From: Isoetes taiwanensis
Taxonomy: Eukaryota; Streptophyta; Lycopodiopsida; Isoetales; Isoetaceae
Direction of reading: 5' to 3'
Assembly (NCBI GenBank): GCA_021234155.1
Contig: JAJEKV010000272.1
Coordinates: 186,001 to 250,000 of the forward strand
Length of the DNA stretch: 64,000 nt
Positions within the stretch are counted from its first letter, which is position 1. Each line of letters begins with the position of its first letter. Under the pieces are notes generated by a model. That model was not told the origin of the DNA and did no database searches. It saw nothing but the letters and a program-made list of their open reading frames with translations. This document shows positions 1-64,000 of this stretch, piece after piece. Both the position numbers and the translations under genes were made by a program.

Positions 1-422
1 TTTTCATATAGCACTTTGGTCCAAACAGGTGCTCAAAACTTGAGAATGATAGTTAAGGGAGCATTGATGAAATACAAGGACAAATTCAAGTTCATATGGA
101 ATCAGGATCAGTGTGCCAACACAAATTTATATAACAGTACGACGAATTTCCAGGTTTCACAAAAGAGAACGTGCTTCTCATTGATGACAGCAGATACAAA
201 GGGTACCTCAATGAGCCAAACACCATGATCTGTCCAAACAGCTGGAGCCCTGACATAGTAGATGGCAATTTCCTCATGAATGATCTAAAGGTTTGGCTTC
301 AGGGGTTGCTGAAGGCAGGGAATGTGCAAAGTTATGTCGAAAGCAACAAAATGCTGAATATGTTTGACACTGAGAGTCAAATTTGTATTAATATGATGAA
401 AAAACATAGAATTAAAGCCTAG
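1..422 (+). pseudogene. FCP1/NIF-like HAD phosphatase, C-terminal fragment
   Basis: The family dephosphorylates phosphoserine, classically on the RNA polymerase II C-terminal domain, through a DxDx(T/V) aspartate nucleophile. Only the C-terminal half is in the window. Visible blocks in order are KFKFIWNQDQC (the FVWDQ-x-x-C block of the family), then YDEFPGFTKENVLLIDDSRY, the conserved LLIDDS acidic motif, and then LNEPNTMICPNSW and NDLKVWLQGLLKAGNVQSYV, which match the family's closing helix. The first block and the LLIDDS block lie in different frames with a shift near 130-135, and about ten expected residues between them are missing. The nucleophile motif would lie left of the window. The stop at 420 is followed by an AT-rich tail. 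A second relic of the same domain sits at 15390-16060. It could be a live gene with a sequencing error, but decay is more likely. Confidence 0.6.
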
Positions 423-779
423 AAATAGTATTATTGTGTATATGATGTAACATCTCTTAACTTTTTAATATAAACAAAGTTTTACTTCAATTGTTCATTT
501 CTTGGCTATTTCAATGTTCCTCAAGGTTTTCAATGATCTTCCATTTCTTTGAATGTAAACTTACACCACCAAAGACGAGGACTGCGGTGTTAAGAGCGCA
601 CATCCAATGTAACACTTGCCACTTGAAGTATTTTAAAGGACGGAGAGCCTCTTAGCGCTTGATCAAGATTCAATGAGAATATTGGAGAAAAGTAGGGATT
701 GGTTCGATGTGGCAGGGGATAGTTCATTTCTTCATGAGGTTAGTAATTTAATATAAACAACTTCGCATTTGAAGTCTTA

Positions 780-1320
780 CATTTGTTTCTTAAATCATCT
801 TGTTTTACCGGACCTTGGACTTTGGCGGTGTATACACCAATTGCATCAAGCATGACATGGAACAGATGTTCCATTTCATGGATCCGCTCATTTACACATT
901 ACTGTCGAACGAGCTTGCTTCAAAGGACAAACTGTTGCACCCTCAACTTGCAATTTCGGAATGTACCATTACGCCAAAGATGTTATCAAAGAAAGACCGG
1001 GCGGTGTATGTCATTGTAGGTCTTGGAGGTCACCGGTTAAATGTCGGCCCGGTGTGTACCATTTTGACGACCTAGAAATGTACAAGGGCTCCGAGCCTGT
1101 CATGAGTTTTATTGAGGATGCAAACACAAAATTCCCAAGCACCATAAAGCTGCACCACAAGAGAATTACAAGCTCCCCCACTCAGTTTGATTGCTGGTCG
1201 TGTGGTCCTGCTATATGTGTCTTTGTAAAGAAAGTTGTGGCTGCAGTAATGCGAGACTTGGACATACTATCCCAATGCAAGGTGAGTTCAGAATTTGAAG
1301 GTATTACTCATCCAATGTGA
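780..1320 (+). pseudogene. Ulp1-like (C48) cysteine protease remnant
   Basis: Two overlapping frames together give a decayed protein with HFDDLEMYKGSEPVMSFIED followed by SSPTQFDCWSCGPAICVFVK. The latter matches the Q-x5-(D/S)CG-x-x-x-C block holding the catalytic cysteine in Ulp1/SENP-type deSUMOylating proteases. Upstream text (HLNVGPVCTI-like, another frame) could be the worn histidine block, but I cannot see a clean His-Trp pair. Ulp1-like domains are commonly carried as passengers by plant Mutator-like and other DNA transposons, which fits the repeat-rich surroundings. Frameshifts and the lack of a complete His-Asp-Cys triad make it a pseudogene. The call rests mainly on one block. Confidence 0.4.
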
Positions 1321-1639
1321 GGCCTGATATGTTTGTTGCGGGGTGTACCAATTTCTAGTGGTATTTGTTGGACACGCTGAGAATGATGATTGATGTTGTG
1401 AAGCACAGTTGCTCTAGTAATGAAGCTGAGGTTGACAGATCAATAGTCTTTACTTGTAATCACATGTTTGTATTATTGTAACCAAAGAGGTTATTCTTGT
1501 AACATATTCTTTCATTGACACTCTAATGTACATTGTTGTATACCATTGTATACAATAGACTTTTTCTCGGGTGACCGAGCAACACTCGGTGGAGTTCAAA
1601 TCTCGTAAGAAATTGATGTATTCAAAGATTCATGACAAT

Positions 1640-2366
1640 GTGGTGATACATGTCGTGATAGATGTGGTGATGCAAATGGTGCATGTGGTGAATCATGTGG
1701 TGCATGTGGTGAATCATGTGGTGAATCATGTGGTGAATCATAGGTGGCATGTTGGAGCCTAGGTGGCATGTTTGAGCCACCTTGGCATGTTGGAGCCTAG
1801 GTGGCATATTTGAGCCACCTTGGCATGCTTGAGCCTAGGTGGCACGTTGGAGCCAACTTGGCATGTTGGAGCTCACGTGGTACGCTTGAGCCTAGGTGGC
1901 ATGTTGGAGCCCACGTGGCATGTTGGAGCCTAGGTGGCATGCTAGAGCTCATGAGGCATGTTGGAGCCTAGTTGGCATGTTGGAGCCTACGTGGCATGTT
2001 GAAGCCTTGGTGGCATGTTGGAGCCTAGGTGGCATATTTGAGCCACCTTGGCATGCTTGAGCCTAGGTGGCACGTTGGAGCCAACTTGGCATGTTGGAGC
2101 TCACGTGGTACGCTTGAGCCCAGGTGGCATCTTGGAGCCTAGGTGGCATGCCATACGTGGCATGTTGGAGCGTAGGTGGCATGTTGGAGCCTAGGTGGCA
2201 TGTTGGAGCCTACGTGGCATGTTGGAGCCTAGGTGGCATGTTTGAGCCACCTTGGCATGTTGGAGCCTAGGTGGCATGTGGTGAATCATGTGGTGAATAC
2301 TGTGGTTATACTGTGGTGATGCAAATGGTACATATGGTGAATCATGTGGTGACATGTGGTGGGTGG
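1640..2366 (+). repeat. TGTGGTGAATCA array flanking a minisatellite
   Basis: From 1640 to 1742 the sequence is built from near-copies of TGTGGTGAATCA and TGTGGTGATGCA; the same units return at 2274-2366. The minisatellite at 1743-2275 separates the two halves and looks inserted into, or grown out of, one array. The same TGTGGTG core recurs at 3490-3560 and 5718-5768, and as CACCACA at 22443-22830, 23822-23860, 25549-25935 and 27110-27145. Confidence 0.85.
1743..2275 (+). repeat. 19-20 bp minisatellite (GTGGCATGTTGGAGCCTAG), about 27 units
   Basis: Tandem units of about 19-20 bp with variants (TTTGAGCC, CTTGAGCC, CACGTTGGAGCC, CATACGTGG). A run of several variant units starting at 1801 is repeated almost exactly from 2029, an offset of about 229 bp, or twelve units, so there is a higher-order repeat inside the array. 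The reading frames across it are repeat translations and are not genes. Confidence 0.9.
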
Positions 2367-2394
2367 CTCGGCTCCCGAGATGTGCAATCATATG

Positions 2395-2969
2395 CATGCA
2401 AACGTCCCTTTCCTCTTCTGCCTCATTCCCAAAATCGTATGCATGCCTACGATTTTGCATCCCTTTTATTCCCAAAATTCTGCCCTGCAGCTTCATTCCG
2501 TCCATTCGGGTCCCCATCGTTTATTCGCCATCTCCTTCCTCCTTCCCCCATTCCGTCCATCTCCTTCACTTACGCCATGGCCAAGTTCAAGACTACACTG
2601 GGAGAATACTATCCCGCTATGGTGCACGCTCCTCGCCCAAAGACGGTCCGTGTCTTCCTCCGGAGGATCCGTGTCTTCCTCCAGGAGAATCCGTGTCTTC
2701 CTCCGGAGGCCACCCGGTTACGGTCAGGGCGAAGTTCACTCCACCAGAGGTGGAGAAGCTCATCATGGATGCCAGGCCGCCGCTTCATTGCGGGTGATCA
2801 GTGGGTGCATGGGTTACCCCAACGAGGGCGACTCCTCGAAATGAAGATGTATGCCATGGAGGGCGACCTCCATATAGAGCTGAAGATGGCCCCTTTGAAG
2901 ATCCGGCCTTGTTTTTGTAATCCCCGGTTTCAATTTTTTGGCAATAGTCCTTGTGACTATTCTTTGTAA
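2395..2969 (+). other. Pyrimidine-rich leader and unrecognised broken coding-like segment
   Basis: A CT-rich leader (2400-2575) of the kind seen in plant 5' untranslated regions precedes an ATG at 2577 (MAKFKTTLGEYYPAM). The open text then splits over three frames: one carries FTPPEVEKLIMDARPP, another EMKMYAMEGDLHIELKM. From 2645 to 2708 a 21-bp unit (TCCGTGTCTTCCTCCGGAGG) occurs about three times, which explains an arginine/leucine-rich stretch. I do not recognise a family. It may be a frameshifted relic of a transposon passenger gene, because the TGTGGTG array ends directly upstream. Confidence 0.25.
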
Positions 2970-3046
2970 AAGCTTTTAATTAAATACGTAACTTGTTTTG
3001 CAATAGTCCTTGTGACTCCATTTTTTTGTAAAGCTTTTTCATTAAT
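2938..3046. repeat. Tandem direct repeat, about 60 bp, two copies
   Basis: The phrase GCAATAGTCCTTGTGACT followed by a T-rich spacer, TTTGTAAA and AGCTTTT...ATTAA occurs at 2941-2982 and again at 3000-3046. Copies differ by a few substitutions and short T-run changes. Function unknown. Confidence 0.75.
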
Positions 3047-4729
3047 GACGAGAACTCCTCTTTCTACGGTATTTGTTGTGACTATTTTTTTTGCTTTAAC
3101 TGTTCTCTGAGTTTCCAATGTTCTTTTCGGTTAAATGAACTTTCGGTTAAGCTGAACTTTTGTCATTAATTATAAAATGCAAACAAAGGGATTTGAAGGT
3201 GCGTAATCTATGATCGCACACTAACAAAATATGGTAACCAGCAGCAAATAGGAAAATATGAGATGGGTGGCTCGGGTTCAAAAGAAATAGAGTTCAAAAG
3301 AAACTGAAAACTTGCAAGAATCTTTGCACAAAGCAGAGCTTAATGAATTTTGGCCTCATATCAATTGAGGGACCTAATTTGGGATCCATATATTGCTGTC
3401 ACCAATATCAGTCAAGATACTATCGGGAATCGAGAGCCATTCCATTTTCTCGAAGGGTCAAAAAAATGGTCAATGCCCCTGGCTGATTATGGTGAAATCT
3501 ATGGTGAAAGCTGTGGTGAAAAATGTGGTGAAAACTGTGGTGAAGCTGTGGTGATGCAAACATTGTTTTTATATTTCAAAGGGAGAAAAATACATATGGA
3601 AATCTACCATACCCGGTAGAATATAGTATGCAGAAAAATCAGGGAAAACTATAACCCTGAGCTTCTAGTATTATCAAAATGCATTAGAGATATAATAATA
3701 GTTGTTTTGAAGAGGTTAATGATGACATACGATTCTTGGGCCTCAATCGAGATCGCATTGTGAGATCTGAACTCTTCTTCTTCCAAGTATGTTCAAGATG
3801 AGATCAAGTTTTTCTCATTGAATAGTTGGTGAAATCGCAAGCAACACTAAAACATGAGCTTCTCATTTCGCTCCCCACTTATGATCTGATTCATAAAGTA
3901 TTGTCTCAGGTTGTTGTGTCTCCATGCATCTGGCCTGTTGAGCAATTTTTTAATGGCTGAAGCATGGATCATTTCCTGCTTTAGTTGGATGAACATATCC
4001 TCTTCCTCAAGCATGGAGAGAGCTGCGAACTCATCCTCGAATCATACGCCACCCCCGGATCCCCCGCTTCACCGCATCCGCCATTAAGTCTCACCGTGCA
4101 TCGTGTAAAACAACATCATTAGCAATATAGAAATCACATTCTATTACAAAGAAAGGCAACCGCCTATCACTACCTTGGCTTCTAATTCTTTAAGCCTATC
4201 AGGAATTAACCTCTGTTTTAAGCCTAGAATACCTCGAATTCATGGGTCCTCCGCTCCTCTAATATCCTCTGTTCTCGGTTTATTTGCTCAAATTATAGGT
4301 CCTACCGGATCGCGTTGCATTTGAACCTGGCGAAATTGTTTGTGCTCGTGTTCTCCTTACATTTTCTTTACGCCATAGCTGGATTGGGATAAGCCAATGT
4401 GCGCATGCAAAACTAGATTTAGGGTTTCCGTCCAATGCTTCCCGCATTGGTAGGCTTTTTGAATGATTGACCTTGTATTTGATGTGATGATTTTCCAATG
4501 GTGGGTTTCATCATGTGTTTTCTCTGTCCCATTCATTTCATCCTTAATGTAATTTTTTTAGGTGTCACATTCACATTCTTCCACTTAAACAAATGAGAGA
4601 TTGAAGAGTGAAGATTTATATTAAACATATAAAATGATTACATAAGGTTACATTTTAGATTACAAGCGAGGATTTCTATTAAACATTTCAGATTACATGA
4701 GAAACAAAACTTTTTATATACACTTGCTT
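2970..4729. other. Non-genic stretch with a small TGTGGTGAAA array
   Basis: No convincing gene is visible. At 3485-3560 six or seven short units of the form (A/T)(T/G)GGTGAAA(N)CTG, ending in GTGGTGATGCAAAC, repeat the motif found at 1640-2366. The rest is AT-rich unique sequence with short open frames lacking recognisable motifs. Confidence 0.6.
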
Positions 4730-5569
4730 TCATTCCTGTGCGTCTATCAAAAAGAGATCTGGGTCCAGCTCCTCCTCGTCATCTTCTATGATCACCAGAT
4801 CAGTGGCCACCGGGTCAGCTTGCCAGCCTATTTCATCCCATTCTGGAGGGAAAACAAAAAACCATAATGGTGCAGTGCTACCAAACAGAATAGCAGCTTC
4901 TCCATGTGCATCCTGCAAGCCCTTGTGATGATAGAACATATCCCTGAAGTGAAGGAATTGGTCCTCTGTAAACAACCTATCATAACAAAAGCAGAACCTG
5001 TCTAGCGTAAAGGCTTGATAGCCATTAAGCAGAAAAGATTTCAACCTTTGCAGATCCTGGTCAATAGTTGGAGGAACAGGCCAAAGATGCTGGTGTATAA
5101 AAATTTCAGTGGCAGCAGAGAAAGTTGAGAGGTCTTGGAGGTTCGGTGTACAATTCATCCTCCTGGTGAGAGCTTTCAGCATTTCTGTGGTCATATTCTC
5201 ATCCGGTGAATAGAGAAATTTTTGTTGCTTGAGGATGTCCATCCATTCTGCATGGGTGAAAATCGGGACAGCACGCCTAGGTATTATGGGCTCTTCTTCT
5301 CTGGACACATTGTCCCATTCCGGCACTCCATCATTTTGCAGCATCCAAGAGGTGAAGTTGGCCATGTCTGCTGAAGTAGCTGCTGTCAGCTGTAAACTGT
5401 AAACTGCTTCCCACCTAACTGTAAACTGTAAACTGCTTCCAAGTAAACTGCTGTTGTAAACTGTAAGCTGCTCTCCCGAACTGCTGTAATAAACTGTAAA
5501 CTCGGTCGGGAGCAAGAAGAATGGCACCTCGGGCCTTTTGGGTTGCCCGAGGTCATTAATTTTCGCCAT
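4730..5569 (-). CDS. Hypothetical protein, 279 residues, acidic C-terminus
   Basis: An uninterrupted frame begins MAKINDLGQPKRP at 5569 (the ATG; one codon upstream is GTG) and ends DDEEELDPDLFLIDAQE. No family is recognised. Residues about 25-65 are low complexity, rich in Tyr, Ser, Leu and Thr, and are encoded by a short CTGTAAACTG-type DNA repeat. The remainder looks globular, with EWMDILKQQKF, an aromatic-rich segment around DRFCFCYDRLF and FRDMFYHHKGL, and WFFVFPPEWDEIGW, followed by an acidic tail. There is no signal peptide or membrane segment. The length and lack of stops in an AT-rich region support a real or recently active gene. It lies between two TGTGGTG arrays (3490-3560 and 5718-5768), so it may be a transposon passenger. 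Confidence 0.5.
   Translation of the reverse strand: MAKINDLGQPKRPEVPFFLLPTEFTVYYSSSGEQLTVYNSSLLGSSLQFTVRWEAVYSLQLTAATSADMANFTSWMLQNDGVPEWDNVSREEEPIIPRRAVPIFTHAEWMDILKQQKFLYSPDENMTTEMLKALTRRMNCTPNLQDLSTFSAATEIFIHQHLWPVPPTIDQDLQRLKSFLLNGYQAFTLDRFCFCYDRLFTEDQFLHFRDMFYHHKGLQDAHGEAAILFGSTAPLWFFVFPPEWDEIGWQADPVATDLVIIEDDEEELDPDLFLIDAQE
5385..5510 (-). repeat. Coding minisatellite based on AACTGTAAACTGC
   Basis: Repeats of CTGTAAACTGTAAACTGCTT and shortened variants make up roughly 120 bp inside the 279-residue frame. They encode recurrent LTVYNSS / LQFTV / VYSLQLT phrases near residues 25-65. The indels keep the frame open. Confidence 0.75.
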
Positions 5570-5686
5570 CACATAATGATTTTCGGGTACGGCTGTCAGC
5601 CAAAGGATGATGAGGGGAATTGATGGGACCGAGAGAATTTAAGGAAAAGGAAAGCATTTCAGTGGAAAAGCTGTTCAGAAGGATCT

Positions 5687-5768
5687 ATCTGTCTCGGGGG
5701 AAGAGACAGAAAGTGTAACAGGTGGTGAAACATGTGGTGAAACACATGTGGTGACACATGTGGTGAAC
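5687..5768 (+). repeat. Short hairpin plus TGTGGTGAAACA array
   Basis: A 7-bp perfect stem (CTGTCTC / GAGACAG) with a G-rich loop lies at about 5689-5709. It is followed by four units of (A/T)GTGGTGA(A/C)ACATG between 5718 and 5768. The array sits upstream of the minus-strand 279-residue frame and beyond the 3' end of transposase copy D. Confidence 0.7.
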
Positions 5769-5949
5769 CTGGCGCATGTTACATCAGGGACATCAAAATA
5801 CAATTACATATTACATCAAAAGCAAACATATTACATTGAAACAAGGGACATCAAAATACAATTGAGCATGGAATTGAGTTTCTTATATTATTCCCAAATA
5901 AGGCAAGACACAACAACATATATTCAAAATTTCTGAATCATTTCCTAAC

Positions 5950-6610
5950 CTGTAAGGATGTGTTCAACTATTCTTCATCGGACATATCAGACATACTATC
6001 TTCATCAGATAAAACCGAGACACGTTTTCTAGAATCTTTTCCTCATCTGCACTGGTCTAGCACGTAAGCGAAGCACCTTTCTTGATCTGCTGCATGGAAA
6101 CTTCGAATAGCACAAATTTGAGTAGAGAATACAAGTGACTTTTGGCTCGTTTGTCAACAACTCATACATCACCTTTGTAGAGGCTTCTTTCTATAGTAAA
6201 TGCCCTCCACAGCGGTTTCACCTCTCATAAACAAGTTTCCGCTGCTTGAAGTCATTTTCAACTTCAAATTTTGGCTTGGTGCATAGCAACATCCAAAATC
6301 TGAGAATCCTCCTCATTCCTTTAGGTGCGGCAAGTGCAAAGCTCTCCTTCTCTAAGTGCTTCGCAAGTACATTTGCCAAGGTTGAGTATAGTGGCTGGTA
6401 GACTTATGGGTCTCTTCCACATCATGAACATTGGAGGATGGTTCAACCACTACAAGGTTCCATTCATCTACATACAATTTGTTCTCACACATGTCCCATT
6501 TTCCATCCAAACAATTGCTACAAAAACATGATAGCTTTACGGTATGTAGGCGTGTTGGATTTCATGTCTTGAATCCATGGGTGAATGAATTTGCTTTGGT
6601 TTTGGAATTG
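5950..6610 (-). pseudogene. Unclassified DDE transposase family, copy D (C-terminal remnant)
   Basis: Only the C-terminal part of the family survives. Read on the minus strand, about 6540-6440 gives RKLSCFCSNCLDGKWDMCEN, matching the CFC-x-x-C-x8-9-CEN cluster of copies A (12329 on) and C (62620 on). Further down come GETAVEGIYYRKKPL (compare VLEGKYFKKYE in A) and finally TSADEEKILENV (compare ADEEKILEKL in A). Several stops and shifts interrupt it. The catalytic part expected at higher coordinates is not recognisable. The identity rests on three blocks in the right order and spacing. Confidence 0.6.
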
Positions 6611-6667
6611 GGCATAAGCCACGTTACACCCTACCTTAAAATTATTATTAAGGTAGCATAAAACTAC

Positions 6668-9150
6668 CTAAAATGTTACCCAACCAAGGGTGCCGGGGAC
6701 CATTAAAATGCCAAATTTAAATTCGATTGCATTGGCAAGGCTTAGCGCTCTTCGATAAATTTGGTGATCTATTTGCGAAATTTTGGTGACATCTGTACCA
6801 GGGAGTTGGTGATTAGACCCATCTGATGGGTTTCGTCTCCTTAATTTTTGTAAGTCCTTACATTGGATCATTAAAATATTAGGCGTAAGTCATTAGGAAA
6901 GTCTAAACATTTGATTGTTACAATGCTTGATTGTAGCTCTTGTCGTGGTGGATTTGGAGCCATTGAAGCCCGAGTAGAGTTGATCGATGTTGTACAAGGG
7001 GCAATTTTTCATTTGGGTTTTCTAAGAAGGTAAAAGAAAAGAGAGTTATATACGTTATGAAGCACTTACATTACTTTCTAAAGCAAAGAGAGCGGACTGA
7101 ATTACTTTGGATAGATATGGCGTATTCTAAGGCAATGGAGGCATCCTAAAAGGGAGGGCTGGCTCCTCGGCAAGAGTTAAGCCGTGCAGTATGCGATCCA
7201 AGCGCCATGTGTACTACTAGTTTTCAACATTCCAACTCCTCCTTTTTTCAGCACCTCATGTCCCTCACTAGACTGGCGTAACACCACTTTGCCTTTCACC
7301 TTAGATGAGTCCAAACTGTCAGCAAGACATAGGCTGGAAACAAAGACATTGATCCCCTGTCAATATGACCTTTTTCCTAATAGTAAGTACCTTGCAGATT
7401 AATCATTCTTCATGTCAATAGCTGCCTTCCCCCCAAAGTTTAGGGGGTACTCTTTGTTCTTGAATTCGTATGATGCAGTGCTTCTTCCCCAATTTGAAAC
7501 TATGTTATAGAATACAAGAATTTACCTTACCAGATCTATGTATGTCTTTTTCAAATTCTGATGCTTTGAAAATGATGTATATCATGCACTAATTATGTTA
7601 GTGTATAGTATGAACATGAAACTCCACCTTTAGATGAGTTCCATTACCTAGAGTAATATCAGAGGAAAAATTCTTGTCAATGGTGTTTTGCGAGAACCGT
7701 AATCATCCATGGCGAGAATATTATGAAGGCGATCTGCGGCATTCTAAGAGATAACGAAAAGTTGAGTGCATGTTTCGAATGATGAGATAAAGCTGCATAA
7801 TCAGTGATAGAAATCATTCTTCTAGAATTTTTAACGGTGAATTGTAATATATATAGATTTCTTGAAGTTGCTCATAGATGAAAGAACCTATTGTTTTAGC
7901 AAGGAAGCAAAAAGTCAGTATAATCGAGGCAAAATTCTTTTCTTCTAGAATCTTAATTTTGAATCTTTAATCTTTGTTATAGCATATAGAAGTGGCTCAT
8001 AGATGAGCGAACTTCTCGTTTCGACAAGTGAATGGTTGTTATTTGTTTATTCAGAATTAACCTTCTATTTGTCCAATCTGATTTACTTCACGGCCAACTC
8101 AAACATTAATTCTCATTGTGCTTGGCATGTGAACCGCAATCTTTCAAGTCGGTGATAAAGAATGCAAGATCAATGATTGGGCGATGCTTCTACAATCTTA
8201 GGATATTTTTTGTAATATTTGTCAAATGAATGATGCTATAAGTAGAGAATTTGGTTAATGCATGCATTTCTAGAAACGTTACATAAGGCAGGAAAATAAT
8301 CAATTCCCATGCCACGGCATAATTGCTATATTAATACTTATATTTCAAATTCAGAAGTTGTCAAACAATGCAGTTTAGAAGCAAGGATACGATATATGGT
8401 TGTTATTTTCCGATTAAACTACATGCAGGCACATCATTTGGGCTTGTGTAAGAGATTCACTGAATGAAAATAATTTAGCAGGCCGAGCAGTTTTCTTTGC
8501 AGTGTGCAGACTTACTATTTACCAAGCCATCTTCTTCCACTATAAATTCTAGAGACATACATCAAGATCTTTATAGCACATTTTGTAGCATTTGTCTCTT
8601 TATTCAATCGGCCGGCCACGGTAGCGAGATGGAATCATAAGCGACTTTCAACAATGAGCACAAAGCATGAAAGTGGAAAATAGCGTTTTCCCTTTGACAT
8701 CTATTTTTGGAATCATCATCAAGTATAATCTAGTTAGAACTGGATTTGAATTGAAAATTTAACCAAACCATCACTATGACTTGGTGAAGATTGATATATA
8801 ATGCCGTTGTTGTTCATCGACCCCCTATTGTCTTGCCCACTAGTACTACCATAATTGATATGCACCTCATCCTCTTCTTCACAGTCCTATCTAGCTTCAT
8901 AGTTCTTTGGAGCAAAGCGGGATGGAGAGATCAATAATGCATACTAGGAGTCTTTGTTGGCTCTATGGGCCCTAAGACTAGTTAAGTAGAATTTTTATAT
9001 GTCTTGGTTGAGCTAGAAACATAATGAACTAATATTAGAAACTCAACTCAATTTTGTTTCTAGGCTAGTTTTACTCGTGATTAGTCCATCTTAGTGGATA
9101 AAACCGACTTTTTATATAATATTGTGCGGTGAATAAGCTTCTTTAGTAGC
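6668..9150. other. Non-genic, AT-rich; no feature recognised
   Basis: Only short frames without motifs occur. Around 7620-8160 and 8540-8660 the text is AT-rich and non-repetitive. It may hold worn-out flanks of copies D and A, but I cannot align them by eye. Confidence 0.5.
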
Positions 9151-12100
9151 ATGGGAAAGTCCAAAGGTTGCCACCAATATGACAATCGTCTAGTAAATAA
9201 CATGGTGCAGTTTTTTCGACAACAAACCGGTCATTTGGATAAAGAAAGGCAACAAGAAATTCTAGGCAAATTTGTTCGTCATCCATCAATGGCAGAAGCA
9301 TATAATTCTGAGATTCTTCTTGGAGGTGAAAGCTTATTAGAAGTTATGACGAATTTGAGAACCTCTTTGCAAGTGGTGAAGGGTGCTGCCGATTTGCGAT
9401 CATCTTGCGACTAAGAATGCCATATTATCCATGGTAGTGTCGAGTCGGATCGGACAAGAAATATATGAAAAACAAAAAGGCCAAGGCAAAACTACTTGGT
9501 ATTAATAAGAGCAATTTTAAGAGGGCTTGTGAGAGAAAGAAAAAAATTATTAATGAGGATGGTTTGTGGGCTCATGGCTCAAGGCAACCACGCAGTGATA
9601 GGTTGTCCCAAGAGGTCATAGACACGATTCAAGTTTTTTGGGCAGGGAAAACTAGGGTGTCACCAAACAAGAAGGATATATGCAGGAAAAATCTTGGAAA
9701 AGGCAAAGACAATTTTGTCACACATCCAACCCATTATCTGGAAATCCCTCAGGTAACTAATTTTCCCATGCTTGTTGTATAATTTGCTGAATGTATCTTT
9801 AATTAATTCCATTCATATGTTAAAGAATATGGGAACAATACATATGTTTTTACCATTTAGTATTACTAAACTTTTAAGAGTGATTGGAAGGTGAGGAAGC
9901 TCTTAAATACTTGATATAAGTCTTCAAGGTGCTTCTAAACTCACAAGGAATTAAAGTACATAAAGTACACACAATACACAAACATACTTTCGAACCTAGA
10001 AGCAACAAAAGTAGAAAAAGATCCTGAAATTTTAAAAAAGTATACGTGAAGCTACTTTAGAGGATTTTAAAGTACATAAGTTACTTTTGATGCTGAAAGT
10101 CCTGTTGAAGATGTGGCAAGTTACTTTTGATGCTTAAAGTATGTTGAAGATACATCAAGGTACTTTTGATGCTCAAAGTACAGTTGAAGATGCATCAAGG
10201 TACTTTTGATGCTCAAAGTAGCATTGACGATATGTCAAGGTAATTTTGAAGTGATCAAAGTACACAAGGTACTTTTGATCTACGAAAGTTGTTTGAGAAC
10301 AAAGCTACCTTTTATTTGTGTAGTTGCATACATGAAGATTTCGACTTTTGCAATTGGTATACTATAGGTACAATGCAGCTTAAGCATGTCGATGGGCAGC
10401 TGATGAGGGATCTAAGACTCCAACTTACATTTGGTTGTATTTAAGGTACCCATCACACACTCAATATGCAAGGCTTCTAATTCTAAACTGCAAGACTATT
10501 TTGCACATTGCGGATTGGTGGACTTTAGGGCAATTGTGATTGGTGGTATGAATAAGAAAGGGATACATATTGCATATGCAAAGGAATGACATTGTGGGCG
10601 AACATGTGTTATACTTGAGTTGCAAATTGTTGTTATGATAATGTTTTGGCTGCTCTCAACAATAAGGTGATTTCTTTAATAGTATATGGCAGCTGGACAA
10701 CCCATGTCAAGAGACCTCTCAATCTCGTTTAGTCATGAGGTCTTTCTTATTATATAAATAGCCCTATTTTGTAAGCCAACATACTAATGGTTGCGGTATG
10801 GAAATGTAACATTATCAGACATGCCCAATCTATCACATGCCAATGAAGCTCCCAGCAAATGGTATATGATGATAAATAATGTGTTTCACCATTATTTAGT
10901 TTCTATTACTTACTCAAGTGTTATTTTCTGTGTTTCTTCTTTGGATTTAGATAGGTACTCAAATCTGATTGATATCTTGTGCTTTGGCAGGTTGAAATGT
11001 TTTTGCAATTTAAGGAGGCATATCCTCATGTACGCATTGGACAAAGATTGTTTGAGAGATGGAAGCCCTTTTATGTGAAGAAACTAAAGGAGCGAAATAC
11101 TTGTTGCTGTGTGCGTCATGTGCAGTTGGATTTATTGAGAGTTTCCTTGAATCAAATGAGGGACAACTTGACCATTCATAAAGATTGTAGATGTAATTGC
11201 TCTATTTGTGAATGGAAGGAAGGCATGGAAGCTTGTATAGCAGCAGAAAAAACATTTTCTAGGCTTCGCCGCGAGATTTGGGAAATGGCCGTATGTCCAA
11301 AAAGTGAAGGGGCAATTTGAATGGCATAGACTAAGTTGCTTGCTCGGGGAATGTGCTCAATGTGGTTCAAAAAAGATTAGGTTCTGCCCTAAGGAGTTAT
11401 CGGAGTCCGGCCCACTCGTCGGATGGAAAGTCTATGAGGATGTGAAGGATGGCAAAGATAAGAAGGGTCATTCAAAAAGTAGAAAGCAGCTTGTTTCAAA
11501 ACTGACATCGCCAGCACAATTGATAACGTTCTTTTACCAACACGTTAAAGATTTTGTTGCCCACAACTTCACAGCATGTTGGGAAGACAAACAATTTAGA
11601 GAATGTGTGAAGAACTTTCCTCCTGGGATTATTGTTTCCATTGTCGATTTTGCTGAAAACTACACGTTTAAGCCCACGAATGAAATTCAAAGTGAGTACT
11701 TTCATAGTCAACAAGTTACTATACTAGTTCATATTACCTATAGGCGTGAATCGGAGTTTGATGAACCTATAAAGGAATACCACTTTTATATCTCAGATGA
11801 TAAAGAACATGATACATTATTTGTGCAGCATTGCTTTAGGTTGTACCATGAGTGGGTCCAGAAGCAAGGATATGAGATGAATGAGCATTGGGTTTGGTCA
11901 GATGGAGCTGCAGCACATTTCAAGGCCTCTCGTCCATTTTATTTTGTTCCACGGTATTTTACTAGTACGGGAGTTCCAATGCATTGGAATTTCTTTTGTT
12001 ACAGTCACCGGAAAAGGAGAACATGATGGGCATGGGGGGCTCACGTTAAATAGCGATAGAAAAGGAACAATTAAAGGCTGATAGCATCATTGAACCCAAT

Positions 12101-12865
12101 GCTCATGTTGCTACTTCTTGGCTCACTGATAACATGTCCACTGGTGCAGCAGCAACTTGTTCTAGTCAAACAAGAGATGTGAAAAGATACTTTTGGGAAG
12201 TCAAAATCGATGATGTCAATCGTAGAGAAGCTTGGGACTGTAAAACAGTTGAAGGCACACGGAAAATTCATAGCATTCGTGGTATAAGCAAAGAAGACTC
12301 AACTAAAGTGATGACTAGACAGTTTGCATGCTTTTGCACATTTTGCATGTATGGTGAGATCCATCAATGCGAGAATATAAAACAAATTGGTGGTTGGACT
12401 GCACGCATTTTGGAACCCTTGCGAGGAAGAGATAGCTATACTTTACGTGGGCACACTGAAGATATTGATGATCATACACCCCTTGTTGATCTCGTAGGTA
12501 TTGGGACAATATTTGCAGTCGAGGCCCCAGTTGACAACGAAGATGGTGACATGTTTTGGCTGGTGCTATGCTCAGTCCCAAAGCATGCTCTTCAAGAAGA
12601 TATGGTTGATGCACATGGGAATAGATTTGTGAAAGGTGATGAAGTTCTCGAGGGCAAGTATTTTAAAAAATATGAGGGCAATCGAAATACTCATTCAGGG
12701 ACGACTAGTTACATCTTTGGTGGAAAAAATAGCAGCGCTATTGTGTATGCAGAACAAGTCATCTACATTATTGTGGATATGCCCCACGGTCATCAAGTTA
12801 AAGGAAAAACTGTTCATTTGCTTGGAGCAGCGGATGAAGAGAAGATTTTGGAGAAGCTTGTTTGA
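9151..12865 (+). pseudogene. Unclassified DDE-type transposase, copy A (best preserved)
   Basis: The predicted enzyme would bind transposon ends and cut DNA with an RNase-H-like fold. Exon 1 (9151-9752) carries a basic segment (LLGINKSNFKRACERKKKI) and FWAGKTRVSPNKKD, ending HYLEIPQ. A GT...AG intron (9753-10990) follows. Exon 2 has KKLKERNTCCCVRHVQ, a CRCNCSIC cluster, HRLSCLLGECAQCG, VDFAENYTFK (near 11643), HFYISDDKEHDTLFVQH, VWSDGAAAHFK (near 11898), an HGKGEHDG block (near 12010), FWEVKIDDVNRR, CFCTFC-x8-CEN (near 12329) and a C-terminal module ending ADEEKILEKLV. The acidic residues of DFAENY, SDG and KGEHDG are the likely catalytic set, by inference. There are frameshifts near 9410, 9470, 11310, 12009 and 12050, so it is not directly translatable. 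I cannot name the superfamily with certainty. Confidence 0.7.
10010..10320 (+). repeat. AAAGTAC/GGTACTTTTGATGC repeats in the intron of copy A
   Basis: The intron contains about five diverged units of about 40 bp with the frame AAAGTA(C)...GAAGAT(G)CATCAAGGTACTTTTGATGCTC, plus isolated AAAGTACA words from 9950 onward. AAAGTAC and GTACTTT are inverse partners, so each unit can fold back. A related GTAC-rich text fills an intron at 17203-17836. Confidence 0.75.
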
Positions 12866-15380
12866 AATGTTATCATTGTGCATAAAGCATGGTTACGTTT
12901 CAAGAAATGAAGGCCCATTGTTGGTTGTAATCAATCATGTTTTTATTCACTTTGGAGTAGGCACATATAACGTGTACTTTTGTTACCCATTGGCAAACTA
13001 TATTTTTTCTACTAGGGTTGCAGATTATGTTAATGTCTATGTTCTTAGCGGGTGAATATTTGATAATTTCCAGCCTCACTTACTCTGTGCTTGTACTTTT
13101 TGATGATGTTAGATTCCCTTTGCTTTATTTTTGATGTGGTTCATATACATTATGATCGGTCCGAGTTTATTGGCCGTAATGTACATTGGTTTTGTAAGTT
13201 TTGGCCTCTTGTTTGGTCATGTGAAAGCCCCAACTTTTCTGCTGACTACAAAACGTAAATTTATTATACAAAAAGGTAAAGTCTTACGGTTGGCCTTCAT
13301 ATTCTTTGTAATGACATCATAATGGGTATGTCTACGTGTTGTGAAAGGCACCTTATTAGAGTGCCGGTCGACGAACGCCAATGTGATGATTGACAAGGAG
13401 ATTTATTTATTGGTAGAATGAATGGGGTCCCTGAGGGTGATGCCTATTACTGGGAGATCGTGTAAGGTTAGTAGTCTCACTTATAATTTTTAGGGATTTT
13501 GAAATAGAAGATTTGTTTCAAATAGTTATGAAGATGAAGATTGTTTAGAAATGTAGTAACAATATATATTTGTTCCCTTTTGCTCAATTGTGGCGAGGAA
13601 TTAAATGACATTATCAAGAAAGGTATCTTCTTTGTTGTGTATCTTGCTTACGTATCCTAAAACTTTCACAAAATCCAAGTGCGTTCTTGGCCTCTTAGTG
13701 GCAAGGGGGGTCGACAGCATAAGGTAGAAAATTAAGCTATTGCATGTCAGCTTTTTCTCCAGTTGTGACTTGATATATCAAAGATCAGAATCATCATCAC
13801 TGGAGAGTTAAAGAATTTCCAGGATTTTGTGTTAAATATAATGGCAGGTGACTAGGGTTGGAAGCACTCATGGCTGTCTTCTTTGTTGTGTGTCTTGCTT
13901 ACGTATCCTAAAACTTTTACAAAATCCAAGCACGTTACTGGCCTCTTGCACTGTAAGATTCATTTTAAAGCATTTACTTGCATGCATTCATACATTCTCT
14001 TAACCCCTTGCTAAAGCAGAGGAAATGTATCTTATAGTCATTCAACTTGTGAGTGGGAAATGTTATCATGCCACAGACCACTGCCTAACTCGGAAAGAGG
14101 AGAAACTATGAAGATGCATGTAGGCCTTGGTAAGTGGCAGAGCAGATATTTAAAGTCTTAGTAAGTGTTTATCTACATTTCATAAAAGAAACAATGCATT
14201 CTTGCACATTTAGACCCAATTTAGTGTTAAAAGAAGAGGGCTATAAAGGGACAAACTATACAATAGTTTAACCCTTGTGCATGCAAAATCATGACTCACA
14301 AACCACCTTACGTAAGCATCAAAGTTGTCCTTGAGTATCATTTTGAGATTTGGGTCGTGGATTAAGCGAACCTTACAAGTTTCGAGTTCCTATTGCCAAT
14401 GGAGCAGTGAAATGGAGGTTGGAATAATTATTGATGTAGTAAAGAGAGCTGGTGGTTGCCTTAGTTGAGGAGAGTTTGCCCATGTTGTGGTTGCCTCGAG
14501 TTGAGTAGACTAGCTTATACAATGTGGTTGAAACTACCTTTGACCTTTCTACTGTCGCATCGCATCTTCAATATTAAATAGGGATCTATATTTCACTACT
14601 TGGGCTTGTAAATGTTAATTTGATATATTGCATGATGCTTGTGAAATAGTCGAGGCATCGGCTAAAATTCTTCTGGTCAGGCTGAAACAAGTCATCTCTG
14701 GGGTTTTGAGCGGTTCCCTTTATAATGGTGTTTTTGAATGCCACCACTTGCATACAAATTTAGGGCTACGCTATTATGCGTAGTACCTTGCAATGTAAGA
14801 ACTAGTACTTTTGGATTGAGTTCATATGGTAGGCAAGTTGCCGTATGCCGAGGATTATACGCATTTAACCCGGCATTTGCGGTTTGTAATATTGGACTCG
14901 AGAGGTAGTATTGAATTGCGGTATAAAGTTTAAGCAATTTGAATCGAATCAGATTGAGTTCTTACAACATACAAAGTGGTGATCGTGGATGAAATAACTT
15001 GAAGGAGTTGTTGAATCGGCCTTGTCCATTGCTTGTGTGAAGCAACCCATATTGAAAGCATTACTCATGTGGTAAGACATTTCATGATTTACTTATTTGG
15101 TGTTTCTAGTCATTTAAAGGAGGCTTTGATTTATTTGCACTTTTGGTCTTCTAAAGCAGTTGTGTTCTATGTTGTGTTTCAATCCAGTAGCTAATGAATA
15201 CAAATCTGGACCACCCATACAACCAAACAAAGAATTGGTTTGAAGACACATGAACACGATGCCACACATGCGCAAAGTTACATTTTGGAAAACCACATAT
15301 TGATTCAACAATCAATTGAACAAGCACCTATTGTTAATTGTATCAAGAAGGTACAATAGATGCTCAAAATGCTATTCCTT
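12866..15380. other. Non-genic; contains one diverged 74-bp direct repeat pair
   Basis: No gene is supported. Two copies of a segment beginning TCTTCTTTGTTGTGT and ending near GGCCTCTT lie at 13624-13697 and 13875-13948, differing at about eight positions. The rest is AT-rich unique sequence with short meaningless frames. Confidence 0.6.
13624..13948. repeat. Direct repeat pair, about 74 bp each, 251 bp apart
   Basis: The copies at 13624-13697 and 13875-13948 share CTTGCTTACGTATCCTAAAA and AAAATCCAAG. They could be a solo repeat flanking a deleted insertion or a local duplication. There is no inverted end structure. Confidence 0.7.
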
Positions 15381-15389
15381 CACTGAACA

Positions 15390-18300
15390 AAATTTGACAA
15401 CGGCAATATGTGGATGTCTCACAAAATCTTGCTGTTCTTGAGTAATTTCTTCACATCTGCTATTTCTTTGGCTGAACCCTTCATCATTGGAAATCGCATT
15501 ACATGGGTACAGACATTTGTTGCAGCAGCGACTTTCTCAAGATAAGGAAGCAGTTCATCGATCAAATATTTGCCACTTCCAGTCTCTGATTGACAACTAA
15601 AGGAGTATGGTACAATATATGATCCTCTAGGGTTCGATGAACACTTGTACTTTCGAGTCTTCTATTAGAAGACTATTTGAGAATCATTATGGCATTGATG
15701 ACCATATTGTGTGGAGATCTTTGAGGAATATTTTCCGCTGGAGTGTGTCACGGATGATCAAGATTTGTGGACTCACATTGTGCGATCCCAAATAAACACA
15801 AATCGCCACATGCGTCTTGGGGCAATAGATTCTCGAGCAATGTGGTCAAGTTTTGTTCACCTAGCGTAGACCAAATTGCAACCATAAAGTGTTTCATACA
15901 CTCCTTAATGAAGTGCACATAACACGGTCTTACTACAATACTAAACCTGCCTATATGATAGAGCTCTGATTCTGGGTGTCGTCTCGGTAGTCTCTGACCA
16001 ACGTCAAATCTCTTAATAAAGATTCTATTCGGATCTAGTATTAAAAGCCTTTTTTCTCCTCTGTAATAAATCGCAATCTTTAGTCTAGAATGATTTGCAT
16101 ATCGAAATTACATTACATTAGGAATGTATCTACCTTGTTAATGGAAGAGGTTTGACAGGATTACACACGGTTTTAATTGGAGAAGCCTTTGGCCTGCAAC
16201 AAGTCCACAAACCATTACATTTGTCAAATATATAAAACAGAAGGCATTTGGAGGTATGCTCTTTCATATCTATCTTTTTGCAGCATTATAGATCATAAAA
16301 ATGCAGCTAGAAATCGTTACATTGGCAAATGTTTATGATAGACGCATTCTTTCTCTTTGCATTAAGACCCATTCTTTCTCTTTGCAAACTTCTCTAGCGA
16401 TGAAAATAACATGACATGTACTTACACTAGTTTTTTCTTCACTGGTGGTGCAGCTTGCTTTCCTTCTTTGCGCATCAAGTTTGGACTTTTGATATTGTGG
16501 GCAACATCATCTACCATCAGCAATTCCTTTTAATCAAAATCTCAATGCATGTCAAGTATGCAATTTCTAAAGCACCCACCTGTATTTTGTTTTTGATGTT
16601 CACATGGTATTTGCATCCTTGGGCGGTGTTCCAGTCTCATCTTCCCCTAGTTTGAAACAGCAACCCCCGTTGTTATGAAAAATAAAAACTTCTAATTTTT
16701 ATGATTAATACACCTACCTGAAACTACATGCAATCTTAGATTTCTTCTTGCCTTCATCTTTGCTGGACTTTGATTATCCGTGCCACCTTGTTTTACCATT
16801 CGGGGTCTTTCAAAAGACCGCTGTATTGGTCTACTCAAATCCGTTGATGTAGTATTGCAACCCTTAAGTACATTATATGACCGATCATTCTCTTGCGAAG
16901 AAATGGGGGAGTCACAAAGGAGTTCAGCCTGCTGTTCATGCTGAGAATTGAGTGGTATGTTGCAGGCTCCTATAGATTCATCAAATTTTTGGAAATTTTG
17001 TGGCTAGATTCTATCAGCTGGTCTTCTAGGCAGTCAAGTTTATGATCATATTTAGGGAACTCAACACTATTTACAACTTCCTTTTGCTTCTCTAGCTTGC
17101 TCATCCAATCGTCTTCAGAGTCAACAACCCATGTGATCCCTTTCGTTGTGGTTGGTGATTTTTTTGTTTCTAAGCTTTGAATAGCAGCATCATCTGCATC
17201 ACCTGATAGATCAAGATATGACCATATTAGTTGATTAACCATGGTATTTTTAACGTATCGATCCTAAAATCTACTACTGTACTTGTACTGGTATTCAAAA
17301 TACATAAGACACTCAAGTTTATAAGTCCTATATTGCTTTATTTACGGTAAAAAGTAAAAGGTTACTCAAATAGTTATTGAACCTTAGCCAACATTAGCTA
17401 CTAAGGAGTAAATCCAATGTACATAAGATACTTTATCAAGCTAAAGTAACCATAGTATCTAAAGTGCTAATGGAGTCATACGAATAAGGTACTTAGCTAC
17501 TATTTTGTATATAACTTATACTTGATGTACAAAGGTAAGCCATAATCAAGCTGATGTACTAAAAGTTCCATACAAGGAACCAAAGTATCTAAAGTACCCA
17601 TGGGATTGTACTTGATGTACAAAAGGTACTGATGTGCTTAAAGTCCCATACAAAGAACCATAATATCTGAAGTACCCTTGGGATAATACTCGAAGTAAGA
17701 GTACTTTGATATTACTTCAGTTTATTTCATGCTTGATGTACACAAGATAAGAGCTTTGAGCTAAAGGACAAAACTAAGTGTTCTTTTCATAATTCAAGGT
17801 CTGACATATAAGGCAAAAGTCTGAAAGAACATATACCTGCATCATGAGTTGTAATCTCAATACTTTGAAGAGTTGTAATTCCAATACTTTGAAGCCAATC
17901 CTTGCTGACTTGTTGAGTACAAAGGCTACAAAGATTTGAAACCTTGAATGCATGCACTGCACATGCCAAATGGAAGGAATGCATGCATGGAGAGATTACT
18001 GCAGCATATTGGAGGTCCTTAAAACCAAATCCACAAAACCCACATGTTACTACATCAACTTTCACTGCTGTAAAGTTTTCATTAGGAGTTGATAGTTGTG
18101 GCACGACCATCATGCTCCCTCCATCTTGTATTGCGTGAATAAAAGATTCTAATCTCTTCTTCCTACAGGCTATTTCTTCATTTATATCTTTTTCTTTTTT
18201 ATATAGTTCGTCTTTCAACTTTACTTCATGTTCCATTACCCGTATTTTTTCCTCATTTGTAGCTGCGCTTCTAATGTTCTCACTTATCATATAATTCATT

Positions 18301-19162
18301 CCAAGGTCATCCATACCTAACTTTTCTACTTCAGCCTCTAATTTCTTTTTTACGTCAACTTCTTCATGAAATTGAAGTTTCAGCTCTGCACTATCTCGAG
18401 GTCCAAGGCCTAACTTGTCAACGAGTTTTGATTGCATCTCAAGCTCCTTTCTCTTTGCTTCAAGGTCTTTTTTCACACTTTCAAGTTTCAAATTTAAATT
18501 TGTAACCTGCTCCTCTATGTACTTAGAATTTGCTTTTGCACTTTCTAATTCTATCAAAGCAGCTCTCCAACTCTCATAATGGACACACACCCCTTCATTT
18601 ATGGCTGCATTTTTTGAATCTGGGATGTGGTCCTCAAGCACTTGAATCAATTTAGTAGCAATGGCTGGCGACATAGTCAAATCATCATCTTTGCTTTGGC
18701 TTCTCATCATTTTCTGCTCATCCTTTTTGTTGAGGCTTCTTATCTTGTTTTTCTTATCTGAGCATGTTCGCTAACACTATCGGTCAATGTCAATGCCATG
18801 TTTCCATCTTTGCATAACATCGAGCCATATACATTGGTGCCGCGATATACTTCGGTTTTGTTATGGAAGATCTTGTTGTAGATCCCCAAGAACTCAAGCT
18901 TCCATTGCCTCCTAAGACGTGACACATTGTATCCCTGTTTGCCATCCTTTGAAGAAATCCCCCATATGCTAGACATCATCTCCGGCGTCAAAAACATCTT
19001 CACTTCGGAGCATGAAACAAGTCTGCCGCCTTGCACTGACTTCTCTTCCTTGTTATGTGCAATCACTTTCTTAGGACTAGGTGAAAACTTCTCCAAGCTA
19101 CATGAAATTCTTTGTTTCTTTGGTTGTCGAGGAGACGCTATGACTCTATGAGTTTTCTTCAT
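15390..19162 (-). pseudogene. Decayed coiled-coil/RING-like/FCP1-like phosphatase gene, about six exons
   Basis: The first part (19162-17837) starts MKKTHRVIASPRQPKKQR (basic, nuclear-type). After a frameshift near 18740-18775 it continues into a long Lys/Glu coiled coil (VTNLNLKLESVKKDLEAKRK) and a RING-like finger: CGFC, then SPCMHSFHLAC, then NLCSLC. A clean GT...AG intron (17836-17203) joins THDA to GDADDAAIQS. Exon 2 runs to about 16718 with a one-base shift in an A-run near 16985. Further candidate exons are 16646-16580, 16526-16426, 16193-16134 and 16060 onward; the last three join in phase. The final exon opens GEKRLLILDPNRIFIKRFD, the FCP1/NIF nucleophile region with D-x-N replacing D-x-D, followed by HFMVAIWSTLGEQNLTTLLE and, after a shift, FVFIWDR. 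Stops follow. Exon 3 phasing does not fit cleanly. The role would be nuclear protein phosphatase, by inference. Confidence 0.6.
17203..17836 (-). repeat. Intron rich in GTAC words (CTTGATGTACAAAAGGTAC type)
   Basis: Diverged units carry TACTTGATGTACA(A)AAGGTA, AAAGTACCCATGGGAT and CCATACAA(G/A)GAACCA at least twice each between 17400 and 17720. The AAAGTAC / GTACTTT vocabulary is the same as in the intron of transposase copy A. Confidence 0.65.
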
Positions 19163-21107
19163 GTTACACCTGTAAAAGAGGGTCTGATAATGTAAAAGAC
19201 ATGCTGAAATTCAGAACCTTAATATCTATAAATTATGCCAAATTATACCTACCTTAGAAAGCAGAATGTTTCTAAAAAAAGCCAATTATAATGGATGACA
19301 TCCAATCTTGTGCAGGCATGTGATCAAAGATTCATACTTGCATTGTCTAAACACCCACATTTGACATACATATTAAAAAGAGCATTAGCCATAGCTATAT
19401 GTGGGTGAGAAATTGATAATACTAGTGGACAACAGTTTGCTTTGGTTAAGGCAATCAAGCTGGTTTGCAGGAATGAGCATGCTGAAGAATGAGTTCATCT
19501 AGCTTAATCCCTTCTTGTTGCATGTATTTGAAGCGCTTTAAAGCATCTATGTTATTTCCATAGGATGCAAAGCGGAGTTGTCATGTAACTACATCATCTT
19601 CATCACAGCGTTCCTAAAATCTTTCTTTGAACCACCGTACATATTCTTGAGGATGTTCAAATTGTATGGTGCGATCCAAATCCATTATTAAGGGACATGG
19701 GCATGCATTGTGCAACACCAATTAAAACAACCATTTCACCAATTTAAAATCTATATATGACTGAAATTATAGGTTCTATAGCATGATTATAATCTATTGA
19801 AAGCCATCCAAGGCATTTACGCAATATTGAAATTTGTCTTCCTATCTAATGTGAGGAGGCACTAGCGGGGATACTCTTTGATGTTCTTTTGAAGCACATT
19901 CTTGCAAATAATAGTTAACGATAATATAAAATACATTGATGATTTTGCTTGATTCATCTTAGAAGGCTTAAATTTGGTAGAGTTTTGTCAATTACAGTCG
20001 TGGAGATAAATGTTGATAAAGCAAACTACGAGAAGATGGATTGTGTAGGTCATGGAAGATAAATGGTCATGGTAAGCAAAGCGACTTGAGAAGATGAGTT
20101 TCAGCGTCAAGATTATGAAATGCATGGTACATAGATACCAAGAAGAAAAGTTTATAGATTTACATTTGCTACAACTGTGCTAAAAAGACATCATAGATGA
20201 GTAACATCAACCAGAGACCAGAGAATGACAATGACAGGAAACCGATCTTGCAGATTTTATTTAAGAAATTCTTGTGGGTCTCTGTCCTTGAGCAATGATT
20301 GATTGGGTTGAAGAGGAGAGACGAGATTAGTTTGTAGTGCTTTATCTGTTGTTGTTGTTTTCCAATATGCTAGCTTGGAAAAGTTTTATAGTGGGATAAA
20401 GCCATACAGAGATCTATGGAACGGTTTTTGCCACTGCACATGAAATCGAAGCAAGGATTAATGTCAAGATCAAAGGAGCAGCTAGTATGAAGTTGTCAAT
20501 GAAATTTTTTTAAATCTTATTTCGTTGAGCTGCCTCCGGTACTATGCAGGTGGTTCATTTTTTTTCTATATAAACTCAATCATGTAACGTAATACTTTAA
20601 TTAAATATAAGACTCACTTGAACTTGCTCGATGAATTATGCTTTTAAAAAACTGTTTCCGTTGATTTGCACATCGTATGGTTCTGGCTCTAACCGGAGTA
20701 ATTGGTTATAGATCCACCACCTACATGCCAGCCACTAGTGTTGTCACCACCATCACGTGCTATTGAAGATCATTCTGGCCAAAAGCAAAAGAACTTAGAT
20801 TCACCATGAACGAGGAGATTCTTAGAAAAAATTGTATGGCGCTTACAACAAATCTCCGGTAGCTGAAAACAATACCTTGTATTTAATCTTGTTGTATCTA
20901 ATCTGGTGCACAATAGAGACAATCAATGGACGGAGAAATATGAATCCAAATAGAACGTAAGCTTTTCTTCCTCTAGTCATACTCTAGTCATAGGACGATT
21001 TTATCGACATTGATTCTTGCCTCCAGCATTAATAGCGCTATCTTATTTCGAATTCAAATTCAAATCGATATCTTTTTGGAACATAAAAGGTGTTAAAAAA
21101 AAAGTAC
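19163..21107. other. Non-genic, AT-rich; no feature recognised
   Basis: This stretch lies upstream of the RING/FCP1 gene and downstream of transposase copy B. I see no coherent frame, terminal repeat or tandem array. Confidence 0.5.
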
Positions 21108-23632
21108 CTAGCATGGGTAGTTTCGTAGGTTCCAAATATGGATACCTGTAGTATGCTTATGCCCAATTGTCTCTGCACCCCAAACCTTTTTCCTGTTGAT
21201 ATCCTCAGGTTTTATTTCCCAGAAGTATCTCCGAACTTTTCTTCCATTTTCAGTCCACTCAGATGTACCACATTGAAATTGTTTCTCTACAATTTCCACC
21301 ACATCATGGGCATTATCTAGTTTAATGTCAGGATGTTTAAGCTGTAGACCTCGTATCCATCTTTTCAATTCTGCTGCCTTCCCATCATGTTCACCTTTTC
21401 CATGGTTTGATCCAAAGAAGTTCCACATCATGTTGACCTCTGTATCACAACTGTACCTTCCAACAAAATAAAATGATTCGGGTTGCTTTGAATTGTGATC
21501 AAACACCATCGAAAATACATAGTCTTTGTTTGGGGACATTGCCTTTCTGCTTTAAGTACTCAAAATGTTTCATAAAACAATGTTGAACAAAAAGTGTGTC
21601 CGTTCCCTATCATCAGGACACATAGTAGTGTGTTTCCTTCTCAATGGTGTAAATGCGTGGATCAACTGATAGGTTATTTGAACAAATATAATTATACGGT
21701 TGTTGACCCGGCGCATGGGTGAACTTTATTACGCTCCTTAAAAGTATAATTCTCTGCGAAGTCAACCCACGGATAGGTAAGCATCTCGGGCAAGTTATCA
21801 AGGAGTTCTTTGTGCTTGGCACGCCACTTATATCGAAGTTGTGTAAAGGAAATTTTGGAAGCTTCTCCAACATTTTGTTCACGGTGGAAGACTTGCGGTT
21901 TCATTGTGTTGGTGAGCGAGCCTAGACTTCTTCTGCCATCTCACGAATACGGTTTTTCATAGTCTAGGTATTCCTACTTCACCATGCCACTATCACTAGA
22001 TTGTTCATGTGGGCGGATAGGGAACTTCTTAATCCCACACTCTTTACACTCACCCGAATGCATTCCCTCTTATGGTAAGGTTAGAATCTAGTTTTCTCAC
22101 ATAAAATTCCACGCCCACCGGACTTCTTGTGCTACTTATTTTGTATTCAGGGCTCTTGCATTCACCATATATGTCGACACACAAAGTACGACAAGTGCAT
22201 TTACTTGACTTTTGGGTGCTTAGTTCTCATACTATTGAAGCCATCTATTAGCATCTGCATTCTAACATGGTATATCTGGTGACAACTATTGAAGTCCTTT
22301 AATTTTACAACAAACCATGGTTTGACTTTTCAAACATCCTCTGTTTGATCATTACACTAGGATGTTACGTCTTGAATTTCGAACAATTGCAACTGCAAGG
22401 AAGATAACAAGGTGATCGAGATATTTATTGCACACTACATTTTCCACCACACTAGGCACCCACATAGCATATATTCTGGACATTCATCTTACACCTCGTT
22501 ATTCACCACACTAGGCACCACAAAGCATATAATATATAATTTATTGTACACCATATTTTTCACCACACTAGGCACCACATAGCATATATTACAAAGATGT
22601 ATTTTACACCATGTTATTCACCACGGTAGGGCACCACAAAGCATATATTTACAAGATTTATTTTACACCACGTGCCTCACCACACTAGGCAGCACATATC
22701 ATATATCACATCATTAATAGGCACCACACACCACGAGCAATCACTAACCACACCAACCACATATCACAAGCAATCACTAACCACATACCACATACCACAT
22801 TAACAATAAAAAATGTGGTGAAGATGAAGAAATGAAATAACACGTGATTCTTCCGGATAGTGAGTGGCATGATCCTCTCTTACATTTTAGTTTCCAATCT
22901 TCCGAACTTAACATCCTTTGTATTTGGAGAGACCCTATTGTTTTCGGTCCAAAATTGCTGCACAAGTTCTATGACAGAATTGGGAATTGCATCTACTCTT
23001 CTAACTCTTTTGTACAAAACCCATTTCCCCCCTTTGCAATCTATCTCTTCCATCTTCAATTTTGCTTTGGTAAGATTCCTAGGATGAACACCCAGCAGTT
23101 TACCAAAACCCCGAGCACTGACATGATTAGCACTTTCGGTATTAATGCTTCCTCTTACGGCCATAGCAAGGCAACTACTCTTGGCTGCTAAAGCTGTCAT
23201 TGTTGTTAGACTTCTTCACAAGTTGAATGGAAGCCACGGGTTCTGGCGACCACAATGCTCTTGGCTTGCAAATCTTTCGGCTCTTCACCAAATCACGGTG
23301 TCCATTGTGTCATCTTCCGGAAAATCTCATAAAACCTCTTTCTTATCCTTTGTCATTAAGCCTTTAGTGGTGCTATGAAATGAAGATAATAATTTCAACA
23401 CCATCGGCCCTAGTAGAGGATTACGGGTGGATCCTCCCTCTGCTGATGCAATTTTGCTAATTCTTCTTTAGCTTCCTTTTTCTTTTCCTTTGGCGTCTTT
23501 TATGATCCCCGTTCTTGTGCTGAGTTCTCTTTCTCTTACACGTGCTCCGGTTTGAGATTTTAGGCAGATTTGCTTCAAATTAAATGATTCAAAGTATGAA
23601 CCGGATTGATCCACAACCGGATTAAGCGCCAT
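21108..23632 (-). pseudogene. Unclassified DDE-type transposase, copy B
   Basis: The minus-strand ATG at 23632 opens MALNPVVDQSGSYFESFNL. After several breaks the conserved text appears as LLGVHPRNLTKAKLK and FWTENNRVSPNTKDV, then in a shifted frame HATHYPEES before a putative donor near 22848. After the repeat-filled intron come a KCTC-type cysteine cluster, a CKECGIKKF block, WVDFAENYTFK (near 21765), SFYFVGRYS, WNFFGSNHGKGEHDGKAAEL (near 21400) and RRYFWEIKPEDINRKKVW, with the frame ending at 21108. The expected C-terminal CFC cluster and ADEEKILE tail are absent, so the copy is 3'-truncated as well as frameshifted. The order of blocks matches copies A and C exactly. Confidence 0.7.
22443..22830 (-). 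repeat. 58-bp tandem repeat (CACCACACTAGGCACCACA...) inside copy B intron
   Basis: Five units start at about 22445, 22504, 22561, 22619 and 22678. Each opens CACCACACTAGGCACCACA, followed by (A/T)AGCATATATT and a TTTTACACCA segment. Degenerate ACCACA words continue to 22830. On the coding strand of copy B the core reads TGTGGTG. The array occupies the intron between the FW-x-RVSP exon and the DFAENY exon. Confidence 0.85.
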
Positions 23633-24430
23633 AGTCGTGTGCTTCAAGAAAGGCGCGGGTGGGTCGTGGGTTTAGGAATCGGTTAGGTGGAGATTGGAAT
23701 GGGACGGGTGGCGTAGGAAATTGGAATGGGACGAGTGGCCTAGGAATCGGGTTGTTGCAGTTCAAGAAATGATTGAATCCGGGCAGTACATGCACTAGGC
23801 GCCAAACAAACATTTAAAATCGCACCACAAATTTGATATCTCCCACCACATTTTTAGGGGGGACAGGGGGGACACCCAGGGTGTTCCACTACGACATGCT
23901 TTCACCCACATCGAACTTCAAGGAGATGGACAAATGGAAATTGAAGACGAACAAGCACAAAACCAGAAGAGAGAAGACCAACAAACATAGGACTAGCAGC
24001 AAGAGCCTGAGATCACCAGCTAATAAGAAGTTAGGGACACGCATGGCAGTGGTTGAGATTATCAACCAACAAGAACTTGACAAGATAGCAAACCTTATAC
24101 ATATAGTGACAAGATGCTCCTAGCTACATCGCAAAGTGTTGTAGACTTTGACTATAAGCTTACCTCAAAACCTGCTCAGGTTAACGAACTCATCTATAGA
24201 TGCCAATGCAACACTATCTAACTCATTGTTCTGATAACTTTAAAGGTTCCCAACTAATCCCAGCAACTGTTACTATCTTTGGCTATTTTGTTATAATAAA
24301 GGGTTACTGTTGCACACTTTCCTCATTGCAATCATTTACAAACTTCCAACATATGCCCAGCAATGTAGGGCATCGTTACTAGTATATATTTAACGTCAAA
24401 TATAAAGTTCGTTATAACAGTTATTTACAA
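23633..24430. other. 5' flank of copy B with CACCACA words and a basic coding-like fragment
   Basis: CACCACA words at 23822-23860 are followed by G-runs and TTCCACTACGACATGCTTTC at 23884-23903. A near-identical block is at 27163-27182. From 23907 a lysine-rich open stretch runs to 24123 (KWKLKTNKHKTRREKTNKHR, then VVEIINQQELDKIANLIHIV). It has no recognised family. Confidence 0.5.
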
Positions 24431-24985
24431 ATGAGAAACTTATGTTTATCTATAGTTGAAGAAGATGATTGGAAATTGGATATGATGTCTGAATTATATG
24501 GTTGCTTTATGATGGTACTGCATGAAAAACTGAAAAGATACACGCAGTCTTTAGTAGAACAAAGTCCGACTCTTAGCTGCCCTGGTGCTGAGACCCGTAC
24601 TAAAAGAGACCTTAAGGCATTGAGATGGGAACTTGAGTATGAAAGTTTCTATCTATATAGATAGATAGCAGGGTAACTTGAAGCTAAGTTAAAATTTAAT
24701 AATTGGCTCTGCTATTTTACAGAGGACCAGTTCTTGAAAGAGGAGCTAAAGCCGCTTGGGATCTCATCTATTCTAAAGAAGGATTGAATAAAAAGATTGC
24801 AGATACTGTCGATGCAGTGTACACCAAATTAGCGGGCCAAGAATTTAACCAGACAGAAATGAAGACTCTTGCCCTGGCCCGTTACACTCTTCTCTTCTCA
24901 AGATCTGTGGTGATCCAAAGTTTTCTATGGCACTCTATAAGTCTTGGTTTTCTTGTCTTCTCAGGGTACTTCTTAGACTCATGAT
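24431..24985 (+). other. Two unrecognised coding-like exons
   Basis: The first open stretch (24431-24664) begins MRNLCLSIVEEDDWKLDM and ends at a TAG. The second starts after a good acceptor (CTATTTTACAG, 24710-24720) with RGPVLERGAKAAWDLIYSKE and IADTVDAVYTKLAGQEFNQT. Both have amino-acid-like composition and no low complexity. The joint between them is not resolved and I recognise no family. Confidence 0.3.
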
Positions 24986-25548
24986 GGTAAGGTAACAGAA
25001 GATAGAAGATGGTAAATTTTGGAGCAAGTAAGGCAGTGTCAGCCAGATTTTGGTGCGTCACAGATATTCTATATGAAGTTCTTGAGGTATTCTGCTAGCC
25101 AGCTTTTGTTAAATCTATTGGTCCAGGCAGGATTTGTCAATCCAACGTAGCCTATATATGCTCTCGTTTTTTTTGTCCATGTCATTTTTAGTAGTTTACA
25201 TGCATGAAATAATAGTGAAGGATGTTGTCTCATTTGGTGCGTTCAATTATATTTACTTGCTCCTATTTTAATTGTATTTTTAGGTTCCTTCAGCTCAGCC
25301 TCTGTATCTTGGCATATAGCCCGAATACCGTCTGCACGACTTGGTTTATCCTTCATCATTCCTTCCCATTTTTTTAAATCTTTATTCATCTTCTCGGTCT
25401 AGAACTCAAGGTGCTGAACCTTCATTTGTAGCACCTGCAGGCTTTGATCACAAGTTTGCAACCTTGCCTTTACTTCGAATCGCCGATCTTGTAGAGTTGA
25501 TCCATTCTCCCGGTGTCTGTTGAATTCAACGGAAAGTAATCAAGGTTA

Positions 25549-25935
25549 GTACCACATGATACAACAGGCACCACTTTACACACCACAAATTCCATCATGA
25601 CAAACTTTGCACCACAAATGGTGTCATATTCACCACATGTGGTGTGGCATGTGGCACCAAACCTGGTGCCACATGCCACACACCACATATGGCACCACAA
25701 TGCACCCAAAGCACCACATATGGCAATCCATTTACCAAGCACCACAAATGGCGTCAAAAAGACACCACATGTGATGCAAAATGTGGATCCATAGTGGTGC
25801 CACATTAGACACCACATGTGGCACCACAATGCCGAAGGCACCACATCGGCATGCATCCACCACCCCATATGTGGCCGAGATAGTGTGGTGCAATATTTAG
25901 CGCAGTTAGATTGGCACCACATATGGCGGACAATC
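25549..25935 (-). repeat. CACCACA-rich array with long palindromes
   Basis: Over twenty CACCACA / TGTGGTG words occur, mostly as (T/G)GCACCACA(A/T)(A/T)TGG units without a strict period. The densest palindrome is at 25642-25681. Similar degenerate words (GGCACCATATG, ACCACAACTTCG) trail off to about 26160. Confidence 0.8.
25642..25681. repeat. Perfect 18-bp inverted repeat, 4-nt loop
   Basis: GTGTGGCATGTGGCACCA (25642-25659), loop AACC, then TGGTGCCACATGCCACAC (25664-25681) are exact reverse complements. With a two-base bulge the pairing extends further into flanking TGTGGT / ACCACA. Confidence 0.9.
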
Positions 25936-26907
25936 CACCATTCACAAGTATCACCATATCTAACATCACATATGACACTAAGTATAGAAACATATGGAAG
26001 CTAATTCACTATTAGGATAAAGGTACCACGTTTGGTACTATATGTGACACTACATATGCTACAAACTACATTATTAACATATAATTGGCACCATATGACG
26101 TCAGAATAACACATTTGGAGCTACATACTATTGTGAACTGAAATTATCCACCACAACTTCGAAACTAAAGACAAATTTCCTACACATAACTTACAACACA
26201 CCCAAATGAAGAAGTAAGTGGTGTACACGATTGTTCAAGCTTGCTAGACCTTCTTTGGAAAATAACGGTTCAATATTAAATTGCATCATATGGTGGTTCG
26301 TAAGAAGAGGGTTGAAAAGTACCTATTTTTTAATTGATTTTCCCCCGAGATTCTTCTTACGGCTTGAGGAGGCTTGAATTGTGGCCTAGTCATTTCAAGA
26401 GAGAAAGCATCATCCGTGGCATTTTACTCTGCTTCCTCACTATTTGAAATGCTTGCATGCTTCCTCTTACGTTGGGGCGGGAGGCTTGGACCTTTTTCTC
26501 TTAATTGTTGCCGTAAACTCAACCGGTTTATTTCTTTTCCTTTTGTGTTAAGGTAATACATAATGACCATAGTCTCCAGTGAGGCCATGCCTCCCCGTGC
26601 ACACTTCCTTTGTGTGATTTTTTACGTAAAGGGACATATATTCATTATACCTCTCCTTGCTCGGATTCTTTCAACCCGCATGATGAAACAAAACAATATT
26701 TTAAACTCTGAGAGAATCATGGGCATCCAGAATCTAGAATGCAACCCACAGTAAGTGGATTTTCCTAATACTTTCGGTCCCCAAGCGGACTTCGATTTCT
26801 TCTTGTGTGGCGTAATGCTTTTCTGTACATTTCCTTGTAGGTGTATCCGTGGCATTCAAGTCCGGTATGATCGAGCCATTTTCGTGATCGATCTTCTTGC
26901 CGAAATC

Positions 26908-27022
26908 GAAAATGGTCTTGCGGATTAAGGGGCGTGTCGAGTTTTTGAGGAAAATGAAAATTGAGTCAGAAATGGTCTTGCCGGATTAAGGGAGCGTGAT
27001 CAGAGTTTTTGAGGGAAAATGA
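26908..27022. repeat. Tandem duplication, about 50 bp, two copies
   Basis: AAATGGTCTTG(C)CGGATTAAGG followed by a GCGTG word and GAGTTTTTGAGG(G)AAAATGA occurs at about 26910-26957 and 26970-27021. The copies differ mainly by one-base indels. It lies upstream of the decayed minus-strand gene. Confidence 0.75.
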
Positions 27023-27091
27023 TCGTGTAATTCAGAAAGGACAAAATTTTGAATAAGTAATCATGTGTATATTTGAAAAAATAACTGCCTC

Positions 27092-27195
27092 TCCCACTAC
27101 AAATTCGGTAGTTCCCACCACACTTAGCACCCAAAAATGTGGTGCTAAAATGCACATTTTTGTTCCACTACAACATGCTTTCACCCATGTAGATA
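27092..27195. repeat. Block shared with 23822-23915
   Basis: TCCCACCACA(C)TTAG and then GTTCCACTACAACATGCTTTC here correspond to TCCCACCACATTTTTAG and GTTCCACTACGACATGCTTTC upstream of copy B. Between them lie CACCACA and TGTGGTG words in opposite orientation. In both places the block is just 5' of a minus-strand transposon-like gene, so it may be part of an element end. Confidence 0.6.
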
Positions 27196-27479
27196 CATGC
27201 TTGCTCATTATGTCCCTCTCTATTCTGTGCTTATTGGATTGTTGGGCTATAGTTGGGAACATGTAATTGAATACAAACTATTAATAGTGGTGGTGCTTTG
27301 AGAAGGATGTTACATGATACTTCATAGGAAGCTTAGTGATGCATGAGGAAACTTTCAACTTAATGCACTTTCAGTAGTTGTGTTCGTCATTTTTAGTACT
27401 ATAGAAAGTATACAACTTTGACGGTTATCCCTCATTAGCTAAGGTTATTATTAGACGGTTAGGATCTTGTACGAAGGGG

Positions 27480-27935
27480 TGGCAGTCATATCATGGCGCG
27501 GGATAATCTTACCCTGGTTTCAGGGATCCCGGAGGGGTGATACCGGAGGACGCGATCCTCAAGAGGTGTGATCCCGGAGGACGGGATCCCCGGTTACCGC
27601 ATTACTACCCAAAAATCTTGGCCCTTATAGGGATTTTTGGGGCAAACTTGCTATGGAATTTTCTCCCTCGATCCAACATCGAATCACATCGGATCGGTTC
27701 GTAGTTGGTCGGAATCGGGAGGGCAAGTGGAGGAGGTAGATGCGGAGGAGGAAGCAGGACGAGCGCCGCTGGACTTGCCTCGCTCCGATCCGGCCAAAAA
27801 AACAGCCGAAACTGTATAGTAAGGCGTTAATTGCGCGGTTAACTATAAGATCCGGGAGGAGGGGATCTCGCGTGGGGATCCCAGACGAGGGGATCCCATT
27901 TGGGGATCCTGGAAGGCAGGATCAATCCAAACCAG
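27480..27935. repeat. GC-rich island with repeated GGATCC/GATCCCGGAGG words
   Basis: GATCCCGGAGG, GGGATCCC and GGATCC words occur about a dozen times in two clusters (27515-27590 and 27848-27922). They flank a GC-rich centre containing GAGGAGGTAGATGCGGAGGAGG. Base composition departs sharply from the AT-rich surroundings. No coding family is recognised. It could be a non-autonomous element or a former promoter island. Confidence 0.6.
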
Positions 27936-28051
27936 CGTAAGTCTATCCTCAGGCATCATATCACATGAACATAGTCATGTACAACTCTATTGTTTGCCAT
28001 TATAATCATCTAGCTATAGATGCTTTCCAATACAAAACTGTAAACGTGTGC

Positions 28052-28068
28052 CCGGCGTTGCCGGGCTA
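28052..28068. repeat. Short perfect hairpin GCCCGGC-GTT-GCCGGGC
   Basis: A 7-bp GC stem with a 3-nt loop is followed immediately by TAA. Helitron 3' ends have a GC-rich hairpin shortly before CTRR, but here CTAA directly abuts the stem, with no proper spacer, so a Helitron end is only a possibility. Confidence 0.35.
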
Positions 28069-28259
28069 ATGTCATGGCATGTGTTTTTACTCCTCCTTTG
28101 AAGTCCATGTGCAACTTCGAAGCACATGATATTGGCAAGAATAGACATTATTTGCTTTTGTAGCTATTTTTGTTATTAAAATTTTCTAATGACAGTATCA
28201 TCGATATATTGACTTTGCGTTTATGGATTTCAGTAGGAAAAACAATGCTTTATAAGAAA

Positions 28260-28298
28260 TGTTTTTTTTTTTTTTTTTGGGAGGGGAGGGGGGAGGAA
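28260..28298. repeat. T-run followed by G-run tract
   Basis: About nineteen T are followed by GGGAGGGGAGGGGGGAGG. The G-runs could form a quadruplex. It sits about 700 bp upstream of WDR55. Confidence 0.7.
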
Positions 28299-28936
28299 TA
28301 TTTGGAAAGACGGATCCAAAACTTATGCTCAAAATCTCATCATTAAAGTAGTAGTTAATAGGTACCTAAAAGCATAACACAAAAATTTTGTCCTGGTTCA
28401 TTGGCGTACTTTAGTTCGTGATAGAATGTTAAATATGCATCTCTACATGGCGCACATCAACAAATACCAAATGTTGTACTTTGTGGGATGCTCCCGTGAT
28501 ATGTCACTTTTCCTACAAATAACATCTTAGCCAGGGTAAAAAGTGAAATGTGAAATACTCGTGCGAGTCATTGATTCGAACTGTCCATGATGCATCACGA
28601 CTATCAAGCATGTAAGACAACTCATCCCGAAGGTAGGCTCATATAATAGAATTAGATACTGCCTCAGGATGAAACGATTTGTAGACCCTAAAAGACGTTC
28701 CATTACATATCCGACACATGTAAGTTCTTTTGCTACTAAAACACCAATTTGTTAGTGCACAGTGTAATTTCTCATGTGATAAAAGAGATAAACAATTGAA
28801 GGTTGTAGATTGTAACATGTTTATATGGCATGGTTTATACGGTATGTTTCAATTAAAATGTTGTTATTTGCTTAAAACTTGCTGATGCTATCTATATTGC
28901 CATCAACTCAACAACAAACTTGTACATATTAAAAGC

Positions 28937-28947
28937 AAAACCCTAAA
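28937..28947 (+). promoter_or_regulatory. Telobox upstream of WDR55
   Basis: AAAACCCTAAA lies about 50 bp before the WDR55 start codon. Teloboxes (AAACCCTA) near the transcription start are typical of plant genes for ribosome and nucleolar functions, which fits this gene. Confidence 0.6.
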
Positions 28948-28995
28948 AATATCATTGTCTGATATGAACGTTAACCTAAAGGAAGGAGACGAGTG

Positions 28996-30051
28996 ATGCC
29001 GGAATCAACTATGGAAGTAAATTTCAAGGTGCAGCCTTTTGATTTGGATTTTCATCCCTCGTCCTCAATTCTGGCAGTTGGTCTCATCAGTGGCCGTGTG
29101 CATTTGTATAAATATGCCGTTGGAGCTGAGACTGTTAAGGTATGGTCTTCCCGGCCTCACAAGGAGTCATGTAGAGCCTTGAGGTTTGCAGATGGTGGCC
29201 AGGTTTTGCTCTCTGTTTCTCCGGATTGTTCTATCCATGCTACAAATGTAGAAACAGGAAAATCCCTTGCTCGACTTTCTAATGCCCATGAGGATGCCAT
29301 CAATCGGATTATTAATCTTACTGAAACTACTGTAGCAACTGGTGATGATGGAGGTAGAATCAAAATATGGGATGTTCGCCAGAATAAATGTTGTGGTAGT
29401 TTTGAGGCCCATGAGGATTATGTCACTGACATGGAGTTTGCACCAGATGTAATGCAATTACTTGGTGTAAGTGGTGATGGTACACTGTCTGTGTGCAATT
29501 TGAGGCGTAATAAGGTAGAGCACAGATCAGAGTTCTCTGAAGATGAGCTGCTATCAGTTGTTCTCTGCAAGAATGGCCGAAAAGTAATATGTGGTTCACA
29601 GACAGGAGTGATTTTGTTGTATTCATGGGGTGAATTTGCAGACTGCAATGATAGATTCCTGGGTCACCCTCACTCTGTGGATGCATTGTTGAAAGTAGAT
29701 GAAGATACGGTGGTTACTGGTTCAAGTGATGGAATTATTCGCATGGTGTCCATCCTTCCAAATAAAATGATTGGGGTCATTGGGGAGCATGCTGAATTTC
29801 CCATTGAGAGATTAGCATTCTCGCATGACCGGACAATAATTGGAAGCGTTTCCCATGACAATTCTATTAAGCTATGGACTATGACTGAAGAAGACTGCAG
29901 CAGGGCTAATGCTGGAGAGGAATCTCCAATGGATATTGCTGAGCAGTCATCCCAAATGGTTCTTGATACTGAGAAGAAAGATAAAGGCAAAAAGAAAATG
30001 AAACAGAGTATCAAGTCTTCTAAAATGGAGAACTTTTTTTCGGATTTATGA
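28996..30051 (+). CDS. WDR55: WD repeat-containing protein 55 homologue
   Basis: Intact 351-residue beta-propeller protein. The family acts in the nucleus/nucleolus in ribosomal RNA processing, and the plant member has been described as a DDB1-CUL4 partner needed for reproduction and patterning. Diagnostic text includes FKVQPFDLDFHPSS and LAVGLISGRVHLYKY at the start, GDDGGRIKIWDVRQNKC in the central WD repeats, VVTGSSDGIIRMVSILPNKM and HDNSIKLWTM in later ones. The tail is lysine-rich (KKDKGKKKMKQSIKSSKM), closing with the family-type ENFFSDL. About seven WD units fit the length, which matches plant WDR55. The ATG at 28996 is chosen; the codon before it is GTG, and another ATG at 29011 is possible. 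No intron interrupts the coding region. Neighbours are non-genic on both sides. Confidence 0.92.
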   Translation: MPESTMEVNFKVQPFDLDFHPSSSILAVGLISGRVHLYKYAVGAETVKVWSSRPHKESCRALRFADGGQVLLSVSPDCSIHATNVETGKSLARLSNAHEDAINRIINLTETTVATGDDGGRIKIWDVRQNKCCGSFEAHEDYVTDMEFAPDVMQLLGVSGDGTLSVCNLRRNKVEHRSEFSEDELLSVVLCKNGRKVICGSQTGVILLYSWGEFADCNDRFLGHPHSVDALLKVDEDTVVTGSSDGIIRMVSILPNKMIGVIGEHAEFPIERLAFSHDRTIIGSVSHDNSIKLWTMTEEDCSRANAGEESPMDIAEQSSQMVLDTEKKDKGKKKMKQSIKSSKMENFFSDL

Positions 30052-33000
30052 TAGATTCACTTCTCTTGCAATTTTAGCTTTTCTTGGATATTTAAGAAAA
30101 TATAGCTTCAAGTGATACTTCGTAATTTGTGGCTAGTGTGCTTATCTATTGACGAGATGCTATTCACTTCTGTTGATTATCAATCTGGCCTCTTGTCTGC
30201 CCTAAAGTTGTTTTGATAGGCTTTGAACTAGTTGGCATTCTATGGATCAACAACCAGGTTGTTAACTTACAGAAACGAGTGAATGATCATTATGGTGGGG
30301 AAGCAAATGTGGCCTCTGGCTCGGCCTACAACTTGCTCTGATCAGGTAAGCTTTAAAGTTGTACCAATAAGCTTTCAAAGCATTGCATATGTTTTTTTTT
30401 TTAAGGAACAGAATTTTTACATTCTTTCTGTGTCAAGGAAAATGTGTCCAATGTGTATGAGTCATTACCATAATCTGTACTTTGATGATCTTCAGTAAAC
30501 TAAGGTTGTGCCCTTGTTCGACAATGGAGTTCAGAGCATCCAAAAGCTGTGCAAGAATGCAGAGTGTGAAAGAAAGCAACCAGGGATAGTAAAGGAACAG
30601 CTCAGGACTTGGTTAGTAGAATGAACTCAAAACGTAGATCTCCTAACCTGCTAACCAGATATTCTCACTTTCACTGGATGTGCTGACAATCCTTATGGTT
30701 GAGGAGCATGGGCTTAGTAAATAGATCTGACGAGATTGAATGAATAGAGAAACTAATTGTAACTCTCTAATGGACGAAATTGCCAGAAAGTAATATGGTG
30801 GTAATGTATTTCAATATGGTTTTCTGGTTCTAGAGATCTCTGATTGTCATAGTGGTTCTACTTTCATGACCATATCTGAATCTAAGATGGGATGCATGTC
30901 ATTGTATTGTTAGAGCAGAACATCTAGAAATGGAACATAATCCTTAAGGAACCTTTTTCTAGATGCCTAAGAAAGAAAGAGAGTCACAAAGTTGAGATAA
31001 ATCTTTACAAAACTTCCATTTTTTACATAAACCTTGTTGTGCTTGGCTATGGAGAAGAGTTTGGATAGGTGTCAATGTCAAGAACGGAATGGGTTATGGG
31101 TCCTACATGGCCAGCATAATAATTGTCTGCATGTTTCTTACCAATAGAGCATTCAGGGGTGTGTCCCTTGAATTAGTAATATGGGGTAGCTCTGCTGCAG
31201 AAAGCTGTTAGAGGTCTGAGGCATGAATGACCTCGACCAAACAAAATCATATGTGATCATTTTTTATTTGCTTTGGTTAGCGAGCTTCTAGGCACCACAT
31301 TCTTTAGTTCCCTTGTTTTTTATCTCAGTTCGTTATGATACTGATTTTTCCCAACTCTATAATGGCATCAGAACCACCTTTGATGGAGAGAAAGTGAGGG
31401 AAATTTTCTTACAAAGGCATCAGGAAACATTCATCAGAAAGTGATGCTGAACAAATTTGAGCACACATGCTCACAATGCAGACCGATACATCTCATTCAT
31501 AGTTCTTCTTGCATGAATGTGGTGGTTATGTGCTGCACTAATAAGGAGCGGCATGTATCCAAACTCTTAAAGAAACTTTGTGAATGCGCACATGATGGAT
31601 CTTCATGTTCTTTTAGGATGCCAGAAATTCTCTTGTGGAAATAAGGAACTTAAGGATCATGCCTCTTCAAAATAGCCCTACTTTGTACTAGGTACATAAA
31701 AGCACTACTGATTGATTTCTGATCAATTTCGTGGAGCATCTGATGCTGTAATTGCTTTTGATGGTCTAAAGTTTACAACAATTTTTATGTTTATCCCTCT
31801 GATTACATTTATGTCACTTCCTCGTTCAAGGGAAAACACTTGATTCACATTTTTCAGGTCAAACTGAACACAAAATTCTGCTGGACCCTTGTGTTTATTA
31901 GATTGCCGTGCATCATGTGGATTTGAAATATGGTTCAATGCTGATACAAATGCAGGAAGAGATTCCACAAGGGCTAAAGTGCAAATGAGTGCATTACACA
32001 ATATACCTTGAAGAAGATAGCTAGCTACTCATAGCCTGCCAAAGGCCTCTGAGAATAAAGAGCAAGCATGGGTCTGTCGGTCATGGCAGGCCTCTGAGAA
32101 TAAAGAGCAAGCCAGCCATTCTTCCCACTTGCAGTTGATAAAGACATAGCCTCATGTACCCATGGCTTGCTACAACAATTAAAGAGAATGTGCCAAGTTC
32201 ATTTAGGCAAAAGGTATTGGCATTGTGTCAACTGTTTGTGAGAAAGCATTATGAAAAGGGCTGCCATACATTGCACTTGCTAGTATGATCACTCAATCTT
32301 GTGTACCGTGATCACCCATGACAGATGATCCAACATCAACTTCTAGATTTGGTAGAGGTTTTTGGTTATGGATTATGCAAATTATATTTCGGCTATGTAT
32401 TGACATTTTATCTATGTATCTATTGTCTAAAAGAGACATGTAGTTAATCTAATTAATAGATTCTGCAAGTTGAATAGTAGCAGACTGTGCAATTACTGGT
32501 TTGCTAAACACATGTACATACCACTATCCAAGAGGCACGGGTTTTCAATTTCACTAATATAGTGAAGGAATATACATATGATTATACCGGGCTTTTGCTG
32601 GTTTGTTGAACATATGCTTAAATATGAAAAAACATTTTCCATTGGATTTTGTATTTAATGAAAGTGTCCAGGACTTTGTCTAGATGCATATTCACCTGCA
32701 TGCGGAAGGAACTACTTATGGAATCTTGTTTCATAATTATAATTTTGTCTCAAGATTAATAGTTTGGTGTACCAGACCAAAAGGGTTGTTTGTTGCGTTC
32801 TTAGTATATTGGTTATACCAATTTCTTGACTCTAGTTATTTGTGACCATTTTATTCTATTGGACAAGTCATTTCTGATGTGCATGATGCAAACAACAATT
32901 GGATTAAAGATAATGGTTATATCAATTTCTTAGACTCTGGTTATTTGTGACAGGTGACTCTAGGCATTCTAAACATTTGGTTATATTTTATTTTATAGGA

Positions 33001-33788
33001 CAAAAACATTTCTGATGTGCATGATGCAAACAACCAAGGGATTGAAAGGCCGACCATACTTTGGGATGCGGACATGTTTATGATGAGGATACTAGTCATG
33101 TTGTATTATAGGTATTGAAAGTGTTCATTAGAAAGACATTTGCCCATAACTTAGAATGGCATTTGCCCATGGATTACGAGCTGTTGATACCTAGTATTCT
33201 AAACATTGAGATATTGATGAGCATGAAGTCATCCAGCAACCAGTGAGTAAGGAAATGGTTTTGCTCAACCATGATAAATGCAAAGTGCACAATCCAAAAT
33301 TTGCTGGGCAGACGATAGTTGGATATGCAGCCCAAGCTTATTGACAAGGGCACAGGACAGATGAGCAGACATGAACCAGTGGTTTAAGGAACTTGTTTTC
33401 AATTATGACAAATGCAAAGTGCAAAGATGAACGTGACGTTAACAACCGATATCAATTCATGGATGAGCGACCAACAATGGTTTAAATCAAATGATTACCT
33501 TGTGTAGACTCATGTCTGTACATTGGTAAGACAAGGGTGTGGACCTACACAGCCTAAGTTCATGATCTGATGACATGATGGCTTGCAAAGGCTAGCAATA
33601 GGCTGTGAATAATGTTTTGGGAAGAGCTTTGATGAGCAAGTTTACTTTCACATTTGTGTTGTCATAATGGGTCTTGAAAATCTTATTATAATGATGGTGT
33701 ATCACATGGTATATGGTAGCTAAAGGAGATTCTAACCATGTAAGTTTGCACACAGAGAGCATGCGTATATGAACTAGTAACTAGTGGT
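30052..33788. other. Non-genic stretch downstream of WDR55 with short duplications
   Basis: No supported gene. It holds a 22-bp direct repeat CCTCTGAGAATAAAGAGCAAGC at 32047 and 32091. A diverged duplication of about 100-130 bp shares GGTTATA(C/T)CAATTTCTT and TTTCTGATGTGCATGATGCA at about 32809-32900 and 32912-33036. The word AAATGCAAAGTGCA(C/A) also occurs near 33278 and 33411. Short frames at 31441-31644 and 31723-32001 have no motifs. Confidence 0.6.
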
Positions 33789-34038
33789 ATTTTTGAAGGA
33801 AATCATAGTCATGTCATCTATATTTTTAGTGTCTGAGTACAGGTAGAAGGATACTAGTATATGCAGAAGGATCTTAGAAGAATTAAAATCTCTAAGATAT
33901 TAGGGGTTAATACCATGCTCAATAGTGTGGCTTTAAACCATTGGACCGAAATATTATGTATTTATAGTAGTCTATAAACGAATAGAACAGTGCCTAATCT
34001 GTATTCAGGAATATCGAAACCGACTGAAAAGTTCGGTG

Positions 34039-35983
34039 AGCTCCGGAATTCGACAAGGTTGTCCCTTAGCACCCTTGCTTTTCACAATTGTGGCAGAAGT
34101 ATTGTCCCAGCGCTTCTCCGTGGCTACCCAAGATGGCATTATTCAAGGCCTCCCAATGGACGATGGTTCTCAAGAGGTATGTAACCAATATGCCGATGAC
34201 ATTTTTTTGTTCCTAATTGCCGAGGCTGAGAATCTTCGTAATGCTAAGCTATTATTAGACACATTTTCCTTAGCATCGGGGAGTCCTTGTAGGGTGGCAA
34301 AATGTACGACTTTGTGGACGTTGGGCAGTCCCATCCCTCCCTCGTATTTTGGACTATCCATGGAAGATTCTTCCGCATGGCAATACCACAAAAGTTGCTT
34401 GGTATCCCGGTTGGAATTCACATCTCGCTTCGGATGCTTGGGATGAAATCATTAGTGGGTTGCAAAAGCACTTGTTTTGGTGGAATACAACTAAACCGTC
34501 CATGCCCGGTAGAGAATCTTTGTGGCTAAATGTGTTCTTAGTAATACTCATGTCTACATGGCGCCTACTCTATTAGCTCCCGTGTAAGATGGAGGAGATT
34601 GTGCGTGTTATTGTCGAAATTTTATTTGGGGTGGAAATGAGTTAGGAGTGGTGGTCAAGGTAGCTTGGGCTTAAATGCATTAGACCTAAAGGCATTTGGT
34701 GGTCTTGATATGTTGGATTTTCACCTCCAAAGCAAGGTGATGATATCAAAGTTCATTTGGAGGATTTTCATTGGTAAGGATGATTCTCGGCCCGAGGTTG
34801 TTGGTGCTTGGTCGATTCAAACATTGTCTCCCATTTCATAAGGCCACCATTAAGCCCCTCCTTCCTTGGGCTTTGCTTTATCATATGCATCCGTATCCTA
34901 ATGCTTCTCCCTTTCTAAAGGGGTTGCTTGCTGCTTGGGACACTGTCAGGTCTCTTTTCCATATTAATCCTGAGGCATGTCTTCAGTTGTCCACTCCATG
35001 CTGGTGGATTCCTTTGCAGGACACTCCAGAGAATGTGCCTCTAAGTGTGGTTGTTCATCCAAAGACACAACGACGATGGGTACTTGGGTATCGCGACTAT
35101 TGCAGCTTGGTATGAGTCTGGTCATCTCATGTCATGGGAAGCATTTAGAACAAAGTTCTTGTTGTACAGATGGGACAGAGTAATCTGGAATCATATTGCT
35201 GCATTGTTGCCACAGGATTCTGGTCCACAGATTGAGGTAGTCGTATGGGGTTGCCATCAGGATATCCAGCCAGGGCGGTTTGTGTCTTCTGTGTATAAAT
35301 TGCTTTTTGCATTCTCTGCCTCCATCTAATAGGTGGCATCTTCAGGTCCCTCAGCCACAATGGAAAAGTGTTTGGATATGGGTATGGGATAAGCTGCTTC
35401 ATCCCAAAGTAGTAGTTTTGTGGTGGCAAGTGATCCATAGATGCCTCAGAGTCAACAGGTTAGTCCATAAAATGGATAATCGGATTTCAGAGCTCTGTCC
35501 TTTATGCCAGCAAAGGGTTGAGAGTATTGAGCATTGTTTTTTCTTGTGTGAGCGGCTTCGGCAGGCATGGTCTTGGTTGTTGACCCTTTTTGGCACGTCT
35601 CGATCTAGCCAGCAAATTTTGCTTGCTATCTATCCTGATGCTTGGCCCAAACTACGGAAACGAGCTTTTCATCTCGCATGTGGCTGGCTTTTATGGTCAA
35701 TCTGGAAGAGAAGGAGGTTGTTTATCTTTAAGGGCGTAGATACTGCAGATGAGATTGTTCTTCAGTGGGCGCAAAATAAAATTGTTATGGCTTACAATTG
35801 TTCTTCTCTTGATCAAGAGAAGAAAGTACTGATCCGCATACTTACCTTGATTCATTCTTTTGCATAGGCGGTGGTTGTGCTCGGTTGGATTGGTTTGTCC
35901 ATCGGGTTATAATCCGTCTTTGCATTTTATGTTGTTCTGGGGTTTTCTTGTCGCCCTTCAAAAAAAAAAAAAAAAAAAAAAAA
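34039..35983 (+). mobile_element. 5'-truncated L1-type LINE with poly(A) tail
   Basis: It is inserted in the Copia 5' LTR. The left end falls inside the reverse transcriptase: SSGIRQGCPLAPLLF, then the catalytic QYADDIFLF. The C-terminal part (35280-35867) carries the zf-RVT zinc motif CPLC-x9-H-x4-C within WWQVIHRCLRVNRLVHKM and beyond. It ends in about 24 A (35960-35983). AGCTCC flanks both ends (34039-34044 and 35983-35988), but the same six bases encode the Ser-Ser of the RT, so they may be a target duplication, junction microhomology, or both. Frameshifts separate the RT and tail parts, so the copy is dead. Confidence 0.9.
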
Positions 35984-36367
35984 GCTCCCTACTATATATA
36001 AAACCAAGAAATACATAGAATACACAGGTGAAAGCTGAAGATATGGCAGATCTGGCATGTATTTCAGCGATTTCTGATGCTATTTTAGTTTGATCCATAT
36101 ACTTCAAAGTTCCATTGTCTCACTTGTGCTCAGTAACTTTCAGTTCAAAGTCGTAAAGATATACTACCTATATAGTTTTTTTTTTAAGGCTCTTATAGTT
36201 CTTTCCAAATTGAAATATATTGCTAGTCATATACTATTGTATTTCAATTGTGACTAGCCTATTCTATCATTTGGTATTAGAGCCATGTTTACCAGGCTGG
36301 GAGCATCACTATTAAGTGGTATTGAAGTGTTCAAGGAGAGGTTGGATTTCAAGCATGGAAAGGCAGA

Positions 36368-37245
36368 ATGAAGGATGTATTGGAAGTTGAAGGCTTATGG
36401 GAGCATATTGAAGGAACTGATAATATTGATACTGAAAGTAGTACCGCAAATTCATCCAGAGGAACTGAAGGATCTGCAAGTGTAACTGGAGGTCATAATG
36501 AAAGCAGCCAAAGAGGTAAAATACAAGAAGCTCGTGTCATAATAAGCAGCAAGTTAAGCTCAAATATCATGTTGAAATTAAAAGCAAAAACACCAAAGGA
36601 ATGGGAATATTTGATCAAAACCTATGAAGTTAAAAATACTTCTCAACTTGATATGCTTGATAGAGAGCTTAGAAAGCTGAGATTTCAACAAAGTGATAAT
36701 CTAACACAATTTTTTCAGAAGTTTGATAATATAATAGCAGATATGGAGGCTGCTGGAGTTCCATCGCTAGAGAGTTTCATGTAATGTCTCTAGCAAGAGC
36801 TTTTGCAAAATTTGAAGAGTTAGGAACTCTGATTAGAACTATGGGAAGGAACAGAGAAAGGGCTGAAGCCCTTATAAGAACTGAGATGGAGCAAACGAGG
36901 ATAAGTCAAGAAGAAGAAGATGAACATATTGAAGTTTTGTATGCAGGAAGAGGCAGAGGAAGTGGAAAAGTAGGTCCATGCTTCATTTGTATAGCATATG
37001 GACACTTGAAAGCTAATTGCCCTAAGGCAAAGGAAAACAAGTGTTTTAATTGCAATGGCTATGGCCATATGGCTGCTATTTGCCCTAGTCCAAAGGATTT
37101 AGGCAGAGGAAAAAGAAGAGGAGGCTACAATAGTAGTAGAGGCATCTCAAGTGCTGCTAGAGGAAGAGGGAATAAAGGGAAAGGTAAAGGAATTAGTAGT
37201 GTTAATTTAACACAGTACCACTACAGAAGAAGAAGATTCTGAGGC
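36368..37245 (+). pseudogene. Copia gag region
   Basis: UBN2/gag-type text begins MKDVLEVEGLWEHIEG. Later come TPKEWEYLIKTYEVKNTSQL and LRFQQSDNLTQFFQKFDNI, the usual Copia gag core. A TAA at 36782 breaks the frame. The second part carries a CCHC zinc knuckle, CFNCNGYGHMAAIC, and an Arg/Gly-rich tail. A degenerate first knuckle (CFICIAYGHLKANC) precedes it. Gag packages the element RNA into virus-like particles. Confidence 0.85.
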
Positions 37246-38560
37246 TGAGGTAAGTACTTCAAATGCTTGTGATAGTTTAGAAAGGAAATCTAATGATGAT
37301 AATCTTCTTGTCATAGATAGTGGAGCTGAGAGATTAGTAATACACTCTACTGATGCTCTAAAAGAAAGGAGAAGTAGGTCTGCAACATTTGTACAAATGG
37401 GAGATGGAGAATTACGAAGGGTTGAAGAATCAGGAATGCTAGAGCTTTTTGACCTGCAAGGATGAGCAGTTAATTTGAGCAATGTACTTTGTGTGCCAAA
37501 CCTTGTTAGAAACTTGATTTCTGTAAGCTAGTTGGCTGATTTGGGTTTCAAAGTTTGCTTTGACAAACTATGTTGTAAAGTATTTCTTGACAATGAACTG
37601 AGATTCTATGCAAAACGTGTTAGGAAGTTATATGGATTTCATAATAATGTCTTAGCAGGTTGCATAAATACTGTAACATGTCCATCCTTGAAAGTCTGGC
37701 ATGAAAGACTTGGACACACAAATTTAAAGAACTTAAGAATGATGGCAAAAAGAGGACTGGTTTCTGTTACAGATTTGAAAGACTTCCACTTGTCTTGGAT
37801 GTATGATAGAAACAAGTACAAGACTGCCATTCAAGAAATCAAAGCAAAGGGCAAAAGGGCTACTCGAGTTGGTGCACAATGAACTATGTGGTCTAATCAA
37901 CATGCGAAGTCTTCAAGGGAGAAGGTATTTCATAACTTTTATAGATGATCATTCTAGGAGAACCAAATGTTATTTTTTAGACTCCAAAGATCAAGCATTT
38001 ACAGATTATAGAATGTATGAAGCAGAAGTTGAAAGAGACACTGGCAAGAAAATCAAATGCTTAAGGTCAGATAGGGGAGGTGAGTTTATGGCAGGGGAAT
38101 TTAGAGAATACTGCATTAATAAAGGAATAAGAAGGCAAGTAATATGTAGCCATACACCACAACAAAATGGTGTGGCTAATTGGAAAAATAGATCTATACT
38201 TAACTCCGTGAGATCAATGCTTAAAATGTCTGGGCCACCTAACCATCTCTGGGAAGAAACAGTTAAAGTAGCAGTTTATATACCGAAAAGGATTCCTACC
38301 TCAAGTTTGGATGGTAAAATTGCTGAAGAGATTTGGACTCAAAGGGAGGTAAAGTATGATTGTTTGAAAGCATTTGGATGTCTTGCATTCACTCACATAC
38401 CAGAAGAAATTAGAAAGAAATTAGATGACAGAGCGGTCTTAGGTTTTTTGGTATGATATGATGATATGTCCAAAGCATACATAATTTATCAACCAAAAAA
38501 AAAGGAAAATCATTGTGAGTAGAGATGTCAAATTTGATGAAAGTATATCACTACAAGAGA
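37246..38560 (+). pseudogene. Copia protease and integrase region, cut by the CACTA insertion
   Basis: The aspartic protease active site appears as LLVIDSGAERLVIHS (DSGA) near 37305. The pre-integrase block is HERLGHTNLKNLRMMAKRGL, with the expected zinc cysteines worn down. The integrase core has ITFIDDHSRRTKCYFL, RSDRGGEFMAGEFREYC and HTPQQNGVANWKNRSIL: first Asp, second Asp, and the position of the catalytic Glu now W/K-like (ANWKNR in place of AERKNR). The glutamate is therefore lost. After AFGCLAFTHIPEEIRKKLDD the text runs to MSKAYIIYQP and VKFDES, where the CACTA element begins. There is a stop at 37530. Confidence 0.85.
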
Positions 38561-39369
38561 AGGGTACCTATAGTGTCTAGTGTAACGTCAATTTTTTTTA
38601 CACAAGGAGAACCTGTCTAAACCCAATTATTGTCACAGTCTTGACACTATACTTGTCGTGATCATTTGTCACAAACATGCCACAATTGCGTCAAATGTTG
38701 TGTCAAGCTTGTGGCTTTAATTTATGACATAATATTGACACAAAATCAATTTGAAACTACATGGTAATCTAGAAAATGTCAAACTTGTGGCAATATTTTA
38801 ACAATATTGCTAAATAAATAAAAGCCCATACGAACAACATTACATCAACATTATAGCAAGCTAGTGCCTAAATAGTAGCTAGAATACATCTACAATTAGA
38901 CAACCAATAAGAAACAGTGTGACTCATTTTGTATTAAAAAAATACCTAGTATTATGACCATATTGTGATAGACAAATAATGCCTACAATGACAACATAGC
39001 ATCAACTTCATGGCAAGGTAGTGACAAAATAGCACCTATAATCCTAGCCACAATAAGACGTTTTGTGACCAGTTTTGTGTCTACAAAATAACTAGTGTTA
39101 TGGCCACATTATGATAGACAAATGGAGCCTACACTAACAACATCATGGCAAGCTAGTAACAACGTGATAGCTATATCCCATCTACCTTAAAACAACCAAT
39201 AACGTCGTCTGACAAGTTTTGCTTCTAGGTAATAGCTAATTTTAGGACAATGTGTGCATTTGCCTTCAGTCAAAATGATAAATATCTAGGTATTTTGTTT
39301 TAGTAACACATTAATAAAGAGTCAAAGTAATAAATTCAATTGATCATCAACGAATTTTCAACATAAAAA

Positions 39370-39615
39370 ATGGTTCAAGGCAAGAGTACAAATTTTAATG
39401 TCAACAAAATAATCTATATAAGCAATCTAATCCTCTCTATTTGTTGGTTCATCTCCATGATCCTCATCATTTGCATTGGCTTCATGACCCACATTGTCTT
39501 CTTTGTCCTTATCCTGTTAATTATATTTGTAAAGCATGTTGTTAGAACATTCGTAAGTAAAATTAATAATAAAGCTTCTCCCTTACCGCATCAGAATCAT
39601 CAATATAACATATAG
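39370..39615 (+). other. Hydrophobic coding-like frame inside the CACTA element
   Basis: An 81-codon frame contains LILSICWFISMILIICIGF and FFVLILLIIFVKHVV, which would be two membrane helices. AT-rich DNA often gives such frames by chance and no homology is recognised. Confidence 0.15.
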
Positions 39616-40452
39616 TCTTCAAGAATGTCACAAAAGTACAAGCATGAGAATAATATATGAACACAAAGTTGAAATGACAAAATGTACAATACTTACATTC
39701 AATGGTTCTTTGCCTTTCTTTGATTTTATCTTGAATACAACACCTGGTCTTGTTCCCTTGATATAATCTATAGCGGTGTGCTAAAGTAGAAAACCAAAAA
39801 TATAAAATACATGAAGTGTGTATGTAGAACAAGCATAAAGCTAGTTTCTCTCAGCTTCGTCAAGCGCATCCCCCAAGCTATATCCCCTGCATAGACAGAA
39901 AACTACTATGTAGACCAACCAAAAAATAGGAAGGAAAACCGTTGAACTTGTCATCCACAACAAAATTCAGAATAAAATCACTGTGTTACTATATTTTTGA
40001 ACATTAAGAAGATATCATACTTTTTGCAAAGATCTTGCTCATTTGCCACCCCAAACGCCTTGCATGCTCCATGTCACTTTCTCGGTATCGATATGCCACG
40101 CTAAGACAACCATTGTTTCTCTTCCTCATACCAGAGGAAATTTCCTTTTCACGCCAATAGATAATAAATTTTTAATGTCTTTATTTGTAGCTAAATTTGC
40201 ATCTGCATTAACCACGAAAGATAGTAATACAAAAGTTGAGCAAAGCTGAACACAAAATTTGGAGGAAAGGAAAAGCTACCTTGTTTTGCCACAACAATTC
40301 AAAATTTGCTCCAATTGCCAAAGAGAAACACGTTTACCCCATGTCGAGCATGCGAGTGCTCCTAACAAATCATCACCTTCGTTTCTCCAAAGCGAAAGAA
40401 TTTTGAAAACTCTTACCAGGAGCCTACAATGAATGTAAGGATACAAATTAAT

Positions 40453-41320
40453 TCAATGTTGCATATAGATAGGAACGAAATAAAAAATGTTGCTCCTACA
40501 AATAGTGCTTTGCTTTTGAAATGGTGCATGCATAGACATGCTTTCAAGGAAGTCCTTGTATCCGAGGAAAAAACAAGTGCGTTGACATCTCCTCAGATGT
40601 GTCAATGCAATTAAATAAGCATCGCATGCTTGTCGTTTAGTGGAATCAACTTTCTTATTACCTACATTGGGATGGGAATACAACTTTCTTCACGAATTGA
40701 ATCATTATGCAGTTCCAACTACTATAGCATTAGATGACTGTACCTCAAAGATACATATTTTTGCAGCTTTGATCCCGAGATTTTCCCGTATTTCTTTGCT
40801 TTTTGCCAAGGCAAAGTGCACGCTCAAATCTAAGGCATTGAGTATTGGAAGGCATGCCATTTCTACCACATTCCATGCTACTCCACGCTTTTTATAATTT
40901 TTTACATGGACTCTCAGCATCAATTCACCATCACGTGGAATGCCTGCAGCTATGTATTGTGGAGCATAGCGCTTTTCCTCCCAACAAATTTCAGCGATTG
41001 ATTGAATGCAATCGTTTGCCTTCAAAGTCTTAAATTAGCATAGACACGGCTAAATCTAAAAGCCAATTCAAGCTTCAATATATTAATAGGTTCAAACGAA
41101 AACACGGTTATAACATTTTGCATGAGATATCATACCACTAATGATGGTTTTTAGAAGGTACAAAAAGCATTTTTCACTAGCTCAAGGAATCCTCCATGCG
41201 TGAGCTTCCTTTGAAACGGTGGGCTTTATATCATTTACCAAACCCAACAAGAGTCTCACAGCGGCGGTATGGCGTTTGCCATTCTTACCGGATACATGCA
41301 TCATTTCGAGCTAGGTTTTG
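40453..41320 (-). other. Captured or relic coding fragments inside the CACTA element
   Basis: Minus-strand text at about 41310-41170 gives SGKNGKRHTAAVRLLLGLVN followed by DIKPTVSKEAHAWRIP. The stretch 41025-40705 gives IAEICWEEKRYAPQYIAAGI, MLRVHVKNYKKRGVAWNVVE and ALDLSVHFALAKSKEIRENL. The stretch 40683-40453 gives KKVDSTKRQACDAYLIALTH. Composition is protein-like and the three pieces lie in one order, as expected for exons of a captured host gene. I do not recognise the family. Confidence 0.35.
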
Positions 41321-42410
41321 CGTAAAACCTAAGAGCTCCTAACAAACAACCGAATCAGCATCTTGATTGTCGCAGCACGCTCCGGATTTGCTAAGCAAAT
41401 GGAAAAGACGGACATGAACAGACCGGATGCATAGTCTAAATGCAGTTTGTACTATAGCCCCACATTTACAGTGCCAGATACAGTTGGCCGATCTGCCCTG
41501 AGGAGCCTAAATGTTGTTATTTTAAATCCCATCCTGCGCAAATATGGCCTGTGCATATCATCTACAGGAGATATGCTGGTTACAGAATAAACAAGCATGC
41601 CGGATTTGCCTGATGGAACCTGGAAACATGTTGGAGGACGAGCAGTGTCCGATTCATCTTTATTTTTGTAAACAATCAAAGCTTGCCATCGCCATAGCTG
41701 CCTGCTGCCGGATTTGCTGAGCAAAGGGAAAAGATAGGCGGCCATCACCATAGCCGCCTATTGAGTAGGACCTTTGTGCAAACTAGGCAGGCGGGAAAGA
41801 AAACAGATAGCTATGGCCATCGCCATAGCCACCCATTGCGTAAGGCGGAAAGAAAAACATTGCTGGCCGATTAATGGCAAACCAATAGGATGATAGGGCC
41901 TAGATCGCAATCTAAGCCGTTCATCTCGCCCCATCACGACCGTTGAATAGGATGCTTTTTTTATTGCTTTTTCATCGAAAATATACAATATAGGTTTGTT
42001 ATTTTTTGTAATCAAGACAATGCTAGACTTAAGTGTGACGGTTAAACAAAGCTAGATATGTAATCAAGCCAAAGCTAGACTATGCAAATCGTCTGTCCAG
42101 CTTTGCAATTTAACCGTCCAGCATGCCAAATTGTCGGTTCTCATTCTGTCCAAGAAAATCAAGATTTCGGATTCTGGCCGACACGATTTTCCTCAACCGG
42201 AATTTATAGGTCTTTGTAGGTCTTTATGAAAGTGAAGAAAAATAGGGTATGTGCTGTGGAATGTGTACTCTGAAGATTTTGAATGTTTACGGCCATCGTC
42301 GTTGCATGATCCAGTTAACTCACAGACATGAATCATATTTTTTCTCTAAATCATTCTTGAATTAGACAAAGTAATACCCTTGGTGTAATACTATATCTTA
42401 ACAGGCAAAC

Positions 42411-43218
42411 ATTGTAGTGACTTAGTTATAATATTGCATAAATTTTGTTGCTACAACCCCTTCAAATTGCAATATAAATTTGACAAATGTCCTCAAAATT
42501 CCGTTGAATATTAGATGAAATTTTGGATAACATTTTGTCACAAGTCCCAAGAAAAGATCGCCATAGCCTTGTTATGATATTGTTCAAAAGTTGTTGCAAT
42601 AACCTACTTAAGTTGCGCTAGAAAGTTGACAAAAAGTAGGTCATTCCTTTGCCGAAATATTTGACGCTATGTACTAGACACAATTTTGACACAACACAAG
42701 CACTTTGTGTCAAGATATTAGCATTCGACACAAAAGTGTCACTAGATCTATGGCTTGTCACAAGGGTTGACACTATACCCCCAATCCTCTTGTACAAGAA
42801 TAGGAAAGAAATTGTTTGTAGTGACTTAGTTATAATATTGCATAAATTTTGTTGCTACAACCCCTTCAAATTGCAATATAAATTTGACAAATGTCCTCAA
42901 AATTCCGTTGAATATTAGATGAAATTTTGGATAACATTTTGTCACAAGTCCCAAGAAAAGATCGCCATAGCCTTGTTATGATATTGTTCAAAAGTTGTTG
43001 CAATAACCTACTTAAGTTGCGCTAGAAAGTTGACAAAAAGTAGGTCATTCCTTTGCCGAAATATTTGACGCTATGTACTAGACACAATTTTGACACAACA
43101 CAAGCACTTTGTGTCAAGATATTAGCATTCGACACAAAAGTGTCACTAGATCTATGGCTTGTCACAAGGGTTGACACTATACCCCCAATCCTCTTGTACA
43201 AGAATAGGAAAGAAATTG
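42411..43218. repeat. 404-bp perfect-looking tandem duplication across the CACTA right end
   Basis: Unit one (about 42411-42814) and unit two (about 42816-43218) read identically wherever I compared them. Each runs from TTGTAGTGACTTAG through the subterminal repeats and the CTCTTGTA end into CAAGAATAGGAAAGAAATTG, which belongs to the flanking Copia sequence in the second copy. The duplication therefore includes element and flank. Confidence 0.9.
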
Positions 43219-43819
43219 ATAAGAGAGCTGATATTGTTAGTGAGCATGCAGAACCAGGAACACAATGTGAACAAGTTGACTTGGAAAATGATGAGCAATC
43301 AGCTATAAACAAGGAAATTGAGAATGTAGAAAACACTACAGAGGAACAAGAGCTTGTTGCAAATCAAAATATGAGGAGAAGAAGAAGAACAGAGGCTGAA
43401 CTGCTAAATGCAGACACACAAGACATCAATGCAGACAATTTTGAAAGAACCGAGTTTGGAACCAGCAAGAGACTAGAAAATTTTGAGATTCATGATATAC
43501 TTGCATTAGTGGAAACCAACGTTCCTAAATGTTATGACCAGGCTATTAATTCTAAGAATGCTGATAGATGGCAAGCAGCAATAAATGAAGAAATGCTTTC
43601 ATTCGAAAGGACAGGAACATATGAGTTAGTAGAAAGACCAATTAATAGAAACATGGTTGGTAATAAATGGATTTTTAAGCTAAAGATTGGAGTAAATGGT
43701 GAGCACAAGTACAAGGCAAGACTTGTTGCTCAGGGCTTTTCCCAAAAGAAAGGAATTGATTATGAAGAGACTTTTTCACCTATAGTTAAACTAACGAGCA
43801 TCAGGATCGATGTTATTGG
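43199..43819 (+). pseudogene. Copia reverse transcriptase, first part
   Basis: After a variable acidic linker, the frame reads WQAAINEEMLSFERTGTYEL, GNKWIFKLKIGVNGEHKYKA, RLVAQGFSQKKGIDYEETFS and PIVKLTSIRI. These are the fingers and start of the palm of the Copia reverse transcriptase. The Gypsy element interrupts it directly after this point. Confidence 0.9.
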
Positions 43820-43824
43820 CTTAT

Positions 43825-46548
43825 TGTAACGATCCTAGGCCCTAAGACTTCGGCATTGGTATTGCACATAAACATATATTTAATAGATTGGGATATTGGG
43901 ATGCATATATCCAATATCCACATAAGCCAAACTAGAAAAAGAAAAATTGTAGAAGAGGGCTTTTGTTGGTGGTACGTGAGGTTTCTTTTGCAAGAGGAGC
44001 TCCAGAAGGAATTTGGGTTGCAGAGGAGTCGGAGGAGGCTATCTGGAGGCAAGAGCTTGCGTAGACGGCATCAAATCTTCCTTTTCAGGTGGGGTTTTGC
44101 TGAGTTAATTGAGGTAGATATGGGCTGCCATGATTGGATATTGATGAATTATCAAGGCTGCATATGTTATCGATTTGTGCATGCTTTCCTTAGAGGCCTA
44201 GTAAAGGCTATGCTTGGATCTGGGAAGATGTGGTATTGCTTTGATTGATGGCACGAATATTTGTGTATGAGTAACTATCTAGAAGGGTGTAAATCTGATT
44301 GGTAAGAGCTTGAATCGGTGTTCAAAGTTGAATTAATCTCTGTAAGAGCTAAGTGGTAAAGCCTTTGGAAGAGCAAATTCTGCAGACCAGCTTGATCCAG
44401 AACAGATGGATACACATAACTTGAGCCCGTTGGGTGTTGGAAATGGCCGATTTGCTGTTGGAAATGGCCGATTCAGGGTCTTCGGCTATGATTAAGGAGT
44501 TTTGTGGAGAATCCAGATTATAAAAAAGGCAGGAAACTGGTCGGAAGTAGGGTAGAAAGGTCTGATTTGATCAGGAGATGCATGAATCAGAGGAATCGTG
44601 AGTATTTGGATCAGAGGAATTATGTCAAAAGGGTGATTGAAGGGAATAATCTGTGAGTGGGTCATGCTGGAACTATCTGGGAAGGGCCGATTTGGCCTAG
44701 GAAAGGGATAATCCGACCTGGAACGGCATAAAATCAGATAATCCATGTATATCTTGCATGAATCGAAGATCCTCTGATTCCTCTAAATCCAGGGAAAACT
44801 CACTCGAATCAAGAGGAATCAAGTCGAAACTGCCAGGAAAAGATCTGATTTGGTTGTGGGTCACTAGTATAGGGAGGATCGATGCAGGATCCAAAGCCCA
44901 AAGAGGCCGAAGTCTGTATTTTCGTTTCTGTAACTTTTGGGTTTCGTTTCTATTTTCTTTGTTGTTTATATTTGGAGTTCACTTTGTTGTCTTGTTAAAT
45001 TGTTTGCCTATTAAATTACAAAGCTAAATAACCAAGGATATAGTTGGCTTGCATTTTGGCTTAAGGCAAAGGAAGGATTTAGTCGGCAGAAGAGATCCAG
45101 CATTAAGACAGCGACGGAATAATAACAAATTGTAAGAAATTCTATGAATGGTTGCTTTAACTAAGATATTATGTAAATTAAATCTAGTAAATCAAAGGTA
45201 TCTAAGATAATTATACGGGCTTGCTCTTGGAGATGGTGCTTTCACGGGGGCCGCTTGATGGAAGTTCGGGCAGATTGCGGTCAGGGGACCCCATGGATTT
45301 TTAAGCAGGAAAAGTGTAAGTTGAGGCCCCGGTCTAGTCTCGATGCTAATTAATTGTTTAGCTATGGAAGTGGAATTTTAAATATTAAAACATTGGAACC
45401 ATACCTAAGGGAGTTTAAGTAAATAATAAGATGAAGCGAGTACTGCATCAACCTTATAGGGGTGGTTTGGGCACGCTACATCAACGTTTGAGTAGTCATT
45501 ATGGTTTTCATCATCGATTTAGCTACATCGGCATGGTTAGGTTGTATGGGCAACCTCGACAAGGGCTAAGAGTGTGATCTAGGCACATTTATAGTAAATT
45601 CTCTAATGAACCCACATGTCATGGTCCTTGCATTGTTCCACTGTTGTCTTGGTATTTGATTATGTACTTGGAACCTCCGGGGTCGGACTTCTAGGTTCGG
45701 TGGCCTAGGTTGCTCCGGCATGCTCATGTTCATCTGTGATTCTTTGTGGTTATTGTGCTCTATGACACCGGGCGTAGTTCTCCTGGCAGGGATGCTACGT
45801 CACCTCTGTGACTCCATGGTAAGAGGTCCTCGGGCGGGGCGTGGGCTGGGAAGGGTATCTTTATCTGAGGTTCACCCACCAACTCCGCCAGCGGGGCTCT
45901 AGATGTGAGCTGGCGGGCATTTCTTCGCTACTGGGGGCTGCATGTAGGGTTGGTGAGCTTCCCATTGTCCCGGAGCTTTGTTATGTTGTTTTGGTACTTT
46001 GGCTTTGTGTTCTTTGCTCTGGACTCTTATGATATTTCTTTTGTTGTCATTGTCTAGCACTGCACCATAGTCTCTTGTATATTTGGAATTGTTCATGTGT
46101 ATGTTATCCAAGATGTCGAAAAGTGTTCCTATGTATGCGATGCTTGACTCTGAGGATCCCCACTTAGTCACGAGGACTAACCCGGTGAGTGCATGTGCGA
46201 TGAACCGCAAGGTGGCGGGTCAAGTTGATGGTGGCAATATGGTAGGGAATCGTGCTTGAGTTCTAGAGCTACTTGATTCTGTTTGATTCGCTCAGTGTTG
46301 TTGTATATGGATATTTATAACACATTGTAAATATTTGAGCTATTGATCTGTCCAGTTAGAACTTGGAATATATTAAGCTCATGAATATGTTGAATGCATG
46401 AACCAGGGTTGTTTGTTGAGCCTAAACTGTGGATTTTAATTGCAAAGGAAGATTTAATTCTTCACCTGAATTCACATGTACACAAATCTAGCCTTAAGTA
46501 GACAAGATCCCGAAGTTGCAGGAGGGTCAACTCGGCAGGCTCGTCACA
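43825..46548 (+). repeat. Gypsy 5' LTR
   Basis: 2.7-kb terminal repeat, TG...CA ends, matching 48015-50724. The short frames inside it are not genes. Long AT-rich stretches are identical to the 3' copy while GC-rich patches differ (for example 45240-45350 and 45830-45960). Confidence 0.95.
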
Positions 46549-46550
46549 AT

Positions 46551-46565
46551 TGGTATCAGAGCATG
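46551..46565 (+). other. Primer-binding site (initiator tRNA-Met)
   Basis: TGGTATCAGAGCATG starts two bases after the 5' LTR. It matches the plant TGGTATCAGAGC primer site that pairs with the 3' end of initiator tRNA-Met. Confidence 0.9.
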
Positions 46566-46649
46566 TTGGATCTTAGTGGGAGTTTGAGAATGGTTCATGC
46601 TCTTGAAGTGGGTTGTTAATGTTTCCATTGTCTATGTGCAGACTAGTAA

Positions 46650-47560
46650 GAGATCATGGATGCTGGTGGTGCTAGTAGTGCAGGGGGAGACGGAGCCGAT
46701 GGGGCTCCAGATGTAACTAGTATTTTGCAAGCTATTCAAAGAAGCCTTGCGGCAGAAAGTGCATCGTCCTTGTGAAGAGTGAGGCCGAGAAAGCCATTGA
46801 TAAGGTGTTAAAGGACACCAAAAGAGAAGTGTTCTGGTGAGAACACAACAGGGGGATGATCGATGCCCGGCTCAGGTGGGGTAGAGTTTTATTTTGATCT
46901 AATCGAGAGCACGAGGATTACGCGGAAGGCTTTGCTTGCTCGGGCAATGTTAGGAGGCTTTGCAAGAGTTTGGTGGGAGACATGCCCGATTGATGCGGGA
47001 AGACTCCGAAGATGGGCTACATGGGCTGATTTTAAGACCGCTTTTGAGGGTCATTTCACACCTCCGGGGGTACAAGGTTGAGAAGATGAACGAAGTTCTT
47101 CGATTGTGTCTGAGATCGCACAAGAGTGATTATAATGAGAGGTTTAGAAGGTTGCGGCCTCATTGTCCTGTTATGGATAAAGTCAAAAGTCGCGGTTCTA
47201 GATTTGTGAAGGGCCTTAATGTGGATATCAAGAGTAATGATGGTCGAGTTGCTTATAAGGACCTCGAGGAGGTTGTTGGATTGCCAAAAGCCGAAACATT
47301 TGGTGAGAAAGCTGCATTAGAAACCCAAAGAAAGAGGCGAGGCACCTTCCTCTTGGCCGGTTGAGAGCTCGTATGGCCGAAGACGATCATTTAGAGGGGA
47401 GTTATCTGCTAACCAATCTGTGGAGGTTCAGAGCAACAATATGAGGAACCGGGCAAGTAATAGCCAGATTGAAGGTAATAAGTTACCCCCACGGCTCACT
47501 GACGAGGAAAGGCACTTTGGCTTTGAAGAGGGGCGCGAGTTGTAGGGCAACAGCCACACA
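46650..47560 (+). pseudogene. Gypsy gag, broken
   Basis: Retrotrans_gag-type text: VEFYFDLIESTRITRKALLA, FARVWWETCPIDAGRLRRWA and TWADFKTAFEGHFTPPGVQG. After a frameshift come SHKSDYNERFRRLRPHCPVM, FVKGLNVDIKS and, further on, KAALETQRKRRG. Later text (47560-47700) is unreadable. No protease, reverse transcriptase or integrase motif follows before the 3' LTR. Confidence 0.85.
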
Positions 47561-48014
47561 AGAAACAATTGCCCAAGATTTGGCAAAGATTGAGGACGTA
47601 GCTCCTCAATGCCTATGGATTCACAACGATAGATAGAAGTGCCATGGGACGGAAGCGATCAATCGATATCCAAATGCTGGTAGAGGCAGAGGCCGTGGAG
47701 AACCTCGATTGAATCAAAGGGAGCGTCAGCCTGAGGAAAGATGGGGTACAGATGATAGAATCATTGAGCGAAGGCAGCCGAGTGGTGAAGTTAGAGCTGC
47801 CGCTTGTTGATGGATCTTCCATAACACCAAATGGTTGTGTACCTTGCCCCCGAAGCTCCGCGTGATAGAGCGCAAAGCTTCGTAAAGTTGATTCCGGTAA
47901 GGTTCAGGATGGTTTTGCTTTTGTTTCATTGTTGTAGCAGTCTGTATGTCAATAAGTATGACAGCTCCTAGGATCGACCCATGAGGACATGGGTTGAATT
48001 TTAGAAGGGGAGAT

Positions 48015-50724
48015 TGTAACGATCCTAGGCCCTAAGACTTCGGCATTGGTATTGCACATAAACATATATTTAATAGATTGGGATATTGGGATGCATATAT
48101 CCAATATCCACATAAGCCAAACTAGAAAAAGAAAAATTGTAGAAGAGGGCTTTTTTGTTGGTGGTACGTGAGGTTTCTTTTGCAAGAGGAGCTCAGAAGG
48201 AATTTGGGTTGCAGGAGGAGTCGGAGGAGGCTATCTGGAGGCAAGAGCTTGCGTAGACGGCATCAAATCTTCCTTTTCAGGTGGGGTTTTGCTGAGTTAA
48301 TTGAGGTAGATATGGGCTGCCATGATTGGATATTGATGAATTATCAAGGCTGCATATGTTATCGATTTGTGCATGCTTTCCTTAGAGGCCTAGTAAAGGC
48401 TATGCTTGGATCTGGGAAGATGTGGTATTGCTTTGATTGATGGCACGAATATTTGTGTATGAGTAACTATCTAGAAGGGTGTAAATCTGATTGGTAAGAG
48501 CTTGAATCGGTGTTCAAAGTTGAATTAATCTCTGTAAGAGCTAAGTGGTAAAGCCTTTGGAAGAGCAAATTCTGCAGACCAGCTTGATCCAGAACAGATG
48601 GATACACATAACTTGAGCCCGTTGGGTGTTGGAAATGGCCGATTTGCTGTTGGAAATGGCCGATTCAGGGTCTTCGGCTATGATTAAGGAGTTTTGTGGA
48701 GAATCCAGATTATAAAAAAGGCAGGAAACTGGTCGGAAGTAGGGTAGAAAGGTCTGATTTGATCAGGAGATGCATGAATCAGAGGAATCGTGAGTATTTG
48801 GATCAGAGGAATTATGTCAAAAGGGTGATTGAAGGGAATAATCTGTGAGTGGGTCATCTTTGGAACTATATGGGAAGGGCCGATTTGGCCTAGGAAAGGG
48901 ATAATCCGACCTGGAACGGCATAAAATCAGATAATCCATGTATATCTTGCATGAATCAAAGATCCTCCGATTCCTCTAAATCCAGGAAAACTCCACTCGA
49001 ATCAAGAGGAATCAAGTCGAAACTGCCAGGGAAAAGATCTGATTTGGTTGTGGGTCACTAGTATAGGGAGGATCGATGCAGGATCCAAAGCCCAAAGAGG
49101 CCGAAGTCTGTATTTTCGTTTCTGTAACTTTTGGGTTTCGTTTCTATTTTCTTTGTTGTTTATATTTGGAGTTCACTTTGTTGTCTTGTTAAATTGTTTG
49201 CCTATTAAATTACAAAGCTAAATAACCAAGGATATAGTTGGCTTGCATTTTGGCTTAAGGCAAAGGAAGGATTTAGTCGGCAGAAGAGATCCAGCATTAA
49301 GACAGCGACGGAATAATAACAAATTGTAAGAAATTCTATGAATGGTTGCTTTAACTAAGATATTATGTAAATTAAATCTAGTAAATCAAAGGTATCTAAG
49401 ATAATTATACGGGCTTGCTCTTGGAGATGGTGCTTTCCTGGGAGCTGCTTGATGGAAGTTCCAGGCAGTTGCGGTCAGGGGACCCCATGGATTTTTAAGC
49501 AGGAAAAGTGTAAGTTGGAGGCGCCAGTCTCGATGCGCAATTAATTGTTTAGCTATGGAAGTGGAATTTTAAATATTAAAACATTGGAACCATACCTAAG
49601 GGAGTTTAAGTAAATAATAAGATGAAGCGAGTACTGCATCAACCTTATAGGGGTGGTTTGGGCACGCTACATCAACGTTTGAGTAGTCATTATGGTTTTC
49701 ATCATCGATTTAGCTACATCGGCATGGTTAGGTTGTATGGGCAACCTCGACAAGGGCTAAGAGTGTGATCTAGGCACATTTATAGTAAATTCTCTAATGA
49801 ACCCACATGTCATGGTCCTTGCATTGTTCCACTGTTGTCTTGGTATTTGATTATGTACTTGGAACCTCCGGGGTCGGACTTCTAGGTTTGATTGGCCTAG
49901 GTTGCTCGGCATGCTCATGTTCATCTGTGATTCTTTGTGGTTATTGTGCTCTATGACACCGGGCGTAGTTCTCCTGGCAGGGATGCTACGTCACCTCTGT
50001 GACTCCATGGTAAGAGGTCCTCGGCGGGGCGGGATTTTGGGAAGGGTATCTTACTGAGGTTCACCCCACCAACTCATGCAAGGCTCTCGAGAATGTGAGC
50101 TGGGCATTTCTCGCTAACGGGGCCTGCATGTAGGTCGGGTGAGCTTCCCATTGTCAGGAGCTTTGTTATGTTGTTTTGGTACTTTGGCTTTGTGTTCTTT
50201 GCTCGGACTCTTATGATATTTCTTTTGTTGTCATTGTCTAGCTTCGCACCATAGTCTCTTGTATATTTGGAATTGTTCATGTGTATGTTATCCAAGATGT
50301 CGAGTGTTCCTATGTAACGCAGTGACTACGGGATCCCCACTTAGTCACGAGGACTAACCCCAGTGAGTGCATGTGCAGTGAACCCGCAAGGTGGCGGTCA
50401 AGTTGATGGTGGCAATATGGCCGGGAATCGTGCTTGAGTTCTAGAGCTAGCAGTTCTGTTGATTCGCTCAGTGTTGTTGTATATGGATATTTATAACACA
50501 TTGTAAATATTTGAGCTATTGATCTGTCCAGTTAGAACTTGGAATATATTAAGCTCATGAATATGTTGAATGCATGAACCAGGGTTGTTTGTTGAGCCTA
50601 AACTGTGGATTTTAATTGCAAAGGAAGATTTAATTCTTCACCTGAATTCACATGTACACAAATCTAGCCTTAAGTAGACAAGATCCCGAGTTGCCCGGAG
50701 GGTCAACTCGGCAGGCTCGTCACA
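48015..50724 (+). repeat. Gypsy 3' LTR
   Basis: Second copy of the 2.7-kb terminal repeat, preceded by the purine tract and followed by the CTTAT target duplication. Confidence 0.95.
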
Positions 50725-52005
50725 CTTATGCAAATCCTCACAATCTACTTCTACATCATATGGATGTAAGTACTGCTTTTCTAGATGCGGATTTAGATGA
50801 GGACATATTTATGAAGCAGGCCAAAGGCTATGAACGAGGAAAAAATATGGTCTGGAAATTAAAAAAAGGCATTGTACGGGCTGAAACAATCACCAAGGCA
50901 ATGGTTTATGTGTATGGATAATTTTCTCAGAGAACAAGTGTTTATAAAGTTGTAGAACGATGGTAATTTGTATATTTTCAAGCATAATGATCAGTTTTGC
51001 ATTATTGCTCTCTATATTGATGATAACATCATGGTAGCCAATCATGTTGATTGTTTAAATTACTACAAACAGATTCTTAGCAACAGATTTAAAATGACAG
51101 ATCTTGGTTCTCTTAAAAAATTTCTAGGGATGGAAGTTTTCAGAAATAATGAGCAGAAAAGACTTTACATAACATAGGTTACGAACACACCAGGTATGTT
51201 GCAAAGATTTGGCATGGTTGATTGCAAAATAGCTTCTTCTCCTTTAGTTACAAATCAAAAGTTATCATTGGAGCAAAGTCCCAAAAATGAAGAAGAAATG
51301 AAAGAAATGGAAAGATGCCCATACAGGGAGTTGATTGGTTGTCTCTTATATGTGGCAAACACATACAGACCAGATATTGCATTCAGTGTTAATTTATTGA
51401 GCAAATTTTTGAATAACCCAGGAAGGCAGCATTGGCAAGCAGCAAAAAGGGTACTTAGATTCCTTAAAGGAACACAAAACTATGGATTGACATTTTGCAA
51501 TGATGACCTCACACTAACAACATACTCAGATGCAGACTAGGGTGGGGATTTGGACACAAGGGAGTCTACATCTGGATATGTGTTAAAACTTGGAGGCACA
51601 TGTATATCAGAGAGAAGCAAGAAACAAGGGTGCATAGCAATGTCAACTACAGAGGCTGAGTACAATGCAATATCATTGGCTGCGAAAGAGATTGTCTGGG
51701 TAAGAAGAATCTTAGATGAGCTTGGCATACCGCAAATGGAACCAACAATTTTTTATACAGATAGTTTAAGTTGCCTTGCTATTACAAGAAATCCGGTCCT
51801 TCATGAGAGGACAAAACATATTGAACTGCAAATTCATTTTGTGAGAGATATGGTGCCAAAGGGAAAAAATTCAGTTCAATATAAGAGTATTGAAGAACAA
51901 ACAGCAGATGCGCTTATTAAAGTTTTGCCTGTTTACAGGTTTCAGAAGTTACAGACAATGTTAGGAGTGAAAGAAGTCAAAATAACAGATGACATGAAAG
52001 GGGAA
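50725..52005 (+). pseudogene. Copia reverse transcriptase (second part) and RNase H
   Basis: It continues from 43819 with HHMDVSTAFLDADLDEDIFM (first catalytic Asp), then FIIALYIDDNIMVAN, the YxDD box as YIDD, then FKMTDLGSLKKFLGMEVF. RNase H text follows: [37 protein letters not shown] and [20 protein letters not shown]. Stops include TAG codons at about 51176 and 51538. A 22-base-scale deletion is likely after the KKGI region near 50870, since the GLKQSPR block is missing. Confidence 0.88.
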
Positions 52006-52538
52006 TGAAGGAAATCATAGTCATGTCATCTGTATTTCTAGTATCTAAGTACATGCAGAAGGATATGAGTATATGCAGAAGGATCTTAGAAGAATTAAAT
52101 CTCTAAGGTATCAGGGGTTAATATCATGGTCAATAGTGTGGATTTAAACCATTGGACCGGAATATTATGTATTTATAGTAGTCTATAAATGAATAGAATA
52201 GTGCCTAATCTGTATTCAGGAATAGGAAGCTCGAAACCAACTGAAAAGTTCGGTGAGCTCTCGATTATATATGAAAACCAAGAAGTACGTATAATAGACA
52301 GATGAAAGCTGAAGATACGGCAGATCCGACATGTATCTCAGGGGTTTCCGATGCTATTTTAGTTTGATCCATATACTTCAAAGTGTCTCACTTGTGCTAC
52401 AGTAACTTTCAGTTCAAAGTCATAAAGATATATTACCTATATAGTTTTTTTAAAGCCTCCTATAGTTCAAGTTCCAAATTGAAATATATTGCTAGTCATA
52501 TATTATTGTATTTCAATTGTGACTAGCCTATTCTATCA
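52006..52538 (+). repeat. Copia 3' LTR
   Basis: 533 bp, TGAAGG...TATCA. It matches the two halves of the LINE-split 5' LTR (33794-34038 and 35989-36269). Confidence 0.93.
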
Positions 52539-55141
52539 ATTTTATGGCAAATGGTAAGTCCATGACACATTTTTTCACACTTTATAGTGGGAATGAATTT
52601 TTGATATGCTAAAATTGGCATATCTATTATCATTATTTCGGAATGGAAATTTAAGAGCAAAAAGCAAAGCTGCATTTGCATTTATATCTGGAGCTATCCA
52701 GATGCTCAAATGCTGGATGGCACAGGATAAACGTCTCAGCATGAGCGAAGCATATGTTAAGGGCTTTCTGGACACTTTTAGGTGTGTCGGTAATAAGGGC
52801 TTTGGCATATTTTGTAGAGCTCAAAGCTTTAAGTATAAATTATATTTGTTTTTTCTGGCAAAAGAAGCATGTTTTTATTAAGAATCGGCCTGAATCATCA
52901 AATCTTCAAATAGAAAGTCGAAGCAACTGCGACGGTTTCACGATTCGAAATTTTCTCCCACACACTAGGAATAATGCCTAAAACTGGAATACCCATCATC
53001 TCCACAAAGCCCTGTCCTAAAGCAAAAATATGCCATGCTCTCCGAAGCTATTAGATCTAATAATATTCCTGACATTTTAATTCCAACGGATTGAATAAGA
53101 AATTCAAAGAGTTATTAAGCTAACAAATAATAAAATGGGAAAACTACCAATATGCCCCCTACAAGTTTTGATAATTACCAAAATGCCCCTCTATGTTTCA
53201 AAGTTAAACCCAACTTAGAAATAATGGAATGCAAAGGATTTGAGGTCCTTTTCAATCATAATGATGTGGTGCCACATTCAGTGCAGTTTCATATAAGAAC
53301 ATGCTTGGGATGAGAGATTTTGCATTGTGCTTCTAGAAACCATGCTAACAGAGAACTAAGGCGATGATGCTTTGATAAGATTATTTTCCTGAATTCCTCA
53401 TGCGTGTTGCATGGTATATCTTTATGACAAGCATTTATTTGGATGCTTACATTTTGACTGGATGAAAGGATACGCCTTGGGATATTCTATTACGAACAAT
53501 TCCTTCACAAGCTCTACTATCGATTTTGCCAAATAAAAATAGATAAACACAAGGAAATAACCAGATTTTCAAAGAAGCATATGCTCCATTGTAGACTTTC
53601 AAGTCAGAAGCTGTAGATTATACAAATTCTATTGGCCAACATTAATGCAGGTGTAATTTGATGCATTCACAAAGTAGCATCAAGTGTCACAAAACCCTTT
53701 TCTCTTTTTCTAACACAACATGCCCGCTAAAGGACCATTAAAGAAGGTAGTTTTGCATTATTGCTTCTTTGTTTGTAGAATTACATATTCCAATAAGTGA
53801 ATTGGTTAAAAATAAAAAATATTTCGATGCCACTGTGATTTTTTTTTCTTTTTTTTATTATTCTCATATATTTAGACACAACGATGTTGGGAAAGAGAAA
53901 TGTTCGCGACGACCTTGGCTGCCACGATAAATTTCTTATACATCTTATCCTGCTTGATCCAAAGGGAATCAACTCTAAATCTTTAACGCGGAGATTTGAA
54001 AGGTGGGAAGAAAGAGGGCAAATAGGGAAGGGGGAAGAAAAAAAGGAAGGAAAAAGGGGGGAAGGAAAAAGGAAGGGGAAAAGAGGGAAAATGCAAAGGA
54101 AAAAGTAAAAACGGAAAGGAGAGGGGAAATGAAAAATGGGAAAAGGAAAGGTAAAATGAGAAAACATAAAGAAAAGGGCAAAGAAGGGAAGGGGAAAAGG
54201 GAAAATCGGGAATGGGAAAATAGAAACATGAAAGAAAAATGGGAAAAGCAAAAAGGAGCATAAAAAAAGGAAAGAGGGGAAAGGCGAAGGGGAAGGAGAA
54301 ATGAGTTAAATGCACACAAATCCCTTATATCTAGCAATATTGGTTTGGTTTGCTATAAAATGGGATCGAATCCACACAACCTTCTTATAGTCCAGCAATT
54401 TTGGGCTTCACTATTAGTATAATGCTAAAACGCCACAATACTTTACCAATTTCCATATGTGGTGTACCCCAACTTGTGGGGGATAGCCCACAAATGAGGA
54501 TCACTATCTACCGAGGCATAACTTGTGAATATGTCCATCTAACAGCTCTCAATGTTTGAAGGCACTTCTTATATGAATATGCACCTAAACAAAAGGGGGG
54601 TCTAGAGGGGATTTATTTTTTTATTGTGTGAAAGGAAATGGTTGTGCGCAGTGGGAAAATAAGATTATAGAGCATTTCCTATTGATAGTGTGGTTAAAAG
54701 AGCAGGATAAAGAATGACCATAGAGTCAACCCAATAGACGCTAGTCTACGAGACAAAGAAGAACAAATAACTAGAGACTAGACTACTGTGAAACAACCAA
54801 CAAAGAGAACATCATAGAATGTGCCAAGGAGCACTACCATTGGCTAGCTTAAATTTAAAAGGTCCTTGATTCCGCAGGCTTTCGAAGCGAAGAGGTCTTC
54901 CAACAAAGCATGAAGATCAATGGAGTGTTCCTACAAAAACATGGAGATCAATGGAGTATTTCAACGGAGGTCAAAACATGGTGCTGCTACTACTAAAAGA
55001 ATATCCTACATGTTATGGCCTAGGTACCAATAAATATCGCCACGTGGACATGAGGTGTCAAGATGACCTTTTCAGAAAAGGGCTATATTTGGGAGGGTAT
55101 TAGGTTTTCGTGGTAGAAGAATTGCCGGAGCCATAACCAGG
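52539..55141. other. Mostly non-genic; one short coding-like piece and a purine tract
   Basis: At 52650-52810 an open plus-strand stretch reads AKSKAAFAFISGAIQMLKCW and LSMSEAYVKGFLDTFR, protein-like but unrecognised. The purine-only tract at 53998-54305 is listed separately. At 54930-54965 the phrase AACATGGAGATCAATGGAGT nearly repeats within 40 bp. The remainder shows nothing definite. Confidence 0.5.
53998..54305. repeat. About 300-bp polypurine (G/A) tract
   Basis: The plus strand is almost pure GGGAAAA/GGAAGGAAAAA-type text, with only scattered T and C. Reading frames on either strand across it (Lys/Gly/Glu-rich or Phe/Pro/Ser-rich) are composition artefacts. Such tracts can form triplexes. 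Confidence 0.9.
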
Positions 55142-55363
55142 ATGATCGAGGTAGTGCTGAACGATCGACTTGGCAAGAAGGTCCGTGTCAAGTGTAACGA
55201 GGATGATACCATCGGCGACCTGAAGAAGCTCGTTGCTGCTCAAACTGGTACCAGGGCTGAAAAAATCAGAATCCAAAAATGGTACACTATTTACAAGGAT
55301 CATATAACTCTTGGGGATTATGAAATACATGATGGCATGGGTTTGGAGCTCTATTATAACTGA
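55142..55363 (+). CDS. UBL5: Ubiquitin-like protein 5 (Hub1 homologue)
   Basis: 73 residues, the exact family length. It is an atypical ubiquitin fold with no C-terminal Gly-Gly, which binds spliceosomal partners (Snu66/Sart1, Prp38) non-covalently and tunes splice-site use. It starts [20 protein letters not shown] and ends in the diagnostic [11 protein letters not shown] with the tyrosine pair at 71-72. Asp22, the residue that contacts the HIND helix, is present. Two positions usually invariant differ: Arg43 where V/I is usual (KIRIQKW) and Gly58 where Lys is usual (TLGDYEI). The coding region is intronless, as in other plants to my knowledge. The unusual residues leave open a young retrocopy, but no poly(A) or target duplication is seen. 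Confidence 0.9.
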
Positions 55364-57079
55364 GCTATGGTGCCCAGCTACAGTATATGAACAGAAAACT
55401 TAGGGTTCTTTGTTAAATGGCTTGTTTTTGCAATTGAATATTTTATAATGTAATATTACGATCTTATTGTGTGCTATATGTTATGTTCACATATATTCTT
55501 CAATTCTCGCTTTTGTTAAGTACCTTATTTATTAGCTATTCAGGTGCATGAGTACGTTGATAATGGCTTCAATTTCAGAAAGACGAATACCTGGGCAATA
55601 TTTCTAGACTTCGAAGGCAGTAAGAGAAGTGACTGCTTCATTTCTTGTGTGTGTCTCATACTGTCTTCCACAGAAAGCGCTAACTACAATAATTAGGTAA
55701 CAGATTGCACTTCACATTTACTGGTCCTCTAAAGAGCAAAACAAAAAAGGTATTATGCCTATAATCTTTTCAACATTAGTGCTTGATGAGATTGCAAACT
55801 GTAACATGAGATTGCAAACTGTAACGCGAATTTATTCAAATATATTAAGGTTGAATTGAAGCAAATTTGCTTGCATTTCAGACATGATAAGCACACATGC
55901 AACAGTTCGTCCAAGGCTTATTTCCTGTATCAAAGACTTTGCCTGTTAATTCTTGGAAATATATCAGAAACATAAGGGATTCAGAGCATGACAGCAGAAG
56001 AGCTTAGTTGCTGCAAGGCTTGTTGGAATAAAGCACAAAACTTGATTAGGTATTTCAGAGAGGCTGACCCAAAATATAACGAGTCCTAAAATATAACTGT
56101 TGAATCAAGGGGGATCTGCGTTTGTCTAAGAGAAGCAACAACCAAATGAACTCCCAATCCAATGACCAAGCGACAAAAAGTTCCATCATAAAACAAGAAA
56201 CTCCTAATTCAATCTTGCTTGCTTGACCCCCTGAGAACAGAACCACGACCATGCCTCCTTATAAGCAACATATGATGCATTCAAAGTTTCGTTATAAAAC
56301 AGATCTGCCAATTTAAGATTTGCTATGTTACTTCTAGAAAAGCAAGAACAGCTTTTTAAATGGGTAATTACAGTGTCTTGCTTGTAGTACGACCAAAACG
56401 ATAACGTATACTTAAACCCATATTTTAAAGTGTTTTCCCCCCTCAAAAATTACACGGAAAAAATTGAGAAAAAATGGGCGAGAAAGAATTGCGCTTCTAC
56501 TATCCTATAATATATTGAACATAATAAAGAATGACAACAGGAGATAACAAGTATTTTGCATGTTCATGCTGTCCATATCCGCACAGGACACATTTGATGC
56601 GGACTCGAAAAATGAGATGTGTGCCACTTAAAACTCGCAACACATTGATTTGTATTTAGATTTTCTTTTATACTCAGCCATCGAAACAAATCTTCAACAA
56701 ACTCTTATGAATGTTTATCAACCATTTGTTGCACCACCAGACAAACTCGCAGATACTTCTGAGCTCCTTCAAAATTTAATTGCTAAACAATTTTATGAAA
56801 TCAATTGATGCATAGCAAGGTTCATATGTACAATTAACCTTCCGGATTTTTAGACTTGATACCAAGTGTGCTCCATAATTAGTAAATTTGTTTTCCCTGT
56901 GCTGCTACTTGGCTTAATAAATTGTCTAATCACCCCACATAAGGGTTGTAACAAATGGTGGCAGATGTTTGCCATAAATGGACATGAAAACTGGAGTTTT
57001 CAATAAATGGTAAGTGTTACATACCCCGAGAGCCTATAATAAATAGTGCCTGGTGAATGGCATGCTAACCTTGTCAAAA
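55364..57079. other. Non-genic stretch between UBL5 and TAF8
   Basis: It contains the UBL5 3' flank and the TAF8 3' flank. The only small repeat is GAGATTGCAAACTGTAAC(A/G)(T/C)G, twice at about 55790-55825. Short minus-strand frames at 56055-56446 lack motifs. Confidence 0.5.
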
Positions 57080-58267
57080 TCAAGCTCCATCCTCCATGCC
57101 ATCTAGAGCTGCTGCAAGTATTTGCTCTGCTCGTCTCTTCTTCTCATCCATCTCTTCCTCATTGTCAAGTTGCAACCCTCTTGCCCCATCCATCCTCTTA
57201 CCAAGAATTAAGCTTGCAGCCTTGCCTTTTTGTGGAGCTTTTGCACCAAACCCAAAACTGAGTAAAATGGGCGGCCTCTCTTTAGGATCTGGAAGATTTC
57301 TCTTATGCAGATCATTAGGATGATTACTGATCTCATGTACACCTGCTTTGGCAGCTTGCACTACAGGAGCAAAGGCTTCTAAAACTGATGAAAAGGTAGC
57401 AGAGCCATTAGGATGCTCTTCTGGTGGCTTTTGCTTGTCTTTATCAAAGCATACTGGCGTAACTTCTTTTACTCCAGCTGGTAAGGGAGGAGCCAAATAT
57501 GAGTTCTGTGATGTCACTGGCCGTTTTCCTTTGGCCTTGCCCTCAACCTCTAGTCTCGCCAGCAATTCCTCCTGTTCCCTTGAAGCAGATAGAGCTCCAA
57601 ATGAAGGGCCTGTAGAGGGAGGAAGTGCAGATGCACCAGATGATAATCTAAGAAGAGAAAATAAACAATTTTCAGCTCTGCGCCTCTGCCGTGCCTGCTC
57701 CAGTCTCTCCTTTGCAGGATCAACTTTGCGTTCTGCCCATACCGGAGTAACCTTGTAAGTATGTGGATCTGGAAAGGCTGGAACCCACCTTGGGATATGA
57801 GATGATGGGGGCGTCTCTCTAAGCTGTAAAAAACTGGGGGGAGGGTTCCTCTTTTTCGGAATGGGAATGCGAGGCAGTGCCCTAGCAAAAGGCACTTCTT
57901 CACCAAATTCAACATATTTCATAACCTCTCGAAATGCAGTAGAGTTTGCAAGAGGCCTTGATGGGTCTATAACCATGCCTGACGGACTGACATCTTCCAA
58001 TGCCAGGATTGCATCAAACACATTGCTTTCTGTCCTGCCTGCCAGATTGGAATAATAGTGTGCTGTTTTGGCCAAATCCCGGAGGTAACGGATAGCAATC
58101 TCGGCCAAGGTTTCCCCTGCTGAGTTTTGAAAACCATGAAAACCCACAGATTCACATATTTGTGCAACCGCAAGCTTTGCCGCAGTTCTAACAAACTCAT
58201 CCCTGCCGCTGATATCAGTACTGCTGCCATTGCCACCATCGTTATCCCCAGAGATTGCAACAGTCAT
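57080..58267 (-). CDS. TAF8: Transcription initiation factor TFIID subunit 8
   Basis: Intact 395-residue protein of the general transcription factor TFIID. Residues about 24-95 form the bromodomain-associated histone fold (AKLAVAQICESVGFHGFQ, then GETLAEIAIRYLRDLAKTAH, then ESNVFDAILALEDV), which pairs with TAF10. Residues about 157-177 hold the TAF8 C-terminal motif HIPRWVPAFPDPHTYKVTP, followed by WAERKVDPAKERLEQARQRR. The C-terminal half is low-complexity and ends DEKKRRAEQILAAALDGMED. Length is at the upper end for plants. The ATG at 58267 is the first in frame after the leader. No intron interrupts it. It is transcribed away from the region with kinase and oxygenase fragments; UBL5 lies downstream in the convergent direction. 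Confidence 0.93.
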   Translation of the reverse strand: MTVAISGDNDGGNGSSTDISGRDEFVRTAAKLAVAQICESVGFHGFQNSAGETLAEIAIRYLRDLAKTAHYYSNLAGRTESNVFDAILALEDVSPSGMVIDPSRPLANSTAFREVMKYVEFGEEVPFARALPRIPIPKKRNPPPSFLQLRETPPSSHIPRWVPAFPDPHTYKVTPVWAERKVDPAKERLEQARQRRRAENCLFSLLRLSSGASALPPSTGPSFGALSASREQEELLARLEVEGKAKGKRPVTSQNSYLAPPLPAGVKEVTPVCFDKDKQKPPEEHPNGSATFSSVLEAFAPVVQAAKAGVHEISNHPNDLHKRNLPDPKERPPILLSFGFGAKAPQKGKAASLILGKRMDGARGLQLDNEEEMDEKKRRAEQILAAALDGMEDGA

Positions 58268-58445
58268 TCTTACATCCTCTTTTTCGACATAACAAAATCA
58301 CAAAAGTAGAGTTCTATTTGTTGGGTGCTGCCGGATTACCATACCTGGACTGAAAGCGCCAAAATCTGCACCATGCGAAAGCGCCCGCGATTTGGAGCTC
58401 AAAATGCATGCCCTAATCCACGCCCCGAGCTCTGGATTGGATGCT

Positions 58446-58481
58446 TTACCATGAAATAAGTGGCTTGCGCTTGACTGCCAT
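58446..58481 (-). promoter_or_regulatory. Possible upstream ORF in the TAF8 leader (MAVKRKPLISW)
   Basis: An ATG in a CCATGG context starts an 11-codon frame ending in TAA, about 180 bp before the TAF8 start. Whether it is transcribed depends on the true transcription start. Confidence 0.3.
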
Positions 58482-58510
58482 GGACCTGCACGAAAAAAAG
58501 GCCTCTTTCT

Positions 58511-58551
58511 AAACCCTAAGGCGCTCTCGTTGCTCGTCTGGCGCCCACGTG
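58511..58551 (-). promoter_or_regulatory. TAF8 promoter motifs: telobox and G-box
   Basis: AAACCCTAA at 58511-58519 and CACGTG at 58546-58551 lie 245-285 bp upstream of the TAF8 start in a GC-richer stretch. A telobox is also present before WDR55. Confidence 0.5.
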
Positions 58552-58761
58552 TAATATAGCCTTTCTTATTTGACTAAATAAATAAGTAAAAATAAATAGA
58601 AGAAAGAAGAAAATACAACAAAGCAGTGTTGTGCACCGAGGGTTCACCGCCATGATCACAGGGTGGAGTGGCTTAAATCATACTTCAAAGTCATGCTTTT
58701 ACAATCAATCAAAATTGCTACTTTAAAACAATAGAATACTTGATACTTGCATTTGAGAGTA

Positions 58762-59050
58762 AAAATACAACTCTTCTTCAACATAATTAATGTTAAGCAT
58801 GTCTTCACAGGGCACTATATAGTCTATAAAAAGGCAGGTTATGCATTGGATTTATTAGGTGGGAATGTATGGAAGAATCTGGTCTCGCTTGCAAATTAAG
58901 CTCTTGTTAATATAAGCAAACCTTCATCATTTAAGTTAATGTAAAACGCATTTAAGAATTAAAATAAAACTTCTTTAACATAATTAATGTTAAGTCTATC
59001 TTCACAGGGCACTATATAGTCTATAAAACTGCAGGTTATGCATTGGATTT
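58762..59050. repeat. Direct repeat pair, about 90 bp each, offset 197 bp
   Basis: CATAATTAATGTTAAG, then TCTTCACAGGGCACTATATA and GCAGGTTATGCATTGGATTT occur at 58762-58853 and again at 58955-59050 with few differences. They could be a segmental duplication or the edges of a small insertion. Confidence 0.8.
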
Positions 59051-59189
59051 GTTTTTGCTTACTTAAGTAACGTCGAGGAATGAGTGAAATGTAACATGAG
59101 TGCAGGTAAAATACTTGCTTCATAAATTTAGTACATTAGCACAAGCAAGCAATAATAAAAATGGACTTTTAAAGGTCAAATCTAAGATG

Positions 59190-59340
59190 CATGTATACAT
59201 AACACCAAAACCACCCCTACCCAAGGCCCTTTTCTCATTGAAATTTCTTGTGGCATTTCGCAACCCTTGTATTGAAATTCCAAGGTTTCCAGCTTCAACA
59301 ACTTGTACGTCACTAGGACCATCGTTCTGCCCACTAGTCA
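59190..59340 (-). pseudogene. TMK-like receptor kinase fragment (juxtamembrane and glycine loop)
   Basis: Minus-strand text reads VVEAGNLGISIQGLRNATRN, FNEKRALGRGGFGVMYT. It matches the region just before the kinase domain of plant TMK-type leucine-rich-repeat receptor kinases, including the ATP-binding GxGxFG loop. Coding sense ends immediately afterwards at what looks like an exon or breakpoint edge. With only about 50 residues it is a captured or relic fragment. Confidence 0.7.
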
Positions 59341-59469
59341 TGCTATATGCCTCCTTTGCGTAATGATTCAAAACATATTCTTTTGTAATGATTATAAACT
59401 GCAATAGACAAAACCTGTAATGACATCAAGAGCACATAAGACATTGACTCTGAAAAAGAATCTGATGTA

Positions 59470-59730
59470 GTTGAATCAAAATCAGAATGTGATTGTAAAC
59501 CTAGCATGAGATCTGGTTGGGGACAAGGTGGACAATAGTTCATAATAATATTCTGAAATGGCTCTCTAATTGCATCCTTGATGTATGCTGCATCTAAACC
59601 AAGACTATTAGAAATAAAAGTCAGCAACTTTGTGGAAAGTTGCAGAATTGTTTTTCTATATTCCTCCAATGTGTTCCTGTTATCATAAGAACCAGTCTTC
59701 AAAATGCTCATAAACAAAGAAAGCAGATGT
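59470..59730 (-). pseudogene. 2-oxoglutarate/Fe(II) dioxygenase fragment
   Basis: Minus-strand text reads LEEYRKTILQLSTKLLTFIS, NSLGLDAAYIKDAIREPFQN and YCPPCPQPDLMLGLQSHSDF. These are the middle of plant 2OGD enzymes (SRG1/DMR6-like), including the NYYPPCPQP block and the first two iron ligands H-x-D. The text becomes meaningless straight after HSDF, so the second histidine and the RxS oxoglutarate site are absent. Upstream sequence also ends abruptly. It lies in the same orientation as the kinase fragment 130 bp away. Confidence 0.75.
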
Positions 59731-60108
59731 ACTAGAGATGCTTGGGGAGGTGCAAACCTTGAGAAAGATCTGCCAACTGGCATATATGTGATGCAGATTT
59801 TGGGGTAAAAGCATGAAAGGGTGTACGTACATCGTACTGAATTGAAGGACGAATTTGTGCTTTTTTGGGGTACATTTTAGATGTACATCAAGATACTCTA
59901 GTTTGTCGTTTTGTGTCAGGTTTGCAATGATTGCAAGATCATCCCTGACAGCGCCCTCGAAATTCTTGGGAACCACCGAACCACCGAACCAATTCGAATG
60001 GATCCGTCCCTCCCTTTCTAAAATTCCCCCCTTTCACAGGACGAACACCGAACGAAAAACACATACCAATTGAATCTACAAGAAATACAAATCAATTTCA
60101 ATCTGTTC

Positions 60109-63100
60109 ATGGAGGGTGAGAATTCCAATGGAAGTGGTGGTTCTAAGCGCAAATATGCCGACATTGGACAGTGTTATGCCACAAAACAAATAAAGCAGCG
60201 TGTTGACAGATCGGTGGATTGCATCCTCAGTTGCTTGCAAACGCTTCTTCCAGATCAAAGATTAGTTTTTTGTGCTCGTTTGTTGCAAGATGACAGGCTT
60301 TTTTCTTGTTTCGAACCCGTAATTGAAAATCCTTCCAAAGTTATTGTTATGAAATCAATGATTAGAAACTTGAAAGATGGGCTTCAAGAAGTAAAGTCTG
60401 CTAATAGCAAAGATAAATTGGCTGCAAAACATTCACTATTATCAATAATTGTTGGAAAAAAAGGAGGTATAAACAAGAATGTTTCTTCAAAATTGCTAAA
60501 GATACAGCCAAGAAATTTATCTAAAGCTGCAGCAAGAAGGAAGATAATGTCATTATGTGGAGCAAATGTATGGGCTTTGGCAGGAAGGATGCCAAGATCA
60601 AATAGAATCGATGATTCAATCAAATGTCAGGGTCGTGAATTTTGGCTTGATAATACCAAAGTTTCACCAAAGGTTAGAGATGTCATGAAGAGGAGAACAC
60701 AAGCAATACAATACCTTGATATCTCACAGGTTTGCTCTTGTAATTGAATCAATTCAGTTTTGGAGATTATGTTTTCTTCCAAAATTCTTTCATAACTTTC
60801 TTACGTACATTCTAGTTACATTCGAAAGTGACTGTTAATGAATACACATGGTTTTCATGAAATGTATTGCATTTTATATTGTTTACATTTTACATTGTTT
60901 ACATAGTAGCGAGAAATCTTTGATGATGTGCTATTAGGTACTTTTTTAGATGTACATCCATTAACACTTACATGTCCATGCATTTGCATTTACATGTACT
61001 TGAATATCAAAATTACATCCGTTTACATTTAAGTGTACTTTCAGGTAATGAAGCCAAACAATTCATACATATTGTAACATTAATGTGATGTACTAATATT
61101 GTAACATTAATTAGATGTACATTAGATGTACATTGGATGTACATTAAATGTCTGAAGAATGGATCGATGGAACTGTTGAATGTACATTAGATGTACTGAT
61201 GTACATTAGATGTACTGAATGCATCGATTGGAACTGTTGGATGGACATTTTATGTACATAGAACATACATTAAATGTACAATTGTATAGTTCAATACTCT
61301 GGATGCATCTGGTTGCTGACATCATTTTGCTAACATGGTCTTTAATGCTTTTGTTATTGCAGTCTGAGCTTTATCAACAGTTTGTATATCGAATTCGATA
61401 CCAAAATTAGCCGACGGTTCGAAAGTATCCAAACCCGATTGCATAAGGAAATTGAAGGAGAGAAACACATGTTGTTGTGTCAAACATGAGCAAGCTTATC
61501 CGTACTGCAAAAGGCCTTCAATGATATGAGGAGATCCCTACATGTTAAGTGCACTTGCTGCTGCAGTGTCTGTGCATCCCAGCAAAACAATGGAGTATGT
61601 CAAGTAAACAAGAAGACTTTTGATAATGTTAGTATCTTGTGGAGGTCAACAGTTTGTGAGAAATATGTGACGGATGAATGACATAAACTAAAATGCATCA
61701 AAGGTGAATGTGATGAATGTGGAGTGAAGAAATTAGACATTTGTCCAATAGACGAAGATGGAATTCAGAATGTCGACTGACAAGTATATGCATATGTCAA
61801 TGAGCCATCCAAAAAAGGTACATCCAGAAGGCTTAGATTAGCTGATCAGAATGACAAAGCATCTGTTTTGTTAAAGAACATGAAAAATCAGCTTGCTAAG
61901 TTTCTGAGATCATAACTTTACAAAGACACCTGGCCGAGCAAACAGTTTAAAAAGATATGTTGAGAAACTCTGGGATAATAGTGTGTTGTCTCGTTGTTGA
62001 CTTTTGCAGAGAACTACACATTGAAACCAGGGGAAGTGCAATCCGAGCATTGGAATCTGATCAAATTAGTATTTTGGTCCATATTTCAATGATGAAAATA
62101 GAAGGTAAGCTTAAAAAACAAAGTGCATTTCTATGTTTTGATGATGGGAAGCATGCCACTCATTTTGTGCAACATGATTTTAAATTACATTTGGGGTGGC
62201 TTAAGAATAATGCGAGGTGGACACATAAACCTTCATTATGTGTGGTCGGATGGTTGTGCATCTCAATTCAAATCAGACGGGCATGGTATAGAATCAGAGA
62301 TACCATGTTGAAAACAAAATTCGAGTGGTATGGAATTTCTTTGGATCCGCCATGGAAAGGCACAACGGATGGGCGAGGCTGGTATAGCAAAGTTGTGGCT
62401 TGAGAGCGGCAAAAAAACAAAATGGCATGCCGGTGGCGGATAAAAAGAACAACTTGTGCGCTTTTTAAGGACCAAGAAATCGGATTGTGAAAGGGCGTTT
62501 TGGGAGGTTGGAAAAACAGATGTGAATAGGCAAAACAAGCATTCAATTGCAAGACTTTTACGGTACTTTCAGCCAGATACATTCTCAGGTCAACTATAAA
62601 CCCGCCAGATCCAACAAAGTTGCTATGCAGACCACTCTCGTGCTTTTGTGATGCTTGCATGAACTTCAATTGGTTGAATTGTGAGAACATTAAACATTGT
62701 GGAGAATGGTCTCTAAAACGTTTGGAGCCCACAGATCATATTGCCTCTCGTGGTGAAGCTGAAAATGATGTGGATGTTTTGTACGCAGAAGACGAGGCTA
62801 GTTTAGATGACACTGTAGGAGTTTCAGATGTATTTGTGTCTTTTGCAGCACCAGACAATGTGGAAGGTGTTTCATACTATGTTCTCATGTGCACCAGGGA
62901 AAAGCATGCATTGGAAGAAGATTCAATTGATGACTATGGAAATGAATACTCTGCTGGCACTAGTGTCATTGAAGGACAATATTATAAACTAATCCCGTAG
63001 CGCCACAATAAGTATAAACCGCTTCCTACTAAGAATGTTTTGGTACCGCGAGACCGGTGGATTGGGGTTCGAATCCCATTCAAGAAAGTAAATCACAAGT

Positions 63101-63190
63101 TGAAGGAGGCAAGCACAGCATTTCACTTGCCAGATGAAGTCCATGAGACATTGTTATCACAACTTCCAACAATTGTAGATGACATGGACT
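60109..63190 (+). pseudogene. Unclassified DDE-type transposase, copy C
   Basis: The ATG at 60109 opens MEGENSNGSGGSKRKYADIG. Exon 1 is intact to 60729, with DRSVDCILSCLQTLLPDQR, KIQPRNLSKAAARRKIMSL, FWLDNTKVSPKVRD and QYLDISQ at the donor. The intron is 60730-61362 (acceptor TTATTGCAG). Exon 2 is broken by many shifts but shows KLKERNTCCCVKHEQ, a KCTCCCSVC cluster, HKLKCIKGECDECGVKK, VVDFAENYTLKPG (mixed frames), VWSDGCASQFKS, a worn GKGTTDGRGW, CFCDAC-x8-CEN (62647 on) and a C-terminal module with HALEEDSIDDYGNEYSAGTS. Of the four copies it has the only uninterrupted N-terminal exon. The catalytic exon is dead. Confidence 0.7.
60940..61275 (+). repeat. GTACATTAGAT repeats in the intron of copy C
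   Basis: TTAGATGTACAT and close variants (TTGGATGTACAT, TTAAATGTACA) recur more than ten times between 60945 and 61275. GTAC is self-complementary, so neighbouring units can pair. A second small cluster of the same words lies after the gene at 63298-63362. Confidence 0.85.
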
Positions 63191-63553
63191 AAGTCAGATC
63201 TGTGGTACTTTCCAGAAATATTGTAATACTTTGTTCATATAAAAGATAAGAAATGAACATATTTTCATTGTACATGACATGGACTACTTCAGAAGTGCAT
63301 TAGGTACATCAATGTACATAAAATGTACAACACATGTACATCTTATGTACATCTGTTGTACATTCCAGAAATATTATAAAAAATTTGTCAAGTGTAAGTT
63401 GATTAGAATTGAACATAAGAAAGTTGAATTGTATAAACATTAAAAATAGTTTCAGTCATGGCAAAGATAAGAAATTAATAGGTTTTCATGTACAAATGGT
63501 TGATATATTTATATTGTGGACATAAATACAACACACCTGAAAATGAGCATGGC
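63191..63553. repeat. 3' flank of copy C with a TGTACAT cluster
   Basis: At 63298-63362 seven TGTACA-type words occur (ACATCAATGTACATAAAATG, then ACATCTTATGTACATCTG). The rest of the interval is AT-rich without genes. The cluster repeats the vocabulary of the copy C intron. Confidence 0.75.
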
Positions 63554-64000
63554 TCATAATTCATGGCCTAGCTTCAAAATGTCAGTAGGAGCTTGATATC
63601 TTATGACTATTGCATCATGTCTTCCAGCCCGCCAAGAGGCTGAAGAGATATCCTCTAAAGCAGTAGTCCATGCGGTTTCTATAGCACGTGCCATTGGCAA
63701 ACCTTTCCATCCTACATGGCCTGCATCTTCCAGGACACGTGCCTTCCCCGAAGGGTTGTGCAACAAGTGATTTGCTGCCAATATACATTGCATGGTTGCT
63801 AGTTCCTGACTATTTTCAATGCGGCCAACCTTTTCCCAAAGTCCAAGAAGAGCAGTATAGAAGCGACAATCGGTCCCCAACCCTATGTACTTGCAGCTTG
63901 TGTTGGTTTGTATTACCTCTGGGTGCAGCAGAACTCTATCTCTTAGTTTCTTAATAGTCTTTTGTGTTTCAGTCCATTCATCTACAAAGCAAATGAAGAT
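63554..64000 (-). CDS. Unrecognised protein, C-terminal part (runs off the window)
   Basis: An open frame of 148 codons continues from the right edge to a TGA at 63554. Text from the edge includes DEWTETQKTIKKLRDRVLLH, LGTDCRFYTALLGLWEKVGR, ELATMQCILAANHLLHNPSG, VGWKGLPMARAIETAWTTAL and a closing APTDILKLGHEL. The composition is that of a folded, mostly helical protein. I recognise no family. No in-frame ATG is required here because the gene starts to the right. It is not visibly related to the transposase family next to it, but a passenger gene is possible. Confidence 0.5.
   Translation of the reverse strand: MFICFVDEWTETQKTIKKLRDRVLLHPEVIQTNTSCKYIGLGTDCRFYTALLGLWEKVGRIENSQELATMQCILAANHLLHNPSGKARVLEDAGHVGWKGLPMARAIETAWTTALEDISSASWRAGRHDAIVIRYQAPTDILKLGHEL

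Follow-up and report, generated by a model that had tools for sequence, protein, structure and literature searches.

The 64,000-nucleotide stretch of Isoetes taiwanensis DNA analysed here (hereafter the window) raises the question of what kind of mobile element is built around the transposase-like genes that it contains. A first-pass annotation had read these genes as four copies of a DDE-like transposase, taken as the whole system and not assignable to the usual superfamilies, and had proposed fold prediction together with a search for terminal inverted repeats (TIRs) and target duplications across copies. The best explanation, inferred steps included, and one that we hold with high confidence, is that these are class II cut-and-paste TIR transposons, which carry a NIF-like gene and a RING gene in addition to the transposase gene.

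The ordered motif blocks of the transposase occur where the first-pass annotation had placed them, and the exon 2 proteins of other loci share 37–80% identity over about 630 residues with the first one aligned; the ordered blocks lie far beyond chance. The four copies have to be reduced to three, since joining the flanks around copy A merges the supposed copies B and D. Copy A is a complete multi-gene element of 14.55 kb (6610..21164, plus strand), with its 5′ terminus GGGCATAAGCCACGTTA at 6610 and its 3′ terminus GGGCATAAGCATACTA (reverse strand) at 21164, flanked by the target-site duplication (TSD) AATT on the left (6606..6609) and on the right (21165..21168); a copy in C1103 displays 94% similarity to it, starting at 6610. 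Copy A sits within the minus-strand transposase gene of another element, copy B/D, so that what had been counted as B and D is a single gene split by this insertion. The 5′ part of B/D (21165..23907, minus strand, terminus GGGTGAAAGCATG at 23907) comprises exon 1 (22895-23455, minus strand) and most of exon 2 (21165-22379, minus strand), and the 3′ end of exon 2, i.e., the former copy D, severed by the insertion of copy A, lies at 5998..6609 on the same strand. Joining both flanks brings back the conserved order, RRYFWEIKPEDINRKKVWGAETI followed by IHS and then CFCSNC, with shifted frames. Copy C (59803..64000, plus strand) begins with the terminus GGGTAAAAGCATG at 59803, comprises exon 1 (about 60175-60732, plus strand) and exon 2 (61431-63189, plus strand), and continues past the window edge; a 3′ end was found neither for copy C nor for C919. 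In addition, a 5′ fragment of a further element occurs at 25284..27188 (minus strand, terminus at 27186), with 91% similarity to the C1103 locus.

The transposase gene has two exons separated by a GT-AG intron, the GT-AG junctions being visible in C623, L006 and C570; in the relatives of copy A, exon 1 ends with HYLEIPQ ahead of the GT donor. Using tblastn with the C623 exons, exon 1 (9151..9773, plus strand) and exon 2 (10988..12859, plus strand) of copy A were each recovered in three pieces, at 57–80% and 83–85%, respectively, at the amino acid level. Exon 2 of copy A contains a Cys/His cluster, the DDE/D core, a CFC cluster and a BAH-like C-terminus, in broken frames; tblastn places the frame breaks of copy A at 9387/9398, 9475/9492, 11314/11319 and 12014/12029, and its aligned exon 2 contains four stops. 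Recent copies of the family are 97–99% identical, some of them being open through exon 2.

Fold prediction revealed an RNase H core, with D226 located after strand 1, D311 after strand 4, and E350/D352 on the last helix. In the alignment A2 (26 of 27 ORFs, L025 being left out), D226 and D311 are invariant, as are both candidates for the third acid, E350 and D352; according to the model, D226, D311 and either E350 or D352 are likely the catalytic acids. A further alignment, A3, retained 16 of 20 candidates, after removal of two devoid of the CFC motif and two short ones. Among the matches listed, the solved structures nearest to the predicted core are retroviral integrases, IstA and Mos1 (Z 7.7–8.6), which resemble the family in their RNase H fold and order of acids but share only 6–11% identity with it over the aligned residues, and differ in their accessory domains. 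Foldseek gave no match at E 0.001, the BFVD fold search nothing at E 0.001 or better, and the transposase profile retrieved two rows only from the PDB sequences (E 0.22 and 1.7), both judged to be due to chance. The C-terminal domain of the modelled transposase weakly resembles BAH chromatin readers. With the full-length model, BAH appears at rank 23 with a Z of 7.8 (below 8), and with the C-terminal model alone the first eight rows are BAH proteins (Z 6.2–7.4), including DIM2, which bears a BAH domain; tudor and MazF rows score just 1–2 below the BAH rows, and a profile of the tail found no match among the PDB sequences.

Inverted-repeat searches in single loci yielded no useful element ends, and the ends were located by comparing near-identical copies. 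They are GGGNNNAAGCAY-like, with GGG..CCC termini, the matching terminal stretch being about 25 bp long in C23 and shorter in window copy A. The terminus of the compact lineage has 47 exact matches genome-wide (reversed-pattern control: 0) and a second variant 1163 (control: 0). By itself, the 12-base terminus pattern is not significant in the window (4 found versus 4.00 expected), and in its loose form it also matches element interiors, e.g., at window 7489 and at C919 10744 and 13348. Perfect 4-bp target duplications flank 16 of the 17 elements tested (the sole exception being C104, and the paired termini C1064 and C996 being left out of the test), versus 0 of 272 flank pairs taken from different copies. 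These 16 duplications correspond to 16 different tetramers, that of L006, AAAA, falling within an A-rich flank, and no duplication longer than 4 bp occurs among the 17 elements. An empty site is also available: C1103 reads GACA-element-GACA around a non-autonomous element of 322 bp, where the window exhibits a single GACA (366..369). Both the terminal inverted repeats and the target duplications looked for across copies were thus found and, together with the predicted RNase H core, they agree with the DDE-like transposase proposed at the outset.

With respect to the named superfamilies, the statement that the family is not assignable to the usual ones holds, in that Pfam, NCBIfam and PHROG offered no family meaningfully covering the scanned transposases; the superfamilies listed in the first-pass annotation do not fit, and the list omitted Sola, a live candidate. 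Mutator (MULE), with its TSD of 7–12 bp, is disfavoured by the absence of any TSD above 4 bp in the 17 elements and of any Pfam MULE match, and hAT, which duplicates 8 bp, by the 4-bp TSD and the lack of a hAT Pfam match. Similarly, CACTA (EnSpm), characterized by CACTA-like ends and a 3-bp TSD, is disfavoured by the GGGNNNAAGCAY-like ends and the 4-bp TSD, Tc1/mariner, which duplicates TA, by the 4-bp duplications, and PIF/Harbinger, with a 3-bp TSD, by the 4-bp TSD and the lack of a match to the Pfam transposase model; no Pfam integrase match was obtained for the scanned transposases either. A 4-bp TSD by itself fits both Academ and Chapaev.

Compared by description only, Sola is the nearest named superfamily, via the 4-bp duplication and the DDD/E core. 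We give an even chance to the family being a member of Sola, in which case the transposase would be of a known kind and only the cargo would be new. According to the excerpts considered here, Sola elements possess a DDD transposase, a 4-bp TSD and TIRs of 11–1124 bp, measure mostly 2–9 kb with some above 15 kb, and occur in a moss; the TSD, the DDD/E transposase, the size, the short variable TIRs and the occurrence in a non-seed plant are common to the family, whereas the NIF-like gene, the RING gene and the BAH-like tail are not mentioned in these excerpts (PMC10741241, PMC9033089). The family fits these broad descriptors, but they are loose. Animal proteins that we take to contain similar blocks ending in HGKGxxDG would favour the DDD reading and, hence, Sola. 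Among the literature matches listed, titles and abstract openings report no Isoetes Sola element.

It is rather less likely than not that the family forms a distinct superfamily of DDE/D transposons that has so far escaped description. The lack of any meaningful match in Pfam, NCBIfam and PHROG speaks in its favour, as do the titles and abstract openings of the literature matches listed, which show no such multi-gene element, and the A2 profile, for which prokaryote contigs gave 40 pattern matches and viral contigs 12, with 0 relatives confirmed. Apart from the profile, viral contigs gave one match of 33 residues, L012. The negative obtained with the A2 profile says little, because these collections contain few eukaryotes, and the fact that, to our knowledge, Pfam has no models for several Repbase superfamilies also counts against a new superfamily. 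Other named superfamilies resemble the family in part, as far as the excerpts considered go. Kolobok shares the DDD/E transposase, the 4-bp TSD, RR..YY termini and, in several lineages, accessory proteins, but these are nucleases, a helicase and KolX instead of NIF-like and RING proteins (PMC9587614), and its TSD is TTAA, which occurs in 0 of the 16 TSDs of the family. Dada, which targets small RNA genes, similarly has a multi-exon DDE transposase with zinc clusters but differs by its TSD of 6–7 bp and sub-terminal inverted repeats instead of a 4-bp TSD and TIRs (PMC3706591). Ginger has a comparable TSD (4–6 bp) and integrase-like core, but exhibits TG..CA termini and TIRs of 40–270 bp, compared to GGG..CCC and about 25 bp in the family (PMC10741241).

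The supposition that the transposase was the whole system proved wrong, since the termini that enclose it also enclose other genes. The NIF-like (HAD) phosphatase-like gene of copy A (15422..16107, minus strand) is broken and aligns at 52–59% (amino acids) with the C623 gene; its ORF 15751-16107 scores 20.6 bits with PF03031, slightly below the Pfam gathering score of 21.8, and a C570 relative reaches 45.4 bits. Among 12 NIF-like ORFs scanned, eight pass this cut-off (L011 45.4, L013 46.7, L076 60.5, L080 54.9, L083 42.2, L085 37.0, L082 46.8 and L079 62.4 bits), six of which adjoin a listed transposase match; L083 and L085 have no transposase nearby among the matches listed. PF03031 did not match ORFs of window 135-419, L027 (C23) or L074 (copy C). 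The NIF-like gene of B/D (1..419, plus strand) extends left beyond the window and gave an hmmsearch value of 2.8e-14 for 135-419, and the NIF-like piece of copy C, just outside (window 64295-64504), has no Pfam match. Among the PDB sequences, UBLCP1 was the sole match (E 0.0038). The PF03031 domain is common to the element proteins and the UBLCP1/SCP-type phosphatases, but the catalytic DxD of the latter is absent from motif I of all 12 stretches read, Asn replacing the second Asp in 12/12 and the first Asp missing in two (DxN in ten, YxN in two).

The coiled-coil RING gene of copy A comprises two ORFs (17787..19210, minus strand), which align at 52–63% (amino acids) with a 474-aa ORF of C623, where the RING spacing, as read by eye, is C-x2-C..C-x-H-x2-H-x2-C..C-x2-C. 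The zf-RING_2 match of copy A (8e-05) lies under the Pfam cut-off, and no RING reached the gathering score wherever scanned (best 23.3 versus 27.3 bits). A RING-like ORF of B/D is located left of the window (C645:184164-184583), and a coiled-coil, cysteine-cluster ORF of copy C, without Pfam match, just outside it (window 67201-67848). A third conserved region, gene 3 (16716..17218 in copy A, minus strand), aligns at 46–51% (amino acids) with a 220-aa ORF of C623 and contains no known domain, the only Pfam row being one below the cut-off, for C623. An Ulp1-like reading of window 856-1317, suggested by a motif, received no support from Pfam.

Both cargo genes occupy the strand opposite to the transposase, and in three elements (C23, C570 and copy A of the window) they are enclosed by the two termini; in L006 the RING gene occurs between both ends and no NIF-like gene was found. 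The cargo recurs across four diverged lineages, not in every copy read: neither gene was found in the extended L008 locus, and the stretch examined around the C1103 copy gave no match to RING, the nearest among the matches listed being more than 20 kb away. The sequence downstream of C1089 consists of N for several kb. In a count which took in 145 of 146 transposase rows, at least 35 transposase-NIF pairs occur within 15 kb, the NIF-like gene being downstream and on the opposite strand in 31/35 and 1.8–2.4 kb downstream in 14/35; the 121 non-A NIF matches gave 13 transposase pairs versus 0.32 expected. Between A-type lineages, dN/dS amounts to 0.11–0.15 for the transposase, 0.23–0.34 for the NIF-like and 0.28–0.49 for the RING gene, ratios which show the signature of purifying selection on both cargo genes. 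Near-identical compact copies, some with stops, gave 0.45–0.93 (two comparisons being undefined), as expected for decaying copies, and give no support for a need of the cargo.

Gene capture is frequent among plant DNA transposons, e.g., MULEs and Helitrons, and many element copies are broken, so that host gene fragments caught by chance might be considered; the order and orientation of the cargo, alike in lineages on either side of the midpoint root, and the dN/dS well below 1 between A-type lineages make this origin very improbable. Alternatively, the cargo might be part of another mobile element that frequently nests next to the transposase. In favour of this, copy A does lie inside B/D, 7 of the 29 best NIF matches have no transposase within 15 kb among the matches listed (a RING match being close by in six of these seven contigs) and the loose terminus pattern recurs inside elements. 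This reading nevertheless appears very improbable too, since in C23, C570 and window copy A the cargo resides within one pair of ends and one TSD, and in 14 of the 35 pairs the NIF-like gene lies 1.8–2.4 kb downstream. The occurrence of NIF/HAD phosphatase-like and coiled-coil RING genes within these elements is new: titles and abstract openings among the literature matches listed report no transposon with both genes.

For such transposons with their own cargo, a mechanism can be proposed, in which the exon 1 product would bind the terminal repeats, and D226, D311 and E350 or D352 would hold two metal ions. The 3′ ends would be freed and then joined to target strands 4 bp apart, while docking of the transposase complex to nucleosomes may fall to the BAH-like tail. 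Having DxN where the catalytic DxD would stand, the NIF-like protein might bind or weakly dephosphorylate phosphorylated transcription proteins, and the RING protein might ubiquitinate host factors that otherwise silence or limit the element.

Many DNA transposons encode a transposase alone. In this one genome, diverged lineages have retained identical sets of additional genes with a common order, apparently under selection between A-type lineages. This retention points to a phosphatase-like factor and a ubiquitin-ligase-like factor being needed over the long term, for transposition or for escape from silencing, which suggests that these elements bring their own tools for handling host chromatin or transcription. 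The question is amenable to experiment because the recent copies are nearly identical and some have an intact exon 2. More speculatively, and rather doubtful as a whole, the family could be a new superfamily with a standard four-gene module, made of a DDE/D transposase with a BAH-like reader, a NIF-type pseudophosphatase, a RING ligase and gene 3, which would jointly engage transcribed or marked chromatin and blunt silencing, leading to a very high copy number in a lycophyte. As Pfam offers no model for the transposase, lycophyte annotation may overlook elements of this type or label them as host genes, and the counts of the NIF and RING families may be inflated there.

In one compact lineage of the transposase-bearing elements of the Isoetes taiwanensis genome, several copies that are 97-99% identical have sharp ends in common, e.g., the 11,308-base element of contig C23, bordered by the inverted ends GGGTCCAAGCACAATAGGGCGTCTCA and GGGTCCAAGCACATTAGGGTGGCTCA. 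The terminus pattern of this lineage matches the genome 47 times and a second terminus variant 1163 times, with 0 control matches for each; a looser pattern, GGGNNNAAGCAC, also has chance matches inside elements. Among 17 elements tested with both ends (13 compact copies, copy A of the window, L006, C570 and one 322-bp non-autonomous element), a perfect 4-bp target-site duplication (TSD) occurs in 16, each with a different tetramer, and only the C104 element is devoid of it. No TSD longer than 4 bp was found in any of the 17, and flanks taken from different copies matched in 0 of 272 control comparisons. Both the terminal inverted repeats and the target duplications that the first-pass annotation proposed to look for are present. 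The end-to-end distance ranges from 9.8 kb (L006) to 15.8 kb (C570) in the copies read through and reaches 32.5 kb in others (C1034), nested insertions being assumed to account for the longer distances.

Nesting is directly visible in the window, where copy A ends at 6610 and 21164 with AATT on each side, and where the sequences on either side of it belong to a single transposase gene on the minus strand. The four separate copies initially described have to be revised in this respect, the annotated copies B and D being two pieces of this gene (B/D) split by copy A. At 366-369 the window has the tetramer GACA, the unoccupied counterpart of the site where the 322-bp element sits at C1103:62770-63091. 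This element has inverted ends and a GACA TSD; its terminus variant is the one with 1163 genome matches, and small derivatives of this type may therefore be very common. Another element of this family is represented by a 5' fragment on the minus strand at 25284-27188 (terminus at 27186), with 91% identity to part of the C1103 locus. The window also contains a WDR55 homologue (28975-30051, plus strand; one open frame of 358 codons, PF24796 1e-109), a TAF8-like host gene in a single open frame (57080-58297, minus strand; Bromo_TP 2.6e-19, TAF8_C 3.1e-16) and, read by eye on the plus strand, LINE reverse transcriptase- and Copia-like ORFs (33937-35867, 36326-38456, 43044-44248 and 51178-52008).

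The ordered motif blocks of the transposase were recovered at the positions first reported for them. In the genome of 1,658,258,908 bases and 1110 contigs, where the window is C645:186001-250000, a rough first-look count gave 8870 candidates for the transposase core, and 146 of these were scored and listed. In open-frame copies the gene consists of exon 1 (~220 codons), which ends with the FWxxNTRVSP..HYLE block, and exon 2 (~630 codons), separated by an intron whose GT donor and AG acceptor were observed in C623, C570 and L006. Exon 1 contains an HTH-like stretch, as read by eye, and gave no Pfam match above cut-off. Alignment of 26 exon-2 proteins, part of them incomplete, revealed invariant columns including D226, E229, D277, D281, D311, E350, D352 and E409; in the 24 members with all three likely catalytic motifs readable, the spacing is 84-85 for D1-D2, 39 for D2-E and 41 for D2-D.

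The AlphaFold2 model of exon 2 built from this alignment (mean pLDDT 74.9, pTM 0.62) displays strand 220-225, two further strands, a helix, strand 305-310, a helix, strand 337-341 and helix 348-366. This succession in the predicted core is that of the RNase H fold, and D226, D311 and E350/D352 fall where the catalytic acids would be expected, in agreement with those suggested previously. Foldseek returned no PDB match with E < 0.001, its top rows including RNase H-fold proteins (Argonautes, endonuclease V, RuvC) among others. Within its candidates, VIA-align places retroviral integrases first (Z 8.6, 3.3 A, 155 residues), with IstA at Z 8.2 and Mos1 at Z 7.7. Residues 501-623 match the BAH domain of AIPP3 (Z 7.8, rank 23) and, when the C-terminal 185 residues are modelled separately (pLDDT 72.4), BAH proteins occupy rows one to eight (Z 6.2-7.4) and tudor domains come next (6.1); the predicted BAH-like C-terminus is a lead only, because Z values below 8 can reflect a merely common arrangement.

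With respect to known transposons, no meaningful Pfam family match was obtained for 26 transposases (best row 0.0038, chance level), nor any meaningful NCBIfam or PHROGs match for four. A match of 45% over 33 residues around DFAENY in an IMG/VR contig (L012, 5001-5096) is probably due to chance. Ginger, Kolobok and Dada are ruled out by TSD and ends. The same holds for Mutator, Tc1/mariner, hAT, CACTA and PIF/Harbinger; the original failure to assign the family to any of these five superfamilies stands. The broad descriptors of Sola, as far as the descriptions consulted go, suit this transposon, which is therefore named Sola-like by mechanism and may be a member of that superfamily.

Cargo genes accompany the transposase in several lineages, but not in every copy that was read. 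In the A-type elements (C623, C570, C919 and the window), the blocks downstream of the transposase share one order and one orientation and comprise, on the strand opposite to the transposase, a NIF-domain gene (PF03031; 8.8e-12 in C570, 3.6e-12 in C623), a gene-3 region that has no known domain, and a RING gene with a coiled coil (a 474-aa ORF in C623, its Pfam RING score below cut-off). The compact C23 element, whose transposase is 42% identical to that of A, possesses at corresponding places a NIF-like ORF (29-31% amino acid identity to A-type, tblastn E 1e-14) and a RING ORF (38% over 61 residues, E 3e-10), neither with a Pfam match. For copy C, a NIF-like piece (1.4e-09) was found together with a coiled-coil ORF that contains a cysteine cluster, again both without Pfam match. 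L008 is the second C-type copy read; 10 kb downstream of it contain neither a NIF nor a RING match, and the ORFs there look retroelement-like by eye. Minus-strand ORFs similar by eye, at L008 5668-6159 (no Pfam match) and from window position 63557 to just beyond 64000, sit directly downstream of the two C-type transposases and are perhaps part of the NIF gene. The B-type L006 has a RING gene (BRE1 6.9e-06, zf-rbx1 2.1e-04, both below the Pfam cut-off), and a NIF gene was looked for there and not found. NIF-like pieces (2.8e-14) also belong to the B/D element, which is B-type by similarity and absent from the tree, and immediately to the left of the window it carries a RING-like ORF. The helicase-like ORFs seen by eye at L075 2520-2934 (plus strand, left of the window), inside or next to this element, are perhaps a Helitron piece. 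A midpoint-rooted FastTree of the exon-2 alignment, drawn without branch support values, separates A + C from compact + B, and since cargo occurs on both sides, it may be older than this split.

The second Asp of the NIF DxD motif is replaced by Asn in all 12 readable motif-I stretches (C623, C570, window A and B/D, L076, L078-L081 and L083-L085), and the first by Tyr in L083 and B/D; motif I was not seen in the NIF-like sequences of L077, L082 and C23. The sole matching PDB sequence is UBLCP1 (E 0.0038). Judged from its sequence, the NIF-like protein is likely a binder or a weakened phosphatase. That of L085, with no transposase nearby among the matches listed, may be a host gene.

Linkage was assessed by setting 150 NIF matches, scored out of 4699 candidates, against the listed transposase matches (145 of 146). 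Among these, at least 35 pairs lie within 15 kb, with NIF downstream in 33, on the opposite strand in 33 and both in 31; in 14 of the 35, NIF is 1.8-2.4 kb downstream. At least 22 of the best 29 NIF matches are paired, at 19 loci (three genes matched twice), as are at least 13 of the other 121 with a listed transposase, versus 0.32 expected. Most of these 121 have no transposase nearby among the matches listed, and some may be host genes. The seven of the best 29 that lack a listed partner (C1018, C1043, C499, C1027, C1049, C373 and C1069) have a RING match close by, except for C1069. That the cargo belongs to a second mobile element, often nested beside the transposase, appears very improbable.

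The transposase and cargo genes were compared by Nei-Gojobori dN/dS, codons being paired via local alignments in which frameshifted stretches can inflate the ratio. Between A-type lineages (C623 compared with C919, C570, C1103 and the window), the transposase has ratios of 0.11-0.15, NIF of 0.23-0.34 and RING of 0.28-0.49, with no RING match in C1103. Ratios reach 0.37-0.69 in divergent NIF copies (one undefined) and 0.45-0.93 where defined in the compact lineage (two undefined, some copies with stops); higher ratios are expected where most single copies decay. This DNA transposon type is real, abundant and recently active, with conserved accessory genes, and roles in chromatin and transcription are hypothesized for its accessory parts.
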